Part shown: positions 1-64,000 of the stretch, piece after piece
Layout of the letters: the number at the start of each line of letters is the position of its first letter
Numbering within the stretch: the first letter of the stretch is position 1
NCBI GenBank assembly: GCA_021234155.1
Contig: JAJEKV010000218.1
Location: forward strand, 372,001 to 436,000
Direction: 5' to 3'
DNA: 64,000 bases
DNA from: Isoetes taiwanensis
Lineage: Eukaryota; Streptophyta; Lycopodiopsida; Isoetales; Isoetaceae
Made by a program: the position numbers and the translations under genes
Notes under the pieces: generated by a model
The model's input: only the letters and a program-made list of their open reading frames with translations
Database searches by the model: none
What the model was told of the DNA's origin: nothing

Positions 1-2
1 CT

Positions 3-1041
3 GTTGAGCATAGAGTAAATGGAGGCCTGAAAGCACTATATAGCATGCAGCGTAAAAGTGGAAAAAAAAAGAAATATGGGACTTTAGCCCTGGCGTACAT
101 TATATATCAGTCTTTGGTCCAAACAGTTTTGCTCTATGGGTGTGAAGTATGGGGGCGGGATTATCTGTAGAATCTGGAAAAAGGTTGAGAAAGTACGAAG
201 AAGTTCTTGAGAGAGCGGTGGGTACTAAAGCTCAAACTCCATATGATATCTTTGCTTGTAGAGTGTGGCATGATGCCACTAGAGGCTGAAGCCCTATGCA
301 GAACGCTTACATATCTCTCTAAGTTGCTATTTGATATGCCAGAAGATAGCTTACCAAGGCTAGCATTAGAAGAAACAAGAGACAAGGGATGGTACTCAGA
401 TATTAGGGAATGGATGAGGAAGTGGGGGATGGACATTCATGATATACGTGAGAATAAGGGCAATCTAAGAGAGTGGGTGCATGAGCACCTCATTAGAAGA
501 AATTTGGAGAGTCCCAGGAGACAAAAAACATTTCTATAGACAGTATATAAATCCCACTCTCCAAGAGGCCAAATACCTCAAGGAAGGTGTGTCTTTTGGT
601 GCCAGACAGATGATAAGCAGGATGCGGCTTAGCTCCCATAGGCTTGGGGTTGAAGTAGGACGTTGGAGTAATATTCCCCATGAATTGAGATTTTGCAAAG
701 TATGCAATATGGGAGAAGTAGAAGATGAATTACATGTCATCGTAAGGTGCCCGTCATACTCGGGGGATTGAGAGATAAGTACAAGTATCCATTCAAACTC
801 TTTCTTTGGAATTCTTTGATATGCTGGACATCACATTGGGAAATACTTGAAGGAAATATTGATCTGAGAGAGAAGCAGTTAATGAGTATTAAAGATTGTA
901 ATGATATACATGATGAGAGATGGGAAGAGTCTAATGCATTCTTGTCGGAAGATGCATTAGAGGATATCTTTATAACGTTGAATATGTACATTGATCGTCT
1001 CATAGACCTGGTGGTCTACAGACGTAATAAATACAACATTT
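3..1041 (+). pseudogene. LINE ORF2 C-terminal remnant (copy 1)
   Basis: Three reading frames together give the end of a LINE polyprotein. Bases 3-170 read a stretch with LVQTVLLYGCEVWG, the post-RT thumb motif also seen in copy 2 (VVLYGCEVWA). Bases 207-539 and 481-771 continue through a region homologous to copy 2, including RMRLSSH and a zinc-knuckle-like C-x2-C...H...C near 697-752 (CKVCNMGEVEDELHVIVRC). The frame then continues to about 1,030. Stops and at least three frameshifts show it is dead. The catalytic RT motifs would lie upstream of the window. Confidence 0.8.
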
Positions 1042-1050
1042 CATTTCATT

Positions 1051-1204
<154 letters not shown>

Positions 1205-1215
1205 CCTGGAATAAG

Positions 1216-3317
1216 ATGAAAATGCAGAAAAAACAGGAATCTAATCTGCCATGGGAGATGTTGATTAATCATGTGCGCATGTTGTACCATAAACCAGGAA
1301 TACATGAGCTTGCACCCCTGCAAAAAGGCAATATGGGCAGCTTTTCTGTGGAGGACATTTGTGATGGTATTAGGCGCTTATCTAATGGTAAGGCAGCAGA
1401 CAATATGGGCTTAGTGGCTGAATTAATAAAATGGGCCGGGGATCCCATTGTAGAGTACATTACTCATATGTTCAATAAGGTGATACTACAGGGATTCCCT
1501 GCTGAATGGCAATGCAATAGAGTGGTGCCAGTACCTAAAGGAGGCAACAATTTAGATGTGAATAACTACCGAACAATTATGGTAAGTAACCTGTGGGCAA
1601 AACTGTTTGCTACTGTTGTAGAGGGGAAATTGAGTTCTTGGGCGGAGGAGAATAAAGTAAGAGCCAGGGGGCAAGCAGGTTTTAGGCCACGCCACTCCAC
1701 CACGGACCAGCTAGTGACTCTCCGGGCCATCTTAGAAAATGTGAAAGGGAAGAAGAAACCATTATTCTTGGCATTTGTGGATTACACTAAGGCATTTGAT
1801 ATGGTGCCGCGTGATAAACTATGGGCTAGAATGGAGGTTTTAAATGTCCCAATGGAATTGAGGGCAGCAGTGCGATGCTTGTATGATAAAGTCCTAGTAG
1901 AGCTATCTCGGCCATGGAAGGATATCTGCAAAGACCAGGTACACAGCAACATTGGTGTAAAGCAGGGTTTCCCTCTTTCTCCTACTCTATTCGGCCTCTT
2001 TATAGACGAATTAGAGGATTGGATTGTGTATAATGGTGGCCCAGGAGCTCCCTTGGCTGAGCATGTGATCTCCCTCTTGTTATATGCGGACGATGTGGTC
2101 TTAATAGCTAGGACTAAACAAGGGTTGGATACTCATCTTGAAATATTGGGTGCCTTTTGTGATAGAACTGGTTTGGAGGTGAATACATCTAAAACTAAGG
2201 TTATGGTGGTTGGCACCCGTGCAAAACATGTTTTCTATTATAAGGGACTCCAGCTAGAAACAGTAACTTCCTTCAAATACCTAGGGGTTATATTTGAAAG
2301 CAACTACAGATGGAACATGTGCATTGAGCAAAGATACAGTTTAAAGCCTTATGCGCGCTGCAAAAGCTATGTAAGAAGAATCACTTGTGGGATTGGACCA
2401 TGAAAAAGACACTTTTTAAGACTTTGGTCCAAACCGTTGTGCTCTATGGATGTGAGGTGTGGGCTCCCAGTGTTACAGCTAATCTGTGGCTCTTGGTTGA
2501 GAAGCTGCAAAAAAGATTTCTACATTCCGAACTAGGGGTCAAGTTGCAAACGCCCTATCCTATGATGTTAACAGAAGGAGGCTTGCTCCCGCTGGAATGT
2601 GAAGCAATATTGCACTTTGCGGGGTACATTGCTAAGGTCCGCCGTGGGGGGGATGACCGGTTACCGCATGTTGCAATGCGTGCCAGTAAGGAGAAAGGAT
2701 GGTACCATGATGCAGAATTGTGGTTGAGAAAATGGAACCTTAAAGTGGAAGATTTACTGGGCAGTAAAGAAGATGTCCGTAAGTTGGTAATAGACCGCAT
2801 GCATGGAAAAGTATGGAGGGCTCCCGAGACTAAGATGGCTTTCTATCACACATCCCTAAATCCACAACTTACAGGAGCTAAGTATTTATCAGATGGGATA
2901 TCATTGCATTTCCGACACGTGATGGCACGTATGAGGCTCAGCTCACATTATCTGAAGATAGAGACAGGAAGATGGCATGGGATACCTAGATCAGAGCGTA
3001 TATGTGAAATGTGTGCTGGAGAACATATAGAAGATGAGTACCACACTCTGCTCTGCTGTCCATCTTACGGGGATATCAGGCGTAGGTATGACATATGTGC
3101 GTTATCATTGCTAGATCTGTTTACGCTCCCAAGTAAGAAGATTGGCAATTTTATATCTGATGTACTTGAGCGTAGAGAAAGCTATACCAGGAGAGTGAGA
3201 TCTGATAGCAGTTACTCTAGTGATACACATTCAGAGAGTGAGAGTAGTACATCCACCGATATGATGTATGTTGCATTTTGTCGTCTTATAGGCCTGTTAG
3301 GCCTCGACAAGACGTAA
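1216..3317 (+). pseudogene. LINE reverse transcriptase with C-terminal zinc knuckle, one frameshift
   Basis: Reverse transcriptase of LINE copy 2, split over two overlapping frames (1,216-2,403 and 2,385-3,317). RT motifs are intact. Motif A is FVDYTKAFD (residues 187-195), motif B is GVKQGFPLSP (247-256), and the catalytic motif C is YADD (290-293) followed by the KYLGV thumb region. The second frame carries VVLYGCEVWA and a C-x2-C...H...C knuckle (ICEMCAGEHIEDEYHTLLCC, about 3,000-3,060). Reading back in the second frame shows homology to copy 1 as far as about 2,340. A single indel near 2,330-2,340 therefore explains the break. The endonuclease domain is absent. The stop at 3,315 lies inside the 3' module. 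Confidence 0.88.
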
Positions 3318-3332
3318 TAAACACTTCACTTC

Positions 3333-4324
<992 letters not shown>

Positions 4325-5172
4325 GATCCCATCGATACGAGACATCGGATCGCCATTCTAGAATGGGACGAGCATGCATGTCTTGCATGCATGCGGGCGG
4401 CGCATGCCCGTTCTGGTTGGGAGTTCGCTATTTTAGGCGCGTTTCGGCATCCACGTCTCATCGACGCTTTCTCTTCTCTCTCAGCAGTACCTCTTTCTCT
4501 TTGAATTATTTCCAGGCAGGGGAGGGGCTTCTTCCTGCATGGTTTAGCCAATTTGGCGTTTCTTTCATGCTATTCTTTTCCGGCCTTTAGCCTTCGTCCT
4601 GTGACCTTCGTCCTCGATCCTAGTTTGTAAGGAAGTTCTCTGGTATTCGGGCGGTTTGTTGGTTTCTTGCGAGTCCCATTCTAGAATCCCATCGATACGA
4701 GACATCGGATCGCTATTCTAGAATGGGACGAGCATGCATGTCTTGCATGCATGCGGGCGGCGCATGCCCATTCTGGTTGGGAGTTCGCTATTTTAGGCGC
4801 GTTTCGGCATCCACGTCTCATCGGCGCTTCCTCTTCTCTCTCAGCAGTACCTCTTTCTCTTTGAACCCACCCTCCCCCCCTTCTTTGTTTATTATATTTG
4901 TCGCGTGGCACGCGCATAATCAGCCCCTCCACTCTGGGAGGTTTGTTTTGTTTCGTTTTTGTGGTATTGGTGATGTGCAGGTACAGGTTGGCGAGCGGCA
5001 TCTGTTTCGACTTCTCCATTCGTGGGTTTTTGGGAGCGATTTCTCTGCCTTGCGTTTCGTGAGTAGTTCGCATGTGTGCGGCTACCCACTATCCACCATT
5101 GTAGAAAATCTACTGAGATGAATGAGAAGCCTATGGGCGGTTTGTTAGTTTCTTGCGAGTCCCATTCTAGAA
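4325..5172. repeat. Tandem pair of elements bounded by ATTCTAGAAT
   Basis: Two copies of the same block lie head to tail: 4,356-4,685 (about 330 bp) and 4,715-5,172 (about 458 bp). Each begins ATTCTAGAATGGGACGAGC and ends GCGAGTCCCATTCTAGAAT, giving a terminal inverted repeat of about 15 bp (ATTCTAGAATGGGAC). Each is preceded by CCCATCGATACGAGACATCG. The first about 150 bp are almost identical, including the GCATGCATG palindromes and GGGCGGCGCATGCCC, while the middles differ. Short reading frames in both are mirror copies and unlikely to be coding. Probably a small non-autonomous element plus a tandem duplication. Confidence 0.6.
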
Positions 5173-5173
5173 T

Positions 5174-6690
5174 ACAAGACTTAGTTTGAAGGGAAAATGT
5201 TCAAATACTATATGTAGAATAATGTGCACGGTAGAATATTCAAAGAAAAGTCTCTAAGCCTCACTATTATTAATATTCAAAGAAATGTCTCTAAGCCTCA
5301 CTATTATTTTGTCTTGACATGTGTAGTCTTAAGAACATAGTTTGTGCTAAATATTAGCATAAAGAGAAATAACGTTCATGCACTCTCTCAATGAGATTCA
5401 AATTAGTGAAACATCATGTATCACAATCTTTAATCCATTTTCAATGGTCTGAGTTGTCATGCTTAGTTGACAACTGCAAGCTAATGCATGGATTCATTCA
5501 ACAAGACTTACCCACCAGTTTTACACGGTCAAATATTTTGCTTATCTCATTTTCAGCCACATCTGCCTTTCTTACATCTGAAGAGGTCATTCCCTCAGAA
5601 AAAACTAAACCATCCAAATCATAGCACTAAGTATCCTGAATAGTACTAACTTTAAGAGCTTAGCAATGAACTGCTACTTTTTTCAAATAATTACTAATTG
5701 TCATCAACACTAATTAACTTGAGTCTACTGTCTGTAAAATAGCAAATGATTAGCATGTCATGCTAAATAGCGACTAACTTTTTCTAACTTAGCATGAACT
5801 TCATCTTCTTCTTAGTAACCGCTAATAACAATAATTTGAGCAAGTGTAGCACCAAATTTGCATTGTTAATGTAACCTGCTACTTAGCAAATGTTGCCTGC
5901 AAACATAGAACCAAATCACTAACTCGTACACAGCACATACTAACTAGCAAATATTGCCTGCAAAACATAGTACCAATATAACATGTTAGCATAATTTACT
6001 AACTGACAGCTGTTGCCTGCAAACATAGCACCAAATGCTTAACTCATTAGCATCAACTACTGAACTTGCAGGACCAATTACTGCATTGTACTTTCTGCTG
6101 ATGCCAAGCCCAAAAAATTCTAGCTTGAAATATCACACTAATAAAGAGATGAATCAAAGCGAGACGGAATACAATCCTCCACACCTGCTACATTAACCTT
6201 TGTCCTCAATATAGAATGAAACCATTTCCATATTATTTACCATTCCTGAAGATTTGTCAACAAAGATTAGATGCTTACCACTGGAACAACTTTTCTTGAG
6301 TCTAAGAATTTGTTCAGATGAGCAATTTGATCCGAGGTCTTCACCAAGTAGGGTAATGGGATCTTGATTGAGGCTTTTCTTGAATCTGATGATTGGAAAT
6401 CGATTGTTTAGAATGGTACAAACAACCGAATTCGATAATTACTGTTGTGGAAGCAGCACAATCACATCAATTTAATTTGGCTAGTTAACCAAGCAGGATA
6501 ATGGGATCTCGGTTGGGGCTTTTGTTGAATCTAATGATTGACAATTGATTGTTTAGAATGGTACAAATAACCGATTTCGATAATTACTGTTGTAGGAGCA
6601 TTACAGTCACAACAATTTGATCCGGCCAGTTAACCAAGCAGAGTATAGGGATCTCGATGGGGAGTAGCTATGTTTCTGAATCTGATCCAA
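5174..6690. repeat. Dispersed repeat, copy 1 (Helitron empty site)
   Basis: From ACAAGACTTAGTTTGAAGGG onward this is near-identical to 11,515-11,551 plus 13,477-14,844. It is non-coding and contains several degenerate units of TTGCCTGCAAACATAGCACC (5,880-6,050). Compared with copy 2 it lacks about 130 bp near 5,600 and lacks the Helitron inserted in copy 2. It is therefore the unoccupied site at 5,210/5,211 (ACTA|TATG). Confidence 0.8.
6340..6690. repeat. Tandem repeat, about 147-bp period
   Basis: Two full units and part of a third start at about 6,340, 6,487 and 6,634. Each begins ACCAAG-AGGGTAATGGGATC and continues through GATTGTTTAGAATGGTACAA and CGATAATTACTGTTG. The other copy of this dispersed repeat (near 14,740) has only one unit, so the expansion occurred after duplication or was lost there. 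The 390 bp after it (6,691-7,081) hold nothing I recognise. Confidence 0.75.
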
Positions 6691-7081
6691 GAAACTCCAA
6701 GAAAGAAGGAAAGGTTCGACGGTTTAGGATCCCATGGGCGGGATTTAGTGCTAAAATAAAATTTAAAAATTCAGTTATACCCCGTTAATTACGCTATTAT
6801 TTAGGGCTAAAAATGGCGTCATTTATGCCACCGTAGCGTGCGAGGACTCCAAAATAAAGTACCCCAAAATAAAGTTCTATAGCTAGATACACCGAGGATG
6901 AGGAATTAACAGTGTTGCAAGCATAAATGGCTTTACAGTTGGTGAAAATTCGTACTGTGTCTTCTTTTGTGCCATGTAATATGTTTTAAATGCTAAATGA
7001 TAAAAAAACATAAATTCCAAAGTCAATGGAAATCTGGTATGTGTATATTGAAATTCTTGTATATAATTAACATATAGCAAA

Positions 7082-7720
7082 CTTCATGAGCTTCCTGAAG
7101 GAATACATAACACAAAAGATTGGACCATGGATACATGGGAACATGCTGAGGTTGACTTTTCAAAAGATCACCTTAGCTGGCCTGCTAGACATAAAATAGC
7201 TCTTGGTACTGCAAGGTCTTTATCTTTGTTGCATCATGGTTGTTCTCCTCCAATTGTGCATTCTAGTGTGAAGTCAAGCAACATATTGCTAGATGCAGAA
7301 TATGAATCACATTTGGCAGCCACTGTTATTGCATGACTATTCGCCATGAAGGAAGGGGAGTACAAATCAGGAGACATAGAGAGCAAGGATCTGTCAGCGA
7401 AGGGCGATGTTTACAGCTTTGGAATTGTACTGTTTGAGCTTGCCACTGGGAAAGGAAATTATGCTGATAAGCTGATTAACTGGGTAAAGACCTTAATTCG
7501 TGATAAATGCAATCACATGCATTAGATCCAAGGCTTTTAAGCGAAGAGTCTACTGAGGAAATGCTCGAAATGTTGCAAATTGCATATTTATGTACTGCTG
7601 AGTGCCCTTCGAAATGAACAACAATGCAACAGGTTGTTGGCTTTTTGAAAGACTTGAAGAAAGGCTTGAAGAAAAACCAAGCAACTGTATCTATTGCATG
7701 TATCATTGTATTCCCTAGTT
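7082..7720 (+). pseudogene. LRR receptor-like kinase fragment (kinase domain)
   Basis: The translation resembles the intracellular kinase domain of plant LRR receptor kinases of the At2g24230 type. It reads LHELPEGIHNTKDWTMDTWE, then HKIALGTARSLSLLHHGCSP and SNILLDAEYESHLA. After a stop it continues with AKGDVYSFGIVLFELATGK, then ALDPRLLSEESTEEMLEML and IAYLCTAECPS / TMQQVVGFLKDLKK at the C-lobe end. The catalytic HRD is replaced by HSS (HSSVKSSNILL), most of the activation loop is missing and several frames are needed. No introns are evident. This is a dead fragment; the family assignment is by motif memory. Confidence 0.75.
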
Positions 7721-8629
7721 TTCCTCCTTAAGTATGATATATATGGATGTTGGGATTCTCAATTCTAAGTTGACGAATTTGAGGGCCAACATGTTGTGTA
7801 CATGGGCATTGCAATGTGACAAAAATATTGTTTGGAATTGGAGATTGCTGTGGCACATGCATTACATGTTGTCTTATGCATTCTAAGTGAATGAAAATTG
7901 TGTTTTTCAGGTATTGGCTTTTCAGGCTTGGAAGTTATACAGCGTTATACAAAGGTCGGTACAAGGATTTTTTTGTGTTTGTTACTTCATTCATATCTTG
8001 TAGACTCGTGATTAAGTCAAGTCTACTAGACTTTTTGTCCATATCCAACCGTCCTTTCCTCTTTTTTCTCATATGTTTACTATTGCTGATTTTGCAGCAA
8101 GCAAGGCTTCACATAGGAACTAGTCTGGTTTCCTCAAGCATAAAAGAAAGAAATATTTTTTTGGAAAATTAAGCGTCAAAAGTAAAGATAGACATATCTA
8201 CATCTTTCACTAGTAATCTCTTGGAATGAGAGTTCTTTTAGAGCAGACATCTAGTAGTCTTGGATAATCCATTAATGGCATTAGCTATTCCATTAAGCAG
8301 ACATCTATAGTTGCAAGAAAAAATTTCTAAACCATCGTACATGTATAATTACAGTCACTATGCAATATGCATATAGCATATGCTATGTTAATGGTCTATG
8401 GTTCCATTAATCCACGCTAAAGCATTATGTCTTTGAGGAAGATTCGGCTTGGATTATTTCTATAGATTACTAACCGTGCTACTTTTTAGCAGGAATGGCA
8501 GGTTGTGATTACTCCTTCGAGGAACATTTGGCTTGGATTTATTTGATCTATTATCATTTTTTGACATGAATCTTAACATTGGCAGTCGCATGTTATTGGG
8601 CATTGCATAGTTATGGTAGTTATAATGCT

Positions 8630-8660
8630 ATGGTTCTCTTCTTATATAGAAGAGAACCAT
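8630..8660. repeat. Perfect hairpin, 13-bp arms, 5-nt loop
   Basis: ATGGTTCTCTTCT is followed by TATAT and the exact reverse complement AGAAGAGAACCAT. The arms have no mismatch. No larger inverted structure surrounds it, so it is too short for a plant miRNA precursor. It may mark a vanished small element or simply be a palindrome. Confidence 0.8.
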
Positions 8661-10741
8661 CATTCTGGGGAAAGGGACGTCTATTTTGACGTACGCTATT
8701 TTGGACGTAGGAGTCATCTTTAGCCTGAGTTTTCTTTGGCACATGATTTCTTTAGCTCTGTCTGCTATATATTCCTGTAGCTTCCAAGCAATTCTCGTCG
8801 GCGTTTCCTTTGAGCTGAAATCTCCTTGTTCCAGTGTTACCCTACAGCTTGGTCTTTCATTCAGTCTGCTTTGCTCTCTCGGCGCTCCGGATGGATTGGG
8901 CTCGGAATTGCCAGCTCTTTTAAGGGTCCGCGGTATTCTTGCGGTCCGATTCCTTAACACCAATGGGCATTACGCGATCTTTGGCTTGCCTTGTTCTCTC
9001 AAATTTGTTCGTACTAGTTTGTTCTATCCCTTGCCGCCTTGCCTGCGTTCTTCCGCTCTATCCCTTTACGCTTTTACGATCCGCCATGTTATCACGCTCT
9101 ATCCTTTTTACCTTTCAAGACGTTCTTCTACTCTATCTTTTTTCGATTCGCCATTACATTATACGCTCTATTTTTTTCTGCTCGGCCATGATAAATGCTT
9201 TCTGTCCTTTTCTTATTTTTACGCCGCCATGGTTTCGCGAGGGTTTACGCTTTCTGCTCTATCTCGCCTTCTTCTATCCTTTACGGGGCTCATCTCTTGT
9301 GATTCACATGCGCCCGGTTTAAGCCATATTCCTCCTTATATCATCATTCTATTTTTACGATTACGCTCTCCTTTTTGATCGGCAAATGCATAGGTTCTTA
9401 CCTTTGCTCCCTTTCCGGTGAGTGTTTCGTCCCCTCTCCTCCCTCCGCAAACCCATCCGCATCTTCTCTTTCCCTGCTCCCATCGGCCGCCGGATCTGGC
9501 CTGTTTCTTTTTTTGGGGGATACCGGGTCGCCCGACGAAGTTGGGTAGTCCGGGTTCGGTCCCGTATCCCAATGTCCCCCTCCCTCCCTTTCTTCGTGTT
9601 TTTTTTTTTCTTAGGTAGGTTTTTAAAGTTTGGTTTTCGACGGTCTAGGGTTTTTTGTTTAGGTTGTGGTTTTTTGTCCTGTTGTTGGTTTTAAAGTTCG
9701 ATAGTGCATGTGTGTTGTTAAGGTAGGGTTGGGGTTTTGGTCTTTTCCGTGTTATGTGTATGATCTCATGACCTTTTTTTGCATCGCATTCGTATTGGGT
9801 TCCTAGATTACGCATTACTACTAAAAGCCATGGCTCGGACGTGTTTGCTCATATTCATGCATTAGGTTTTAAAGAGCATCTACTTCCCTTTTCACTTGTC
9901 TCTTTATTCAATTTGTTATGCTACGTCTCTTGCCCCTTTTTGTCTTATTATAAGATTCTTAAGCATTATTTTGTGTATGCACAATTGCCATTATGATCTA
10001 GTTCTCACGGTCGAGTGGTTGGGGTTTTGCCTAGCTAGGGTCGGTTTTGGGATTTGTTTCGATTCTTTTTCGTTTTCACCTTGGTTGTCAATGGTGTGTT
10101 TGCTTTTTGTTGGTTTCGTTATTTGTCTTTTCCTTCCTATGTTTTTTCCGGGTTTTTTTTTTCTGTTTTGTCCATGCGGTTCTCACTCCTTTTGTTCTTT
10201 TAGTGACCATGTGTGCTCAATCTACTCTCCGGAGCTTTACTCACGCCCCACCGATCTTGAAGCGTAACCCCCCTCCGTTGCCCGCCATCATACCACCGAA
10301 TACCTCTGTTCCGTCTGACCCAGCACTTTTCTTACCTTTCCCATTTGAGCTGAATTCTCCTTGTTGCCTGCGCACAGCTTGACCGACGTTTATCACTCTT
10401 TCTGACTGAACATCCTTATTTGTCTTCTTCATCAGTTTACGTCCATTTACACTCATCCTAATTAGAATGTTGTATTTAGATTGCAGCATCCTCTTTGTTA
10501 CATGACTTCATATTATGCAAAAGCCCAGTGTTATAAAGAAGTCGCGGTTCAAATAGACTTTTGGAACTTTATAGAATGATTACATATTGTTAGAGAATCA
10601 TTCTATTGTGTAGGTGGTTTGTTGTCATAGAGGCTAGAGTTCAAAACCTCATCAAAGTGGTCTCGCAACTTCCATCTCGATTAACCATCTTCAGGAAAGC
10701 AATGGGTACGGTTTGGGAGCTTTTTCCTTGTTTGCCTCACC

Positions 10742-10857
10742 AAAAGCATAGGATTGCCTTGCGTGCCTCATCATGCACCGTATGGTATCTGATCATATGC
10801 AAAAGCTAAAGATTGCCTTGCGTGCCTCATCATGCACCGTATAGTATCTGGATCATT
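10742..10857. repeat. Tandem duplication of about 57 bp
   Basis: AAAAGC, then GATTGCCTTGCGTGCCTCAT and CATGCACCGTATGGTATCTG, are repeated once head to tail with only a few differences. No coding sense in either copy. Confidence 0.8.
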
Positions 10858-11130
10858 TGCCTTGCTTGTTTGTCTTGTTCTTGCTTCTACAAGGTTTATA
10901 TTTCATATGTGCAAGTTCTTTGTTTCTAGTTCCAGTTCCAAAGTGGTTTGTCTGGATTTCACATCCTTAAAGCAGCGTGTAGTGTTGGATCATCGCAAAA
11001 GTTTTTTCTCACTCTGTTTGTCTTGTTCTTAGCCTTTATAAGGTTTTCTTTCCAGGTGCGAAAGTTTCTTCGCTTGAATGTGCTAGGACTTCTTTTCTTG
11101 AAGGTTGATGCATGGGGGGTTGGTTATGTT

Positions 11131-11205
11131 CGAGGTCTTAAAAAGGATGAATTACGAGGTCTTAAAAGGATGTTAAAGGGATGATTACGAGGTCTTAAAT
11201 GGATG
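11131..11205. repeat. Short tandem repeat ACGAGGTCTTAAAAGGATG
   Basis: Three imperfect copies of CGAGGTCTTAAAAGGATG occur within about 75 bp. The 11,206-11,504 stretch that follows shows nothing else. Confidence 0.6.
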
Positions 11206-11514
11206 GTTACAATAGTTTCTATGTGGAGATTGATTACTCTCGTCCTTGCCTCCTTTTTACCGGTTCTGTGTTGAGATTGGTCCGTCTACTCCTTACCTCA
11301 TCTTTCCCTTGGTTTGACGCCATGCGTAGGTCAATTGTGCCACTTTTTTATAACATTGAACCTTTTGTTATAAACATTATAATAAGGGATCCTTGTGCAT
11401 AATATTATTACACATTAATAACCACAGGTCTTGGTGCATAGCATTAATAACAAAGAGTCATGGTGCGTAGGTTGGTTTTGCCTAGGTTGAGTTTGGTCCA
11501 TCTCATTCTAGAAT

Positions 11515-11551
11515 ACAAGACTTAGTTTGAAGGGAAAATGTTCAAATACTA
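11515..11551. repeat. Dispersed repeat copy 2, left part
   Basis: Matches 5,174-5,210 (ACAAGACTTAGTTTGAAGGG through CAAATACTA). It stops exactly where the Helitron begins and resumes at 13,477. Confidence 0.85.
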
Positions 11552-13476
11552 CTAGTAATGGTACCCAGCCTTGCTGGGCATAAATTAGGAACCTTTAATT
11601 TCTTTCTTTTTTTATTCTCCCTTTTTTTTTCTAACCCCGTTCTCCCTCCCTTTGCCTTCCCTTTCCCCTTCCCCTTTTTTTCTTTCTCTTTTTCTTATCA
11701 GCTTTTTCCCTTCCTTTTTATCTTTCCCCGCTCTTCCCATTTTTCCACTACTCTCTTTCCCTTTCCTTTTCCCCTTCCTCTTCCTTTTCCTTTTCCTTTT
11801 CTCTTCCCCGTTTCTTATGCATTTTTTCGTTCTCTTTTTGCTTACCTTTTCATGTGCCCTTTTCTTCCTTTCCCCACCCTCTTCCTCTTGATCGCGTGCC
11901 CTTTCCCCATCTCTTTTCCCATTTCTCTCTCTCCTCTTTTCCTCATGCTCTTTTTGCTTTTCCCTTCTCCTTTTTTCCTTCCCTTTTCCTTTCAACTTTC
12001 CATTCCCTTTTCATACTTTCCCCACCCTTTTTTGCTTGCGATGTTCCCTTTTTCCCTTTCCTTTCTCTTTCCCCTTCCTTTACATTTTCCCTTTAAGCTT
12101 TTCATATGCCTCTTTCCATTCCCTTTTCTCAACCTTTTTTATGTACCCTTTTCCTTCTTTCCCCATCTTCTTCCCTTTTTTCCCCTTTCCACTTTCTCCT
12201 TTCTTGTTTCTTTTTTCTTTTCCCTTTCCCATACTCTTTTTCCCTTTCTTTCTTCTATTTCCTCACCCTTTCCCTCTTTTCCTATTCCTTGCTCCCTACC
12301 CTTTGTCTATTCTAATTTCCCCCCACCTTTTTCCTCATTTTTCCATCCTTTCCCTCTTCCTTTTTCTCGATGCTCTTTTTGCTTTCCTTTTTCTCTTTCT
12401 TCACCCTTTCTCTTTTCCCCTTTTTTCACGCCCTTTCCTTTTTTTCTCTTTTTTCTGTTCCTTTTCCCAAGTTCTCTTTTTCCCTTTTCCCCCTCTCTTT
12501 TCCTTTTTACTTTTCTTTTTCCCATAGACTTTGCAACCTTTTCTTATTTTCCCTTACCTTTTTCTCCTTTTCTCACCTTTACTTCTTACCCTTCTCGCGG
12601 TGCTCTTTTTCCGTTCCCTTTCCCCCTCGCCTATTCTATTCCTTTTTCTATTTTCTTTTATCTTTCCATTTTCCTTTTCTCCTTCTCTTTCCTTTTTCCT
12701 CTTACCTTTCCTTTATTCCTTTTCCTTTTTCCCTTTTCCCTTTCATCGTTTTTCCTTTTCCCTTCCCCTCTTCCTTTTCCCTTTTCCCTTTTCCCTTTCA
12801 TCGTTTTTCCTTTTCCCTTCCCCTCTTCCTTTTCCCTTTTCATCGTTTTCCTTTTCCCTTCCCTCTTCCTTTTCCCTTTCCCTTTTCCCTTTCATCATTT
12901 TTCCTTTTCCTTTTCCCTTCGTTTTTCCTTTTCCCTTCCCCTTTTCCTTTTCCCTTTTCCCTTTTCCTTTTCCCTTTTTCCCTTTCATCATTTTTCCTTT
13001 TCCCTCCCCTTTCCGTTTCCGTTTCCCTTTTCCCTTTTCCCTTTCATCGTTTTTTCCTTTTCCTTGGAGTCCCCTTTTCCTTTTCCCTTTTCCCTTTTCC
13101 CTTTTCCGTTTCCGTTTTCCCTTTTCCGTTTTCCCTTTTCCCTTTCATTTTTTTCCTTTTCCTTCCTTTTCCTTTTCCCTTTTCCCTTTCATCGTTTTCC
13201 CTTTTCCCTTTCATCGTTTTTCCTTTTCCCTTCCCCTTTTCCGTTTCCCTTTTCCCTTTCATCGTTTTTCCTTTTCCCTTCCCCTTTTCCCTTTTCCCTT
13301 TTCCCATTTTCTTTTCCTTTTCCTTTTTCCTTTTTCCTTTTCCCTTTCATATTGAAGCCATAGTCAAGATGAAATTTTAGTTGAAGACACGCACACATCA
13401 TCTTCACCATTGGTCAATCAAATCCTCGACCGTCCGATTTAGGGTGCGGTCCATTACACAACATTATAATATAAGA
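11552..13476 (-). mobile_element. Non-autonomous Helitron (1,925 bp) with empty site
   Basis: Read on the minus strand, the element starts TCTTATATTATAATGTTGTG and ends with a hairpin (CCCAGC-AAG-GCTGGG), then about 10 nt and CTAG. It is flanked by A on the 5' side and T on the 3' side. Those are the Helitron hallmarks: 5'-TC, 3' hairpin plus CTRR, insertion between A and T, no target duplication. Copy 1 of the surrounding repeat at 5,210/5,211 is the exact uninterrupted A|T site. There is no Rep/helicase coding capacity, so it must move in trans. Almost all the interior is a pyrimidine-rich tract. Confidence 0.9.
11588..13348. repeat. Pyrimidine tract of 1.76 kb, CCCTTTTCC-like repeats
   Basis: The plus strand is overwhelmingly C and T. 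The first kilobase is irregular. From about 12,700 it becomes a minisatellite of CCCTTTT/TTTCC units punctuated by TTTCATCGTTTTTCC. The long open frames across it (up to 601 codons, Phe/Pro/Ser/Leu only) are by-products of the absence of purines. The unit resembles but is not the plant telomere repeat (CCCTAAA). Confidence 0.9.
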
Positions 13477-14844
13477 TATGTAGAATAATGTGCACGGTAG
13501 AATATTCAAAGAAAAGTCTCTAAGCCTCACTATTATTAATATTCAAAGAAATGTCTCTAAGCCTCACTATTATTACGTCTTGACATGTGTAGTCTTAAGA
13601 ACATAGTTTGTGCTAAATATTAGCATAAAGAGAAATAACGTTCATGCACTCTCTCAATGAGATTCAAATTAGTGAAACATCATGTATCACAATCTTTAAT
13701 CCATTTTCAATGGTCTGAGTTGTCATGCTTAGTTGACAACTGCAAGCTAATGCATGGATTCATTCAACAAGACTTACCCACTAGTTTTACAGGTCAAATA
13801 TTTTGCTTATCTCATTTTCAGCCACATCTGCCTTTCTTACATCTGAAGAGGTCATTCCCTCAGAAAGCAACACAGATGTGTCAAACATTCTCCTTGCTTC
13901 CTCTTCGTCTATGGTTACCTTAGATTGAGTTTTCTTTGTTGCCACTCTATCCCTGCACCAGCTTTGAAATTATATATCAGTGGAAGTTCTTCATTGTGTC
14001 TACAAAAAACTAAACCATCCAAATCATAGCACTAAGTATCCTGAAAAGTACTAACTTTAAGAGCTTAGCAATGAACTGCTACTTTTTTCAAATAATTACT
14101 AATTGTCATCAACACTAATTAACTTGAGTCTACTGTCTGTAAAATAGCAAATGATTAGCATGTCATGCTAAATAGCAGCTAACTTTTTCTAACTTAGCAC
14201 TGAACTTCATCTTCTTAGTAACTGCTGCTAATAACAATTTGAGCCTGCAAGTGTAGCACCAAATTTGCATTGTTAATGTAACCTGCTACTTAGCAAATGT
14301 TGCCTACAAACATAGAACCAAATCACTAACTCGTACACAGCACATACTAACTAGCAAATACTGCCTAGTACCAATATAACATGTTAGCATAATTTACTAA
14401 CTGACAGCTGTTGCCTGCAAACATAGCACCAAATGCTTAACTCGTTAGCATCAACTACTGAACTTGCAGGACCAATTACTGCATTGTACTTTCTGCTGAT
14501 GCCAAGCCCAAAAAATTCTAGCTTGAAATATCACACTAATAAAGAGATGAATCAAAGCGAGACGGAATACAATCCTCCACACCTGCTACATTAACCTTTG
14601 TCCTCAATATAGAATGAAACCATTTCCATATTATTTACCATTCCTGAAGATTTGTCAACAAAGATTAGATGCTTACCACTCGAACAACTTTTCTTGAGTC
14701 TGAGAATTTGTTCAGATGAGCAATTTGATCCGAGCTCTTCACCAAGTAGGGTAATGGGATCTTGATTGAGGCTTTTCTTGAATCTGATGATTGGCAATCG
14801 ATTGTTTAGAATGGTACAAACAACCGAATTCGATAATTACTGTT
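13477..14844. repeat. Dispersed repeat copy 2, right part
   Basis: Continues the match to copy 1 from TATGTAGAATAATGTGCACG (compare 5,211) to ATAATTACTGTTG (compare about 6,445). It carries about 130 bp (13,868-13,997) absent from copy 1. No gene is evident; the short frames are the same as in copy 1. Confidence 0.85.
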
Positions 14845-15405
14845 GGACTGTTGTGTATGCATTTACGGTCTTCCTCTTCTACCTCCGCCATTGAATGCGA
14901 GCGGGAAGGGAGATCTTTTCAGATCGGCCATGCCAATTTGGCCTCAGAAGTGCATTTCTGGGAAATGCCTCCGGTAATACGAAATTTGAATTGCCTTGCA
15001 AACGAGGAGCAGGGAAGGGGAAGGATAAGAATGGGATCTTGATCGTCGATCAGTTTTTTCATATGGTTGAAGAAGCTGGATTTTTACAGCTTTATCTCTC
15101 TAGGTATGCATGTACCTTTATATGAAAAACATAGTCGGTGGTTGCATTTCCTCTTTAAGCTTTTTTCTGACGGTATCGGTTCGGCGACAAAGATCCACTC
15201 TTGGCTAAAATAATTTGGATAAAACAAGCCAGGTCGCATTTTTCTCTGTTAGACAATCAGGTATGTTCAGTACTTCATCGCATGCTACAATCATTTTGTT
15301 TCTGATGATCCAGCTCGAGTTTCGAGCTGTCTCGAGGTGATTTTTAAGGGTGAATCATTCTAAGATGGATTTTTTGTCTTAATCTTACCGCCTTTAAATG
15401 AATAT
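14845..15405. other. Unassigned stretch with a possible exon
   Basis: An open frame around 14,895-15,125 contains GNTKFELPCKRGAGKGKDKN and ILIVDQFFHMVEEAGFLQLY. It looks exon-like (normal amino-acid mix, possible donor after LYLSR at TAG|GTATGC), but I do not recognise it. The rest shows nothing. Confidence 0.3.
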
Positions 15406-15690
15406 CTGCTAGGATCATACCTTCAGGAGGTCATGGACATGCGAGATCAGCTATGTCCTCGGGCACGCACTTGACATGTACATACACATTTATTTCATGA
15501 TGATGTATACTTGTACAGTTTGACAGCATTCTTATTACTGCCACGGTTTTTCCCTCGAAAACCCTTCGGGGCGGGGGTTTTTTAACCCGGACAGTAATAA
15601 GTTTGCTGCGCTCCTTCTGGGTCCCATAGGCCGATTGGTCTCAGTGGACGATAAAAAAACTATTCTATTCTATTCTATTCTAAACAGGCA
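15406..15690 (+). mobile_element. Truncated LINE 3' end with (TATTC)n tail
   Basis: Bases 15,412-15,475 encode SYLQEVMDMRDQLCPRA, matching SYIQEVLDLRGHLCPRLA at the end of the GC-rich LINE (61,830-61,895). The shared 3' UTR follows: CGGTTTTTCCCTCGAAAACC, a GGGGTTTT run, GGGTCCCATAGGCCGATTGG, then TCTCAGTGGACGATAAA. It ends in four to five TATTC repeats rather than CCTT. Only about 280 bp of the element were inserted. Confidence 0.85.
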
Positions 15691-18060
15691 TTAACGAGAC
15701 TCGAAAAGTCATCTCTCAAATAACAATTTTGTTGAATAATCCAACTACACTGGTATCGTTGCTCGCCCCATAAGTTCTCTCCTTCTCCCAAGTTTTTTAC
15801 TGGGTGTGCAGGTGATCTATCCTTAACTATGTTTATGTTAAGCTTGAAACTGAGGTGTTTTGGTGCTCTAATATTTTCGATCTTATAGGAACATGCAATA
15901 ACATTGGAGTTGATGAGAAAATCTCTGGCAAGACAGAAATGACGAAACAATTGGGGACCATTTTGGCATCATGATCAGGGTAAGGCAGCCATTTAGGCCC
16001 TAATAACTCAGATTGAAAATAGTATCACCTCAGGTAATGCTTAGCTATTATTCATTGTTACATCTCTTTCTTCTTTTTTCTCTTGAATATGCAGTTTATA
16101 GTATGAAATATTTTGCCAGGTCATCTTTGGTCTATTTTCGTTATTATTGCGAAACTTGGAGCCCTGATTCTTATGTATTTTCTTGGTTTTTGTAGAGATT
16201 GGTAGCGAGCCTATTCTTGAGTTGGAGCTTATCGTAAAAGACAGATAATTATAGAGGTTTGGCTATACTGGTTTTAGGCATATATAAGAAGCCCTTGAAG
16301 CAACCTACAACTTGGTATGGGCCAGCCATCTTCTAACTTGGATTTATTAATATATTGCTATTAGCTTTTTCGTTTTGCTGATGTAACATTTATGCATGGC
16401 TGTGAGGCTACACTGTACAATCTTCTAAAGACTGCATGAACCAAGCCTAAGTCTTAGGCCATATGTAGGGAACTTATGTTCAGCTATAACGATCTTTCTA
16501 TACAGCTTACAGCCTTGACTCATAAAAGGCTTATAGCCAGCCAGGGGAACAATTAAAATAACACACATGGCCATAGATGGCTTTGAAAAACTGTCGTGGA
16601 GGCAGTTGGATTGTGCTTTCTGTCTGCAGACGAGTTGTTGTGCAAGCCAAGCTTAAGGTACAATCTTTTCCTTTTTGGGTGTTAAGAGGCTATGGCAAGA
16701 ACAGGCTAGAAGATATTATAACTGCATCGTGTCTCTTTTATCTCTATAACTGCATTTCGTGCCTTATAGGTGCATTTCGTGCTCTTAATATGCTCTCAAT
16801 TTCCGGGTATCTTAATGCATGTCTCTTAATCCATATGCTCTGGTAGACTGGCTCTTTACTTCTCAACATGAATGATGCAACTGCCAGATGTAACTAAAGT
16901 GGTTGTTTTGAAAGTGGTGAATTAGTTTTGCTGCTAATGAAATGTTCCATGTGATGCCATCTTCTCTGACTGCAACTTTGCAGATAGCAACATCAACATC
17001 TTGCGGGAAGCTACAGACATCTAGGAACTGTTTGTTTCATATAAGCTCCATATGTCAGAGACTCCTTAATAATGTAGTACTACCTCCTGCAGATATCCAT
17101 CATGTTCAAGCAACAGCTTTGCAAGAGTTCCAATTTTGTTAATCCACCATTCTGGTGTTCTGAAGGTTTTTCGTATCTTTGACAGTATAACTAGCAGTGG
17201 TCTCTCATGGTGTTGGGTTTTGAGTTTTTTACTTGCTAGATCTGCTTTTGTTTTACCAGTTTTAGCAACTTTTACACTGTAGGGCCTATAGGCATTGGAG
17301 CATGCTGGGCAATCATTTGAGCATGTTGAATATGTTAGCCACATTTTCAGTCCCAGGTACACTCAACATCTGTTTTACGAGAGGAACAAATTGAAAGAAT
17401 GTTACTGCGATGCAGAAGGTGCCAAGATGCAGTTTGTCATTTTTTTATCGATCACTAAAATTCTGTAAGCAACAAATCTACACACAGAGTTGCTGCATCT
17501 CCTTCATCTCCAATAATTTAAAAACTTCTCTGAGTAGACTGTTGCTTCTTTTACCATGTAACCCATTAACTTGTACAGTCTATATATGTAGTGTCTCTAT
17601 CAAGCAGCTTGCTTATTATTAATATGAGCATGCCTTTCAACCAGAATGCACATGTAATGTGTGGATGAGCATGTGGGGAAGAAGGAATTTTTGCGAAACA
17701 ATGAAGTGGAGCATGTTTGCCAGATGAGTTGCCCTTGGAATGAATTTGCGAGGACTTATCAAACTCATGTGCTCAAATTGTTGTAATGCAGAGGAATCCT
17801 GACCTGCATGTTCTATGTGTAAGAGACACATCTTCAACAATGATTATGAAAATTGTACCAGAATTTATGTAATGTAAACAAATTCGGGCTGACGTTTGTG
17901 CTAAATATCTACGTCGAATTTTCAATTTATGGGTCAAACATCCATTTCACCAGCATATACATATCAGAGCCCCAAGTGTTCGCAAACATAATGCTTTAAT
18001 TCTTCTATTTAACGGAGTCTCTTCAAGTAATCTCTAAAGATTTGGATAGGAAAAAAGATG

Positions 18061-18201
18061 ACGACTACGATGTTCTTTTTTGATGGTTAGACACATTCTT
18101 CTAGCACATTCTTTGCCTTTACCAATAATGGAAAGAAAAAACAAGGACTACAATGCTCTTTGATGGTTAGATGCATTCTTCTAGCACATTCTTTGCCTTT
18201 G
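18061..18201. repeat. Direct duplication, about 60 bp
   Basis: GACTACGATGTTCTTTTTTG / GATGGTTAGACACATTCTTC through AGCACATTCTTTGCCTTT is repeated after about 80 bp with minor changes. No terminal repeats. Confidence 0.7.
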
Positions 18202-18400
18202 CTAGATCTAACTTACTATTTGGCATGGTCATACATGCTCTTAGCGAAATGCAAAGGCAAGCTCAAGCTCTGGCATGTAATATTTCTTTTATCTATATAG
18301 AATAGAATAGAATAGACATCTTTCTCTTGAAAAACAGCTGAAATCTAAGACTGATTCTAAGCTTACTCTAGACATTGAGCACATCATTCCATCCATTAGA

Positions 18401-18530
18401 GGTCTAATTCATGTTTAGAACTTGAACTCTAATTAAATATTGACGCAGCACATCTAAATGAAGGTCTAATTTATTTTTTGAACTTCTACTCTAATTAGAG
18501 ATTAATGCAGTACATTCAAATGTATAACAT
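18401..18530. repeat. Tandem duplication, about 62 bp
   Basis: GGTCTAATTCATGTTTAGAA and CTCTAATTAAATATTGACGC are followed by a diverged second copy (GGTCTAATTTATTTTTTGAA, CTCTAATTAGAGATTAATGC). Non-coding. Confidence 0.6.
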
Positions 18531-19380
18531 TGAAGATTATTTTGCATAAAAAGCTCATTGTAACCCCATTTTTAAACTTATGATTGTAAACTGCTCTTTT
18601 TGCATGATTGGATTATTTGATGCTAGGGACTTCTATTGGGGGATCTAAAGGCGTTGATCTTCTCGAATGAAGCCTTAGCATTGGAATCAGACCCAAATCT
18701 GATCAAACACTCTAAACATTCTATTAACCAAATGACATTTGACCCACTTATGTTGTTTCAATCAGACAGCAAATAATTCTTATTTTGCAATAATACTTTT
18801 ATAAGTGCCTTGGCTGAAATAACGAAGGATTCGATTCCTTAACATAATTGGAAATCCTTACATTCCTAGAATAGAACTAGAAACGGAACCAACGCACAAG
18901 GTTGATGTTAGTAGCGACCTATTAGGCATCTACATGATATTTTAATGATGTGGCAAGGATCTTATTCGAACTGTGTATAGATTTATACTACAAACTTTGT
19001 AGTATAGATTACTTTGTTTTGCAAATCTTTACTTTGCTTTTGTAGCTTAGGATGTCTAAGGTTTGGGTTTAGGATCTTGACTTTAGATAACTACTTGCAA
19101 AATCAGCAACAACCATCAAGAACATTACCTACTATCAAACTAGATGCTATATGGAAACATACATATGGATAAACTCACACACATCTTACACCTCAAAATC
19201 GACACCAATCGTTACAATTATATGTATATTAGGAGGTCAACATCCAATTTTCTACTACACTTCAATTGCAATTGTGTTGGCAATGCATTGGATCTACTAT
19301 CTTCACAAAACTCTAAAACCATCACAAGCACCAAATAATATCCCTAACTCTATGCAATCCATACCTACTCCACACATATG

Positions 19381-19415
19381 CTGCTAATGCTCGGCATCGC
19401 CGGACACACGTTCCT
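19381..19415 (+). mobile_element. Helitron-like 3' terminus (hairpin), remnant
   Basis: CTAATGCTCGGCATCGCCGG is followed by ACACACGTTCCTAT. The same pattern recurs at 21,533 and 21,775. A short GC hairpin about 10 nt before CTA(G/T) is the Helitron 3' end format. No 5' end was identified and the terminal CTAG is degraded. Confidence 0.4.
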
Positions 19416-21241
19416 ATTACATTTATAACTCTTTATTATATCTATAAATTCCACTTCGTGTGCCCACAACTAATGCAAAGGTGTTGTGCAACCATCGTGT
19501 TTCTGTAATTTATTTGCACATGAAACAAATTAAATTGAATTGTATGGGAAGTGGGGAAAAATGTTGCGCCCTAACTAGGGCGGCGGCGGCGGCCGCCCGA
19601 CCATAGCAAGAATATCTGGAGACTTGCTCGCTGGAAGAGCAGCTTCGTTGCTTCTGTCTTCCCAAAACCGGCACAAATGGTAGGGTGCTCTCTCTTCTTT
19701 TCGATTCTGCTTGCTGCAACAGAGGACAGCCTGGGGGTATGGCCGCTATCTCCAGCTTTGTATCTTTCTTGCATCAAGTTTTTATCTGGTTTGAGATTAT
19801 TTGAAGCATTTGCTCTGCGTTTTTTGGGTTTAGATAGAGCTATGCTAGCAGATAGCTTGAGCTCCATAGATTTTGGATCAAAATCTTATTTTTATGCTGA
19901 TGCTAGGGGCACATGGATAGTTATTTAGGCTTGCAGATTTATTTAGGCGTTGGAGATGGCTTAAGCTTTGATTTTTTTATTGCACTCATGCAATGAGGAC
20001 CTGCACTCACTGAGGTAAAGGCTGCACTCACTGCAGTCTTCAGTCATGGCTTCTGATCATTTCCTTCGGCATTAAGTAAAAGGCCTTCAGGTTGCAGCTT
20101 GCCTTAATGCTGTTTGTGTGCATTTTCCCCTACTCTATCCCAGCTGGAGAGGGAGATATGAGTGTCTAGGCAAGGCAGAGAAGAGGGTTGATGACAGCAG
20201 GATTAGAGGACGGGAGACCTATGATCTTGTGTACATTTACCGTAGCTCTTGTTTGGTTTGATATGGGCAGTTATAGCTCTTTGGGGTTGCAGTATCTTGC
20301 TTGAAGTCAATCTGTGGTGATGCCTTCTAGGAATGCTAAACGCACCCTCTTGTAGTACATGTGGTTGCAGGTAATATGTGTTTTTTCTTCCTCAACTTGT
20401 TCATGGAAAGATGCCATGGTCCATAGTAGCTCTGTGACAAGGAAGAGGTTGAGGTGGATGTTGAAGTGGAGTGATGGGAACTTTGTGTTGGAAGTACACT
20501 CTTGGAGCGCCACTCATAGTATCCTCTCTATGGAAAGACGGAGATCAGTTCTCCTTAGTACACATGTTAATTTCTGCTGAAATACTTCGGGTTGTGCTTC
20601 AGGGTGGCTGAGATATACTCATGGAAAGGGATTACACCTTCTATAGTACTAGAGATAGGAGAAGACGGGGGAATTTTGAGAGTGCATTTCTTGTGCAGGG
20701 TCTTCAGGCTGAAAAATCTGTGGTTCTAGACATATCTTTCGGGCGTGTGCTTTATGGTTTGGAGCTTCATTTATAGTAGGGCTCTGCTGATGCAACAAAC
20801 TTTCCATAGTACCTGTAATGGATGGAAGAGGGCCATGCCCCCTAGTACTGAATGAGAAGAGTGGAGAGATACAGATTTTCCTGTTACTATATGGAAGGAT
20901 TGAGGATGCGTTAACAGAGTACAGAGACATCATTATATATTGGCGTTTAGGCTGATATCTGTCTTGTTTTTTTTTTTGAATTAATTTTTTCTATCTGGTG
21001 ACCATGTGCTTATTATACTTCCTATCTGGCCTATTGTGGAGCCCACAAGAAGGTCGTGTACCATTTTATATTAATCAAAAAATTTCTTACCCTAAAAAAA
21101 AAAAAAAAAAATTGAATTGTATTGAAATGGTGTAAATCATCAAGCAGAACGCAGAAAGCGACTCCAACAACTAATCTTTTCGTAGCACTATGCATGATTT
21201 TATTAAGGCACCCCAACGATGCAAATAGAATGGTAGTATAA
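19416..21241. other. Intergenic, no supported gene
   Basis: About 1.8 kb. A GGCGGCGGCGGCGGCCGCCC patch occurs at 19,580-19,598. A-tracts at about 20,970 and 21,095 could be old retrotransposition tails. Frames on either strand (19,677-19,928; 20,649-20,933) have no domain I recognise. Confidence 0.45.
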
Positions 21242-21567
21242 TCTTATATTATAAAATACCTGAGGGTAACAAAATTGCAATTGTGTATTCCAACAAAAAC
21301 CTTACCATCACAACCCCAAACCAATTTTCAATATGCGCTACATTAATCTACCCCTTATGCGCCAACATATGATTTCCATTACTTCTACCCATTCGATGTG
21401 TTAGGCCTAATTCCCGGCATCTCTAAACCTTAAATCCTTCACATTTGGTATTTCATTACATCTTTATATCATGAGTACATTTTACAAGTTTTCTACATAT
21501 TCCATTACATCTACCCATTCCACACGTATATGACTAATGCCCGGCATTGCCGGGGACACGTTTCTAG
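21242..21567 (+). mobile_element. Short non-autonomous Helitron-like element (326 bp)
   Basis: Starts TCTTATATTATAAAATACC after an A, sharing its first 13 nt with the minus-strand Helitron at 13,476. Ends in hairpin GCCCGGC-ATT-GCCGGGG, then ACACGTTT and CTAG. The base after CTAG is A rather than the expected T, so a mutated junction or a misplaced end is possible. Confidence 0.5.
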
Positions 21568-21603
21568 AGATTCACGTTTAACAACAAATAGACATAAGAT
21601 GAA

Positions 21604-21805
21604 TCTCTCTCATACGTATCAACGTTTGTCACTGTTTCATTAGCTTTTTTTCCTATTTCTATTCAACTACACTCGTGCAATATGTCGTTCTGCCCATTTC
21701 ACCTACATAGACTCTATAAATTCTATTGTGGCTACAAAATCTAATACCGTAAAGCCATTCCCCATGCTCTCGAGAAATGCCCGGCATCGCCGGGCACATG
21801 TTCCT
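21604..21805 (+). mobile_element. Helitron-like remnant (about 200 bp)
   Basis: Ends in a perfect hairpin GCCCGGC-ATC-GCCGGGC followed by ACATGTTCCTAT, as in the neighbours at 19,385 and 21,533. A plausible 5' end is TCTCTCTCATACGTATC after an A. The terminal CTAG is degraded. Confidence 0.35.
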
Positions 21806-22001
21806 ATATTTTTTCTTTTTGCTTTCGTCATTCTTTTTATTTTTAAACAGGCAGAAGACAAAGAACATGGACTCCAGCCAAGGTTGGAGAAGTTGAAAGA
21901 AATAGCTTCATCTCTAAGTAAGATGTCTGGACTGCAACTCAATCTTCCATTTTTAGAGCATCCAAAATGCTCTACCGTAGCATTTGCAAGTTTACAAAGT
22001 T

Positions 22002-22009
22002 GTTCTTAC
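22002..22009. repeat. 8-bp target-site duplication, left
   Basis: GTTCTTAC precedes CAGGGATA and recurs exactly after the right terminus (45,530-45,537). It fits the hAT target preference (T at position 2, A at position 7). Confidence 0.85.
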
Positions 22010-22168
22010 CAGGGATAGGTTCTGTACATACGAAATTATTTTTCTGGACGTATAAAGTCCAAAAATACGTATTTTTAGGTAAAATACGTATTTTTCCCTA
22101 GCCGGCCGGAAAAAAAAAAATTTCGCGTAAGCGAAACTAAAGGTTTTGCTTATGCAAAAAAAAAAAAA
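22010..22168. promoter_or_regulatory. Left terminal inverted repeat and subterminal palindromes
   Basis: Terminal CAGGGATAGGTTC is followed by ACGTATTTTT repeats and by two palindrome-like motifs, TTTCGCGTAAGCGAAAC (22,121-22,137) and TTTTGCTTATGCAAAA (22,144-22,159), and an A-run. Arrays like this usually bind the transposase. The same motif occurs at least six times at the right end. Confidence 0.7.
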
Positions 22169-22170
22169 AC

Positions 22171-23117
22171 CGGCTTGAACTAGTTAAACCTAGCACAAAC
22201 ATCAGCTTCGGTCAATCCCTCCGCTGTCTTATCTGGCCATACGAGGACCTTACAGTCCAAGATGGTACCATATGTCCAGGGAACACAGTAAACAACAAAT
22301 ATACTATTAAACTCCAAACCCAACCAAGCCTTATATTCCAAAGGAATATTAAGTCCAATGTAACTTGGTCTTTAGGGGGACAAGCATTTTTTTTGAAAAA
22401 ACCCGAAACTTATGCAGGGGGAAGTCCCATAAGCCTAATTACCTTAACAATGTAATTCTGTTTTACGGGGTACACTATGAGAATATGGTACATAAAAGCA
22501 ATAGCCTGAATCTATGCTTCTAATTTCATGACAAGATCAGTCGATTTAATCCAACTGAGTTCATAAAAACCTGTCTTTTATTCTTTATTAAGAGAACTAC
22601 ATAGATTAATTTCCGGGTCCACATATCAGGGATTGGGAATGCCTTAATAGACTCAGCCCATGTCTATCATAAGGGCTTTGTAAATGCCCACCCATAAGTC
22701 ATCCAAAGGAACCATTCTTTCCCAAATCTGACTCCGTTTAACATGTAATTTCAGTATATCCTCTTCAGGTCACTGTAACTATTCTGAGATCCTCAAATGG
22801 CAAACAGAATTATTAATGATCAGAAAGATAGGAACAAAATGAGATCTGCTATTTTCATTTCAACTTTCATGACGAGATACATAAGTATTATAGAGACAAA
22901 TATCTTCATATTCAACGTATTCTAAAGCCCAATTTCAGCAAAATAGAGCAAACACCCTGTCTCACATTAAGATGTAAACCATTAAAGAAAAGCAGCACGT
23001 ATATACTGGGTTTAAACCATCTTTGAGTCTGAGAAAATTTGTAAGGCCAGCATACCATACCCATGCTGCCACCTTGCAGAGATAATATGGACCTCTAATT
23101 ATTCAAGTCCCGGATAT
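22171..23117. repeat. 3.3-kb unit 1, first part
   Basis: Near-identical to 39,271-40,218 and 42,593-43,540, starting CGGCTTGAACTA-TTAAACC after an A-run and ending GTCCCGGATATG. The unit is then broken by the captured block (23,118-37,086). I see no gene in it. Confidence 0.9.
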
Positions 23118-23402
23118 GGGTAAAAGCATATAGGTGGGGGTCATTTTTTATGTCAGCGACAGTGGGTGCTTAGGGGGTGCTTTAGGTGATGGCCCTTTTT
23201 TGTTTTTTGAAGGGTCGAAGAATTTGTGAAGGGTTGAAGAACGGTGAAGAACCCGCGAAAGGTTTGGCTGGATCCGAATTCCATCCGAATTGGGAAATTC
23301 GTTGGCCATGTCAGCGATCCGGCTGTAGGGGCTGATTCTCCCGCTCCAATTTGGCGGGCTGAAGCAGCTCCAAGAAAATTTTGAAAATTAGATGGAGAAT
23401 AG

Positions 23403-24588
23403 TTGGCTTACCAAAAACAATTTCGATGCAATTCAATGGATTTGGTTGAAAAATACGCTGCTGAATTTGCAGCACAGTTTGATGGCCAGGATCCAGAAGA
23501 CCTTGTTGCTGCTCTTGGTATTGATCTGGATGAATTCCTCCCAAACTTTCCTGTGCAGCATGAGGTTTCAAATCCACTGGATGCTCATGAAATTGTGGAT
23601 CCATATGCATCTGCAACTGCAAATTTGGTACCTTCATCTCCAGTTTATTTAGTTCCTGAACCCTCTATCACATGCTCTGATGATTGCAAGAAGGTGTGCA
23701 ATTGTGCATCCCCAAATACTGCATGTAGAAGAATTCTAGCAACCAGAAGGAGATTACAAAGGAAGAGAAAGAGAGAGCAAGAGAACTTCGGTCCCCGGGT
23801 TAATAAGGGCAAAGAAAAAGTCACCACCAAAGTAAAACAAAATTGGCCAAGCAAATTGTGGATTTCACCAATAAGGTATGCCGTAATTTGAATTTTGAGG
23901 ATAGAAAAGAGGTTTTGCAAGAAGCGTGAACGCTTCCCGAATATGGTATCATAGGAAATAAAGAATTAAATGTGTACAAGCATGTTGTTAACAATGTGAA
24001 GGAGACTCTTCTTTGCCAAGAAACGTTGCGGGACTCGGGATATCAATCAAGCAAGGTCCTCCACCTTGATGATGGGCGGCCACCGAATGTAGCAATCGTC
24101 TTGCTTTTTGTAAAAGGGTTCTAAACTTGAAAAGAAGGGTTGTATGTTTCTTTGTGGACAAGAGGAGATTGGTCGAGATTGAGGACCTGGTCCATGTTCA
24201 ATAAGAAGTCTAGATCGATAGGCTCTCCGATGAAGACCGAGAAAAGGTATATAACTTTTGGATCTCTAAACCCGCGGTGTCTCCTAATAAAAGGCAAGTC
24301 ATCAAATTAAGGAGACATTTGAATGGGCAGAAAGTATCAAAGCCTTATAACTTGCATGCAATTCACTTCTTGGAAGAATCACAGGTACTTGATGCTTTAT
24401 TTGTTATGAAATTTGGATTTCATTCATCATGGATTGCTTTTTAAAACACAGGTAATGTTTTATAAAAGATTCAAACGTGTATATCCGGACATGAAGATAG
24501 GTTTGAGGTTGTTTGAAACCTTGAAGCCTAAATTTGTTAAAAGGCTCAAGGATAGAGAGACGTGTTGCTGCATCTATCACATGAGAAT
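23403..24588 (+). pseudogene. DDE transposase-like gene, 5' exons (Sola-like?)
   Basis: N-terminal half of the gene continued at 31,415. From Met at 23,403 (or 23,436) it encodes an acidic start (LVEKYAAEFAAQFDGQDPED), a Cys cluster (CSDDCKKVCNCASPNTACRR) and a basic stretch RRRLQRKRKREQEN. The frame then shifts near 23,835 to KQIVDFTNKVCRNLNFEDRK, with a stop at about 23,928, and to NVYKHVVNNVKETLLCQETL. After KPYNLHAIHFLEESQ a plausible intron (about 24,385-24,451) precedes VYPDMKIGLRLFETLKPKFV and CCCIYHMR. The KIGL...LKPKF...C-x-C-x-YH pattern is known from an uncharacterised transposase-like family widespread in invertebrates. Naming it Sola is tentative. The CACTA element starts right after MR. 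Confidence 0.6.
24586..24588. repeat. 3-bp target duplication AAT of the CACTA element
   Basis: AAT precedes CACTACAA and recurs at 31,415-31,417 after TTGTAGTG. Removing the element plus one AAT restores an open frame (HMR then MEFVRQ). Confidence 0.85.
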
Positions 24589-25094
24589 CACTACAAGAGG
24601 ATAGCCTTTTTGTGTCAAGCCCTGCGTCACTACCTTTTAAGGTTCGTCAGATTTGTGTCAGAAGCTTGAAAGTGACACAAATTAATTTGATTGCGTCAAT
24701 ACTTGTGTCAGTATAGTTTTGTCAACAACAACGTCATTTTTGTCACATATTTGCGTCAAAATTTTATTACTTTTTCGTTAGCATTTGTAATGACGATTAC
24801 ATCATGTATTGTGAAAGGATTGTGACAACTCTCTTGCCTCTCTCCTTGACTTTGGAAGGCAATGCTCTTCTGGTAGTATTTTGTCTAGCAAACTAGAGTA
24901 CAAGTCTCATATTTCAATATTATTAGTAGCAACATTGTAACAAAGAATTTAAGAGCATACATACATACTTCAAAAAGCTCGAAAACATTGTTGTTGCTCC
25001 AACCGACTTTATGTTGGAGGTTCAAAATTAGCAAACATGCAAGCAAGGCGAGATATACGTGCATGTGGAAACAATGGGGTTGTTGCCTCATTGT

Positions 25095-25855
25095 GCGGTG
25101 AATTCAAACCTTATCACCATCGTTCTCATTTTCGGGATGTTGAACTGCCGGAAAATAATTTGTAATTGTTTCATGTATTGCATCCCCATCAAGGAAAGTA
25201 TTGTTTGAACTTGATGTTGGAGCTCCATCTAATGATTCATCACTCGAAGACTGGACACGTAAATGTTAGTTGCTTTTATGCTAGGTGATAATTTAAGGAT
25301 CATACAGTATATTTTGAAATTTTGAAGCAATTGTATGACTTCTAATGCTTATCCATCACATTGTATAACTTCTATTTTCATTAGAAGTTTGACAATTTGT
25401 TGGCAAGACGACATTTTTAGATTTGTTGTCATGTAACATAATTGGGCGTCTACTTCTATCTTCTGGCATAATGAACGACACATATTCAATCATTTAAAAT
25501 AATGTGCGAACAAGTAAATTAAATGCTTAGAAGGATATATATGTGTATGTAGCGTACCTCATTTGCTTCCCCTTCAAGTTGATGTTCCTCGTCGCTTTGT
25601 TGGGGTCTATTTCGCCACATACCATATCGTGCCTCGTGTTGCTGTCGCACATGATAAGAACGTGTAGCAGTTCCCCGACAAGTATTGCACCAACAACTTT
25701 CGCGATGACGGTAGAAAGCTTCAACAGGGTTATTTCTAGGTCTTTTCCTGTGCCTTCGACGGAGGGACGAAGAAGATGAAGTTGAAGATGAGCATGCTCG
25801 ACCTGGTAAATAATCCCTTGCACTGCTCGTGTTGCTACCACTGCTATTGTTCATC
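25095..25855 (-). pseudogene. Truncated minus-strand CACTA ORF (possible transposase N-terminus)
   Basis: Two exons on the minus strand. The first (about 25,557-25,855) starts MNNSSGSNTSSARDYLPGRA. It has a Ser run, the basic stretch LRRRHRKRPRNN and a possible zinc site CWCNTCRGTATRSYHVRQQH. The second (about 25,105-25,250, after a GT...AG intron) reads SSDESLDGAPTSSSNNTFLD and GDAIHETITNYFPAVQHPEN before a stop. The pattern (Ser/acidic, short zinc motif) fits N-termini of CACTA transposases, but nothing catalytic follows. Assignment is by context. The rest was probably deleted. Confidence 0.4.
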
Positions 25856-26626
25856 TCAATAATATAACTGTTAAAATGAGAAGACAAGCCATGAGTAGTA
25901 CTAACAAGTGTCCCAAATGCCCAAATTCCAACGATATTGCCAATATGAACAAAAGTTTGCAATCTTACCATGCAATATAACTATCAAAATGAGAAGATAA
26001 CTATGAGTATGCTAGCAAATTTATCAAGCTAAACAATTCCAATAAAAATTTGCCAAAAGAGCCTTGCCAAAATTGGTAACGGTTAAACTTATGGGAGCAA
26101 CAAAATCGACATCACAAAAATGAGCAAAAATCTTATTAAAAATCTCATTATGTCAAAATTCCAACCATATTGTCTAAATACAACAAGAAGAGATAAAGAT
26201 TAAATTTATGGAAGCAACATGACACCATTAAAATTATATTAGCAAGATAAATATCAAACAAAATGAGAAATAACCATATGCATGCCCAAAATGCCAAACT
26301 ATCAAGATACCAATAAATGGTAAAAGTTAAAATTACAAAGTAACCAACCGAAATCATGGAAATTACTCATTGCATGCCAAAATTAATAACTCGAGATTGC
26401 AAGCCAAGAATTGTGGAAACCTGGCGCCAAAAGCTAGCTGATCAATCTCCTGCTTTGTCAATCCCACATCGACCTTTCCTTGTTCTTCTGCTTTGGTCGA
26501 CCTTCTGGTGCATCCTGCGCCTCCGAAGTGCTAACACAGTAAACCCAGTAAGTATTGGTTTTTTTGCTTGAATATCGATTGGCTTAAAAGTTTCCATTTT
26601 GAGATTTTTGAGGTCTGATTGTTGCA

Positions 26627-26923
26627 GTGGCTGGAAGTCGGCAAGACAAACGTAAAGGCAAAGCCCCTGCTTTAAGCAATGGAGATGAAAATGACAGCCA
26701 TGGTGAAGAGAATGGAAGCAACCGAGCAGAAAGAATGGATAACTTTTTTGCCAATATGCCTCAGGAGATTTATGATGATTTTTTTGTGGAAATGGAGAAA
26801 AGATGCTCAGGAGTCTATAAATCAAACAAAAGGAGAAGGAAACTCGTGAAGATCCTCAAGCTCAAGCCAATTCGATGCACAGGTCAGTACAAGTTTTGTT
26901 GTAATTCTTTCTGTAAAGACTGA
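26627..26923 (+). CDS. Unassigned exon-like ORF inside the CACTA element
   Basis: After a good acceptor (GATTGTTGCAG at about 26,627) the frame reads GSRQDKRKGKAPALSNGDEN and DNFFANMPQEIYDDFFVEME, then KSNKRRRKLVKILKLK. It is highly charged, with a basic C-terminal run. I do not recognise it. It may be a captured host exon, since it lies just upstream of the P450 fragment, or part of a CACTA gene. Confidence 0.35.
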   Translation: MAGSRQDKRKGKAPALSNGDENDSHGEENGSNRAERMDNFFANMPQEIYDDFFVEMEKRCSGVYKSNKRRRKLVKILKLKPIRCTGQYKFCCNSFCKD

Positions 26924-27035
26924 ATTTGTGTATGGATTTGTGGGCAACGGATGTGATGCTGAGTGGGTTGATAGGCCCTAAACTTGCTGAATGATTTGTT
27001 CTCAGTATCTTTATCCTGCATTCTTACATGATTGA

Positions 27036-27293
27036 CAAAGCTTGGACCCGGAAGAATTTATGCCGGAACGATTTTTGGCGAGCAAAGGGGGCTTCGATTT
27101 TGATATTCGAGGGTCTGATCTTCGTCTGGCCCCTTTTGGAGCAGGCAGAAGAGTCTGTTCTGGATCCTTGGAATTGCTACTGTGCATCTCTGGCTCGCCC
27201 ATCTCCTTCATAAATTTGACTGGGTCCCTTCCCAATCCAATCCCCCGGATCTGTCTGAAACCCTCAAGCTCTCTTCAAAAACCCTCCCAGAAA
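27036..27293 (+). pseudogene. Cytochrome P450 (CYP78-like) heme-region fragment
   Basis: The frame at 27,042 gives [20 protein letters not shown] and [18 protein letters not shown]. This is the P450 PERF segment and the FGAGRRVC heme-binding loop with its cysteine ligand. After one frameshift, [19 protein letters not shown] and [15 protein letters not shown] follow, the typical end of CYP78A proteins. CYP78 enzymes are plant ER-anchored monooxygenases controlling organ growth. Only the last 80 or so residues are present, with one indel. It lies inside the CACTA element, so it was captured by it. Confidence 0.85.
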
Positions 27294-28489
27294 TCCTGTT
27301 TCTGACTCAGTTTTCCGCAATCCGAACTCTATTTTTTCTGCCTGCTTTAAATTATCCCCATATTATATAGTTTTGTGTCTTGTAGCAGTTTGCCCAGCCC
27401 AAACACAATTTTGCAGCATAGTATATGTACGTTTTGCCATTTTTCATTTTCTTCCCTGTTGCCGGACTCAGCTTACAGTTTTAGTTCTTCAGCAAGCAGC
27501 TTTGTCTTGTTTGAACAGAAAGAAGTTTTGTAATGTGCTTGAAATCGCTTGGCTTTGCTTTCTTTGTAGCCTGTTTTTGAATCAATACTGCAGTTCTGAA
27601 CCTTGCACTCTTCAGTGCAGTTCTTTCGATGTCAGTTCTGATCTAATAATTACATCAAGTAGATCCTGATGTTGAATCAATCGCATCTGCATCAGAAATA
27701 AGAACTGCAAACTTGCCAAACAAAGGGGAATTTCGATTGTATCTTAGGAATTCGGCTGTTTATGCTCAATCATCCTATTTTTCGGCTCAGCTAAACCTTA
27801 TTAGCTCTGGCCCAAATCATTAAACCGAATCCTGTACACCTGTACAGCTGTACACCTGCTCTTTTACCTGTGAAAGCTGGAGCATTTGGGATGTTCTCGA
27901 TCCTCACAGTCCTCTCTGTCAGTTACTTTGGTCAAAAAGGTCTTCCTTTCATAGCTTTCTGTAGCTTTCTGTTCTGTGACTGAAATAAGGGAACTGTTTT
28001 CAACATCCAGTGCTATTGTTGCTCTGTTCTTCTATGTATGGCAGCACCATTGTCTGTTCCGAAAACTTAAACATGAGCTACATGCACAATTTTCTATAGC
28101 CAGACTTACCCTTTTGTCTATAGTTGATTCCTCGCATTATGATCCAACAGCAGGATGCCACCACTGCATTACGATCCAATAATAGTAGGATGTCAATGCA
28201 GCTCTACAAATTTATAATGCTGCATTTGGCCATATCAGAAAGCTTGGGCCTTGCATCATATTGCTGCAGGATGACATTTCTGCCTTTCATTTCTGCCCTT
28301 CAGATTAAACATAATGATATATGGGTTTCTGTCTAACCCATAGCAGATGCGTTGGTTATCAATCTCGCATACCAGCATGAGGTTAGTATAATGTTCACTA
28401 TATTATATTTTTACATTAAGACACCTAATTTGTTTAACATAGATACATTATTTCTTCAAGATTAAGATAGATTTTACTTATCTCATATG

Positions 28490-28730
28490 AGCTTAATTGA
28501 TTTAACGTTGTTTAATAGCATGTTCGTAATTGGTATGATTGTCTTAATTAATTTAACATTGTTTGGTAGCATGTTTTTAATTAGTTTAATTGCTTAATTA
28601 ATTTAACATTTTTTGGTAGCATGTTTGTAACTCGTTTCATTGTCTTAATAATTAATTTCATGTTGTTTGGTAGCATGTTTGTAACTTATTTAACTCGTTT
28701 AATTAATTTAACATTGTTTTGTAGCAATGA
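28490..28730. repeat. Minisatellite in CACTA gene intron
   Basis: About five imperfect copies, period 50-60 bp, of AATTAATTTAACATTGTTTG followed by GTAGCATGTTTGTAA. They lie directly before the first recognisable exon of the TNPA-like gene. Confidence 0.75.
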
Positions 28731-30510
28731 AGCTATGAAGATATTGAAAGCACGTAGGAGGTCAAGTAGCTCAGGAGAAGGAGAAACATCGAGGCAAGGC
28801 AGCAAAGCAAACAAGAAGAAAGGTCATGCCATTACTAGAGGACGTGTTATTTTGAGTGGTTCATCCTCTGATGAGGAGATTCACTCTTCTCATTCTGTGG
28901 ATTCTTCTGACAATGACGAAGATGATCTTAAAGGAGGTCCTGCAGAGGAGATCGAATTATCTTATCGTGTTCAGTTCAAAAAGCTATCAAACTCTGATGT
29001 AACATCTATTTTCCTTAATCTATGTTTTTTTTTTCTTTAGTACTCATCTCTATTTTTCTATCTATGTTATTGTTATATAGTCCATGCTTTTAATGATGTT
29101 ATTTTACTTTTACAGGTTTATAATTACAAAGGGATGCCCTATCTTGATGATGCAGGGAAGGAATTCGTGGAGCAAGCGACAAATGCTATGAAGGCTTATT
29201 GCCACGAAGTAGACAAAACTTGGCGTCAGGTTAAGGAGCGACATCGAGAACGGGCAATAAGGTATATAATTGACAACTTTGGTCATGGATTAAACGAGGG
29301 AGAACTTAACAAATTATTGGCAAAGAGATGGAGACACTACAGGTGATTGATTTCTCTATTTTTTCTATTTTTCATTCCTTTTTCTATTTTTCATTCTCTT
29401 TTCCTTTAATTGGATATTTTTTTGCATTGGTACTTTATTTGGTGCGGGCTGGAAAAGATTGTCGTCCGTTAAAAGTAGGCAAAGACTGTTGGGAACGGTT
29501 CGTTGAGCAATGTGGTCGAGTATACCAACGTCAGAAAGATGCAGCCGCAAGACGAAATACGAGGCAACGCACAGGTTCTGGTGGAGATCCCGGGGGGTGC
29601 ACCTATCATATAGGGGGTACCACATGTGCGTGCAAGGGGTCGCCGAAAACCCCCTTGTATACGCCTTAGAAATCTTCCAAAAACCCCCATTTCAGCCACA
29701 TATTGAACCAGAGTCACCTAAAAAAGGCCCCCTCGGTAAGAGTATATGTATGGTTCAAGTCCAAAATAAACCCTTTTGGGTCACTCACATGAATTGTACG
29801 GCTATAACTATGTGAACCCCCCTTGGTGGAGATGCATCTATTAGATCCAAGTTTGTAAGTATTATTTCTTTTCATATTATTATACAAGATGATTTCTACT
29901 GATTGTTATTTGCTATTGTAATTTTATTGCTTTAATCTTTTGTAGCTTTCTGATTGGGGAAGTTTTCCCGTTGATGATTTGATGCGTAAAATCAAGGAAG
30001 ATGGTGGATATGCTGCATGGAAGAAAAAAATGCTCGAAAAAGGTCACGAAGTACAGAAGGTAAGAAGATTGATAATAATTTCCTTTTATGTTGTTTCATT
30101 TTGATGGTATTCTCTTACAGCATAAAGCCAGTAATTATGTGAAAAGAGCTAGTCATGGGATTGTATTCAAGAAGAAGATGAAAAAGCCTGAAAGAGATGA
30201 AGAAATTTCAAAGAAGCAAGAACCTATTTACCTTGATTTTGAAGAAGAAGAAGAAGAAGAAAGGGTGAGTAACGTTTATTCACAATTATTCTTCCATTGA
30301 ATTTCATGCCTTAAATCGTTGAAGCTGCAACTATAGTTTAAGGATACATAGTTAACTATTTGACTATTTTAGAGAATTGCATGTTTAGAATTTGTAGTAG
30401 TGAAAATAACAACTTTTTGACCATGTACATGTTTTTTAACAGGATAATGAAAATCGAGAAATTACTCGACGTGATAAAAGTCCCTCTTCTCATGAAGATA
30501 ATACAGAGTG
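28725..30510 (+). CDS. TNPA-like CACTA accessory protein (multi-exon, interrupted)
   Basis: Exons at about 28,725-28,998 (RRSSSSGEGETSRQGSKANK, acidic SSSDEE/DSSDNDEDD stretch), 29,116-29,342 (KGMPYLDDAGKEFVEQATNA, HRERAIRYIIDNFGHGLNEG), about 29,460-29,855 (CWERFVEQCGRVYQRQKDAA), 29,946-30,060 and 30,121-30,262 (basic, then EEEEEEER), ending at about 30,510. The order matches plant En/Spm ORF1 (Ptta/En/Spm-type) proteins: DNA-binding, thought to recognise subterminal repeats, acting in the nucleus. The third exon is interrupted by a 235-bp MITE; removing it restores RTGSGGDASIRSKF. Exon edges are my estimate from GT/AG. Confidence 0.6.
29589..29823. mobile_element. MITE (235 bp) with TGGTGGAGAT duplication
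   Basis: Flanked by TGGTGGAGAT at 29,579-29,588 and 29,824-29,833. The ends are GGGGGGTGCAC and (reverse complement) GGGGGGTTCAC. A duplication of 9-10 bp with G-rich termini suggests a Mutator-like MITE. It sits within an exon of the CACTA gene, so it inserted after the CACTA gene was laid down. Excision in silico restores the frame. Confidence 0.75.
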
Positions 30511-31414
30511 ATCAATTGAAGCTATTTTTAGGTTGAAGTTTGAAGTACTGCAAGACTTCACGTATTTTACCCGAACTTAGTATTTGTTTGATGATTTTTA
30601 AATTAGGTAATTGACATTTTAATTGTCGTCGTTCAATGTGACTTTTAATATTGAAGACATTACAAGCTGTTTATCAAGTTTAATGCAATTGCTTTAATTA
30701 TCTCTATTCAATGTGACTTTTATGTTTACTTTACTCACACTAGAATATTGGAAAAAAGGGTATGTATGAATACAGACTGACAAATAAATAAATGTAAACT
30801 TGTCACAAAGAGGAAAATCAAACCAAGACAATGTAGACATAGAATCATTACCAAAATGACGCAACAACTTGCTTAATTTTGTAAAAAAATTGTCACAACG
30901 TTGATATATATGTATGTAAATGAATTAATTGACATGTCTCATATGTACATATATATTGTCATTGCTTTGTTTATGTAATACCATTATTTTGATACAAAGT
31001 GGTTATAAAACTGACACATCATCGTAAATAACTAGCATGAAAGTGAATTATAAAAGCGTCACAATTGTCATATAAAAATGTCAATTTATAAAGAACGTAT
31101 CTGCCAACTAAAATGCACAAATTTGAAATTATTATTGATGCTAATGTGATGTAATATAAGATGCAATTATACAATAATTTGGACATAAACTTGACTCAAA
31201 TGCGACGTAAACTTGCCACTATTATTATCATTGCGTCACGCTTGCGTCAGGTTGGCATGACGCAATAAATGACACAACAGGTGACGCTCGTGTGACATCA
31301 AACCACGACACCTATAGCGTCAAGTTTTTGTCAATTTGTAGGTCTTAAAAAGACACTTAGCGTCAGCTTTTTGGACGCTATACTTGACAAAAAACACCAT
31401 ATCCTGTTGTAGTG
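30511..31414. promoter_or_regulatory. CACTA right subterminal repeat region
   Basis: No gene. From 30,850 it holds at least a dozen copies, in both orientations, of TGCGTCA, TGTGTCA or GACGCAA-like motifs, densest at 31,220-31,390, leading to the terminal CACTACAACAGGATA on the complementary strand. These are candidate binding sites for the TNPA-like protein. Confidence 0.7.
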
Positions 31415-33469
31415 AATGGAGTTCGTGAGGCAGGCATTGAACAAGATGAGACGAGATGTTAGCATTCATGGTGGGAGATGTACTTGTAAGTGTGTTATTT
31501 GTGGTGCAGGCCCAAGATGCGAAGCGTACACTCACACTTTCAACAGTGTGAGTGACATGTGGAGAGTTATGTTGTGTCCAAAGAATGACACAGCAGATTG
31601 GTATAAGTCTAAGTGTTTAAAGATGGAATGTAATGATTGTGGCCTCAAGTCATTCTTGAAATGTCCGAAAGAAAAGCGCAAAACAATGAAGATTGACTGG
31701 AAGAATTTTGAAAAGGTATAGATTGAATTTGTGTCTTGCATTTCTGAAATTTACATTTCTGAAATTTTATATCATTGTAAAGGTGAAAGAAACTTATGTG
31801 AAGGATGTTGGTAAAGGGGGTAAACCCATTGTCAACACGAAGGATGTAATGAAGTTGGTGTATAAGAGCACGTCCTTGCATGAATTCATGGAACATGCTG
31901 ATGCAGTGGTCAAGCAATTCATTCCTCATAACTACACTGCAAGATGGCAAGCAAATCAGTTTAAAGAGTGTTTGCAAACTTTCCCATCCAACACTGTCAT
32001 ATCTGTCATTGATTTTGCTGAAAATTATACTTTCAAGATTCAGCAGGAAATTCAAACATTACATTGGAGGAATGATCAATGTTCGATCCTTGTGCATATC
32101 ACCTACAGGCATGCTAATGATGGTGAACGTCCCAATCTTGAAGTAGGTGGACGGAAGTTGGTGAAAGAGACTCATTTTTATATGTCCGATGATCGAGAGC
32201 ATGATACTTTATTTGTGCAGCATTGCCTCCAAAGACACCACGATGATTTGAGAAATAAAGGTATAAAATTCACAAACCATGTGTTTTGGTCTGACGGGTG
32301 TGCTGCCCAGTTCAAGTCATCCAGGGCTTTTTACTATTTAGGAAGGTTCTATCAGACCAATGGAATCCAGATTGCATGGAATTTCTTTGCTTCTTCCCAT
32401 GGCAAAGGGGAACATGATGGTGCAGGGGCTGTCGTAAAGAGAATACTCACCAGCGAGATGCTTAAGAGGGCGAGCACACCTCTACGGAATGCAGAAGACG
32501 CCGTTAATTTCTTGACTTGGTATTTCACAGTTAAGAGAGGCACAAAGGACAACAATATCATTAGGTAACATTTGTATTTCAATACGCACTTCTCTACTAG
32601 GTTACATCATTTGCTTACTTGTATATTCATGTGCACAGGGTCTTTTGGCTGATAAGAGTAGGTGAAGTGTGCAGAAAGCTTAGGTATGATTGTGATACAT
32701 TGAAGGGAACCAAGAAGATCCACACTATTAGGCCTATCTGTCAAGACAGACCTACCATGGTAGCACATAAGTCCTTGTCTTGCTTTTGTGATAGCTGCTG
32801 GAAAGGTTTATGGAATAGGTGTAAGAATGTGAGGAGGCTGGGATGCTACACATACTCTGAATTGAAGCCCGAGATCATGCAAAAGCATACACCTATCACT
32901 CATGTGCAATACGAGGGAGACAATCAATGGAAGGCAGAAATTGTAGAAGTAGGCGACAACTTTGTCATAAATGCCGAGGTCGGCAATGAAGAGAATGTCG
33001 AATTTTGGATTGTGAAAGCACCTAAGCCTAGACATGTGGTTGAAAATGCATTTAGGGATGAATGGGGCTCTAAGTTCAGCAGGCAAGAGGTCATCCTTAC
33101 AAAAAGCAAATACTACAAATCCATGGGAGATGGAAAATACTTTTTCGCTAAGTCATATGCCCGATGTAAGTTGTTATTCACATCTCGTAACTTGTGCAAA
33201 AGTAGAGCTCCTTCGATTCTTGCGGTGTGAGGGCAACGTGATATGACTTGCCATTGGAGGTGCATGAACACATAATTGATTGCTTACCACCACCGATTCT
33301 GGAAACATTGGCCATTGGTAAGTCGAAATCAAGCAAGAAAGACCGCAAAAGAAAAAAGGACATCCTCAGTCTTTGTGGAGGAAGAAGGTAGTAGCTAGGA
33401 AAAAGATAGTGGCTAGGAAGAAAGTAGTGGCCAGGAAGAATGTAAAGGCAGCCAGGAAGAAAAGGTAGT
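31415..33469 (+). pseudogene. DDE transposase-like gene, 3' exons (Sola-like?)
   Basis: Continuation of the gene broken by the CACTA. Exons: to 31,715 (MEFVRQALNKMRR, C-x-C-x2-C cluster CTCKCVICG, CNDCGLKSFLKC); 31,783-32,564; 32,639-33,165; about 33,203-33,469. The second carries VISVIDFAENYTFKIQQEIQ, WSDGCAAQFKSSRAFYYLGR and ASSHGKGEHDGAGAVVKR. Its D, D and E residues are good candidates for a DDE triad. The third has SCFCDSCW and a conserved-looking domain to KYYKSMGDGKYFFAKSYA. The last needs a +1 shift to read YDLPLEVHEHIIDCLPPP and another to reach a Lys/Arg tail (ARKKVVARK repeats). Introns have GT-AG ends. The family is known to me only as uncharacterised transposase-like proteins. 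Confidence 0.65.
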
Positions 33470-33489
33470 GGTGTATTTGCTGGTCTTGG

Positions 33490-34600
33490 TTCTTATTTAC
33501 AAACTTCAGAAAGAAAAAACATGTGCAGGTATTGAATTCTTTTGCATGCGCCATTTAGACAAATTTCTGATTTGATCTGGACAGATTCTTCAGGGTTATC
33601 TTTGAAGTCTCAGGAGCTTACAACAATATTCTTAGGTGTGAGGTTATATTGTAGCTTCGTCATGGAGTATGACATTCATACTTTGCTTGTCAGTGCAACT
33701 CTTGCTACTACTATGTGGTAAGCTCGTGCATTATCCTGACAAAGTGCTTGGGTGCAGCTTATACCTTGTGCTGCACTTGCACAATACAAAGGTAACATTT
33801 TGTTGGATACTATGCACATTTTGTTGGATACTATACACATTGTCTAATGCAATATGTTAACTTGTCTTTTTATCTTGTATCTTGCTTGTTTATAGCCAGA
33901 TGCAGCATTTCCCATGCAGACAACAACACTTTTGCAGAATAATCCAGCCATGCATCAGTCTATAAATGTATTACATGCGCTCTACATAAGGGAATTGAAG
34001 CCTTCTGTTTTCAGGTATCGTCTATTTATGGTTATTTCCCAAACCATACATGCATTTGTTTTCTTCATTTTGCACATAAGCTATCATTGTAAATAAGCCC
34101 AGTTTCTACAGATGGAGAGTTCTACGGGATCTTATTTATGTTGCATGCATAGGCTTTTTGTGGATACCTCTACAATTGTGTTCTGAAATTTTGGATACAT
34201 TGAGCACAAAGGTATGTTTATATTAACTGCTACTTTAAGAAGATTCTATTGGTGATCTATGGGGGGATTTTATACAGAGTTAACATCAGAGCTGAAAGGT
34301 AACAGCCTGTCAATAAAAGTCCTACAGTCATTGACTTAGCTGCAGCCTATACCTCAGCAAAAGCCATCTGAATTAATTCTCCTGCATCAAGCTACTGGTA
34401 AGAAAACTTGAGGTTATGCTAAATATTATATGCTGAACTTGGTCTCACTTGGACTTCTTCACTTGGTCTCACTTGTCAGGTGTTGCGCCAAGCTGGATGC
34501 ATGATGAATGCATTACGTTTGGCATGATCCAAATGGACACTTTCCTCAAGAGGGTGCTAAGAGTGGCAAATGGCTTATGTAAAGTAGTTGTAATATATAT
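33490..34600. other. Downstream of the transposase-like gene, nothing recognised
   Basis: About 1.1 kb, AT-rich. A small duplication TTTTGTTGGATACTAT-CACA occurs at 33,800-33,840. Short frames only. Confidence 0.5.
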
Positions 34601-34602
34601 TT

Positions 34603-34853
34603 GGGCAAAAGTATGCTGGTGGGTATCAAAAGCAGGCGTCCGGACACATGCTGACAGCACTCATATAGCACCACATATGGCAGCTTGTTTAAGGTGTTAC
34701 TGGTACTAGCACATGGTAATTAGGTAATCAATAGAAATATGTAACAACTCCAACTAATAACAAGTGGAATACTAGGATAGAATAGTACATCCAGGGTGCT
34801 GATCTAAGTGCTGGGGCCGCGTTTTTTTGATACCCACTAGCATACTTTTGCCC
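34603..34853. mobile_element. 251-bp MITE, copy 1 (4-bp TSD ATTT)
   Basis: Terminal inverted repeats of about 28 bp: GGGCAAAAGTATGCTGGTGG and, from the other end, GGGCAAAAGTATGCTAGTGG. The flanks are ATTT on both sides. The copy at 61,523 has the same length and differs at only about five positions, so both moved recently. No coding capacity. The superfamily is not certain; 4-bp duplications fit Sola, Chapaev or Ginger groups. Confidence 0.85.
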
Positions 34854-35600
34854 ATTTGCAATGTAATGTACCATTATTTACTTGTTGTACAAGATGCGCA
34901 GGAAAGAGCAGCCCTTTTCCGTTTTGTTTAATCTTGGTCAAATAAAGAAGAGTTTCAGACTTGTCTCTGTAAAGTCTGTTCATGGTGTGAAATCTATAAA
35001 TATTTCTTTTTCTCTTCTTGTATCGTTGGTTTTACATTTCATAAGGTTTGGACCCATGGTTTCTACCAATGGCGCTTGATTTGCACAAGATCATCTATAT
35101 GTAATATAAAGGTAAGAAGCCTGTTCCTACACATAAAATTAATGGCTGCATCATGAGTTGTATATCTTTTACGCCTCTAAGAATGTATGTTCAATGCGGG
35201 TCTTGTGTTTGAAGCATCACGGAATGAAGTCTTACTTGTAGTGATTGAATCCTTATTTTTATTTGGAGCATCAAAATTGGGATTCCCGCTTTTATGCAAA
35301 CAATTGTGCAGCGAGATAGTATTTTGTTTGAATTTGTGAATCAATTGAATTTGTATATTGACTCTCTTGCTCTTCGAATCCATATTACGCCTTCCAAAGG
35401 AATTTTTTTTGACACAAAAAGGAATTGCTGTGGGAGGAGGTATGTTTCAGAAGAATGTAACTGGAAAAATGTAAACAAAACGTCATACTTAAAAATTTAC
35501 ATGATTAACATGCAGTTTTATCTTTACTGCTTTAAAAACATGCTTCAGGCTTCGGATACTAAGCTTAACAAAAAGACAATTAGAAAATACAACACGTCTA
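34854..35600. other. Gap between MITE and convergent gene
   Basis: About 750 bp of AT-rich sequence with no gene I can support. The plus-strand frame at 35,294-35,608 has no recognisable motif. Confidence 0.5.
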
Positions 35601-37086
35601 TCATTTAAGACGTCTTCTTGCTTTGAACTGCTGCAACGTCATATCCTCGTCTAAATCAGTGTCACTATCTGTATCACTGCCTGCAATGTTAGTGTTAACT
35701 TCATTCTCATGGCCTTCAATATTCACATGTGTTGCTGCAGGTTGTTGTGAAATATCAGGTGCAATATCAGGTGAAATATTGTTGTGCAATATCAGGCCTT
35801 CAACATTCACATGTGCTGCTGCAGGACACTTTTGTACAAGCTGGATTATAGAGGGAATATTATCAGGCAAATTCAGCGTGGGAAACTGAAGGTTCATGCT
35901 GGAAGGTTGGCATTCAACATTCAACATGGGAAACTGAAGGTTCATGCTGGAAGATGGGTACCACAAACTTTGGATTTGGCTGGAGTTCCAAGATTCTGCT
36001 TTTTGGCTAGAATTCCAAGACTCAACTTTTTCACTAGAACTAGCTCCTGCAAATAACATTCATGTTAGCTCTCGAATCTTGAAATGTTAACTATCTTAAC
36101 TAGGTTGTACCTTCAGTTCCAGCTTTGGAAGTGTGTGCCACTGCTTCAGTCACGTGGTCAACAGGTTTAGGGTGTTCCACTAAATCAGTGACAGGATCAT
36201 GGGGGTCATCTTTAGGATCTTCAACATCACGTACATTTGGATCAGCGTCGTCTTTCTGCTGTAAGTGACTCTTTCTCATGGATTTGCCCTTTGCTTTCTT
36301 TGATTTATTTGCTTCACATAGTGGAGCAGGAGGCTTTAAGCGTTTAGGCAATTTCTTACTTCCCAACTTGGTGAGTTTGGTTGCTGCTTCATCCATTGCA
36401 GTAGGTTCTTCTTGAGGTGCTCCGCCATCTGCCTCGGCACTTTCTTGTCCTTCCGTTTCTTTCACTACAACAAAGTACATACTTCAAAGTAGTTAGGAAA
36501 TGAATTATCCACTGCAAAGGTACAAGATATTCAATTTATCTAAGGTTTACAACAATTGCTCTTTTTATTTGGCAGCATGTCATTGAACTCGGACACCAAG
36601 CAAGTGATGAAGAATTTACCATTTGCAGATGTCTGAACAACTTCATTAGCTGCAACAACATTCTTGACAGAGGTCTGAACATCTTCATTGCATGTAACAA
36701 CATTTTTTGTGGCTCTTCTCGCTGGTTTATTAACTCCAACTAAAAAAATACAGTAGAAATTTCTAGCAATTTAAAAACTAAGAAACAAAAAGACAAATAC
36801 ATACCTTTCTTTGGACTGCACATCGAACGAGTTTGAGGCCTCCTGACTTGCAATTTTTTAGGATGACTATAGGTGGAAACTTCATCTTCATTGTCAATAG
36901 AGGCTTCCTTACTACTACTGCCACTAGCATTAGCATTTTTGGCCTGATCTTCCATGTAGTTAGAGTATCCCAACTCCAGATACAGATCTGCAGGAAGTGC
37001 AATTTTGCACACATAACACTGCAAGTTTTCCAAACAAACTTGAAAGCAGAATATGTGATATTGGTGGGCACAAACTAATTGAACAT
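35601..37086 (-). CDS. Partial multi-exon gene with half a RING-like finger
   Basis: Four minus-strand exons join in frame at GT-AG sites: 36,805-37,086, about 36,571-36,739, about 36,113-36,470 and 35,601-36,040. The first starts at the capture breakpoint. It reads CAHQYHIFCFQVCLENLQCY then VCK, the C-x-H-x2-H-x2-C...C-x2-C half of a RING-type zinc finger. Then come Ser/acidic and nuclear-looking basic parts (VRRPQTRSMCSPKK; KKLPKRLKPPAPLCEANKSK), a Ser/Asn region (KVESWNSSQKAESWNSSQ) and an acidic tail DTDSDTDLDEDMTLQQFKAR before the stop. No stop or frameshift interrupts about 420 codons. The N-terminal half, including the other zinc ligands, is missing. Function unknown; RING E3 ligase is only a suggestion. 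Confidence 0.55.
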
Positions 37087-39270
37087 GTCTCGTTCGTATG
37101 CCAAAATCCCAAGAACTCCTAAAATATACTGGACAAAAGAAAAACATTAAGAGGAGAAGCCCGTACCTGCAGCCAATCAATACATCATTAGCCTGATAAG
37201 GGTAAAGATGCAAGGGCCAAAAGGTACCTTAGGCTTCTCGGTTATTAACCGATCACCTAATGTAATCCTTTTGCCCAAATACAAAAACGAACTTAGTATT
37301 TTGACATAAATCATGACAGATGAGAGAGTATAACCACCACTGGGTTCATTTACAGAAGATGACCAAGAAAAGGCCTTTCACATTATAGGTTAAATCTGCC
37401 AAAGGCATCTAGAAGTATACAGCAAAATACGAGGGAACAGTTGAAACAAAATGACCATATAGATTAATCTCTTTCCTACCAATCAGGCAATAACTATACA
37501 ATACCTTCCTACCAACTGGCAAGAACTATAAAATAACTTTTTGCCTTGACCTTAATATACAAGTGGATTCTCAACCGAAATATGAATTACTTTCCTTTGT
37601 AAAAGGGATCACTGCCATACCTGGTTTATGTTGAATTTAGACCCAAGCACATCTTCCTTTTAAGCCGAAATGGGAAACTTCACCATTGCTCTGATATTAC
37701 TGCCTGCCTCCATGTCCACAGCCGTACTTATACTTTCAAAAATCATTGTGAAAAGAGTCTATCAATTTTGGCCTTCCACAGTTTATCACAATGCTCAGTA
37801 TCAGAGTTTAAAAAGCACAAGGAGTAAACTGGATCCAAATCCGAAACTGTACATGTAGATGCTATTTCCTTGTACAACCATGACTCATCACACTGGAGTC
37901 CTGCTTATCAGGGTAGGATGCAAAGACCTATCCATACAGCCATTATATGTGCCCAGGAAAATGCGTCAAGACTGATCCGCTACATTAGCATCATCTGCCG
38001 AAAAGGCATGGGTCAAGCAAAGAATATGTATGAGGGTCGGCCGGATTCCAGACCGCTTTGAACCCTAAATAAGAATGAATATATGACCTATTTTGGCAAA
38101 GCCCTAGTACACGTCATAGAATGCCCAATGGCTGCACTTTTTAAGACGGGTAATTTTCACTGTATGTTCTTAAAAAACCTGAAGTATACAGTAATTTGAT
38201 ACGGCTACAACTTATTGGAGCAGTATATAACTAGACCATGGGTGCTCCACACCCGGCTTCAATAAGAACTGGCAACAATATAAAGGTGAGATATGCCAAC
38301 AATAAGCTTTCATATAAATTGAAACAAACCTCCAATTTAAATCCATCAAAAGATAGTACATTAAGGTGCACAACTAAATGAATCGTGCAAGCTTTTCATA
38401 AAAAAAACCCTACCTCCAACCGTAGAGTGTGGCAACACGATGATTCCTGTTTAAATTTCTGAAATAGGGGTGGCTGGCCCCTACTCATAGCAGGAGCCAA
38501 ACCACACCCTATATATGCCATGCAGCCATTTATAGATGCCATTATAATGCAGGGCACTCTATCCTTAAATCAAGAAGTAATTGTCACAGGCATCTACCAC
38601 TTCCCTGGAGACTAGATGCCAACTAGACATACACATATTTACCTTAAACTTAGAAGTGGTTGTTAAGAACATGCACAAGCTCCGTGGAATGAAACTGAGT
38701 TCCAGTTAATGAACCTGTCATCATACAGCCTGCATTTAAGCCAAGTGGCCTTGTATATCAGCCGAGTGGCAATTATGGCCTTGATGCCAAATGATACATC
38801 AGTAATATTTATGAAAAGCCTGTTATCAACTAGAATAACAATAAGGCTTCAAGCATAGTGACATGCCAAGTGGCAATTGTGGCAGTAATGTTGGATACTG
38901 CATAGTGAGTAATAGAATCCTCAAAGCCACAAATACTTAGATTTGAAGTAATCATCTTCTATGGTCCAATCATAAATTTGGTCAAAGAATTACCTTTAGG
39001 ACCGATTGGGCATTTCGTTTCTGGAATTTATTGATACCTTTTGACAACATAATAAATTCAGGACCTTCCTATTGTACCGAGTCCATAACCCCAGTTCATT
39101 TCAGTATAGAATTTCAAGAAGGACTCGCCTTTTTGAACTCGGACTCTTCATAATTTTCATCATCTGCCAGAAGACATCAAAGCCTTAATATGCAATCAAA
39201 TATGAAACCTTAACCAAGGAAATATGGCAGCACTGATAAGACCAATGCACTGAAGTGTCATAAAAAAAAC
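37087..39270. repeat. 3.3-kb unit 1, second part
   Basis: From TCTCGTTCGTATGCCAAAAT to the A-run at 39,262-39,269. Near-identical to 40,411-42,592 and to 43,740-45,056. A 62-codon frame beginning MGNFTIALILLPASMSTAV recurs in each unit (37,670; 40,999; 44,325). It is flanked by nothing typical of a gene and changes sequence and frame in the third copy, so I do not call it coding. Confidence 0.9.
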
Positions 39271-42200
39271 CGGCTTGAACTATTTAAACCTAGCACAAAA
39301 CATCAGCTTCGGTCAATCCCTCCGCTGCCTTATCTGGCCATACGAGGACCTTACAGTCCAAGATGGTACCATATGTCCAGGGAACACAGTAAACAACAAA
39401 TATACTATTAAACTCCAAACCCAACCAAGCCTTATGTTCCAAAGGAATATTAAGTCCAATGTAACTTGGTCTTTAGGGGGACAAGCATTTTTTTTGAAAA
39501 AACCAAAACTTATGCAGGGGGAAGTCCCATAAGCCTAATTACCTTAACAATGTAATTCTGTTTTACGGGTACACTATGAGAATATGGTACATAAAAGCAA
39601 TAGCCTGAATCTATGCTTCTAATTTCATGACAAGATCAGTCGATTTAATCCAACTGAGTTCATAAAAACCTGTCTTTTATTCTTTATTAAGAGAACTACA
39701 TAGATTAATTTCGGGTCCACATATCAGGGATTGGGAATGCCTTAATAGACTTCGACCCATGTCTATCATAAGGGCTTTGTAAATGCCCACCCATAAGTCA
39801 TCCAAAGGAACCATTCTTTCCCAAATCTGACTCCGTTTAACATGTAATTTCAGTATATCCTCTTCAGGTCACTGTAACTATTCTGAGATCCTCAAATGGC
39901 AAACAGAATTATTAATGATCAGAAAGATAGGAACAAAATGAGATCTGCTATTTTCATTTCAACTTTCATGACGAGATACATAAGTATTATAGAGACAAAT
40001 ATCTTCATATTCAACGTATTCTAAAGCCCAATTTCAGCAAAATAGAGCAAACACCCTGTCTCACATTAAGATGTAAACCATTAAAGAAAAGCAGCACGTA
40101 TATACTGGGTTTAAACCATCTTTGAGTCTGAGAAAATTTGTAAGGCCAGCATACCATACCCATGCTGCCACCTTGCATAGATAATATGGACCTCTAATTA
40201 TTCAAGTCCCGGATATGCCATTCATATGTTAAAGAAATCCAAGGACGAATTAGTTGTTCCTACAATAAAGCATAAACCCAATGGAGCTCTATAGTTATGA
40301 GAAATAGAAAAACATCACCAAAGAGTTTTGGTAGAGGCCACAGCCATATCATACGAGCAGTAATAAACATTTTCTTGTAACCATTTAAATGAACTTCAGT
40401 CTTGCAAGCTCCAGTCTCGTTCGTATGCCAAAATCCCAAGAACTCCTAAAATATACTGGACAAAAGAAAAACATTAAGAGGAGAAGCCCGTACCTGCAGC
40501 CAATCAATACATCATTAGCCTGATAAGGGTAAAGATGCAAGGGCCAAAAGGTACCTTAGGCTTCTCGGTTATTAACCGATCACCTAATGTAATCCTTTTG
40601 CCCAAATACAAAAAAGAACTTAGTATTTTGACATAAATCATGACAGATGAGAGAGTATAACCACCACTGGGTTCATTTACAGAAGATGACCAAGAAAAGG
40701 CCTTTCACATTATAGGTTAAATCTGCCAAAGGCATCTAGAAGTATACAGCAAAATACGAGGGAACAGTTGAAACAAAATGACCATATAGATTAATCTCTT
40801 TCCTACCAATCAGGCAATAACTATACAATACCTTCCTACCAACTGGCAAGAACTATAAAATACCTTTTGCCTTCTGCCTTTAATATACAAGTGGATTCTC
40901 AACCGAAAATATGAATTACTTTCCTTTGTAAAAGGGATCACTGACATACCTGGTTTATGTTGAATTTAGACCCAAGCACATCTTCCTTTTAAGCCGAAAT
41001 GGGAAACTTCACCATTGCTCTGATATTACTGCCTGCCTCCATGTCCACAGCCGTACTTATACTTTCAAAAATCATTGTGAAAAGAGTCTATCAATTTTGG
41101 CCTTCCACAGTTTATCACAATGCTCAGTATCAGAGTTTAAAAAGCACAAGGAGTAAACTGGATCCAAATCCGAAACTGTACATGTAGATGCTATTTCCTT
41201 GTACAACCATGACTCATCACACTGGAGTCCTGCTTATCAGGGTAGGATGCAAAGACCTATCCATACAGCCATTATATGTGCCCAGGAAAATGCGTCAAGA
41301 CTGATCCGCTACATTAGCATCATCTGCCGAAAAGGCATGGGTCAAGCAAAGAATATGTATGAGGGTCGGCGGATTCCGTAATCGCTTTAAACCCTAAATA
41401 AGAATGAATATATGACCTATTTTGGCAAAGCCCTAGTACACGTCATAGAATGCCCAATGGCTGCACTTTTTAAGACGGGTAATTTTCACTGTATGTTCTT
41501 AAAAAACCTGAAGTATACAGTAATTTGATACGGCTACAACTTATTGGAGCAGTATATAACTAGACCATGGGTGCTCCACACCCGGCTTCAATAAGAACTG
41601 GCAACAATATAAAGGTGAGATATGCCAACAATAAGCTTTCATATAAATTGAAACAAACCTCCAATTTAAATCCATCAAAAGATAGTACATTAAGGTGCAC
41701 AACTAAATGAATCGTGCAAGCTTTTCATAAAAAAACCCTACCTCCAACCGTAGAGTGTGGCAACACGATGATTCTGTTTAAATTTCTGAAATAGGGGTGG
41801 CTGGCCCCTACTCATAGCAGGAGCCAAACCACACCCTATATATGCCATGCAGCCATTTATAGATGCCATTATAATGCAGGGCACTCTATCCTTAAATCAA
41901 GAAGTAATTGTCACAGGCATCTACCACTTCCCTGGAGACTAGATGCCAACTAGACATACACATATTTACCTTAAACTTAGAAGTGGTTGTTAAGAACATG
42001 CACAAGCTCCGTGGAATGAAACTGAGTTCCAGTTAATGAACCTGTCATCATACAGCCTGCATTTAAGCCAAGTGGCCTTGTATATCAGCCGAGTGGCAAT
42101 TATGGCCTTGATGCCAAATGATACATCAGTAATATTTATGAAAAGCCTGTTATCAACTAGAATAACAATAAGGCTTCAAGCATAGTGACATGCCAAGTGG

Positions 42201-42592
42201 CAATTGTGGCAGTAATGTTGGATACTGCATAGTGAGTAATAGAATCCTCAAAGCCACAAATACCTAGATTTGAAGTAATCATCTTCTATGGTCCAATCAT
42301 AAATTTGGTCAAAGAATTACCTTTAGGACCGATTGGGCATTTCGTTTCTGGAATTTATTGATACCTTTTGACAACATAATAAATTCAGGACCTTCCTATT
42401 GTACCAGTCATAACCCCAGTTCACGAGTATAGAATTTCAAGAAGGACTCGCCTTTTTGAACTCGGACTCTTCATAATTTTCATCATCTGCCAGAAGACAT
42501 CAAAGCCTTAATATGCAATCAAATATGAAACCTTAACCAAGGAAATATGGCAGCACTGATAAGACCAATGCACAGAAGTGTCATAAAAAAAA
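39271..42592. repeat. 3.3-kb unit 2 (complete)
   Basis: The only complete unit, about 3,322 bp. It begins CGGCTTGAACTATTTAAACC after TCATAAAAAAAAC and ends at the same A-run before unit 3. It differs from its neighbours by scattered single bases and small indels only, so the tandem duplication is recent. It contains the 193 bp (40,219-40,411) that unit 1 lost. No convincing gene on either strand. Confidence 0.9.
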
Positions 42593-45056
42593 CCGGCTTG
42601 AACTATTTAAACCTAGCACAAACATCAGCTTCGGTCAATCCCTCCGCTGTCTTATCTGGCCATAGGAGGACCTTACAGTCCAAGATGGTACCATATGTCC
42701 AGGGAACACAGTAAACAACAAATATACTATTAAACTCCAAACCCAACCAAGCCTTATATTCCAAAGGAATATTAAGTCCAATGTAACTTGGTCTTTAGGG
42801 GGACAAGCATTTTTTTTGAAAAAACCCGAAACTTATGCAGGGGGAAGTCCCATAAGCCTAATTACCTTAACAATGTAATTCTGTTTTACGGGGTACACTA
42901 TGAGAATATGGTACATAAAAGCAATAGCCTGAATCTATGCTTCTAATTTCATGACAAGATCAGTCGATTTAATCCAACTGAGTTCATAAAAACCTGTCTT
43001 TTATTCTTTATTAAGAGAACTACATAGATTAATTTCCGGGTCCACATATCAGGGATTGGGAATGCCTTAATAGACTCAGCCCATGTCTATCATAAGGGCT
43101 TTGTAAATGCCCACCCATAAGTCATCCAAAGGAACCATTCTTTCCCAAATCTGACTCCGTTTAACATGTAATTTCAGTATATCCTCTTCGGGTCATTTGA
43201 AACTATTCGAGATCCTCAAATGGCAAAGCGTAATTATTAATGATCAGAAAGATAGGAACAAAATGAGATCTGCTATTTTCATTTCAACTTTCATGACGAG
43301 ATACATAAGTATTATAGAGACAAATATCTTCATATTCAACGTATTCTAAAGCCCAATTTCAGCAAAATAGAGCAAACACCCTGTCTCACATTAAGATGTA
43401 AACCATTAAAGAAAAGCAGCACGTATATACTGGGTTTAAACCATCTTTGAGTCTGAGAAAATTTGTAAGGCCAGCATACCATACCCATGCTGCCACCTTG
43501 CATAGATAATATGGACCTCTAATTATTCAAGTCCCGGATATGCCATTCATATGTTAAAGCAATCCAAGGACGAATTAGTTGTTCCTACAATAAAGCATAA
43601 ACCCAATGGAGCTCTATAGTTATGAGAAATAGAAAAACATCACCAAAGAGTTTTGGTAGAGGCCACAGCCATATCATACGAGCAGTAATAAACATTTTCT
43701 TGTAACCATTTAAATGAACTTCGGTCTTGCAAGCTCCGGTCCGATTCAGTATGCCAAAATCCCAAGAACTCCTAAAATATCTTGGACAAAAGAAAAACAT
43801 TAAGAGGAGAAGCCCGTACCTGCAGCCAATCAATACATCATTAGCCTGATAAGGGTAAAGATGCAAGGGCCAAAAGGTACCTTAGGCTTCTCGGTTATTA
43901 ACCGATCACCTAATGTAATCCTTTTGCCCAAATACAAAAAAGAACTTAGTATTTTGACATAAATCATGACAGATGAGAGAGTATAACCACCACTGGGTTC
44001 ATTTACAGAAGATGACCAAGAAAAGGCCTTTCACATTATAGGTTAAATCTGCCAAAGGCATCTAGAAGTATACAGCAAAATACGAGGGAACAGTTGAAAC
44101 AAAATGACCATATAGATTAATCTCTTTCCTACCAATCAGGCAATAACTATACAATACCTTCCTACCAATCTGGCAGTAACTATAAAATACCTTTTGCCTT
44201 ACAGCCTTAATATACAAGTGGATTCTCAACCGAAATATGAATTACTTTCCTTTGTAAAAGGGATCACTGCCATACCTGGTTTATGTTGAATTTAGACCCA
44301 AACACATCTTCCTTTTAAGCCGAAATGGGAAACTTCACCATTGCTCACGATATTCTTGCTTTTGCCTCCATGTCCACAGCCGTACTTATACTTTCAAAAA
44401 TCATTGTGAAAAGAGTCTATCAATTTTGGCCTTCCACAGTTTATCACAATGCTCAGTATCAGAGTTTAAAAAGCACAAGGAGTAAACTGGATCCAAATCC
44501 GAAACTGTACATGTAGATGCTATTTCCTTGTACAACCATGACTCATCACACTGGAGTCCTGCTTATCAGGGTAGGATGCAAAGACCTATCCATACAGCCA
44601 TTATATGTGCCCAGGAAAATGCGTCAAGACTGATCCGCTACATTAGCATCATCTGCCGAAAAGGCATGGGTCAAGCAAAGAATATGTATGAGGGTCGGCC
44701 GGATTCCAGACCGCTTTGAACCCTAAATAAGAATGAATATATGACCTATTTTGGCAAAGCCCTAATACACGTCATAGAATGCCCAATGGCTGCACTTTTT
44801 AAGACGGGTAATTTTCACTGTATGTTCTTAAAAAACCTGAAGTATACAGTAATTTGATACGGCTACAACTTATTGGAGCAGTATATAACTAGACCATGGG
44901 TGCTCCACACCCGGCTTCAATAAGAACTGGCAACAATATAAAGGTGAGATATGCCAACAATAAGCTTTCATATAAATTGAAACAAACCTCCAATTTAAAT
45001 CCATCAAAAGATAGTACATTAAGGTGCACAACTAAATGAATCGTGCAAGCTTTTCA
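42593..45056. repeat. 3.3-kb unit 3 (3'-truncated)
   Basis: About 2.46 kb of the unit, stopping at CAAGCTTTTCATAAAA. The right subterminal region of the giant element starts from this A-run. In units 1 and 2 the same A-run continues into CCCTACCTCCAACCG. Confidence 0.9.
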
Positions 45057-45529
45057 TAAAAAAAAAAAAAAAAAACGCTTAAGCGAGACCTTCAGTTTCG
45101 TTTATGCGAAAAAAGTTTCATAAAGTTTAAGCGAAGGTTCCGCTCTGTGAAAGTTCAAAAAAAAAAAAAATTTTTTTCTGGATTTTTTTTTGCGTAACGC
45201 GAAAACTGTTTCGCGTAAGCAAAACAGCTATTTCGCTTACGCAAAAATTTACAAAAAATTAAATAAATAATTTTTTTTTTAATTTTTTTTTTTCAGCGTG
45301 TAAACCTGAAGGATTTAAACTACGGGAAAAAATTTCTTTCTTTCCCTTTCTTTTTTTTTTTTTTTTTTTAAAGTTTCAGGATAGTAGTTTAAACCCTTTA
45401 TGCAAAAAGTTCCCGACGCCGGAATTTTTTTTTACCATATTTTTGACGTATTATACTTCAAATTTGTGCAGTATCATTCGAATAATACGTACTGAGTATA
45501 AAACGTATACAATATTGAACTTATCCCTG
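45057..45529. promoter_or_regulatory. Right terminal inverted repeat and subterminal palindromes
   Basis: Six related motifs: CGCTTAAGCG (45,076), GTTTCGTTTATGCGAAAA (45,095), GTTTAAGCGAAGGTTCCGC (45,125), TGCGTAACGCGAAAACTG (45,191), TTTCGCGTAAGCAAAACAGC (45,209) and TTTCGCTTACGCAAAAA (45,231). They are separated by long A and T runs. The terminus is GAACTTATCCCTG, followed by GTTCTTAC. Likely transposase-binding region. The GTTTAAAC runs are AT-rich palindromes. Confidence 0.7.
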
Positions 45530-45537
45530 GTTCTTAC
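45530..45537. repeat. 8-bp target-site duplication, right
   Basis: GTTCTTAC, identical to 22,002-22,009. Confidence 0.85.
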
Positions 45538-46415
45538 TGTACATATGCCTATGATCCATGGTCATGGTGCTAAGTTTCTAGGCTAGACATCTGATAACAG
45601 ACAGGCAATGTTAAGCAGACTCAAGAAGCATTCATATAATATGTGAAAGTTGCATGCGTTTTAGATGGCAATGATACTACGAAAGCAGACAACTTGGTAA
45701 GTGTGCATTCGGGAGACAACTTGGTAAGTGTGCATTGTTTCATTTTCTATATCTTTTCTCCTTTAGATGCTTCAGATGCAGGGTTTATGTTACATCATCA
45801 TGTTATGCAGGGCTTATGCAGGGTTTATGTTACTTTGCAAGAGTTTGGATATCATCATGTAGGGAAGGTGGCACTTTACATTTCTCTTCATTTTGTGAGA
45901 TGTACTTCAATTTGTTGTTGCTCCTCCTATGTCATCACAAAACCATGTTCATTTATTAGGTTCCCATCTTGATACCACATTGTCCACCATATTTGGTATT
46001 GTACGTTGACCTTGAGAATGCTTAATGCATCCTGCTTTCTTTTTCTTCTGGCTTGCTGCTTCAAGTAAGATTTGATTCAAGTAAGATTTGATTCAAGTCA
46101 AGAAGCAATATTACCCAATATTACTTATAGCTATCACCATCTAAATCGACTCCAACTATAACAAGCACCAAATAAAAACTTGATTCAAGTAAGGAAGCAA
46201 TACCACCTCAATGCTACTTCTAAACCTCAAAGTTTAAGAAATAAACCCAATAAAAAATAGAGAACGTGAAGAGCGAGAACCATGTGCAAGAACCACTATA
46301 AATTAGCTAATAGTATACTTTTTGGGGTATCTAATCAATAGCAAATCTGATCAATATGACCTAATAAGGAAGCTCATCATAAGACCTTTCCAACGCTTCA
46401 AATTTCACCAAAACT
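45538..46415. other. Intergenic, nothing recognised
   Basis: About 880 bp. Small duplications only (GACAACTTGGTAAGTGTGCA at 45,688 and 45,715; CAGGGTTTATGTTAC at 45,779 and 45,820; AAGTAAGATTTGATTC at 46,064-46,090). No gene. Confidence 0.5.
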
Positions 46416-46450
46416 AGTAATGGGTGCCAGGCCTTGCCAGGCATAAATAT
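46416..46450 (-). mobile_element. Helitron 3' end (minus strand), 5' end not found
   Basis: On the plus strand this reads CTAGTAATGGGTGCCAGGCC then TTGCCAGGCATAAAT. It is the same layout as the 3' end of the Helitron at 11,552 (CTAGTAATGGTACCCAGCCT). The flanking base is A, as expected. The other end may lie within the next few hundred bases, but I could not locate it. Confidence 0.5.
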
Positions 46451-46789
46451 GATTATAGTGTATGTAGCCATATTGTACACACATTATTAAAATTCTGAGG
46501 AATAAAAATAAGAGAAGGGAATGATTTTATATCATATGAAAATTAATGTACTCCATGCTTTACAAATGTTTATAAGAGGATGAGGGGAATGAGTGCAACT
46601 TTGAATTTGTGCTAATGAAGCTTCATCTTGAGAATGTGGTCGCAAAAAATCAATGTTCATCGTCCAAATACATTTTATAAGAGTAATGATTCTACTCAGG
46701 GGCCCTACATCAGGATATTTAAGGACTCAATATTAAGAATTAGCATTGATATCCATATATTTCAACTTTTTACAATCCATCCTTCGAGA

Positions 46790-47700
46790 GCAGTATCAGG
46801 GTCCGCCAGGGATGCCCTCTCTCTCACACACTGTTTGGCATGTACATTGATTAGTTGGAGAGATGGCTTGCTGACAATGGAGGCAATGGAGCTCAACTTC
46901 TACACCAGATAACCAGGCAGCTGATCTATGCTGATAATGTGCTCCTGGCTCACACTCAGGCGGACATGCAATGCCATCTCGATGCCCTGGACATATTTTT
47001 CCAGGCGACTGACATGTACGTCAACTTAGCTAAGACCAAGGTGGTCCTCATATCGTCTGCACGCCAACCAAGAGCCCCAATCCTCACTTATCATGGTCAA
47101 GCTATCAAAGTGGTATCCACTTACAAACATTTGGGGGTGGAACTGGAACAATTCCATCCAGTTACGAGCCACAGCAGGTTAGAAGGCATTCTATGCAATG
47201 CAGAACAATAGCCACAATGCGTAGCTATATGATTGGACCCACCAGTCATACCTTTTTGGGGTACTAGTGGAACATGTGCTTTTATATGGGGTCGAGGTCT
47301 GGGGCCCGATTGTTTTCCCTCACCACTTGGAATGACTTGGAACAGACGTGCAGAAAGCTTTCTTGGCACGGGCCCTGGGGGTAAAGTCCGCAATTCCATA
47401 CCAGATACTGTTGCAGGAGATAGGCTTCTTGCCTCTCTAGAGGGAAGCCCTTGATCGACACATTATCTACTTCCAGAAGGTGGTCAGTATGGGCGATACT
47501 CGCCTCTCTAATCTCGCTTACACTGTGGCAATGGGGCCTCAACGCCTAAAGGCCCGCTAGCGGGAAAAGAGAGTTCAGTGGTTGGACAGATGGAATGTGT
47601 AGGAGCACAGGTGCATCCAAGTGCAAATGGAGGCAGACTGCCACAACCTCAGACAATACCTTGATACATGCTTTATCATCAAGCTATTTTGTAGGATGAG
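46790..47700 (+). pseudogene. LINE reverse-transcriptase fragment (same family as the 56-kb LINE)
   Basis: Begins at RT motif B (RQGCPLSHTLFGMYIDQLE) and continues through QLIYADNVLLAHTQADMQCH. Here the catalytic YADD is YADN. Then come VNLAKTKVVLISSARQPRAP and STYKHLGVELEQ. After frame changes it reaches the thumb region and TCFIIKLFCRMS at about 47,690. The wording is close to 60,400-60,700 (VNLAKT...TYKYLGVEF). Both ends are truncated and no 3' module or tail is present. The Asp-to-Asn change plus frameshifts make it dead. Confidence 0.8.
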
Positions 47701-48026
47701 TTAGTAAGTTTGCAAGAGCGAACCCACTAGTAAGCTTGAATGAGATTTGTGCATAACGGCAAAAAACATTTGCCATGGAAGCTAGAAAAAGAGGATCAGA
47801 CTAACTTGTAGAGATGAAGAGGAGGTGAATCATCATTGTTTCCAGGCTTTTGGGGTGACTTTATAGATGTTTAAAAATTTTAAATTCTATTAAGACCTTA
47901 GGTTGTTTAGGTGGGACGATGTTGCAAACATCTATCAACATTCGTAGTACATGTTAAAGATGGTTTATAGCGTTGGGTGACGATTTTGTGATTACTTAAT
48001 ACATTTGGTTTGTGCCTTTGTGGTCT

Positions 48027-48175
48027 AGCTGGTTGTGTTTATGGTTTACAGGTAGTAGTAAGTTTGTTTATGGGTTGTTGAACATATAGCTGGTTGTGTT
48101 GATGGTTTATAGCTAATAGTAAGTTTGTTTGTGGGTTGGTCAACGTATAGATGATTGTGTTTATGGTTTATCTTA
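48027..48175. repeat. Tandem repeat, about 65-bp period
   Basis: TAGCTGGTTGTGTTTATGGT and TAGTAAGTTTGTTT-TGGGTT occur about two and a half times. Non-coding. The flanks (47,701-48,026 and 48,176-48,700) show nothing else. Confidence 0.75.
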
Positions 48176-48701
48176 ACATATATAATTATTGGAGGGCGAT
48201 TCTTTTGGCATATTACTTCAAGATTCTTTTCTATGATCACGACACGTTAGCTTTTTTCGTGCGCAACACTTCTATTGCATCTATAGATCATAGTAAGTTA
48301 TAGTCTGGGAATATCACATAATATAGTTATGTAAAGTCATGATCAAATTGTCAAAGAGTTGATACCCTACTTTTGTTTTGTTTTATGTGGAATGCCCTTA
48401 TAATATATTTGTATTTAGATTATTACTTTGCTATGGTGCCCAAGAAGCTGCAAGAAGTTATGATGATGCAGCGGTTAAGAATAATGGGCAGAACAGCCAG
48501 GTTGAATTTTTCAAAAAAGTCATATTCTGCCATATAATCCAGCCCAAGCTTAAAACTCCTCTACCTTTGGAAAGCAAACACAGCTAAGAATCATCAAAAG
48601 CTTATGAAGGCTTTAGTCTTGATGAAGAAGCAGCAAGAAAGATCACCTATATTTGTAGTATAATAAGAAGTGACAAAGTGCCACAAGTCTAATCCCATAA
48701 C

Positions 48702-48902
48702 TCCAGCAATTGAAAAGAAAAACAAATAAGAGAAAAATACGCATATGTACATGGTTTGACTATTATGCCAGCAATTGAAAAGAAAAACAAATAAGAGAAG
48801 ACTACATACATGGTTTGTTGCTAAAAGCCCCAAAAACCCATTGAAAAGAAAAACAAATAAGAGAAGACTACGTATGTACTGCTAAAAGCCCCAAAACCCA
48901 TT
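48702..48902. repeat. Tandem repeat, about 70-bp period, three units
   Basis: ATTGAAAAGAAAAACAAATA-AGAGAA, a short variable part and TACATGGTTTG or GCTAAAAGCCCCAAAACCCA. Three imperfect copies. Non-coding. Confidence 0.8.
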
Positions 48903-49022
48903 CTGTGATTCATTTTCATATATTTGGGACCATAGATGTCAAATGCCATTTCCTCTAGCAAACCATTATTTAATTTCATATACTAAAGGATTGCCAACAT
49001 AAAAACTAATGTCAACATAAAA

Positions 49023-49156
49023 ACAAATCCCTTATAGCACAGTTATTGACAGTTCCAACGTTTACCCTAATTTAGATGCTAAAGATGACCTCACGAATCC
49101 CTTATAGCATAGTATTGACAGTTCCAACGTTTACCCTAATTTAGATGCTAAAGATG
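49023..49156. repeat. Direct repeat of about 67 bp, occupied by a MITE in the last unit
   Basis: ATCCCTTATAGCA-AGT-ATT, GACAGTTCCAACGTTTACCC and TAATTTAGATGCTAAAGATG, twice in tandem. The second unit is interrupted by the 182-bp MITE right after GCTAAAGATG. The first unit shows the uninterrupted continuation (GACCTCACGAATC). Confidence 0.85.
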
Positions 49157-49338
49157 GAGCCCAGTAAATATCGGACGCTGACATGTTATACCCACGGGCA
49201 TATCCGTGGTATATCCGTGTGTTTGATATGTTATAGCCACGCCCAAAAAAAATTACACGGCGTTTTCGTGGACTTAGCGGATTTTTCGCCATTTAAGGCT
49301 GGGTATAACATGTCAGTGTCCGACATTTACCGCGATGG
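49157..49338. mobile_element. 182-bp MITE with long imperfect TIRs (Mutator-like?)
   Basis: Left end GAGCCCAGTAAATATCGGAC, then GCTGACATGTTATACCCA. Right end, reverse complement, CCATCGCGGTAAATGTCGGA, then CACTGACATGTTATACCCA. The arms of about 40 bp cover nearly half the element. The target duplication is GCTAAAGATG (49,147-49,156 and 49,339-49,348), 9-10 bp, consistent with Mutator-like elements. The neighbouring tandem unit is an empty site. The open frame across it is an accident of the palindrome. Confidence 0.8.
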
Positions 49339-49429
49339 GCTAAAGATGACCTCTCGAATGAGAGCCGAGGAACCATCATTCAAATATTTTTAGAATATGT
49401 CTTAATTTTGGGACAAAATTAGATTGCTA

Positions 49430-49870
49430 CTTTTTCTGCCGTTGCCACTTTTGCCGCTTTTTTCCTTTCCCGCCCGTGTGCTTAAAATTGTTTGATTTCC
49501 TTTCCCTCGCGTCACGCCCGTTTTCTTTTTTTCCACTTTTGTTTTCCTCCCCTTTTTTTTCTTTCCTCTCCCATTTCGTTTTTTTCCCTCTCCCATTTTA
49601 TTTTTCATTTCCGCCAGAGCGTGGCTTCTTTTTCCGCCGCCAGTGTGGCTTCCCTCTCCCATTTCGTTTTCTTTTCTGCCCTAGCATGGAGCGGATATGG
49701 CGTGAAGTAGCGGGTATGGACAACAAAGGATATGCCATTTCGTTTTCTTTTCTGCCCTAGTATGGAGCGGATATGGCGTGAAGTAGCGGGTATGGACAGC
49801 AAAGGATATGGCATGAACATCAGCGGATATGGACAGCAAAGAATATAGCATGAACAACAGCGGATATGGC
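49430..49870. repeat. Pyrimidine-rich stretch plus GCGGATATGGC repeats
   Basis: 49,440-49,620 is C/T-rich. From 49,655 a block of about 75 bp is duplicated (TTTTCTTTTCTGCCCTAG, AGCGGATATGGCGTGAAGTA, GCGGGTATGGACA-CAAAGGA). Shorter GCGGATATGGC/ATGAACA units follow to 49,870. Non-coding; frames here are compositional. Confidence 0.7.
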
Positions 49871-50097
49871 ATGAAGTAAGGTACAGAATATGACTGCAGT
49901 ATGAAATATGATATGAAATAACATACACAAAACGGCAGAAGAATGTGGATTTTGCAAACAGTAGAAGAAGATGGCCAAATTTTGGAGCGAAAGACAAGCA
50001 TGGAAAATCGGACTTGGAATGGGGGTTTTGTGCAGTTTTGTTTCAGATACTTGCTTGGATTATAGTCAATGATTAAGTAGCACCTATGATGATTCGT

Positions 50098-50496
50098 CTA
50101 TAAATTGTTAAATGAGTTTTGCTCTTCAGCATTAGCAATATGCAACGAGCATGCTTCTGTGTTGGAATTGGAGCCAATGTTTAATAATCCTTTTTTAGCC
50201 ACTTCTGTAGGAGAATTAGATGGAAAATAGAACTGCAATGAGCCTGTGGTTTCATGTGTTTCTTCAAATAGCAGGGGATTACTAATCATAAGATATATGC
50301 TTTTCTCAGTGGCCAAGAGCTGCAGCATGTTGGGCCGTCTCTGGTGGTTTGTATTTTTGTGCATGCTTAAATTAAAAAAATATGGAAAGACTATGTAGAT
50401 ATGGCCCTCATTGCAGATATCAACGATGGCAATCACAGGTGCGCAGGTGAGCAAAACAGAATAGAAATCTATATTTGATGGGGTTATAAGATTCAT
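50098..50496 (-). CDS. Unassigned ORF (132 codons)
   Basis: Open frame with ordinary composition (LLTCAPVIAIVDICNEGHIY, EETHETTGSLQFYFPSNSPT). I recognise no domain. It could be a captured gene fragment like the SPT16 pieces nearby, or chance. The stretch 50,500-51,700 on the plus strand also has exon-like patches (GTEGDEETGALEQIQAVEIE at about 50,590) that I cannot name. Confidence 0.25.
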   Translation of the reverse strand: MNLITPSNIDFYSVLLTCAPVIAIVDICNEGHIYIVFPYFFNLSMHKNTNHQRRPNMLQLLATEKSIYLMISNPLLFEETHETTGSLQFYFPSNSPTEVAKKGLLNIGSNSNTEACSLHIANAEEQNSFNNL

Positions 50497-51544
50497 AGTC
50501 TATTTGATTTTCAAGTTACACAGTTATACATTTTCAGACGAAATTTATAGATGATGTTCTTGTCTGGAGGTAGTACAATAATACCAGGTACTGAAGGAGA
50601 TGAAGAAACAGGGGCTTTGGAGCAGATTCAAGCAGTAGAGATTGAAGAAAATGGGACAACTTGGCTGCTCTATTTTGGGTCATATTACTCTGTTTCATGT
50701 GACTTTGGAAGCCTTTTCATGGTCTGAATATATTTAATCTTCTTAAGTTGTCATATTTCTTGCATTTACCGCACTCAGGACCTTTGTATATGGTTATTTC
50801 TTTCTTTCTAGTCTGGGATTCAACCCACCGTGGAAGAAAGTTGTAACTGAGATGCAGATTTTGCAGCTATTTCTGAGTCTTATAGCATCTGCAGCTCTTT
50901 TGTATCTCCAGTATAAGGAAGGGAAGAATGTTCAGGGCTAGACATATGCATATATAATAGTTTCAACAATCTGGTATTGTTGCTTCTGCTGATGATGGCT
51001 ACAGAAGGAATTAGTTGGTCTCTGTTACTTCCAAAAAAAAGAGATTAAAAAAGAGTAATCTGGAACTGCCATCCATAGCTCACTCATCTCAAACAGGGGT
51101 TGGAGCAGATCCATCAGGGTATTATTGCAGTGGAACGTATTGGAGCTAAGGTTGGTGAAGAAGATGGCGCTTGAATAAGAGCTACAGTTCTGTTGGTCTG
51201 AAAAGGATGGCAGTTTGTGGGTTCCCAATTGCATAACAGTCTTAAACTTTTCTACATTCTAAAGCATCAGTTACGCCACAGCTACACGTAGAAGCTTGAC
51301 TTTGTTGCACTATTATAGCTGGTGAAATCGCGCTTGGCGCGATTTAACCCTGACGTCTTGTCACAATTTTATCTTCTAGAGTGTTTTTTAGGACATCACC
51401 TTTATTGATTGTACAGATATTGCAGCTTTTTTGGCTAAAATACTACAAGGAATTGTTAAAAAGATATGAATATGTTTATATATTGGAGTGATTTTATCTT
51501 CTTTCTTATTTTGGGAGGGGGTTGGGTTTCGTGCCAGCCGCATG

Positions 51545-51562
51545 TAACGCCGCATGCGGCGT
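51545..51562. repeat. Perfect 18-bp palindrome
   Basis: AACGCCGCATGCGGCGTT in a GC-rich patch (51,520-51,660). No further structure around it. Confidence 0.6.
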
Positions 51563-51729
51563 TCCCATGGTCTTGCGGCCCCCCTCCGGCATCCAGCTTC
51601 CCCCCTCGGGGATCCAACGAGTTGGCGAAATTAAATTGCCTGTTTTTGAAGAGGCCCGGCAGCATTGAATGATGGGATTTGAATTATGGAATCATTTGAA
51701 GCATTTAAGCTCACAATTTTTGTGCTTTC

Positions 51730-52060
51730 GGCTTGGCTCTTGGCGCCTCAAAAGCGGTCGATCATCGCCATCTTGGGGGCGACTCTTGGCGCCTCAAGCG
51801 CAGTCTGTCATCGCCATACTGGTTGGCGCCGGCCAGTTTGCCCGACTCGATTGATCAAGCGGTGGGTTTATTTTTGTATCGGGGTTACGTTTGGGCGCCC
51901 GGCAGTCTGCCCGACTCTGATTGATCAAGCAGGTTGGTTTATTTTTGTATCAGGGTCGATGCAGCTTGATAATGCCATTGCAAATATCTTACACCTAACC
52001 AAGTTTTTTTTTCTGCTGGAAGTCTTTTCTTTGCTCGAAGTCTTTTCTTTGCAAGTATAA
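51730..52060. repeat. Compound tandem duplications
   Basis: Two copies of GGCGCCTCAA-GCG-GTC, ATCGCCAT. Then two copies of TTGCCCGACTCGATTGATCA with GGTTTATTTTTGTATC. Then two of GAAGTCTTTTCTTTGC. These account for the apparent open frames. 52,061-52,550 holds nothing else that I can identify. Confidence 0.7.
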
Positions 52061-52554
52061 CCAAGTCTGCTATTCTGCTCGAAGCATTTATTTACTTGCC
52101 CTCACGGTGTTTATAGTTACATTTACCACTTATGTGAGTTGAATTTCAAATTTGGGTTTTGTTTGATCTTAAAAGCGTGTGCTTGAGACTTTGTTGTTTC
52201 TTTGGGAACCATGCTTATGGACTATAGATTTCTATTTGCAGTTCAATAAGCAAATTCAGTGTGCAGTAAGTATCGGCTTAAAAATATTGTTCAAAAGATT
52301 ATGCCCCATGTCTGATTTGGTCTGCTCAAACATGATTTATACTAGAAGTAGTTTCTAATTTTGGTTGAAGCACAAAGAATGCGCTCTAAAAGCTTGGTTT
52401 CTGCTATCAGGTGAAGCACAATCAGCGTGCCTTTTCTGGTGAACTTCAGTGGGGGAGCCAGTTTTGCATCCTATATCTGATAGGTACAATTGCTACGTGC
52501 TTTTATTAATAGAGTATCATTTGCTATATCTGATAGGTACAAATGCTACGTGCT

Positions 52555-52612
52555 TTTTGACTTTACTTGGATCAAGAATTACACTTTCTGTGTCATCCAT
52601 AAGCTCTGATTT
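52555..52612 (-). pseudogene. SPT16 exon fragment, second partial copy
   Basis: Repeats 53,027-53,085 almost exactly. On the minus strand it reads SELMDDTESVILDPSKV and stops abruptly at both ends. Probably an internal duplication of the captured SPT16 piece. Confidence 0.5.
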
Positions 52613-53021
52613 GTAGATGTCTGAAAATGTTGCATTGATCTTTGAGTCTGTGCCCCCTTTTATGGCTGATCCTGTCTTTACATAAAGAGTATATACACAA
52701 GTTTCCTGCAGAAGAACAACTTTGTCAACAAATGCAGAAATTGGAGTAATTTACATTTTGTTTTGCATAGCAGAATCATCTTAACTGATGCACCCTACCC
52801 TCTGTTAGTGCTGCAGAATTGAATCTCCCAAATGTTGTCCCTGTTAGAAGGCACAGAACCAAGAAGATGCCAAGGAGTGTATTATAGGCTGCCATTTTAG
52901 CAGAAGCTATGCGCTCTTCGATATGCCCTGTTCATCAAATGTGGTTTAGGCCATAGAAAAGCTAGATATCTAGATCTGACTATATAAGTGTTAGGTACAA
53001 TTGCAGGGTTTCCATATGTTA

Positions 53022-53321
53022 CAAGATCTGACTTTACTTGGATCAAGAATTACACTTTCTGTGTCATCCATAAGCTCTGATTGTTTTACAGTTTTCTCAT
53101 CGCCAATGATTACTTCTAATTTTTTAACAACATAATGTGCCAATACTGAAGCGCTCCAAGAAGCTGTCTTTTTTATACATTCAATTGAATGGGTATCCTT
53201 CACTTTAAAATTTCGGAAAAAGCCTCCGTGACATCCACCTGTTCTAAGCCTGAATTTCCAAGAATGTCTGCCCACTTCTCCATCAATGGGCCTTCAATAG
53301 CCTCCTTAGGCAAGACCCCAA
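53022..53321 (-). pseudogene. FACT complex subunit SPT16 fragment
   Basis: The minus strand reads GVLPKEAIEGPLMEKWADIL, GNSGLEQVDVTEAFSEIL, a frameshift, then KVKDTHSIECIKKTASWSAS and KLEVIIGDEKTVKQSELMDD, ending DTESVILDPSKVR. The order resembles the peptidase-like N-terminal domain of plant SPT16, the histone-chaperone subunit of FACT that acts with SSRP1 on chromatin. An intron acceptor (CATCTATTTCAG) precedes it at 53,322, so it is a genomic rather than retro-copied fragment. One frameshift and no flanking exons that I can find. The family call is by memory of the motif run. Confidence 0.65.
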
Positions 53322-53739
53322 CTGAAATAGATGAAGATTTACAATGGGACTTGACTGCGGTTTCCACAAAACCTTATCACAGCGGTTTCCACAAGCATTA
53401 AGTTATTTCTGTTTTTATCTCTTATTTCGTGGCAGCTTTGTTTATGACAATAATAACCCGGTAATTCATGGCGATTGGAGTGGCGACCATCTATTTAGTC
53501 TTTGCGATGGAGTGGCAGCCATCTATTTCTGTGGCACTATCAGGGTGGCATACTTGGCTGGTCGCTTGATTGCTCTTGCAAGGTTAGTTGGAATTTTTAG
53601 TTGTGTATATTGCTTGGTTTTCCAAAGTGTACGTCAATAAGAGTCTTGGGTAGAATGTCCAATAGCCTTTCATATTGAGTCATAGGGTTGTTTATGTTAT
53701 GTTCAATAGTGTCCAAGTCTGAACCGTGTCCATGCCAGT

Positions 53740-54129
53740 CCGTGTCTGAACTTGCTCTAATTTATTTTCCTTTCCTATTTTATGTAGATGGTGAAAATCT
53801 TGGTGCCATGGTATGCCTTTGGCGGCCATGTTGCCGAATGTTTGATTCGAAAGGAGGTGCACGTCAGTCGCATCTCCTTTGTTGTCAAAGCCTTGGGGTC
53901 GTGGTATGAGTGGCAGCCTTGGAGGCCATGTCCAAAGTGTATTTCTGAGTTGACAAGTGTTGATATTGAGAAGCTTATTCTCAAGCTTGAAAACTTCTAC
54001 AAAGAGAGTGTTATTGTGGAAGTAAAGGAGGTCAAACAAGTCATTGATGACATGCTGTTTGCATTGAGAAATGGGGAAGATGGTTGTGAGAGTAACATGG
54101 ATGAAGAGGTTAGGAACGCAGCAGCATAG
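53740..54129 (+). CDS. Unassigned last exon (C-rich patch, Glu/Val-rich tail)
   Basis: After an acceptor-like TTTTATGTAG at 53,787 the frame reads VKILVPWYAFGGHVAECLIR, then WQPWRPCPKCISELTSVDIE and KESVIVEVKEVKQVIDDMLF. It stops at 54,127. A possible upstream exon (about 53,440-53,580) reads NNNPVIHGDWSGDHLF. I do not recognise it. It may belong to the Helitron downstream or be a captured gene. 54,130-54,910 shows no gene. Confidence 0.35.
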
Positions 54130-54910
54130 TGCGAGTTTCTTTTTTGTATGTTTCCATTTTGAAGATGCTATTGTAGCATTTGTTTTTTGATAAAAGAGTA
54201 TCTCTTTAGAATACTCTTCTATTGTACTTTATCAAACTTATGAGGTACATGCCTTATGTACCCTTTTGATGTAATCAAAAACTCTGGTCAAAGGATAAAA
54301 AAACTTATCTACTTATTGTAGTCCCTTCTATTCTGTTCACTTGAGGCTATCCATTTCTTCTTTTTGTGACGTTTGACGTTGCTAAAACATTTAAGGTAGA
54401 CATTTAGGTGTTGTCGAGGTGGAAACTCTAAAACATTTAACTTGGCATTATATGTCAAATTAATGAGCTTTGCACCCATTTGGACCGCAATGGATACCCA
54501 AGCTCAATTTTGTTCTTTGATGTGCTCCTTTATTGGTTTGCATCTCTAATTCTTCCAAATCTTTTTTCACGTTTAGTGGTCATCTCACATTTAAATACTA
54601 GACCAAGAGCCTTTTGGGTTCCATGGGTCGTGTGATACGATCTTTGGTTGCAAGTTTAGAAATGCTGGCATGGGCATGTAGTGTGTTTGAGGTCTGTTCC
54701 CTATTAGTGGAATTTTTGTCTACCAATGTCTAATATCTAGGAGTCAGGCTTTGGACTTATGTAAAGTCTAAATGTGTTCATGTAGTACTATTGAATTATT
54801 ATTTTGTTGGCACATATGAAAATATATATCGGTGTAAATTTGTATGCCTAAGTAGACCATTGGCGTATATACCCCATTGAAATACATAACCTCATCTTCA
54901 TGTTTAGGGT

Positions 54911-56035
54911 ATGGTGACATCAAAAACCATGAGTCCTAGAACTTATAAAGATGGCCAGGGAACACATGCTACACCCGAACAAGAATCAAGGTCAGCTAGG
55001 AAGAGGCGTCTGGCCCGGAAACGTAAATTGACATGGAGAGCACGAGCACGTGCAACGAGGGAAGATAGTAATGTGGATGACCGTGCATGCGAGGGAGATG
55101 GAATTGCCTATGGAACTATTGCAAGAAACTTGCAACAAGAACTTGACGATTGTATAACGGTCCATGCATCAACAAGTGTGGAGCTTGGGAGTTCGTTGAC
55201 AAGTGAGATTGTGAATGGTGATGGTGTTGAGGGTCTATCAGCACATGTAACTATGTGTAACACGCCTTTGAATCTTGCTCAAACTCCAGATGTTGTACGA
55301 CAAAATCCCAGATATCAAACACCTAAAAGATTGGAGACTATATTAGAGAAAACTAGGCGTCAGGTACGAAGACGTGTGGCCAAAGCTAGAGCATTAGCAA
55401 GAGAATTTGAGAATGTTAGCTTAACTCCAGGAAGCACAACAATGGCATCATGTTTGACAGACCAATGTGAGAATGTGTTCGCTGGAGGTAACATTGCAGC
55501 AATGCTTGGTGAGTATTCTGGACATCGCGACGTAGTGCAGGCTACCATTCCCATGCAAAGTGAGAATGTTGTTGCAGATGGTGATGTAGTGGAAGCGGTA
55601 TCGCATTTAAATCCTGTTGCAGACGTGCCTCATGAAGAACCAAGTAGCATTGGGGCACGTGTTAGCATGAGAAGGATGAATCTTAGGCATGTAGAGGCAT
55701 TCAAGGATGATGATGGAGATGCACCACAAGCTGATGCAATAATAAGGCGAAGGGTTGGATTTTGGAAAATAGCTTGGAGTCTTTGCATCTCATAATATTG
55801 CGATGCAGGAAGGATGAGCAAAAAATGCAAGCTTTGTGGGGCCTTGCTATGGAAGGATGAACTTGGTACATTTTGTTGTTCAAATGGGAAGGTTTCATTG
55901 CCACCCTTCCCGACCCCCCCTCCAGCTCTCATGGACCTGTACACAAGGAAGGATGACGTTGGAAAGGACTTCCGATTTGGTATTAGAAAATATAACAATG
56001 CTCTTGCATTTGCCTCATTGGCTGTCAAACTCGAT
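54911..56035 (+). pseudogene. Helitron RepHel, N-terminal part
   Basis: Begins with a basic N-terminus (RSARKRRLARKRKLTWRARA) and a second basic stretch (KTRRQVRRRVAKARALAREF) in a 294-codon frame, followed by a frameshift near 55,790. Then comes the conserved Helitron zinc region CKLCGALLWKDELGTFCC with KVSLPPFPTPPPAL and RKYNNALAFASLAVKLD. In intact elements this leads to the GPYVFRIHGQ-like motif. Here that motif lies 6.1 kb away at 62,140 because a LINE has inserted at 56,036. RepHel is the rolling-circle replicase-helicase of Helitrons. The Helitron 5' terminus was not found. Confidence 0.8.
56026..56035. repeat. LINE target duplication, left (CAAACTCGAT)
   Basis: Matches CAAACTCCAT at 62,133-62,142 with one mismatch. 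The two flank the GC-rich LINE inside the Helitron gene. Confidence 0.65.
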
Positions 56036-56265
56036 GCCTCCCAAGCACTTCGAAAGGGTCCCTCCTTCCAGCGCCCAGCGCCCAGCCCCTTCCAGCGCCC
56101 GCGCCCTCCCAGTGCCCTTCCGGCCTTGGCGCCCTCCCGGGGCCCCTCCTCCCTCTCTCTCTAGCGCCCTCACTCCCCTTGCATAGACCCCCTTGATTTG
56201 CCCCTTTCGGCTTTCTCTCTCTAGGGTTTACAATCTCTCTCTAGACCCAAAACCCCCAAACCCCC

Positions 56266-56725
56266 AAAAGGTGCTCCGCCCGCTTTCCGGGGAGTCCCCA
56301 AACTGGATTCTAAGCACCCTTGAAGCTGACCCGAGAGACCCCTCGGACTTTGGAGCCCCCAAAACCCCCACACATTGTAGTTGTCATGTAATAATTGGGA
56401 GTGATGTTCTATTCTAATCTATGAGAAGCGTTGGCGATAGATTAGAGCGGTGGCATGTTAAATGGTGTCGTGTTATACAAAGCTTTGGAAAGACCTATGA
56501 GAAGCGGTGGCGATGGGTCAAAGTCAAAGTCAAAGTCAAAGTCAAAGGTGGTGGGCACCCCCTACCGGGTGTTCTTTGGGCTCGCTAGAAACACATAGAC
56601 ACCCCCCTGCCCACCACTTAGGGTTTCCGTTGACCAGCCCAAAAGGTGCTCCTGGCGTTGTTGAGTCCCCAAATTCAATTCTAGGCACCCTTTCCGCAGA
56701 CGAGACCCCTCAAACTTTGGGAGTC
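56266..56725 (+). repeat. Duplicated 5' UTR segment of the LINE
   Basis: AAAAGGTGCTCC, GAGTCCCCAAA, ATTCTAGGCACCCTT, GAGACCCCTC and ACTTTGG recur at about 56,266-56,357 and 56,640-56,725. Monomer-like repeats before ORF1 could be promoter units, as in some mammalian L1. (AAAGTC)n occurs at 56,519-56,546. Confidence 0.55.
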
Positions 56726-58110
56726 ATGGCCACGAAGATGGGCGGCACAGGAAACCAAAGGCGCCCCGCCACAAAGCGGTCCCGATCAGCCATCATGGAT
56801 GGGGGAGAGTCATCCTCCATGAAGAAGGAGGCTGGGGCTAAGGCTAAGGCCCCTCGGCCGAGGCCAGCCCGTAGGAAGGGATTGATTGCTTTCGAGACCA
56901 CATAGGAACTCCCTCGGCGGAGAATTGGAACCCGTCAAAGCGGGGAATGGAGGCTAACGGTGGATCGTGTGAGGCTAACAAGGTGCACTGGCTGGCATGG
57001 CGGTGGAGATGGAGTCCTCGGCATCCCATGTGCTCAAAAAGGCAAACCGGGTCGAGAAGAACCGTATCACGGGTTTGGAGACCCGCAAGACTGCCGCAGT
57101 GGAAGATGGCCTTGGCCTTGCACACTTCGCCTGCAACAGCGGAGGCTGGAGGTCGCCCGACATGCGGCCCGCCCTAGACTCTGTGTTCATCTCTGGACAC
57201 CATGACCTGAGGGAGAAGGCGCCAATCACGGGGAGGCGATGGTCCGCGGTCTCGGCCCGGTCGAGGAGGTAGAAGCGGCCACCACCATGTACGGGGAGCC
57301 TGGTGCTCTTGCAGGCGGCAGAACCGGCCGGGATCTTGAGTAAGATCCGGAACAGCAAGCGGCCCTCGGCGGCGTGTCGGGGCTTGGGGCTCGACGCTCG
57401 CTACCGAGCACGGGCTCCGGGGTTCGCGGGCAACCATCCTGTGAGCGAGCCGGGGGTCTCCCCTCGAGGTTCATAGTCAGTACTGCGGCGGTCTTGGCGA
57501 GGAGATGGCCAAGCGGCGGCCCGAGGTCCTGAAGGCGTACTCCGGAGCTTCCGGTAGGGAGCAGCGGCTCGAGGCAGCTACCCGCCCCGGCCTCCCACGG
57601 CCAGCGTGCGCCCCGCGCTAACAGCGCCCCACCCTCCAGCCACTCGCCATCCCGGCCACCTCCCGGCCACTCCCCGCCATCCAGCCACCACCACCACCCC
57701 GGCCACGGGGACCCGGCCCTCGCCCACCCCTTGACCCTGAGTATGGGAACTCCAGGGGGGGCCTTGGCGGAGAGGCCACAATCTGGTAGTTCGCGGCATG
57801 CGAGCGGCGGGGAAGTCTCGCCCACAACATCAGAACAACATTTCTCGATCGGATGACATTCCGGGAGCCGATTCACATTTCTCGAGCAGCGGCATGGGGC
57901 CATTGCCGAGGCGTGGACCGCATTGTCATATTCCGCGGTTGCGGATGCAGTGCGTGATGCCATATTGCGCGAGGGGCCGGATCTTTGAAGGGGACATCCA
58001 CATCGTGGGCCGGGACCTCACACCCCGTGCTGCAACAGAGGCACGTGAGCAGGAGCCCAGGGGGTCGGAGGCATTCGCCAGCAGGGGTGCGCCGGGGATT
58101 GGTTCGGCCC
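56726..58110 (+). pseudogene. LINE ORF1-like region, degraded
   Basis: Starts near MATKMGGTGNQRRPATKRSR (56,726), basic with KAKAPRPRPARRKG. It then shifts frame to VEKNRITGLETRKTAAVEDG and a proline-rich stretch (about 57,600-57,740). No zinc knuckle or coiled coil is evident, so the ORF1 call rests on position. Long antisense frames here reflect GC content. Confidence 0.4.
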
Positions 58111-58329
58111 GGGGATGCACATTTCTAAACGACCTGCTACTAGCTGGACCGCAGCGGCCCCAACCCCTACCGCACGCGGCCCCCTTACATACCTTCTCCT
58201 ACCATGGCCCCCCTTCTCACGCTCCTACTCCTGCTCCCCCACTCCCGCCACTCTCGACCACATCTTTGCCTCCGGCTCCATCTACTTCTCACTTTCGGCC
58301 TCTGCTTCCGTCCTCTCCCCGTGGCTCGG

Positions 58330-59200
58330 TGCGATACCATCCCTGGCGACAAATAGGAATTGTGTCTCGGGTGGTCTCATGGAATTGTCGAGGCTTCCCT
58401 TGGCGAAGGGGGCGGTCCCGAACTTCCGTGGCGGCCGATATGGATCTCATCTTTCTCATGGAACATGGGAGCATCTTTGAGCCTGAGGCTACGATCTGCA
58501 GGGTTACCAACATTTCTCGGTCTTCAATACACATGCGGGACGAGAGGGGGTCATGGTGGAGTGGCTTGCTACTCTAGGACAACCTTGGCACATTCGGTTA
58601 CCCTCGAGGAAAACAGACGGACACAACGGTACTTGTGGGTTCGTGTGCATAATACTAGTGGCAATCCTCTTTTTACGGCACTTTGTTATTTCCCTCACTT
58701 GAGACAACACCTTCTATCGCAGCCACCCCGATGCGGATAGGATGGACCCTTATGTCGATCTATATGATGACATCTGGCCAGCACCAGCAGATTGGGTAGG
58801 GTCATCCTTCTTGGAATTTCAATGCGGACAGCGATAGAGCAGCCCATGCGACTTGACCCCCTCGCCGGCGATGTCCTGCGGCTTCGCCCCTTGAAGTAGC
58901 CCGCCCACGAAGGTCGGATGGCGGCCCAGGTCACTTTCGCTTTGGAAGGCAGTTGCTCTGGCGTGTGGCATTTTGACTTGATAATTTGCAATGGCCTTTC
59001 CGCGGTGGCGATTCTCGCAAGTGCACATGCGAGACGGGACAATCGGGGGAGGGTCTAGTGTGGTGGACTATGTGCTCGTAGTTGCGCAAGATATGCATCT
59101 CATCGGTCGTTTAGGGTGGAGCCGGGAGCGGTCGGGATGAGGAGGTCGACTCGGATCACCTCCCACTTTATTTGGACTGGTTTGGCGAGCCGCTTAACCC
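58330..59200 (+). pseudogene. LINE APE-type endonuclease domain, frameshifted
   Basis: VVSWNCRGFPWRRG at about 58,369 is the opening strand of APE-like endonucleases (SWN-RG). DLIFLMEHGS follows where the catalytic E of FLQE is expected. Further pieces: RRTQRYLWVRVHNTSGNPLF (58,615), VILLG-FNA (about 58,803; the D is lost to an indel), SSVVDYVLV (59,057) and the SDH signature DSDHLPLYLDWFGE (about 59,148). The order is right and the frame changes at least four times. The domain nicks target DNA to prime reverse transcription. Confidence 0.7.
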
Positions 59201-59719
59201 CACTATGCCGGCCCTCGGCGTCCTCGGTTGAGACTAGATTATGAGCGGTGAGAGGACTTCTGTAGAGATGCTCATGCGCCCTCCCGGTAATTCGCGGACC
59301 TCCACACTAGAGCAGCGAGCAGACCGGTGACCGCTATTACGGGATGCGGCGGACGGAGCTTTTGGCAGACCCAGCGTCGCCGCTCGAGTCGCAACAACAT
59401 TCAGCGTAACGATGGTTTGATGCGGATTTGAAGAAAGCATAGCGGCACTCCGCGTCACGATACGGATCGGTCCGGCTTGCGAGGCCACCCGCGATCTGCA
59501 AGCGCCCATCCCGAAGGACACTGGGCGCGGTACCTTACCCCGGCATCAGGGGAGATGTTGACTTCTGGACACTCATCCTCGAACCTTTTTGGCGAGTGCT
59601 CAAGGCCAGCCCGCCCTTCTGGGGACATCACACGAGGCGTGGGAGCGGTACTTGCGGCAGCTCTATGACCCCCGAGGGGGCCAGCGTCGTGCGCCCATAC
59701 CCCCACGGGATGGCCCCAT

Positions 59720-61500
59720 TGGTTCTCGTGGGCGAGGATGTTGAGGAGGGCTGCGGCTGGCTAGCTAATGGGAAGGCGGTGACCCGATGGCGATGGTATG
59801 CGGGCCGAAGTTACTCAAATGGGCGGGGCAGCCGCTTGTCTTGGGTCCTCACTACCCCTGTTCAACGAGCATTGCGGGAAGGTCTCCCCGACAATGGACC
59901 ACAAGCGGGGTTGTTCCCATTCACAAAGGCGGGCGACCCACCTTTGTCGGCCAATTGGGGACGATCATGGTCGATTCGGTATTTGCCAAAGCTGTTGGCG
60001 GCATTCTCGGCGGCAGTTGACCCGGCCGGAGGCCGGGCGTGGGCGTCGCGAGCCCTCACCACGAGGCGGGCTTTAGACCCCGCCACTCAGCGATTGACCA
60101 TATCTTTGCTGCGGGCGATTGAAGCGGTAGGAATAATAAATTTGGACTTGTATTCTTGCTTTGTGGACTTCGCGAAAGGCTTTTGATCTGATCCCGGAAA
60201 AGGCGTAGGCTAAGCTGCGTCAGCTGGGGGCTCCATTTGCTGTGCGAGAATGCCATATCTGAGGTTGTATGAGAGTTGTTTTGGCGGGATGCGGTGAAGC
60301 CAGACCAAGCATTCACCCGATAGTATCGAGGTCGGCGGGGTTGCCCCCCTCTCGCCAACACTTTTTGGCCTTTACATTGATCAGTTAGAGCCACGGCTTC
60401 TTGAGGCATGGGGGATGGCATACAGCTTTTGCACCGGCTTCGTCCGCCCGGCTCATCTATCACGGACGATGTTGGCCTGCTGGCCACACCCGAAGCTATG
60501 CGATCTCACTGGATGCCCTAGACACATTTTGTCAACTCTGAGACATGCTTGGCGTCAATCTAGCCAAGACGGGGTGGTTCTCATATCCTCTTCCGTCACC
60601 CCATGCCTCCTGCACTCACATATCGGGGGGGCACCACTGTGGGCGTCACGCCCACCTACAAGTACCTAGGGGTGGAGTTCCCCTCCTCGCTCTGCTTGGG
60701 GGGCGTCTATCCGCTCTGGGTGGCGGCCAATTTGGAAAGCGCTTTATGCCATGCGAGAACGGTGATCACCCCGAGAGCTCTATGATTGGGGCCATCATCC
60801 ACATCTGTTCGCACCGGTCGAAGCCCGTCCTTCAGACGGGTCGAGGTTTGGGGCTTGGTCGTCTCTTTGGCTGACTGGAATGACTTTGGGCAGGTGAGAA
60901 GGCATTTTTGGCACGGGCACTTGGGGTGAAACCTTCAGTCCCTATCAGTCTGGCGTAGGAACCCGGATTCTTGCCTTCAGCGGGCAGCCCTTGATAGACA
61001 CATCGTCTATTTTCGTAAAGTGATTACTATGGGTGGCCTTTCGGCTCCCGCACCTTACCACTTGTGGCCATGGGTCCGCTAGCCGCTTAGGGGCCTGTTG
61101 GAGGGGTAGAGAGAGCGGTGGTTCGCCCAGATGGAACGAGCAGAGAACCTGAATCGTCTGTGGGGATACAATGACGCCGTCGTGGCAGCTGCGGGGAGTA
61201 CCTAGATGCTTGTTTCCTTGGCAAGCTCACGGGACCCCGGCTCTAGAAAGCAGGTCAAAATGGCCCATTACAAGGAGCACATCAACCCCGTGTTAGCCGG
61301 GGGCCACAGCTCTGCGTTCCCGGTGCCCAAAAAGCGGACTCATTGCCTCCATTCGCACGGGTGCCCACCATCTTCGCATCGAGGCAGGCGGGTGGATTGG
61401 GGAGCCCCCGGGGCGGGCTCTGTCGGTCTTTGTCAAACGGGTGCCATTAAGGATGAGTCTCACACTTTCCAGAGTTGCCCAGCGTTCAGTCAGATCCGGG
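59720..61500 (+). pseudogene. LINE reverse transcriptase and C-terminal zinc region, frameshifted
   Basis: Fragments in RT order: WAGQPLVLG, GVVPIHKGGRPTFVGQLG, AKAVGGILGG (59,800-60,020), EAGFRPRHSAIDHIFA (60,060), FVDFAKGF (motif A, 60,160), LSPTLFGLYIDQLE (motif B, 60,350), ALDTFCQL and VNLAKT (60,520-60,570), VVLISSS and PTYKYLGVEF (60,580-60,680). The end reads KMAHYKEHINPVL and DESHTFQSCPAFSQIRARYA, the His/Cys part of the knuckle seen in LINE copy 2. YADD was not found. Multiple indels. Confidence 0.7.
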
Positions 61501-61522
61501 CCAGATACGCTCCCTTAGTACG

Positions 61523-61773
61523 GGGCAAAAGTATGCTGGTGGGTATCAAAAGCAGGCGTCCGGACACATGCTGACAACACTCATATAGCACCCCATATGG
61601 CAGCTTATTTAAGGTGTTACTGGTACTAGCACATGGTAATTAGGTAATCAATAGAAATATGTAACAACTTCAACTAATAACAAGTGGAATACTATGATAG
61701 AATAGTACATCCAGGGTGCTGATCTAAGTGCTGGGGCCGCGTTTTTTTGATACCCACTAGCATACTTTTGCCC
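61523..61773. mobile_element. 251-bp MITE, copy 2 (4-bp TSD TACG)
   Basis: Same length and ends as 34,603-34,853, flanked by TACG on both sides (61,519-61,522 and 61,774-61,777). It interrupts the C-terminal coding region of the LINE, so it is younger than the LINE insertion. About five differences from copy 1. Confidence 0.9.
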
Positions 61774-61824
61774 TACGGCCGGACGTGCCCTTGCATTTGC
61801 TGATGAACACACCGTCAGTACGTG

Positions 61825-62132
61825 CCCTGGGGTCATACATTCAGGAGGTACTGGACCTGCGGGGTCACCTTTGCCCCCGCCTGGCTGCCCGCTGACTAGG
61901 CACTACGGGTGTGGTGCATGACTGTATATATTTGGGTGTTTCTGCATTTTATATGATTAGCACAGTTTGTCGGCCAGGCTGATTCTTTGCCCGGTTTTTC
62001 CTCGAAAACCCTTCCCGGGGGGTTTTTAATCGGGGTAGTAATCCGCTTGCTGCGTTTTTTGTATTGGGTCCCATAGACCGATTGGTCTCCGTGGACGATA
62101 AAAGTACCTTCCTTCCTTCCTTCCTTCCTTGG
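61825..62132 (+). repeat. LINE 3' end: last codons, 3' UTR, hairpin and (CCTT)n
   Basis: SYIQEVLDLRGHLCPRLAAR and a stop, then the UTR shared with 15,480-15,660 (GGTTTTTCCTCGAAAACCCT). Then hairpin CATAGACCGATTGGTCTCCG, GGACGATAAAAGTA and six CCTT units. Compare the (TATTC)n and (CT)n tails of the other copies. Confidence 0.85.
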
Positions 62133-63045
62133 CAAACTCCATTGGAGGTGTGTACACTTTCAGAGTCAACGGTCGCATGTGTCACATGATGGGAACTTTG
62201 CTACGATAGCCGGGACATCGGTCAGGTGTTTTGCACAAATTTATATCATGGACGGGGATGAGTTGCAGCTAGATCGTCATTACATCATTCGCTGGTGGTA
62301 TACGCGACGTGATACAATGGCATGCCTTCAACGCATGATGGCGGATGTAAATCCTTTTGTTCATTATCTTCCTCTCGGCCCGGCGAGGTAATGCGAGCAA
62401 ATCCGGTGATTGATATCGTCTTGGTTCAAGTGCAAACTGCGGGATTCACGTAGGCGACAATATAGTGCTCCATCCGCAAATGAGATAGCAATATTAATGC
62501 CGGTTGACTCACGGCCCGAAGACAATCTCGGAGACATTGTGGTACATTCTAAAGAAGGAGGAATAAGGCATATTGGCGACCGCATTCATCATATGATGCT
62601 CTCCACTTTGCACTACTCTTCCCCTATGGGCGATGGCTGGCATCTTGGGGATCAAACAAGTGAACAGATCAAAGGGAGTAACCATGTTGCAATTCTATAA
62701 GTATCATCTACAGTGCAGGTGGCACATTATCACCATTGCATATTGCTGGGAGATTGTTCCATGAGTACATTTGTGACATGTTTGCTAAGATGTGGCAGTC
62801 AAGATTGGGTTGGGTACAACTAAACCAAGCTCAACTACGTAGCGAATTGTATAGTGGTATTGTGGATTCCACTGGGCATGATGGTAATTCCATTGGGCGC
62901 CGTGTCATTCTACCAGCAACATTTATTGGAAGCACACGTTACATGACTCAGCTCTACCAAGATGCGATGGCAATTGTTCGAGAGCTTGGCCGACCAGATT
63001 TGTTCATTACTATGATCGCCAACCCAAAGTGGCGAAATAATGAGG
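62133..63045 (+). pseudogene. Helitron RepHel, Helitron_like_N domain, frameshifted
   Basis: Resumes the Helitron gene after the LINE. It reads SIGGVYTFRVNGRMCHMMGT, then SVRCFAQIYIMDGDELQLDR, RRQYSAPSANEIAILMPVDS, a frameshift at YDALHFALLFPYG / DGWHLG, and HIAGRLFHEYICDMFAKMWQ. It continues ELYSGIVDSTGHDGNSIGRR and TFIGSTRYMTQLYQDAMAIV, then GRPDLFITMIANPKW. All are in the order of the N-terminal domain preceding the HUH nuclease in plant Helitrons. At least three indels or stops. Confidence 0.88.
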
Positions 63046-64000
63046 GAACTCATAAATGGCGGGACCCTTCCAGAGAGGCCTGATTTAGTAGCCCGTGTCT
63101 TCTACTTAAAGTTGAAGGAGCTGTTAGAGATTGTGTCACATCATGGCATATTTGGCCGCATTTCTGCTAGGATTCATGTCATTGAGTTCCAGAAGAGGGG
63201 TCTTCCTCATGTGCATCTCCTTAACATATTGTACCAGGAGGACAAGCCACTGACGGTCGAGGATATAGATAAAGTGATTTGTGCGGAGATTCCAGATAAA
63301 GAATCCAACCCCGAATTGTATGAGGTGGTCACACGGCAGATGATGCATGGCCCCTGTGACCCTACATATCCTAATGCTCCCTGTATGGTTGATGGGGTTT
63401 GCAGTAAAGGGTACCCAGAGCAATTTCTGGAGCAGACTATGATTAGCAACGGCTACCCACTCTACAGGCGTAGAAATGATGGAAGAACTGTCTATCGAGA
63501 TGGCATGAACATGGACAATAGATGGGTTGTACCCTACAATCCGTGGTTGTCGTGCTATTTTAGATGCCATATCAATGTTGAGATATGTGCCCATATTAAG
63601 GGAGTCAAATACTTATACAAGTACATTTACAAGGGTCTGAACCCAGTGTCCCGTACTTTGTTGTACCATGACTTTCCCAAGAGCTTTACTTGGAGCAAAG
63701 CGACATACAAATGGACAAAACGTGAACGTATTCAGGTTATGCCATCTGTCGGTAGAATGTACTTTGTGACTCCCTCACAGGGTGAACGATTCTATTTGCG
63801 GATGTTGCTAAGCAATGTACCTGGAGCTACGTCTTTTGAAGATCTGAGAACTGTTGACGGTCATTTGTGTGAGACGTTCAAGAATGCATGCATCAAGCGT
63901 ATGATTGTGAATGATAATGCAGAGTGGCTAGAATGCCTACGAGAAGCATCATCATGGGGTATGCCACGCCAATTGCGACACTTATTTGCTTCAATTCTGT
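63046..64000 (+). CDS. Helitron RepHel, HUH Rep nuclease part (runs off window)
   Basis: An uninterrupted frame of about 318 codons from near 63,046 to the window end, entered after a frameshift (RELINGGTLPERPDLVARVF). It contains the Rep signature VIEFQKRGLPHVHLL, with the HUH pair His at 63,207 and 63,213. It also has the tyrosine motif VKYLYKYIYKG (63,604-63,636; Tyr at 63,610 and 63,622), the residues that nick and join DNA in rolling-circle transposition. Downstream RFYLRMLLSNVPGATSFEDL and LREASSWGMPRQLRHLFASI lead toward the PIF1-type helicase beyond the window. Open and well conserved, so this copy may be young despite the indels upstream. Confidence 0.88.

Follow-up and report, generated by a model that had tools for sequence, protein, structure and literature searches.

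Whether two matching terminal inverted repeats (TIRs) that lie 23.5 kb apart within a perfect 8-bp target site duplication (TSD) delimit a giant transposon or a small one inflated by other insertions is the question raised by a locus in a 64,000-nucleotide stretch of the Isoetes taiwanensis genome (contig JAJEKV010000218.1, positions 372,001 to 436,000; hereinafter, the window, to which all coordinates without a contig name refer). The matching TIRs and the 8-bp TSD reported in the first-pass annotation are both in place: the left and right duplications, each GTTCTTAC, occupy positions 22002-22009 and 45530-45537, respectively, and enclose an element proper of 23,520 bp (22010-45529), the termini of which are the left part (22010-22155, plus strand; TIR CAGGGATAGGTTC, with subterminal GCGTAAGCGAAA palindromes) and the right part (45076-45529, plus strand; TIR CAGGGATAAGTTC when read inward) of a hAT-like MITE. 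This is the only pair of 13-bp TIRs, with at most one mismatch, and identical 8-bp flanks in the window; ten shuffled windows contained 0, 1, 0, 0, 0, 0, 0, 0, 0 and 0 such pairs, so with one pair-bearing window in ten, the evidence of the window by itself is suggestive without being overwhelming. Proof of a separate kind comes from the other copies of the ends, described below, and from empty sites: all 10 fetched paralogs of the flanking repeat, among 39 listed, lack the element and contain the target, GTTCTT(A/T)C, in a single copy, which is GTTCTTAC in three cases and GTTCTTTC in seven. In the fetched paralogs, the match continues for another 21 bases into the right flank, and homology stops near position 45558. 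Together, the ends and the duplicated target mark one transposon insertion.

The ends of this element define a high-copy family, with 1080 matches to the left end and 411 to the right end in the genome, compared to zero for the controls. Four other left-end places start at 22009/22010, and 39 other right ends, among the matches listed, terminate within 5 bases of 45529. The CAGGGATAGGTTC TIR is present at both ends throughout the family and is of the CAGGG type, which is typical of hAT. A TSD accompanies 13 other members, 11 of which are no longer than 2.9 kb: the 8-bp flanks are identical in ten (L010, L022, L025, L026, L027, L033, L034, L036, C919:12899324-12904518 and C907:51398012-51410368) and differ by one mismatch in three (L018, L024, L035). 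The smaller members that the first-pass annotation proposed to look for thus exist, and when the two ends from the window are joined, the resulting 624 bp match, at both ends and in size, complete members of 458-1163 bp. On the strength of these alignments, the core of the element is best read as a non-coding hAT-like MITE of about 0.6 kb. Large units with a TSD also occur, namely, those of 5,195, 8,925 and 12,357 bp, the last on C907. The end scan found no TSD-matched pair in 11 of the 20 fetched stretches (L021, L023, L029, L030, L031, L032, L036, L037, L038, L039 and L040). Among these, L036 was later resolved as a 400-bp member with a perfect TSD, L023 carries the two ends between flanks that are not equal, and in L040 a right-type end, now degraded, lies at 0.9 kb from the left end, which indicates that the scan misses mutated ends. 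Two exact-end pairs, on C908 (8,940 bp) and C257 (46,262 bp), were discarded as false because the flanks differ, and the tandem ends with a TSD on C1034 were set aside as a post-insertion duplication of end and flank with a 2.38-kb period; C977 resembles the latter arrangement.

Within the MITE, the 22.9 kb beyond the joined ends consist of stacked foreign elements. The outermost of these is a retroelement-like array (22170-45057, minus strand, as judged from the reverse transcriptase (RT) ORF of a relative, L043), bounded by A-runs on the left (22156-22169, plus strand) and on the right (45058-45075, plus strand). The array comprises three direct repeats of about 2.5 kb, all on the minus strand, and two spacers of about 0.87 kb. 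The first repeat is interrupted at 23118-37086, so that its first part (22170-23117), which is 98.7-98.9% identical to 39262-40217 and 42585-43542, is separated from the rest (37087-38393); the second and third repeats occupy 39262-41722 and 42585-45057. The two outer boundaries are found again on C1032, where the surrounding DNA is unrelated and the flanks differ, and are listed together at four more loci (C1074, C1046, C907 and C1079). The tandem repeats, which had been regarded as cargo of a giant hAT element, are an independent retroelement with its own boundaries elsewhere, and the same fixed outer boundaries led us to reject the idea of a hAT-made satellite. The relative L043 encodes a 700-amino-acid RT ORF with an RVT_1 match (E = 9.2e-5) that falls below the Pfam curated cut-off. 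There was no Rfam match to the hammerhead ribozyme in 22002-45537 or in L002, L007 and L041-L043, where Rfam returned three below-threshold matches for the window element and none for the five loci.

The interruption in the first repeat is itself a DDE-transposase-like DNA transposon (23118-37086, plus strand), the left end of which, GGGTAAAAGCATATAGG at 23118, recurs on C1079 in other DNA with 100% identity over 92 bp; its right end is missing together with 197 bp of the host repeat. This transposon contains transposase-like gene pieces at 31416-33227 (plus strand; ORFs 31416-31718, 31690-32565 and 32601-33227), and the region 31780-32568 has 180 matches within the same genome, the best other copies being 97-99% identical. 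Of the gene segments noted in the first-pass annotation, the clearest is a transposase-like gene that belongs to this other abundant transposon family. For the ORFs at 31416-33227, searches yielded no Pfam transposase and no PDB match, and the AlphaFold2 model of the transposase-like ORF (pLDDT 36) was unusable; a text search for transposase motifs retrieved nothing relevant. Further ORFs lie inside the CACTA element described next and at 34858-37086. The nested transposons that had been noted are borne out: besides the DDE-like transposon, there is a CACTA (EnSpm)-like element at 24589-31414 (plus strand), with CACTA termini (CACTACAAGAGGATA ... TATCCTGTTGTAGTG) and the 3-bp TSD AAT on both sides (24586-24588 and 31415-31417), and a 251-bp MITE at 34603-34853, with TIR GGGCAAAAGTATGCT, the 4-bp TSD ATTT, and a 98% identical copy at 61523-61773.

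Taken together, these observations make it very probable that a MITE of about 0.6 kb was loaded by later insertions, so that the 23.5 kb are the sum of stacked insertions rather than a transposition unit. A non-autonomous hAT-like MITE would have entered a dispersed repeat and generated the 8-bp duplication, a step documented by the ends, the TSD and the empty sites; probably, the transposase that mobilised it in trans came from large relatives with the same ends, of which the 12.4-kb element on C907 is an example. The retroelement with long direct repeats, the boundaries of which are seen in other DNA, would then have entered an A-run inside the MITE. The DDE-transposase-like transposon, its left end likewise found in other DNA, would next have landed in the first repeat of the retroelement, and the CACTA element and the 4-bp-TSD MITE, as their TIRs and TSDs attest, landed within that transposon. 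For placing the MITE before the retroelement, the grounds are parsimony and a divergence estimated over 125 bp, which is typical of the family: the right end of the MITE differs from the family consensus at 6 of 125 positions (3 of them private), other copies differ at 2-8 sites, and the internal repeats of the retroelement differ from one another at 17, 23 and 30 of about 1307 positions. This comparison is only suggestive of a retroelement younger than the MITE. The likeness of the internal repeats could also be maintained by gene conversion.

The alternative that fares best, albeit improbable, is that a giant hAT-type element moved as one unit of 23.5 kb or, loaded with the retroelement, of at least 9 kb. 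The intact TIRs and perfect TSD at a distance of 23.5 kb speak for it, as do the large family members, including the 12,357-bp one with a hAT domain; given that such units exist, size alone does not exclude unit transposition. On C1045, a second MITE holds a retroelement of this kind in a comparable place; this is a diverged look-alike, in which the retroelement is about 80% identical and lies near the left end at a similar A-run. Against later loading, this family member, which has the putative TSD ACTTGACC and a right end expected beyond 13.2 kb, is readable as the product of a shared loaded ancestor. Unit transposition is opposed by the composite junctions, for which no second high-identity copy was detected among the best 40 of 2455 candidates scored for the left MITE/retroelement junction and the best 40 of 219 for the right one; among these best 40 candidates per junction, the large unit was not found in further copies at other sites, as would be expected of a giant DNA transposon. 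The internal blocks, moreover, have boundaries or TSDs of their own, the retroelement appears younger than the MITE, and the 1.6 kb that were sampled from the C907 element have no match in the interior of the window element. Still less probable is a Pack-type hAT, with the interior captured during transposition through gap repair or template switching at A-runs. The A-runs that flank the interior would suit microhomology joining, but the interior, rather than being an arbitrary piece of genomic or genic DNA, is a repeat element whose outer limits are those of copies at other loci, and both its ends coincide with the insertion boundaries of the independent copy on C1032. That the ends come from different insertions and match by chance, as the one pair-bearing shuffled window might suggest, is refuted by the 10 of 10 fetched paralogs that are empty, with one TSD and continuation into the right flank, and by the ends themselves, which represent the left type and the right type, each in its proper place, of a single family.

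With the MITE loaded by later insertions as the preferred reading, the window copy is a case of ordinary nesting. The proposal that it is a giant cargo-carrying element is not supported, considering its core of about 0.6 kb, the interior blocks identified as other mobile elements, and the lack of a second composite among the candidates scored. The broader suggestion of a giant cargo class stands to the extent that large elements with these ends exist, the window copy itself being no giant carrier. The transposase that had been sought with the same ends is present on C907, where a 12,357-bp element (51398012-51410368), with the right end at 51398012, the left end at 51410368 and equal 8-bp flanks ACCAGTAA, contains a Dimer_Tnp_hAT domain (51400510-51400710, E = 4.9e-7) 2.5 kb from the right end. 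At nine loci, the right end precedes the hAT transposase region by 2.69-3.17 kb; three other hAT domains have no matching end within 601 bp beyond. Sister copies lie on C1082, C1075, C1069, C1019, C1047, C1054, C645 and C919, and on C907 about 9.7 kb separate the transposase from the left end. With window-type termini and a length of 12.4 kb, the C907 element is a candidate for an autonomous hAT, although the domain may belong to a hAT nested inside it. Tentatively, the genome may hold a class of large hAT elements, of about 12-13 kb and, on C956, perhaps as much as 28 kb, each moving as a unit together with its transposase and many kilobases of additional sequence; the 0.6-kb MITEs could be their deletion derivatives, and even MITEs loaded with a retroelement, like the one in the window, might still be mobilised. 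The C907 element makes the source of the MITE family testable, and this large transposase-bearing relative merits attention. More generally, the locus shows that nested insertions can swell a small MITE until, with its perfect ends and TSD, it passes for a giant transposon, which calls for caution in the structural annotation of large TIR elements.

Several known systems offer parallels. The array resembles Penelope-like elements and tandem LTR retrotransposons in its long direct repeats, head-to-tail arrangement and, in a relative, minus-strand RT ORF, but differs in that the RVT_1 match is below the cut-off, no hammerhead ribozyme was found, canonical TG...CA outer ends are lacking and A-runs lie at both boundaries. 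Pack-TYPE elements (PMC8903248) likewise have the TIRs and TSD of a non-autonomous DNA transposon enclosing an extended interior, whereas the blocks identified inside the window element are other mobile elements and not host coding DNA that was captured. At 12.4 kb, the C907 relative with the transposase is larger than Ac, for which PMC3260210 gives 4.6 kb. Plant non-autonomous hAT elements and hAT MITEs (Ds-like; PMC3260210 and PMC7385995) share with the family described here the 8-bp TSD, a TIR of the CAGGG type, subterminal DNA rich in palindromes, a short core without coding sequence and a high copy number; its extremely variable interior distinguishes this family from them.

In the genome searched (G000; 1.658 Gb, 1110 contigs), where the window occupies C46:372001-436000, the hAT-like element at 22010-45529 (23,520 bp) begins with CAGGGATAGGTTC from 22010 and ends with the inverse of CAGGGATAAGTTC up to 45529, and GTTCTTAC is present on both sides, at 22002-22009 and 45530-45537. 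The matching TIRs and 8-bp TSD, 23.5 kb apart, claimed in the first-pass annotation are thus confirmed, and this is the single pair within the window that combines a TIR of 13 bp (one mismatch allowed) with equal 8-bp flanks; one of ten shuffles of the window yielded one pair of the same kind. The sequence flanking the left end (21806-22009) belongs to a dispersed repeat, of which at least 39 other copies are listed; ten of these were fetched. All ten are continuous across the site and lack the element, with a single target site (GTTCTTAC in three, GTTCTTTC in seven), and all match the right flank of the element for 21 bases more, the homology of that flank to the dispersed repeat stopping near 45558. 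The empty site with one TSD that the annotation proposed to look for is therefore found, but in paralogous rather than allelic copies; these paralogous empty sites establish a real insertion with exactly these ends.

Both ends belong to a hAT-like MITE family. In each of the 39 further right ends listed, the terminus falls no more than 5 bases from the position of 45529, and four other left-end places start at that of 22009/22010. With at most one mismatch allowed, the genome contains 1080 matches to the 22-base left end and 411 to the 25-base right end; the reversed-sequence controls for both gave 0. Smaller relatives, for which the annotation proposed to look, do exist: where the 8-bp flanks are equal, the sizes are 400, 458, 464, 626, 626, 852, 2726, 2876, 5195 and 8925 bp, and where the flanks differ by one mismatch, 664, 1163 and 2016 bp. 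The 458- and 464-bp copies share a TSD within a single tandem region and are paired by nearest ends. Among the first 100 left and first 100 right ends, 13 convergent pairs no more than 60 kb apart were chosen by eye; on a TSD check of three, the C919 pair (5195 bp) proved true and the C908 and C257 pairs false, and the remaining ten candidates, likewise chosen by eye from end positions alone, span 219-2878 bp. A scan for ends in 20 fetched stretches yielded no pair in 11 of them, which means that the tally of larger or mutated members is too low. At C977:539132-548356 (stretches L032 and L033), several successive MITE ends carry one and the same TSD, GTCAAGAC, which looks like tandem duplication after insertion.

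A search for the Dimer_Tnp_hAT domain placed all 150 scored candidates (of 1150) above the cut-off; by eye, none of the 150 lies within 10 kb of the first 100 listed left ends. One of the 150, at C907:51400510-51400710, has a listed right end (51398012, in stretch L066) at a distance of 2.5 kb, and the outer flank of that end is ACCAGTAA. The left end joined to this TSD has one exact match, at C907:51410356-51410376 in the correct orientation, the other eight matches carrying two mismatches and all lying on other contigs; this single place thus delimits a 12,357-bp element, C907:51398012-51410368, with equal 8-bp TSDs and the hAT dimerisation domain inside, that is, a transposase with the same ends, as the annotation had sought. 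The left family end is absent from the first 1.6 kb past the domain, and 9.7 kb, which may contain nested insertions, separates transposase from left end; no family end was found in the 601 bp downstream of three other hAT domains. L065, the 1.6-kb stretch of the element that follows the domain, has 211 matches at many loci, and among the 40 candidates scored the right end precedes the L065-type region on the same strand by 2688, 2926, 2913, 2942 and 2936 bp on C907, C1082, C1075, C1069 and C1019, and by 3168, 2881, 2903 and 2898 bp on C1047, C1054, C645 and C919, with a chance expectation of about 0.02 for such neighbours within 3.2 kb. By this spacing, sister copies exist on at least eight other contigs; on C908, C935, C1100 and C956 the distance is 6.2-17.9 kb, same strand, and on C956 an exact left end follows 10.0 kb further on, giving a candidate span of 27.9 kb from end positions alone. 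The C907 element and the right-end spacing at its sister loci indicate that the family has large, repeated, apparently transposase-bearing members. The term hAT does not occur in the available part of PMC6431247. Since L065 matches nothing in the window, the comparison gives no evidence that the window copy belongs with these large elements. The proposed class of giant hAT-like elements accordingly finds support in the C907 element and its sister copies, but not in the copy that suggested it, which we read as a nested small MITE.

Joining 22010-22168 to 45066-45529 yields a 624-bp core. Its alignment to complete members (458, 464, 626, 626, 664, 852 and 1163 bp) shows likeness at both ends and weak similarity in the middle, a part that differs among all the aligned members. 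Because the joined core resembles complete members at both ends, the window element appears to be a small MITE interrupted at an A-run. The retroelement within it (22170-45057) is itself interrupted, its first repeat being broken at 23118 by GGGTAAAAGCATATAGG, an end found also on C1079 in different DNA (100% over 92 bp). This insert extends to 37086, where 197 bp of the repeat are absent, so that its right end is not seen. It contains a transposase-like gene with 180 genome matches, other copies reaching 99%, and with no Pfam transposase above the cut-off and no PDB match; the transposase-like protein of 31780-32568 is of very high copy (9283 first-look candidates, 146 scored). A CACTA element (24589-31414, TSD AAT) precedes the main ORF, and a 251-bp MITE (34603-34853, TSD ATTT) follows it; a second copy of this MITE, 98% identical, is at 61523-61773 (TSD TACG).

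Elsewhere in the window, the segments 5210-6447 and 13476-14845, some 8.3 kb apart, are duplicates of each other (96-99%), and a pyrimidine-rich tract lies in the interval at about 11.6-13.3 kb. A long TC repeat marks the start of a reverse transcriptase ORF (1006-2403; RVT_1, E 3.9e-31), another TC tract occupies 3336-3464, and a Helitron_like_N domain (62682-63083, E 6.2e-28) adjoins a GC-rich stretch at 56-62 kb.

Neither the left nor the right junction of MITE and retroelement recurs at high identity as the same composite among the best 40 candidates scored for each. A likeness exists on C1045 (stretch L037), where similarity of 80-82% spans the left junction: the left end is that of the same MITE, and a diverged retroelement of the type nested in the window sits at an A-run that is similar, not identical; the right family end was not found there within 13.2 kb. 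Separate insertions into the A-rich interiors of MITEs account for this likeness, a common loaded ancestor being a possible alternative. At 6 of 125 sites, three of them private, the MITE right end in the window departs from the family consensus (2-8 differences in other copies), and the internal retroelement repeats differ mutually at 17, 23 and 30 of about 1307 sites in the 1.3-kb part compared, figures that fit, weakly, a late loading of the MITE. The best explanation for the 23.5 kb in the window is that other elements are nested within a small hAT-like MITE. L037 also contains, on the plus strand at 8573-9292 (C1045:31375822-31376541), a 240-aa ORF that matches a DNA methylase domain (N6_N4_Mtase, PF01555, E 3.3e-14). 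This ORF lies some 8.4 kb inward from the MITE-family left end and is unusual for a plant-like nuclear genome.

The nested retroelement is a repeat with a 3.3-kb period (37087-45065 plus 22162-23118), the units of which are 98.3-98.9% identical. Its left start, an A-run followed by CCGGCTTGAAC, is found at further loci, and the flanks are unrelated at the four examined. On C1032, the same retroelement, with a 2.35-kb insert of its own, spans the bases matching 22156 through 45076 amid unrelated DNA, and on C1074, C1046, C907 and C1079 both outer boundaries occur on one strand, 2.4-14.1 kb apart. A tandem array of at least four units spaced by about 2.98 kb is present at C941:14265524-14274637, where the match crosses a longer A-run in the last unit only. 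A relative (L043, C1040:2257700-2262700) has minus-strand ORFs of 700 and 536 aa, the former matching RVT_1 weakly (E 9.2e-5, short of the cut-off); a hammerhead ribozyme search of 22002-45537 and of the loci L002, L007 and L041-L043 found none. We call the array a long-direct-repeat retroelement, which may be Penelope-like or of the LTR type; it bears a likeness to Penelope.
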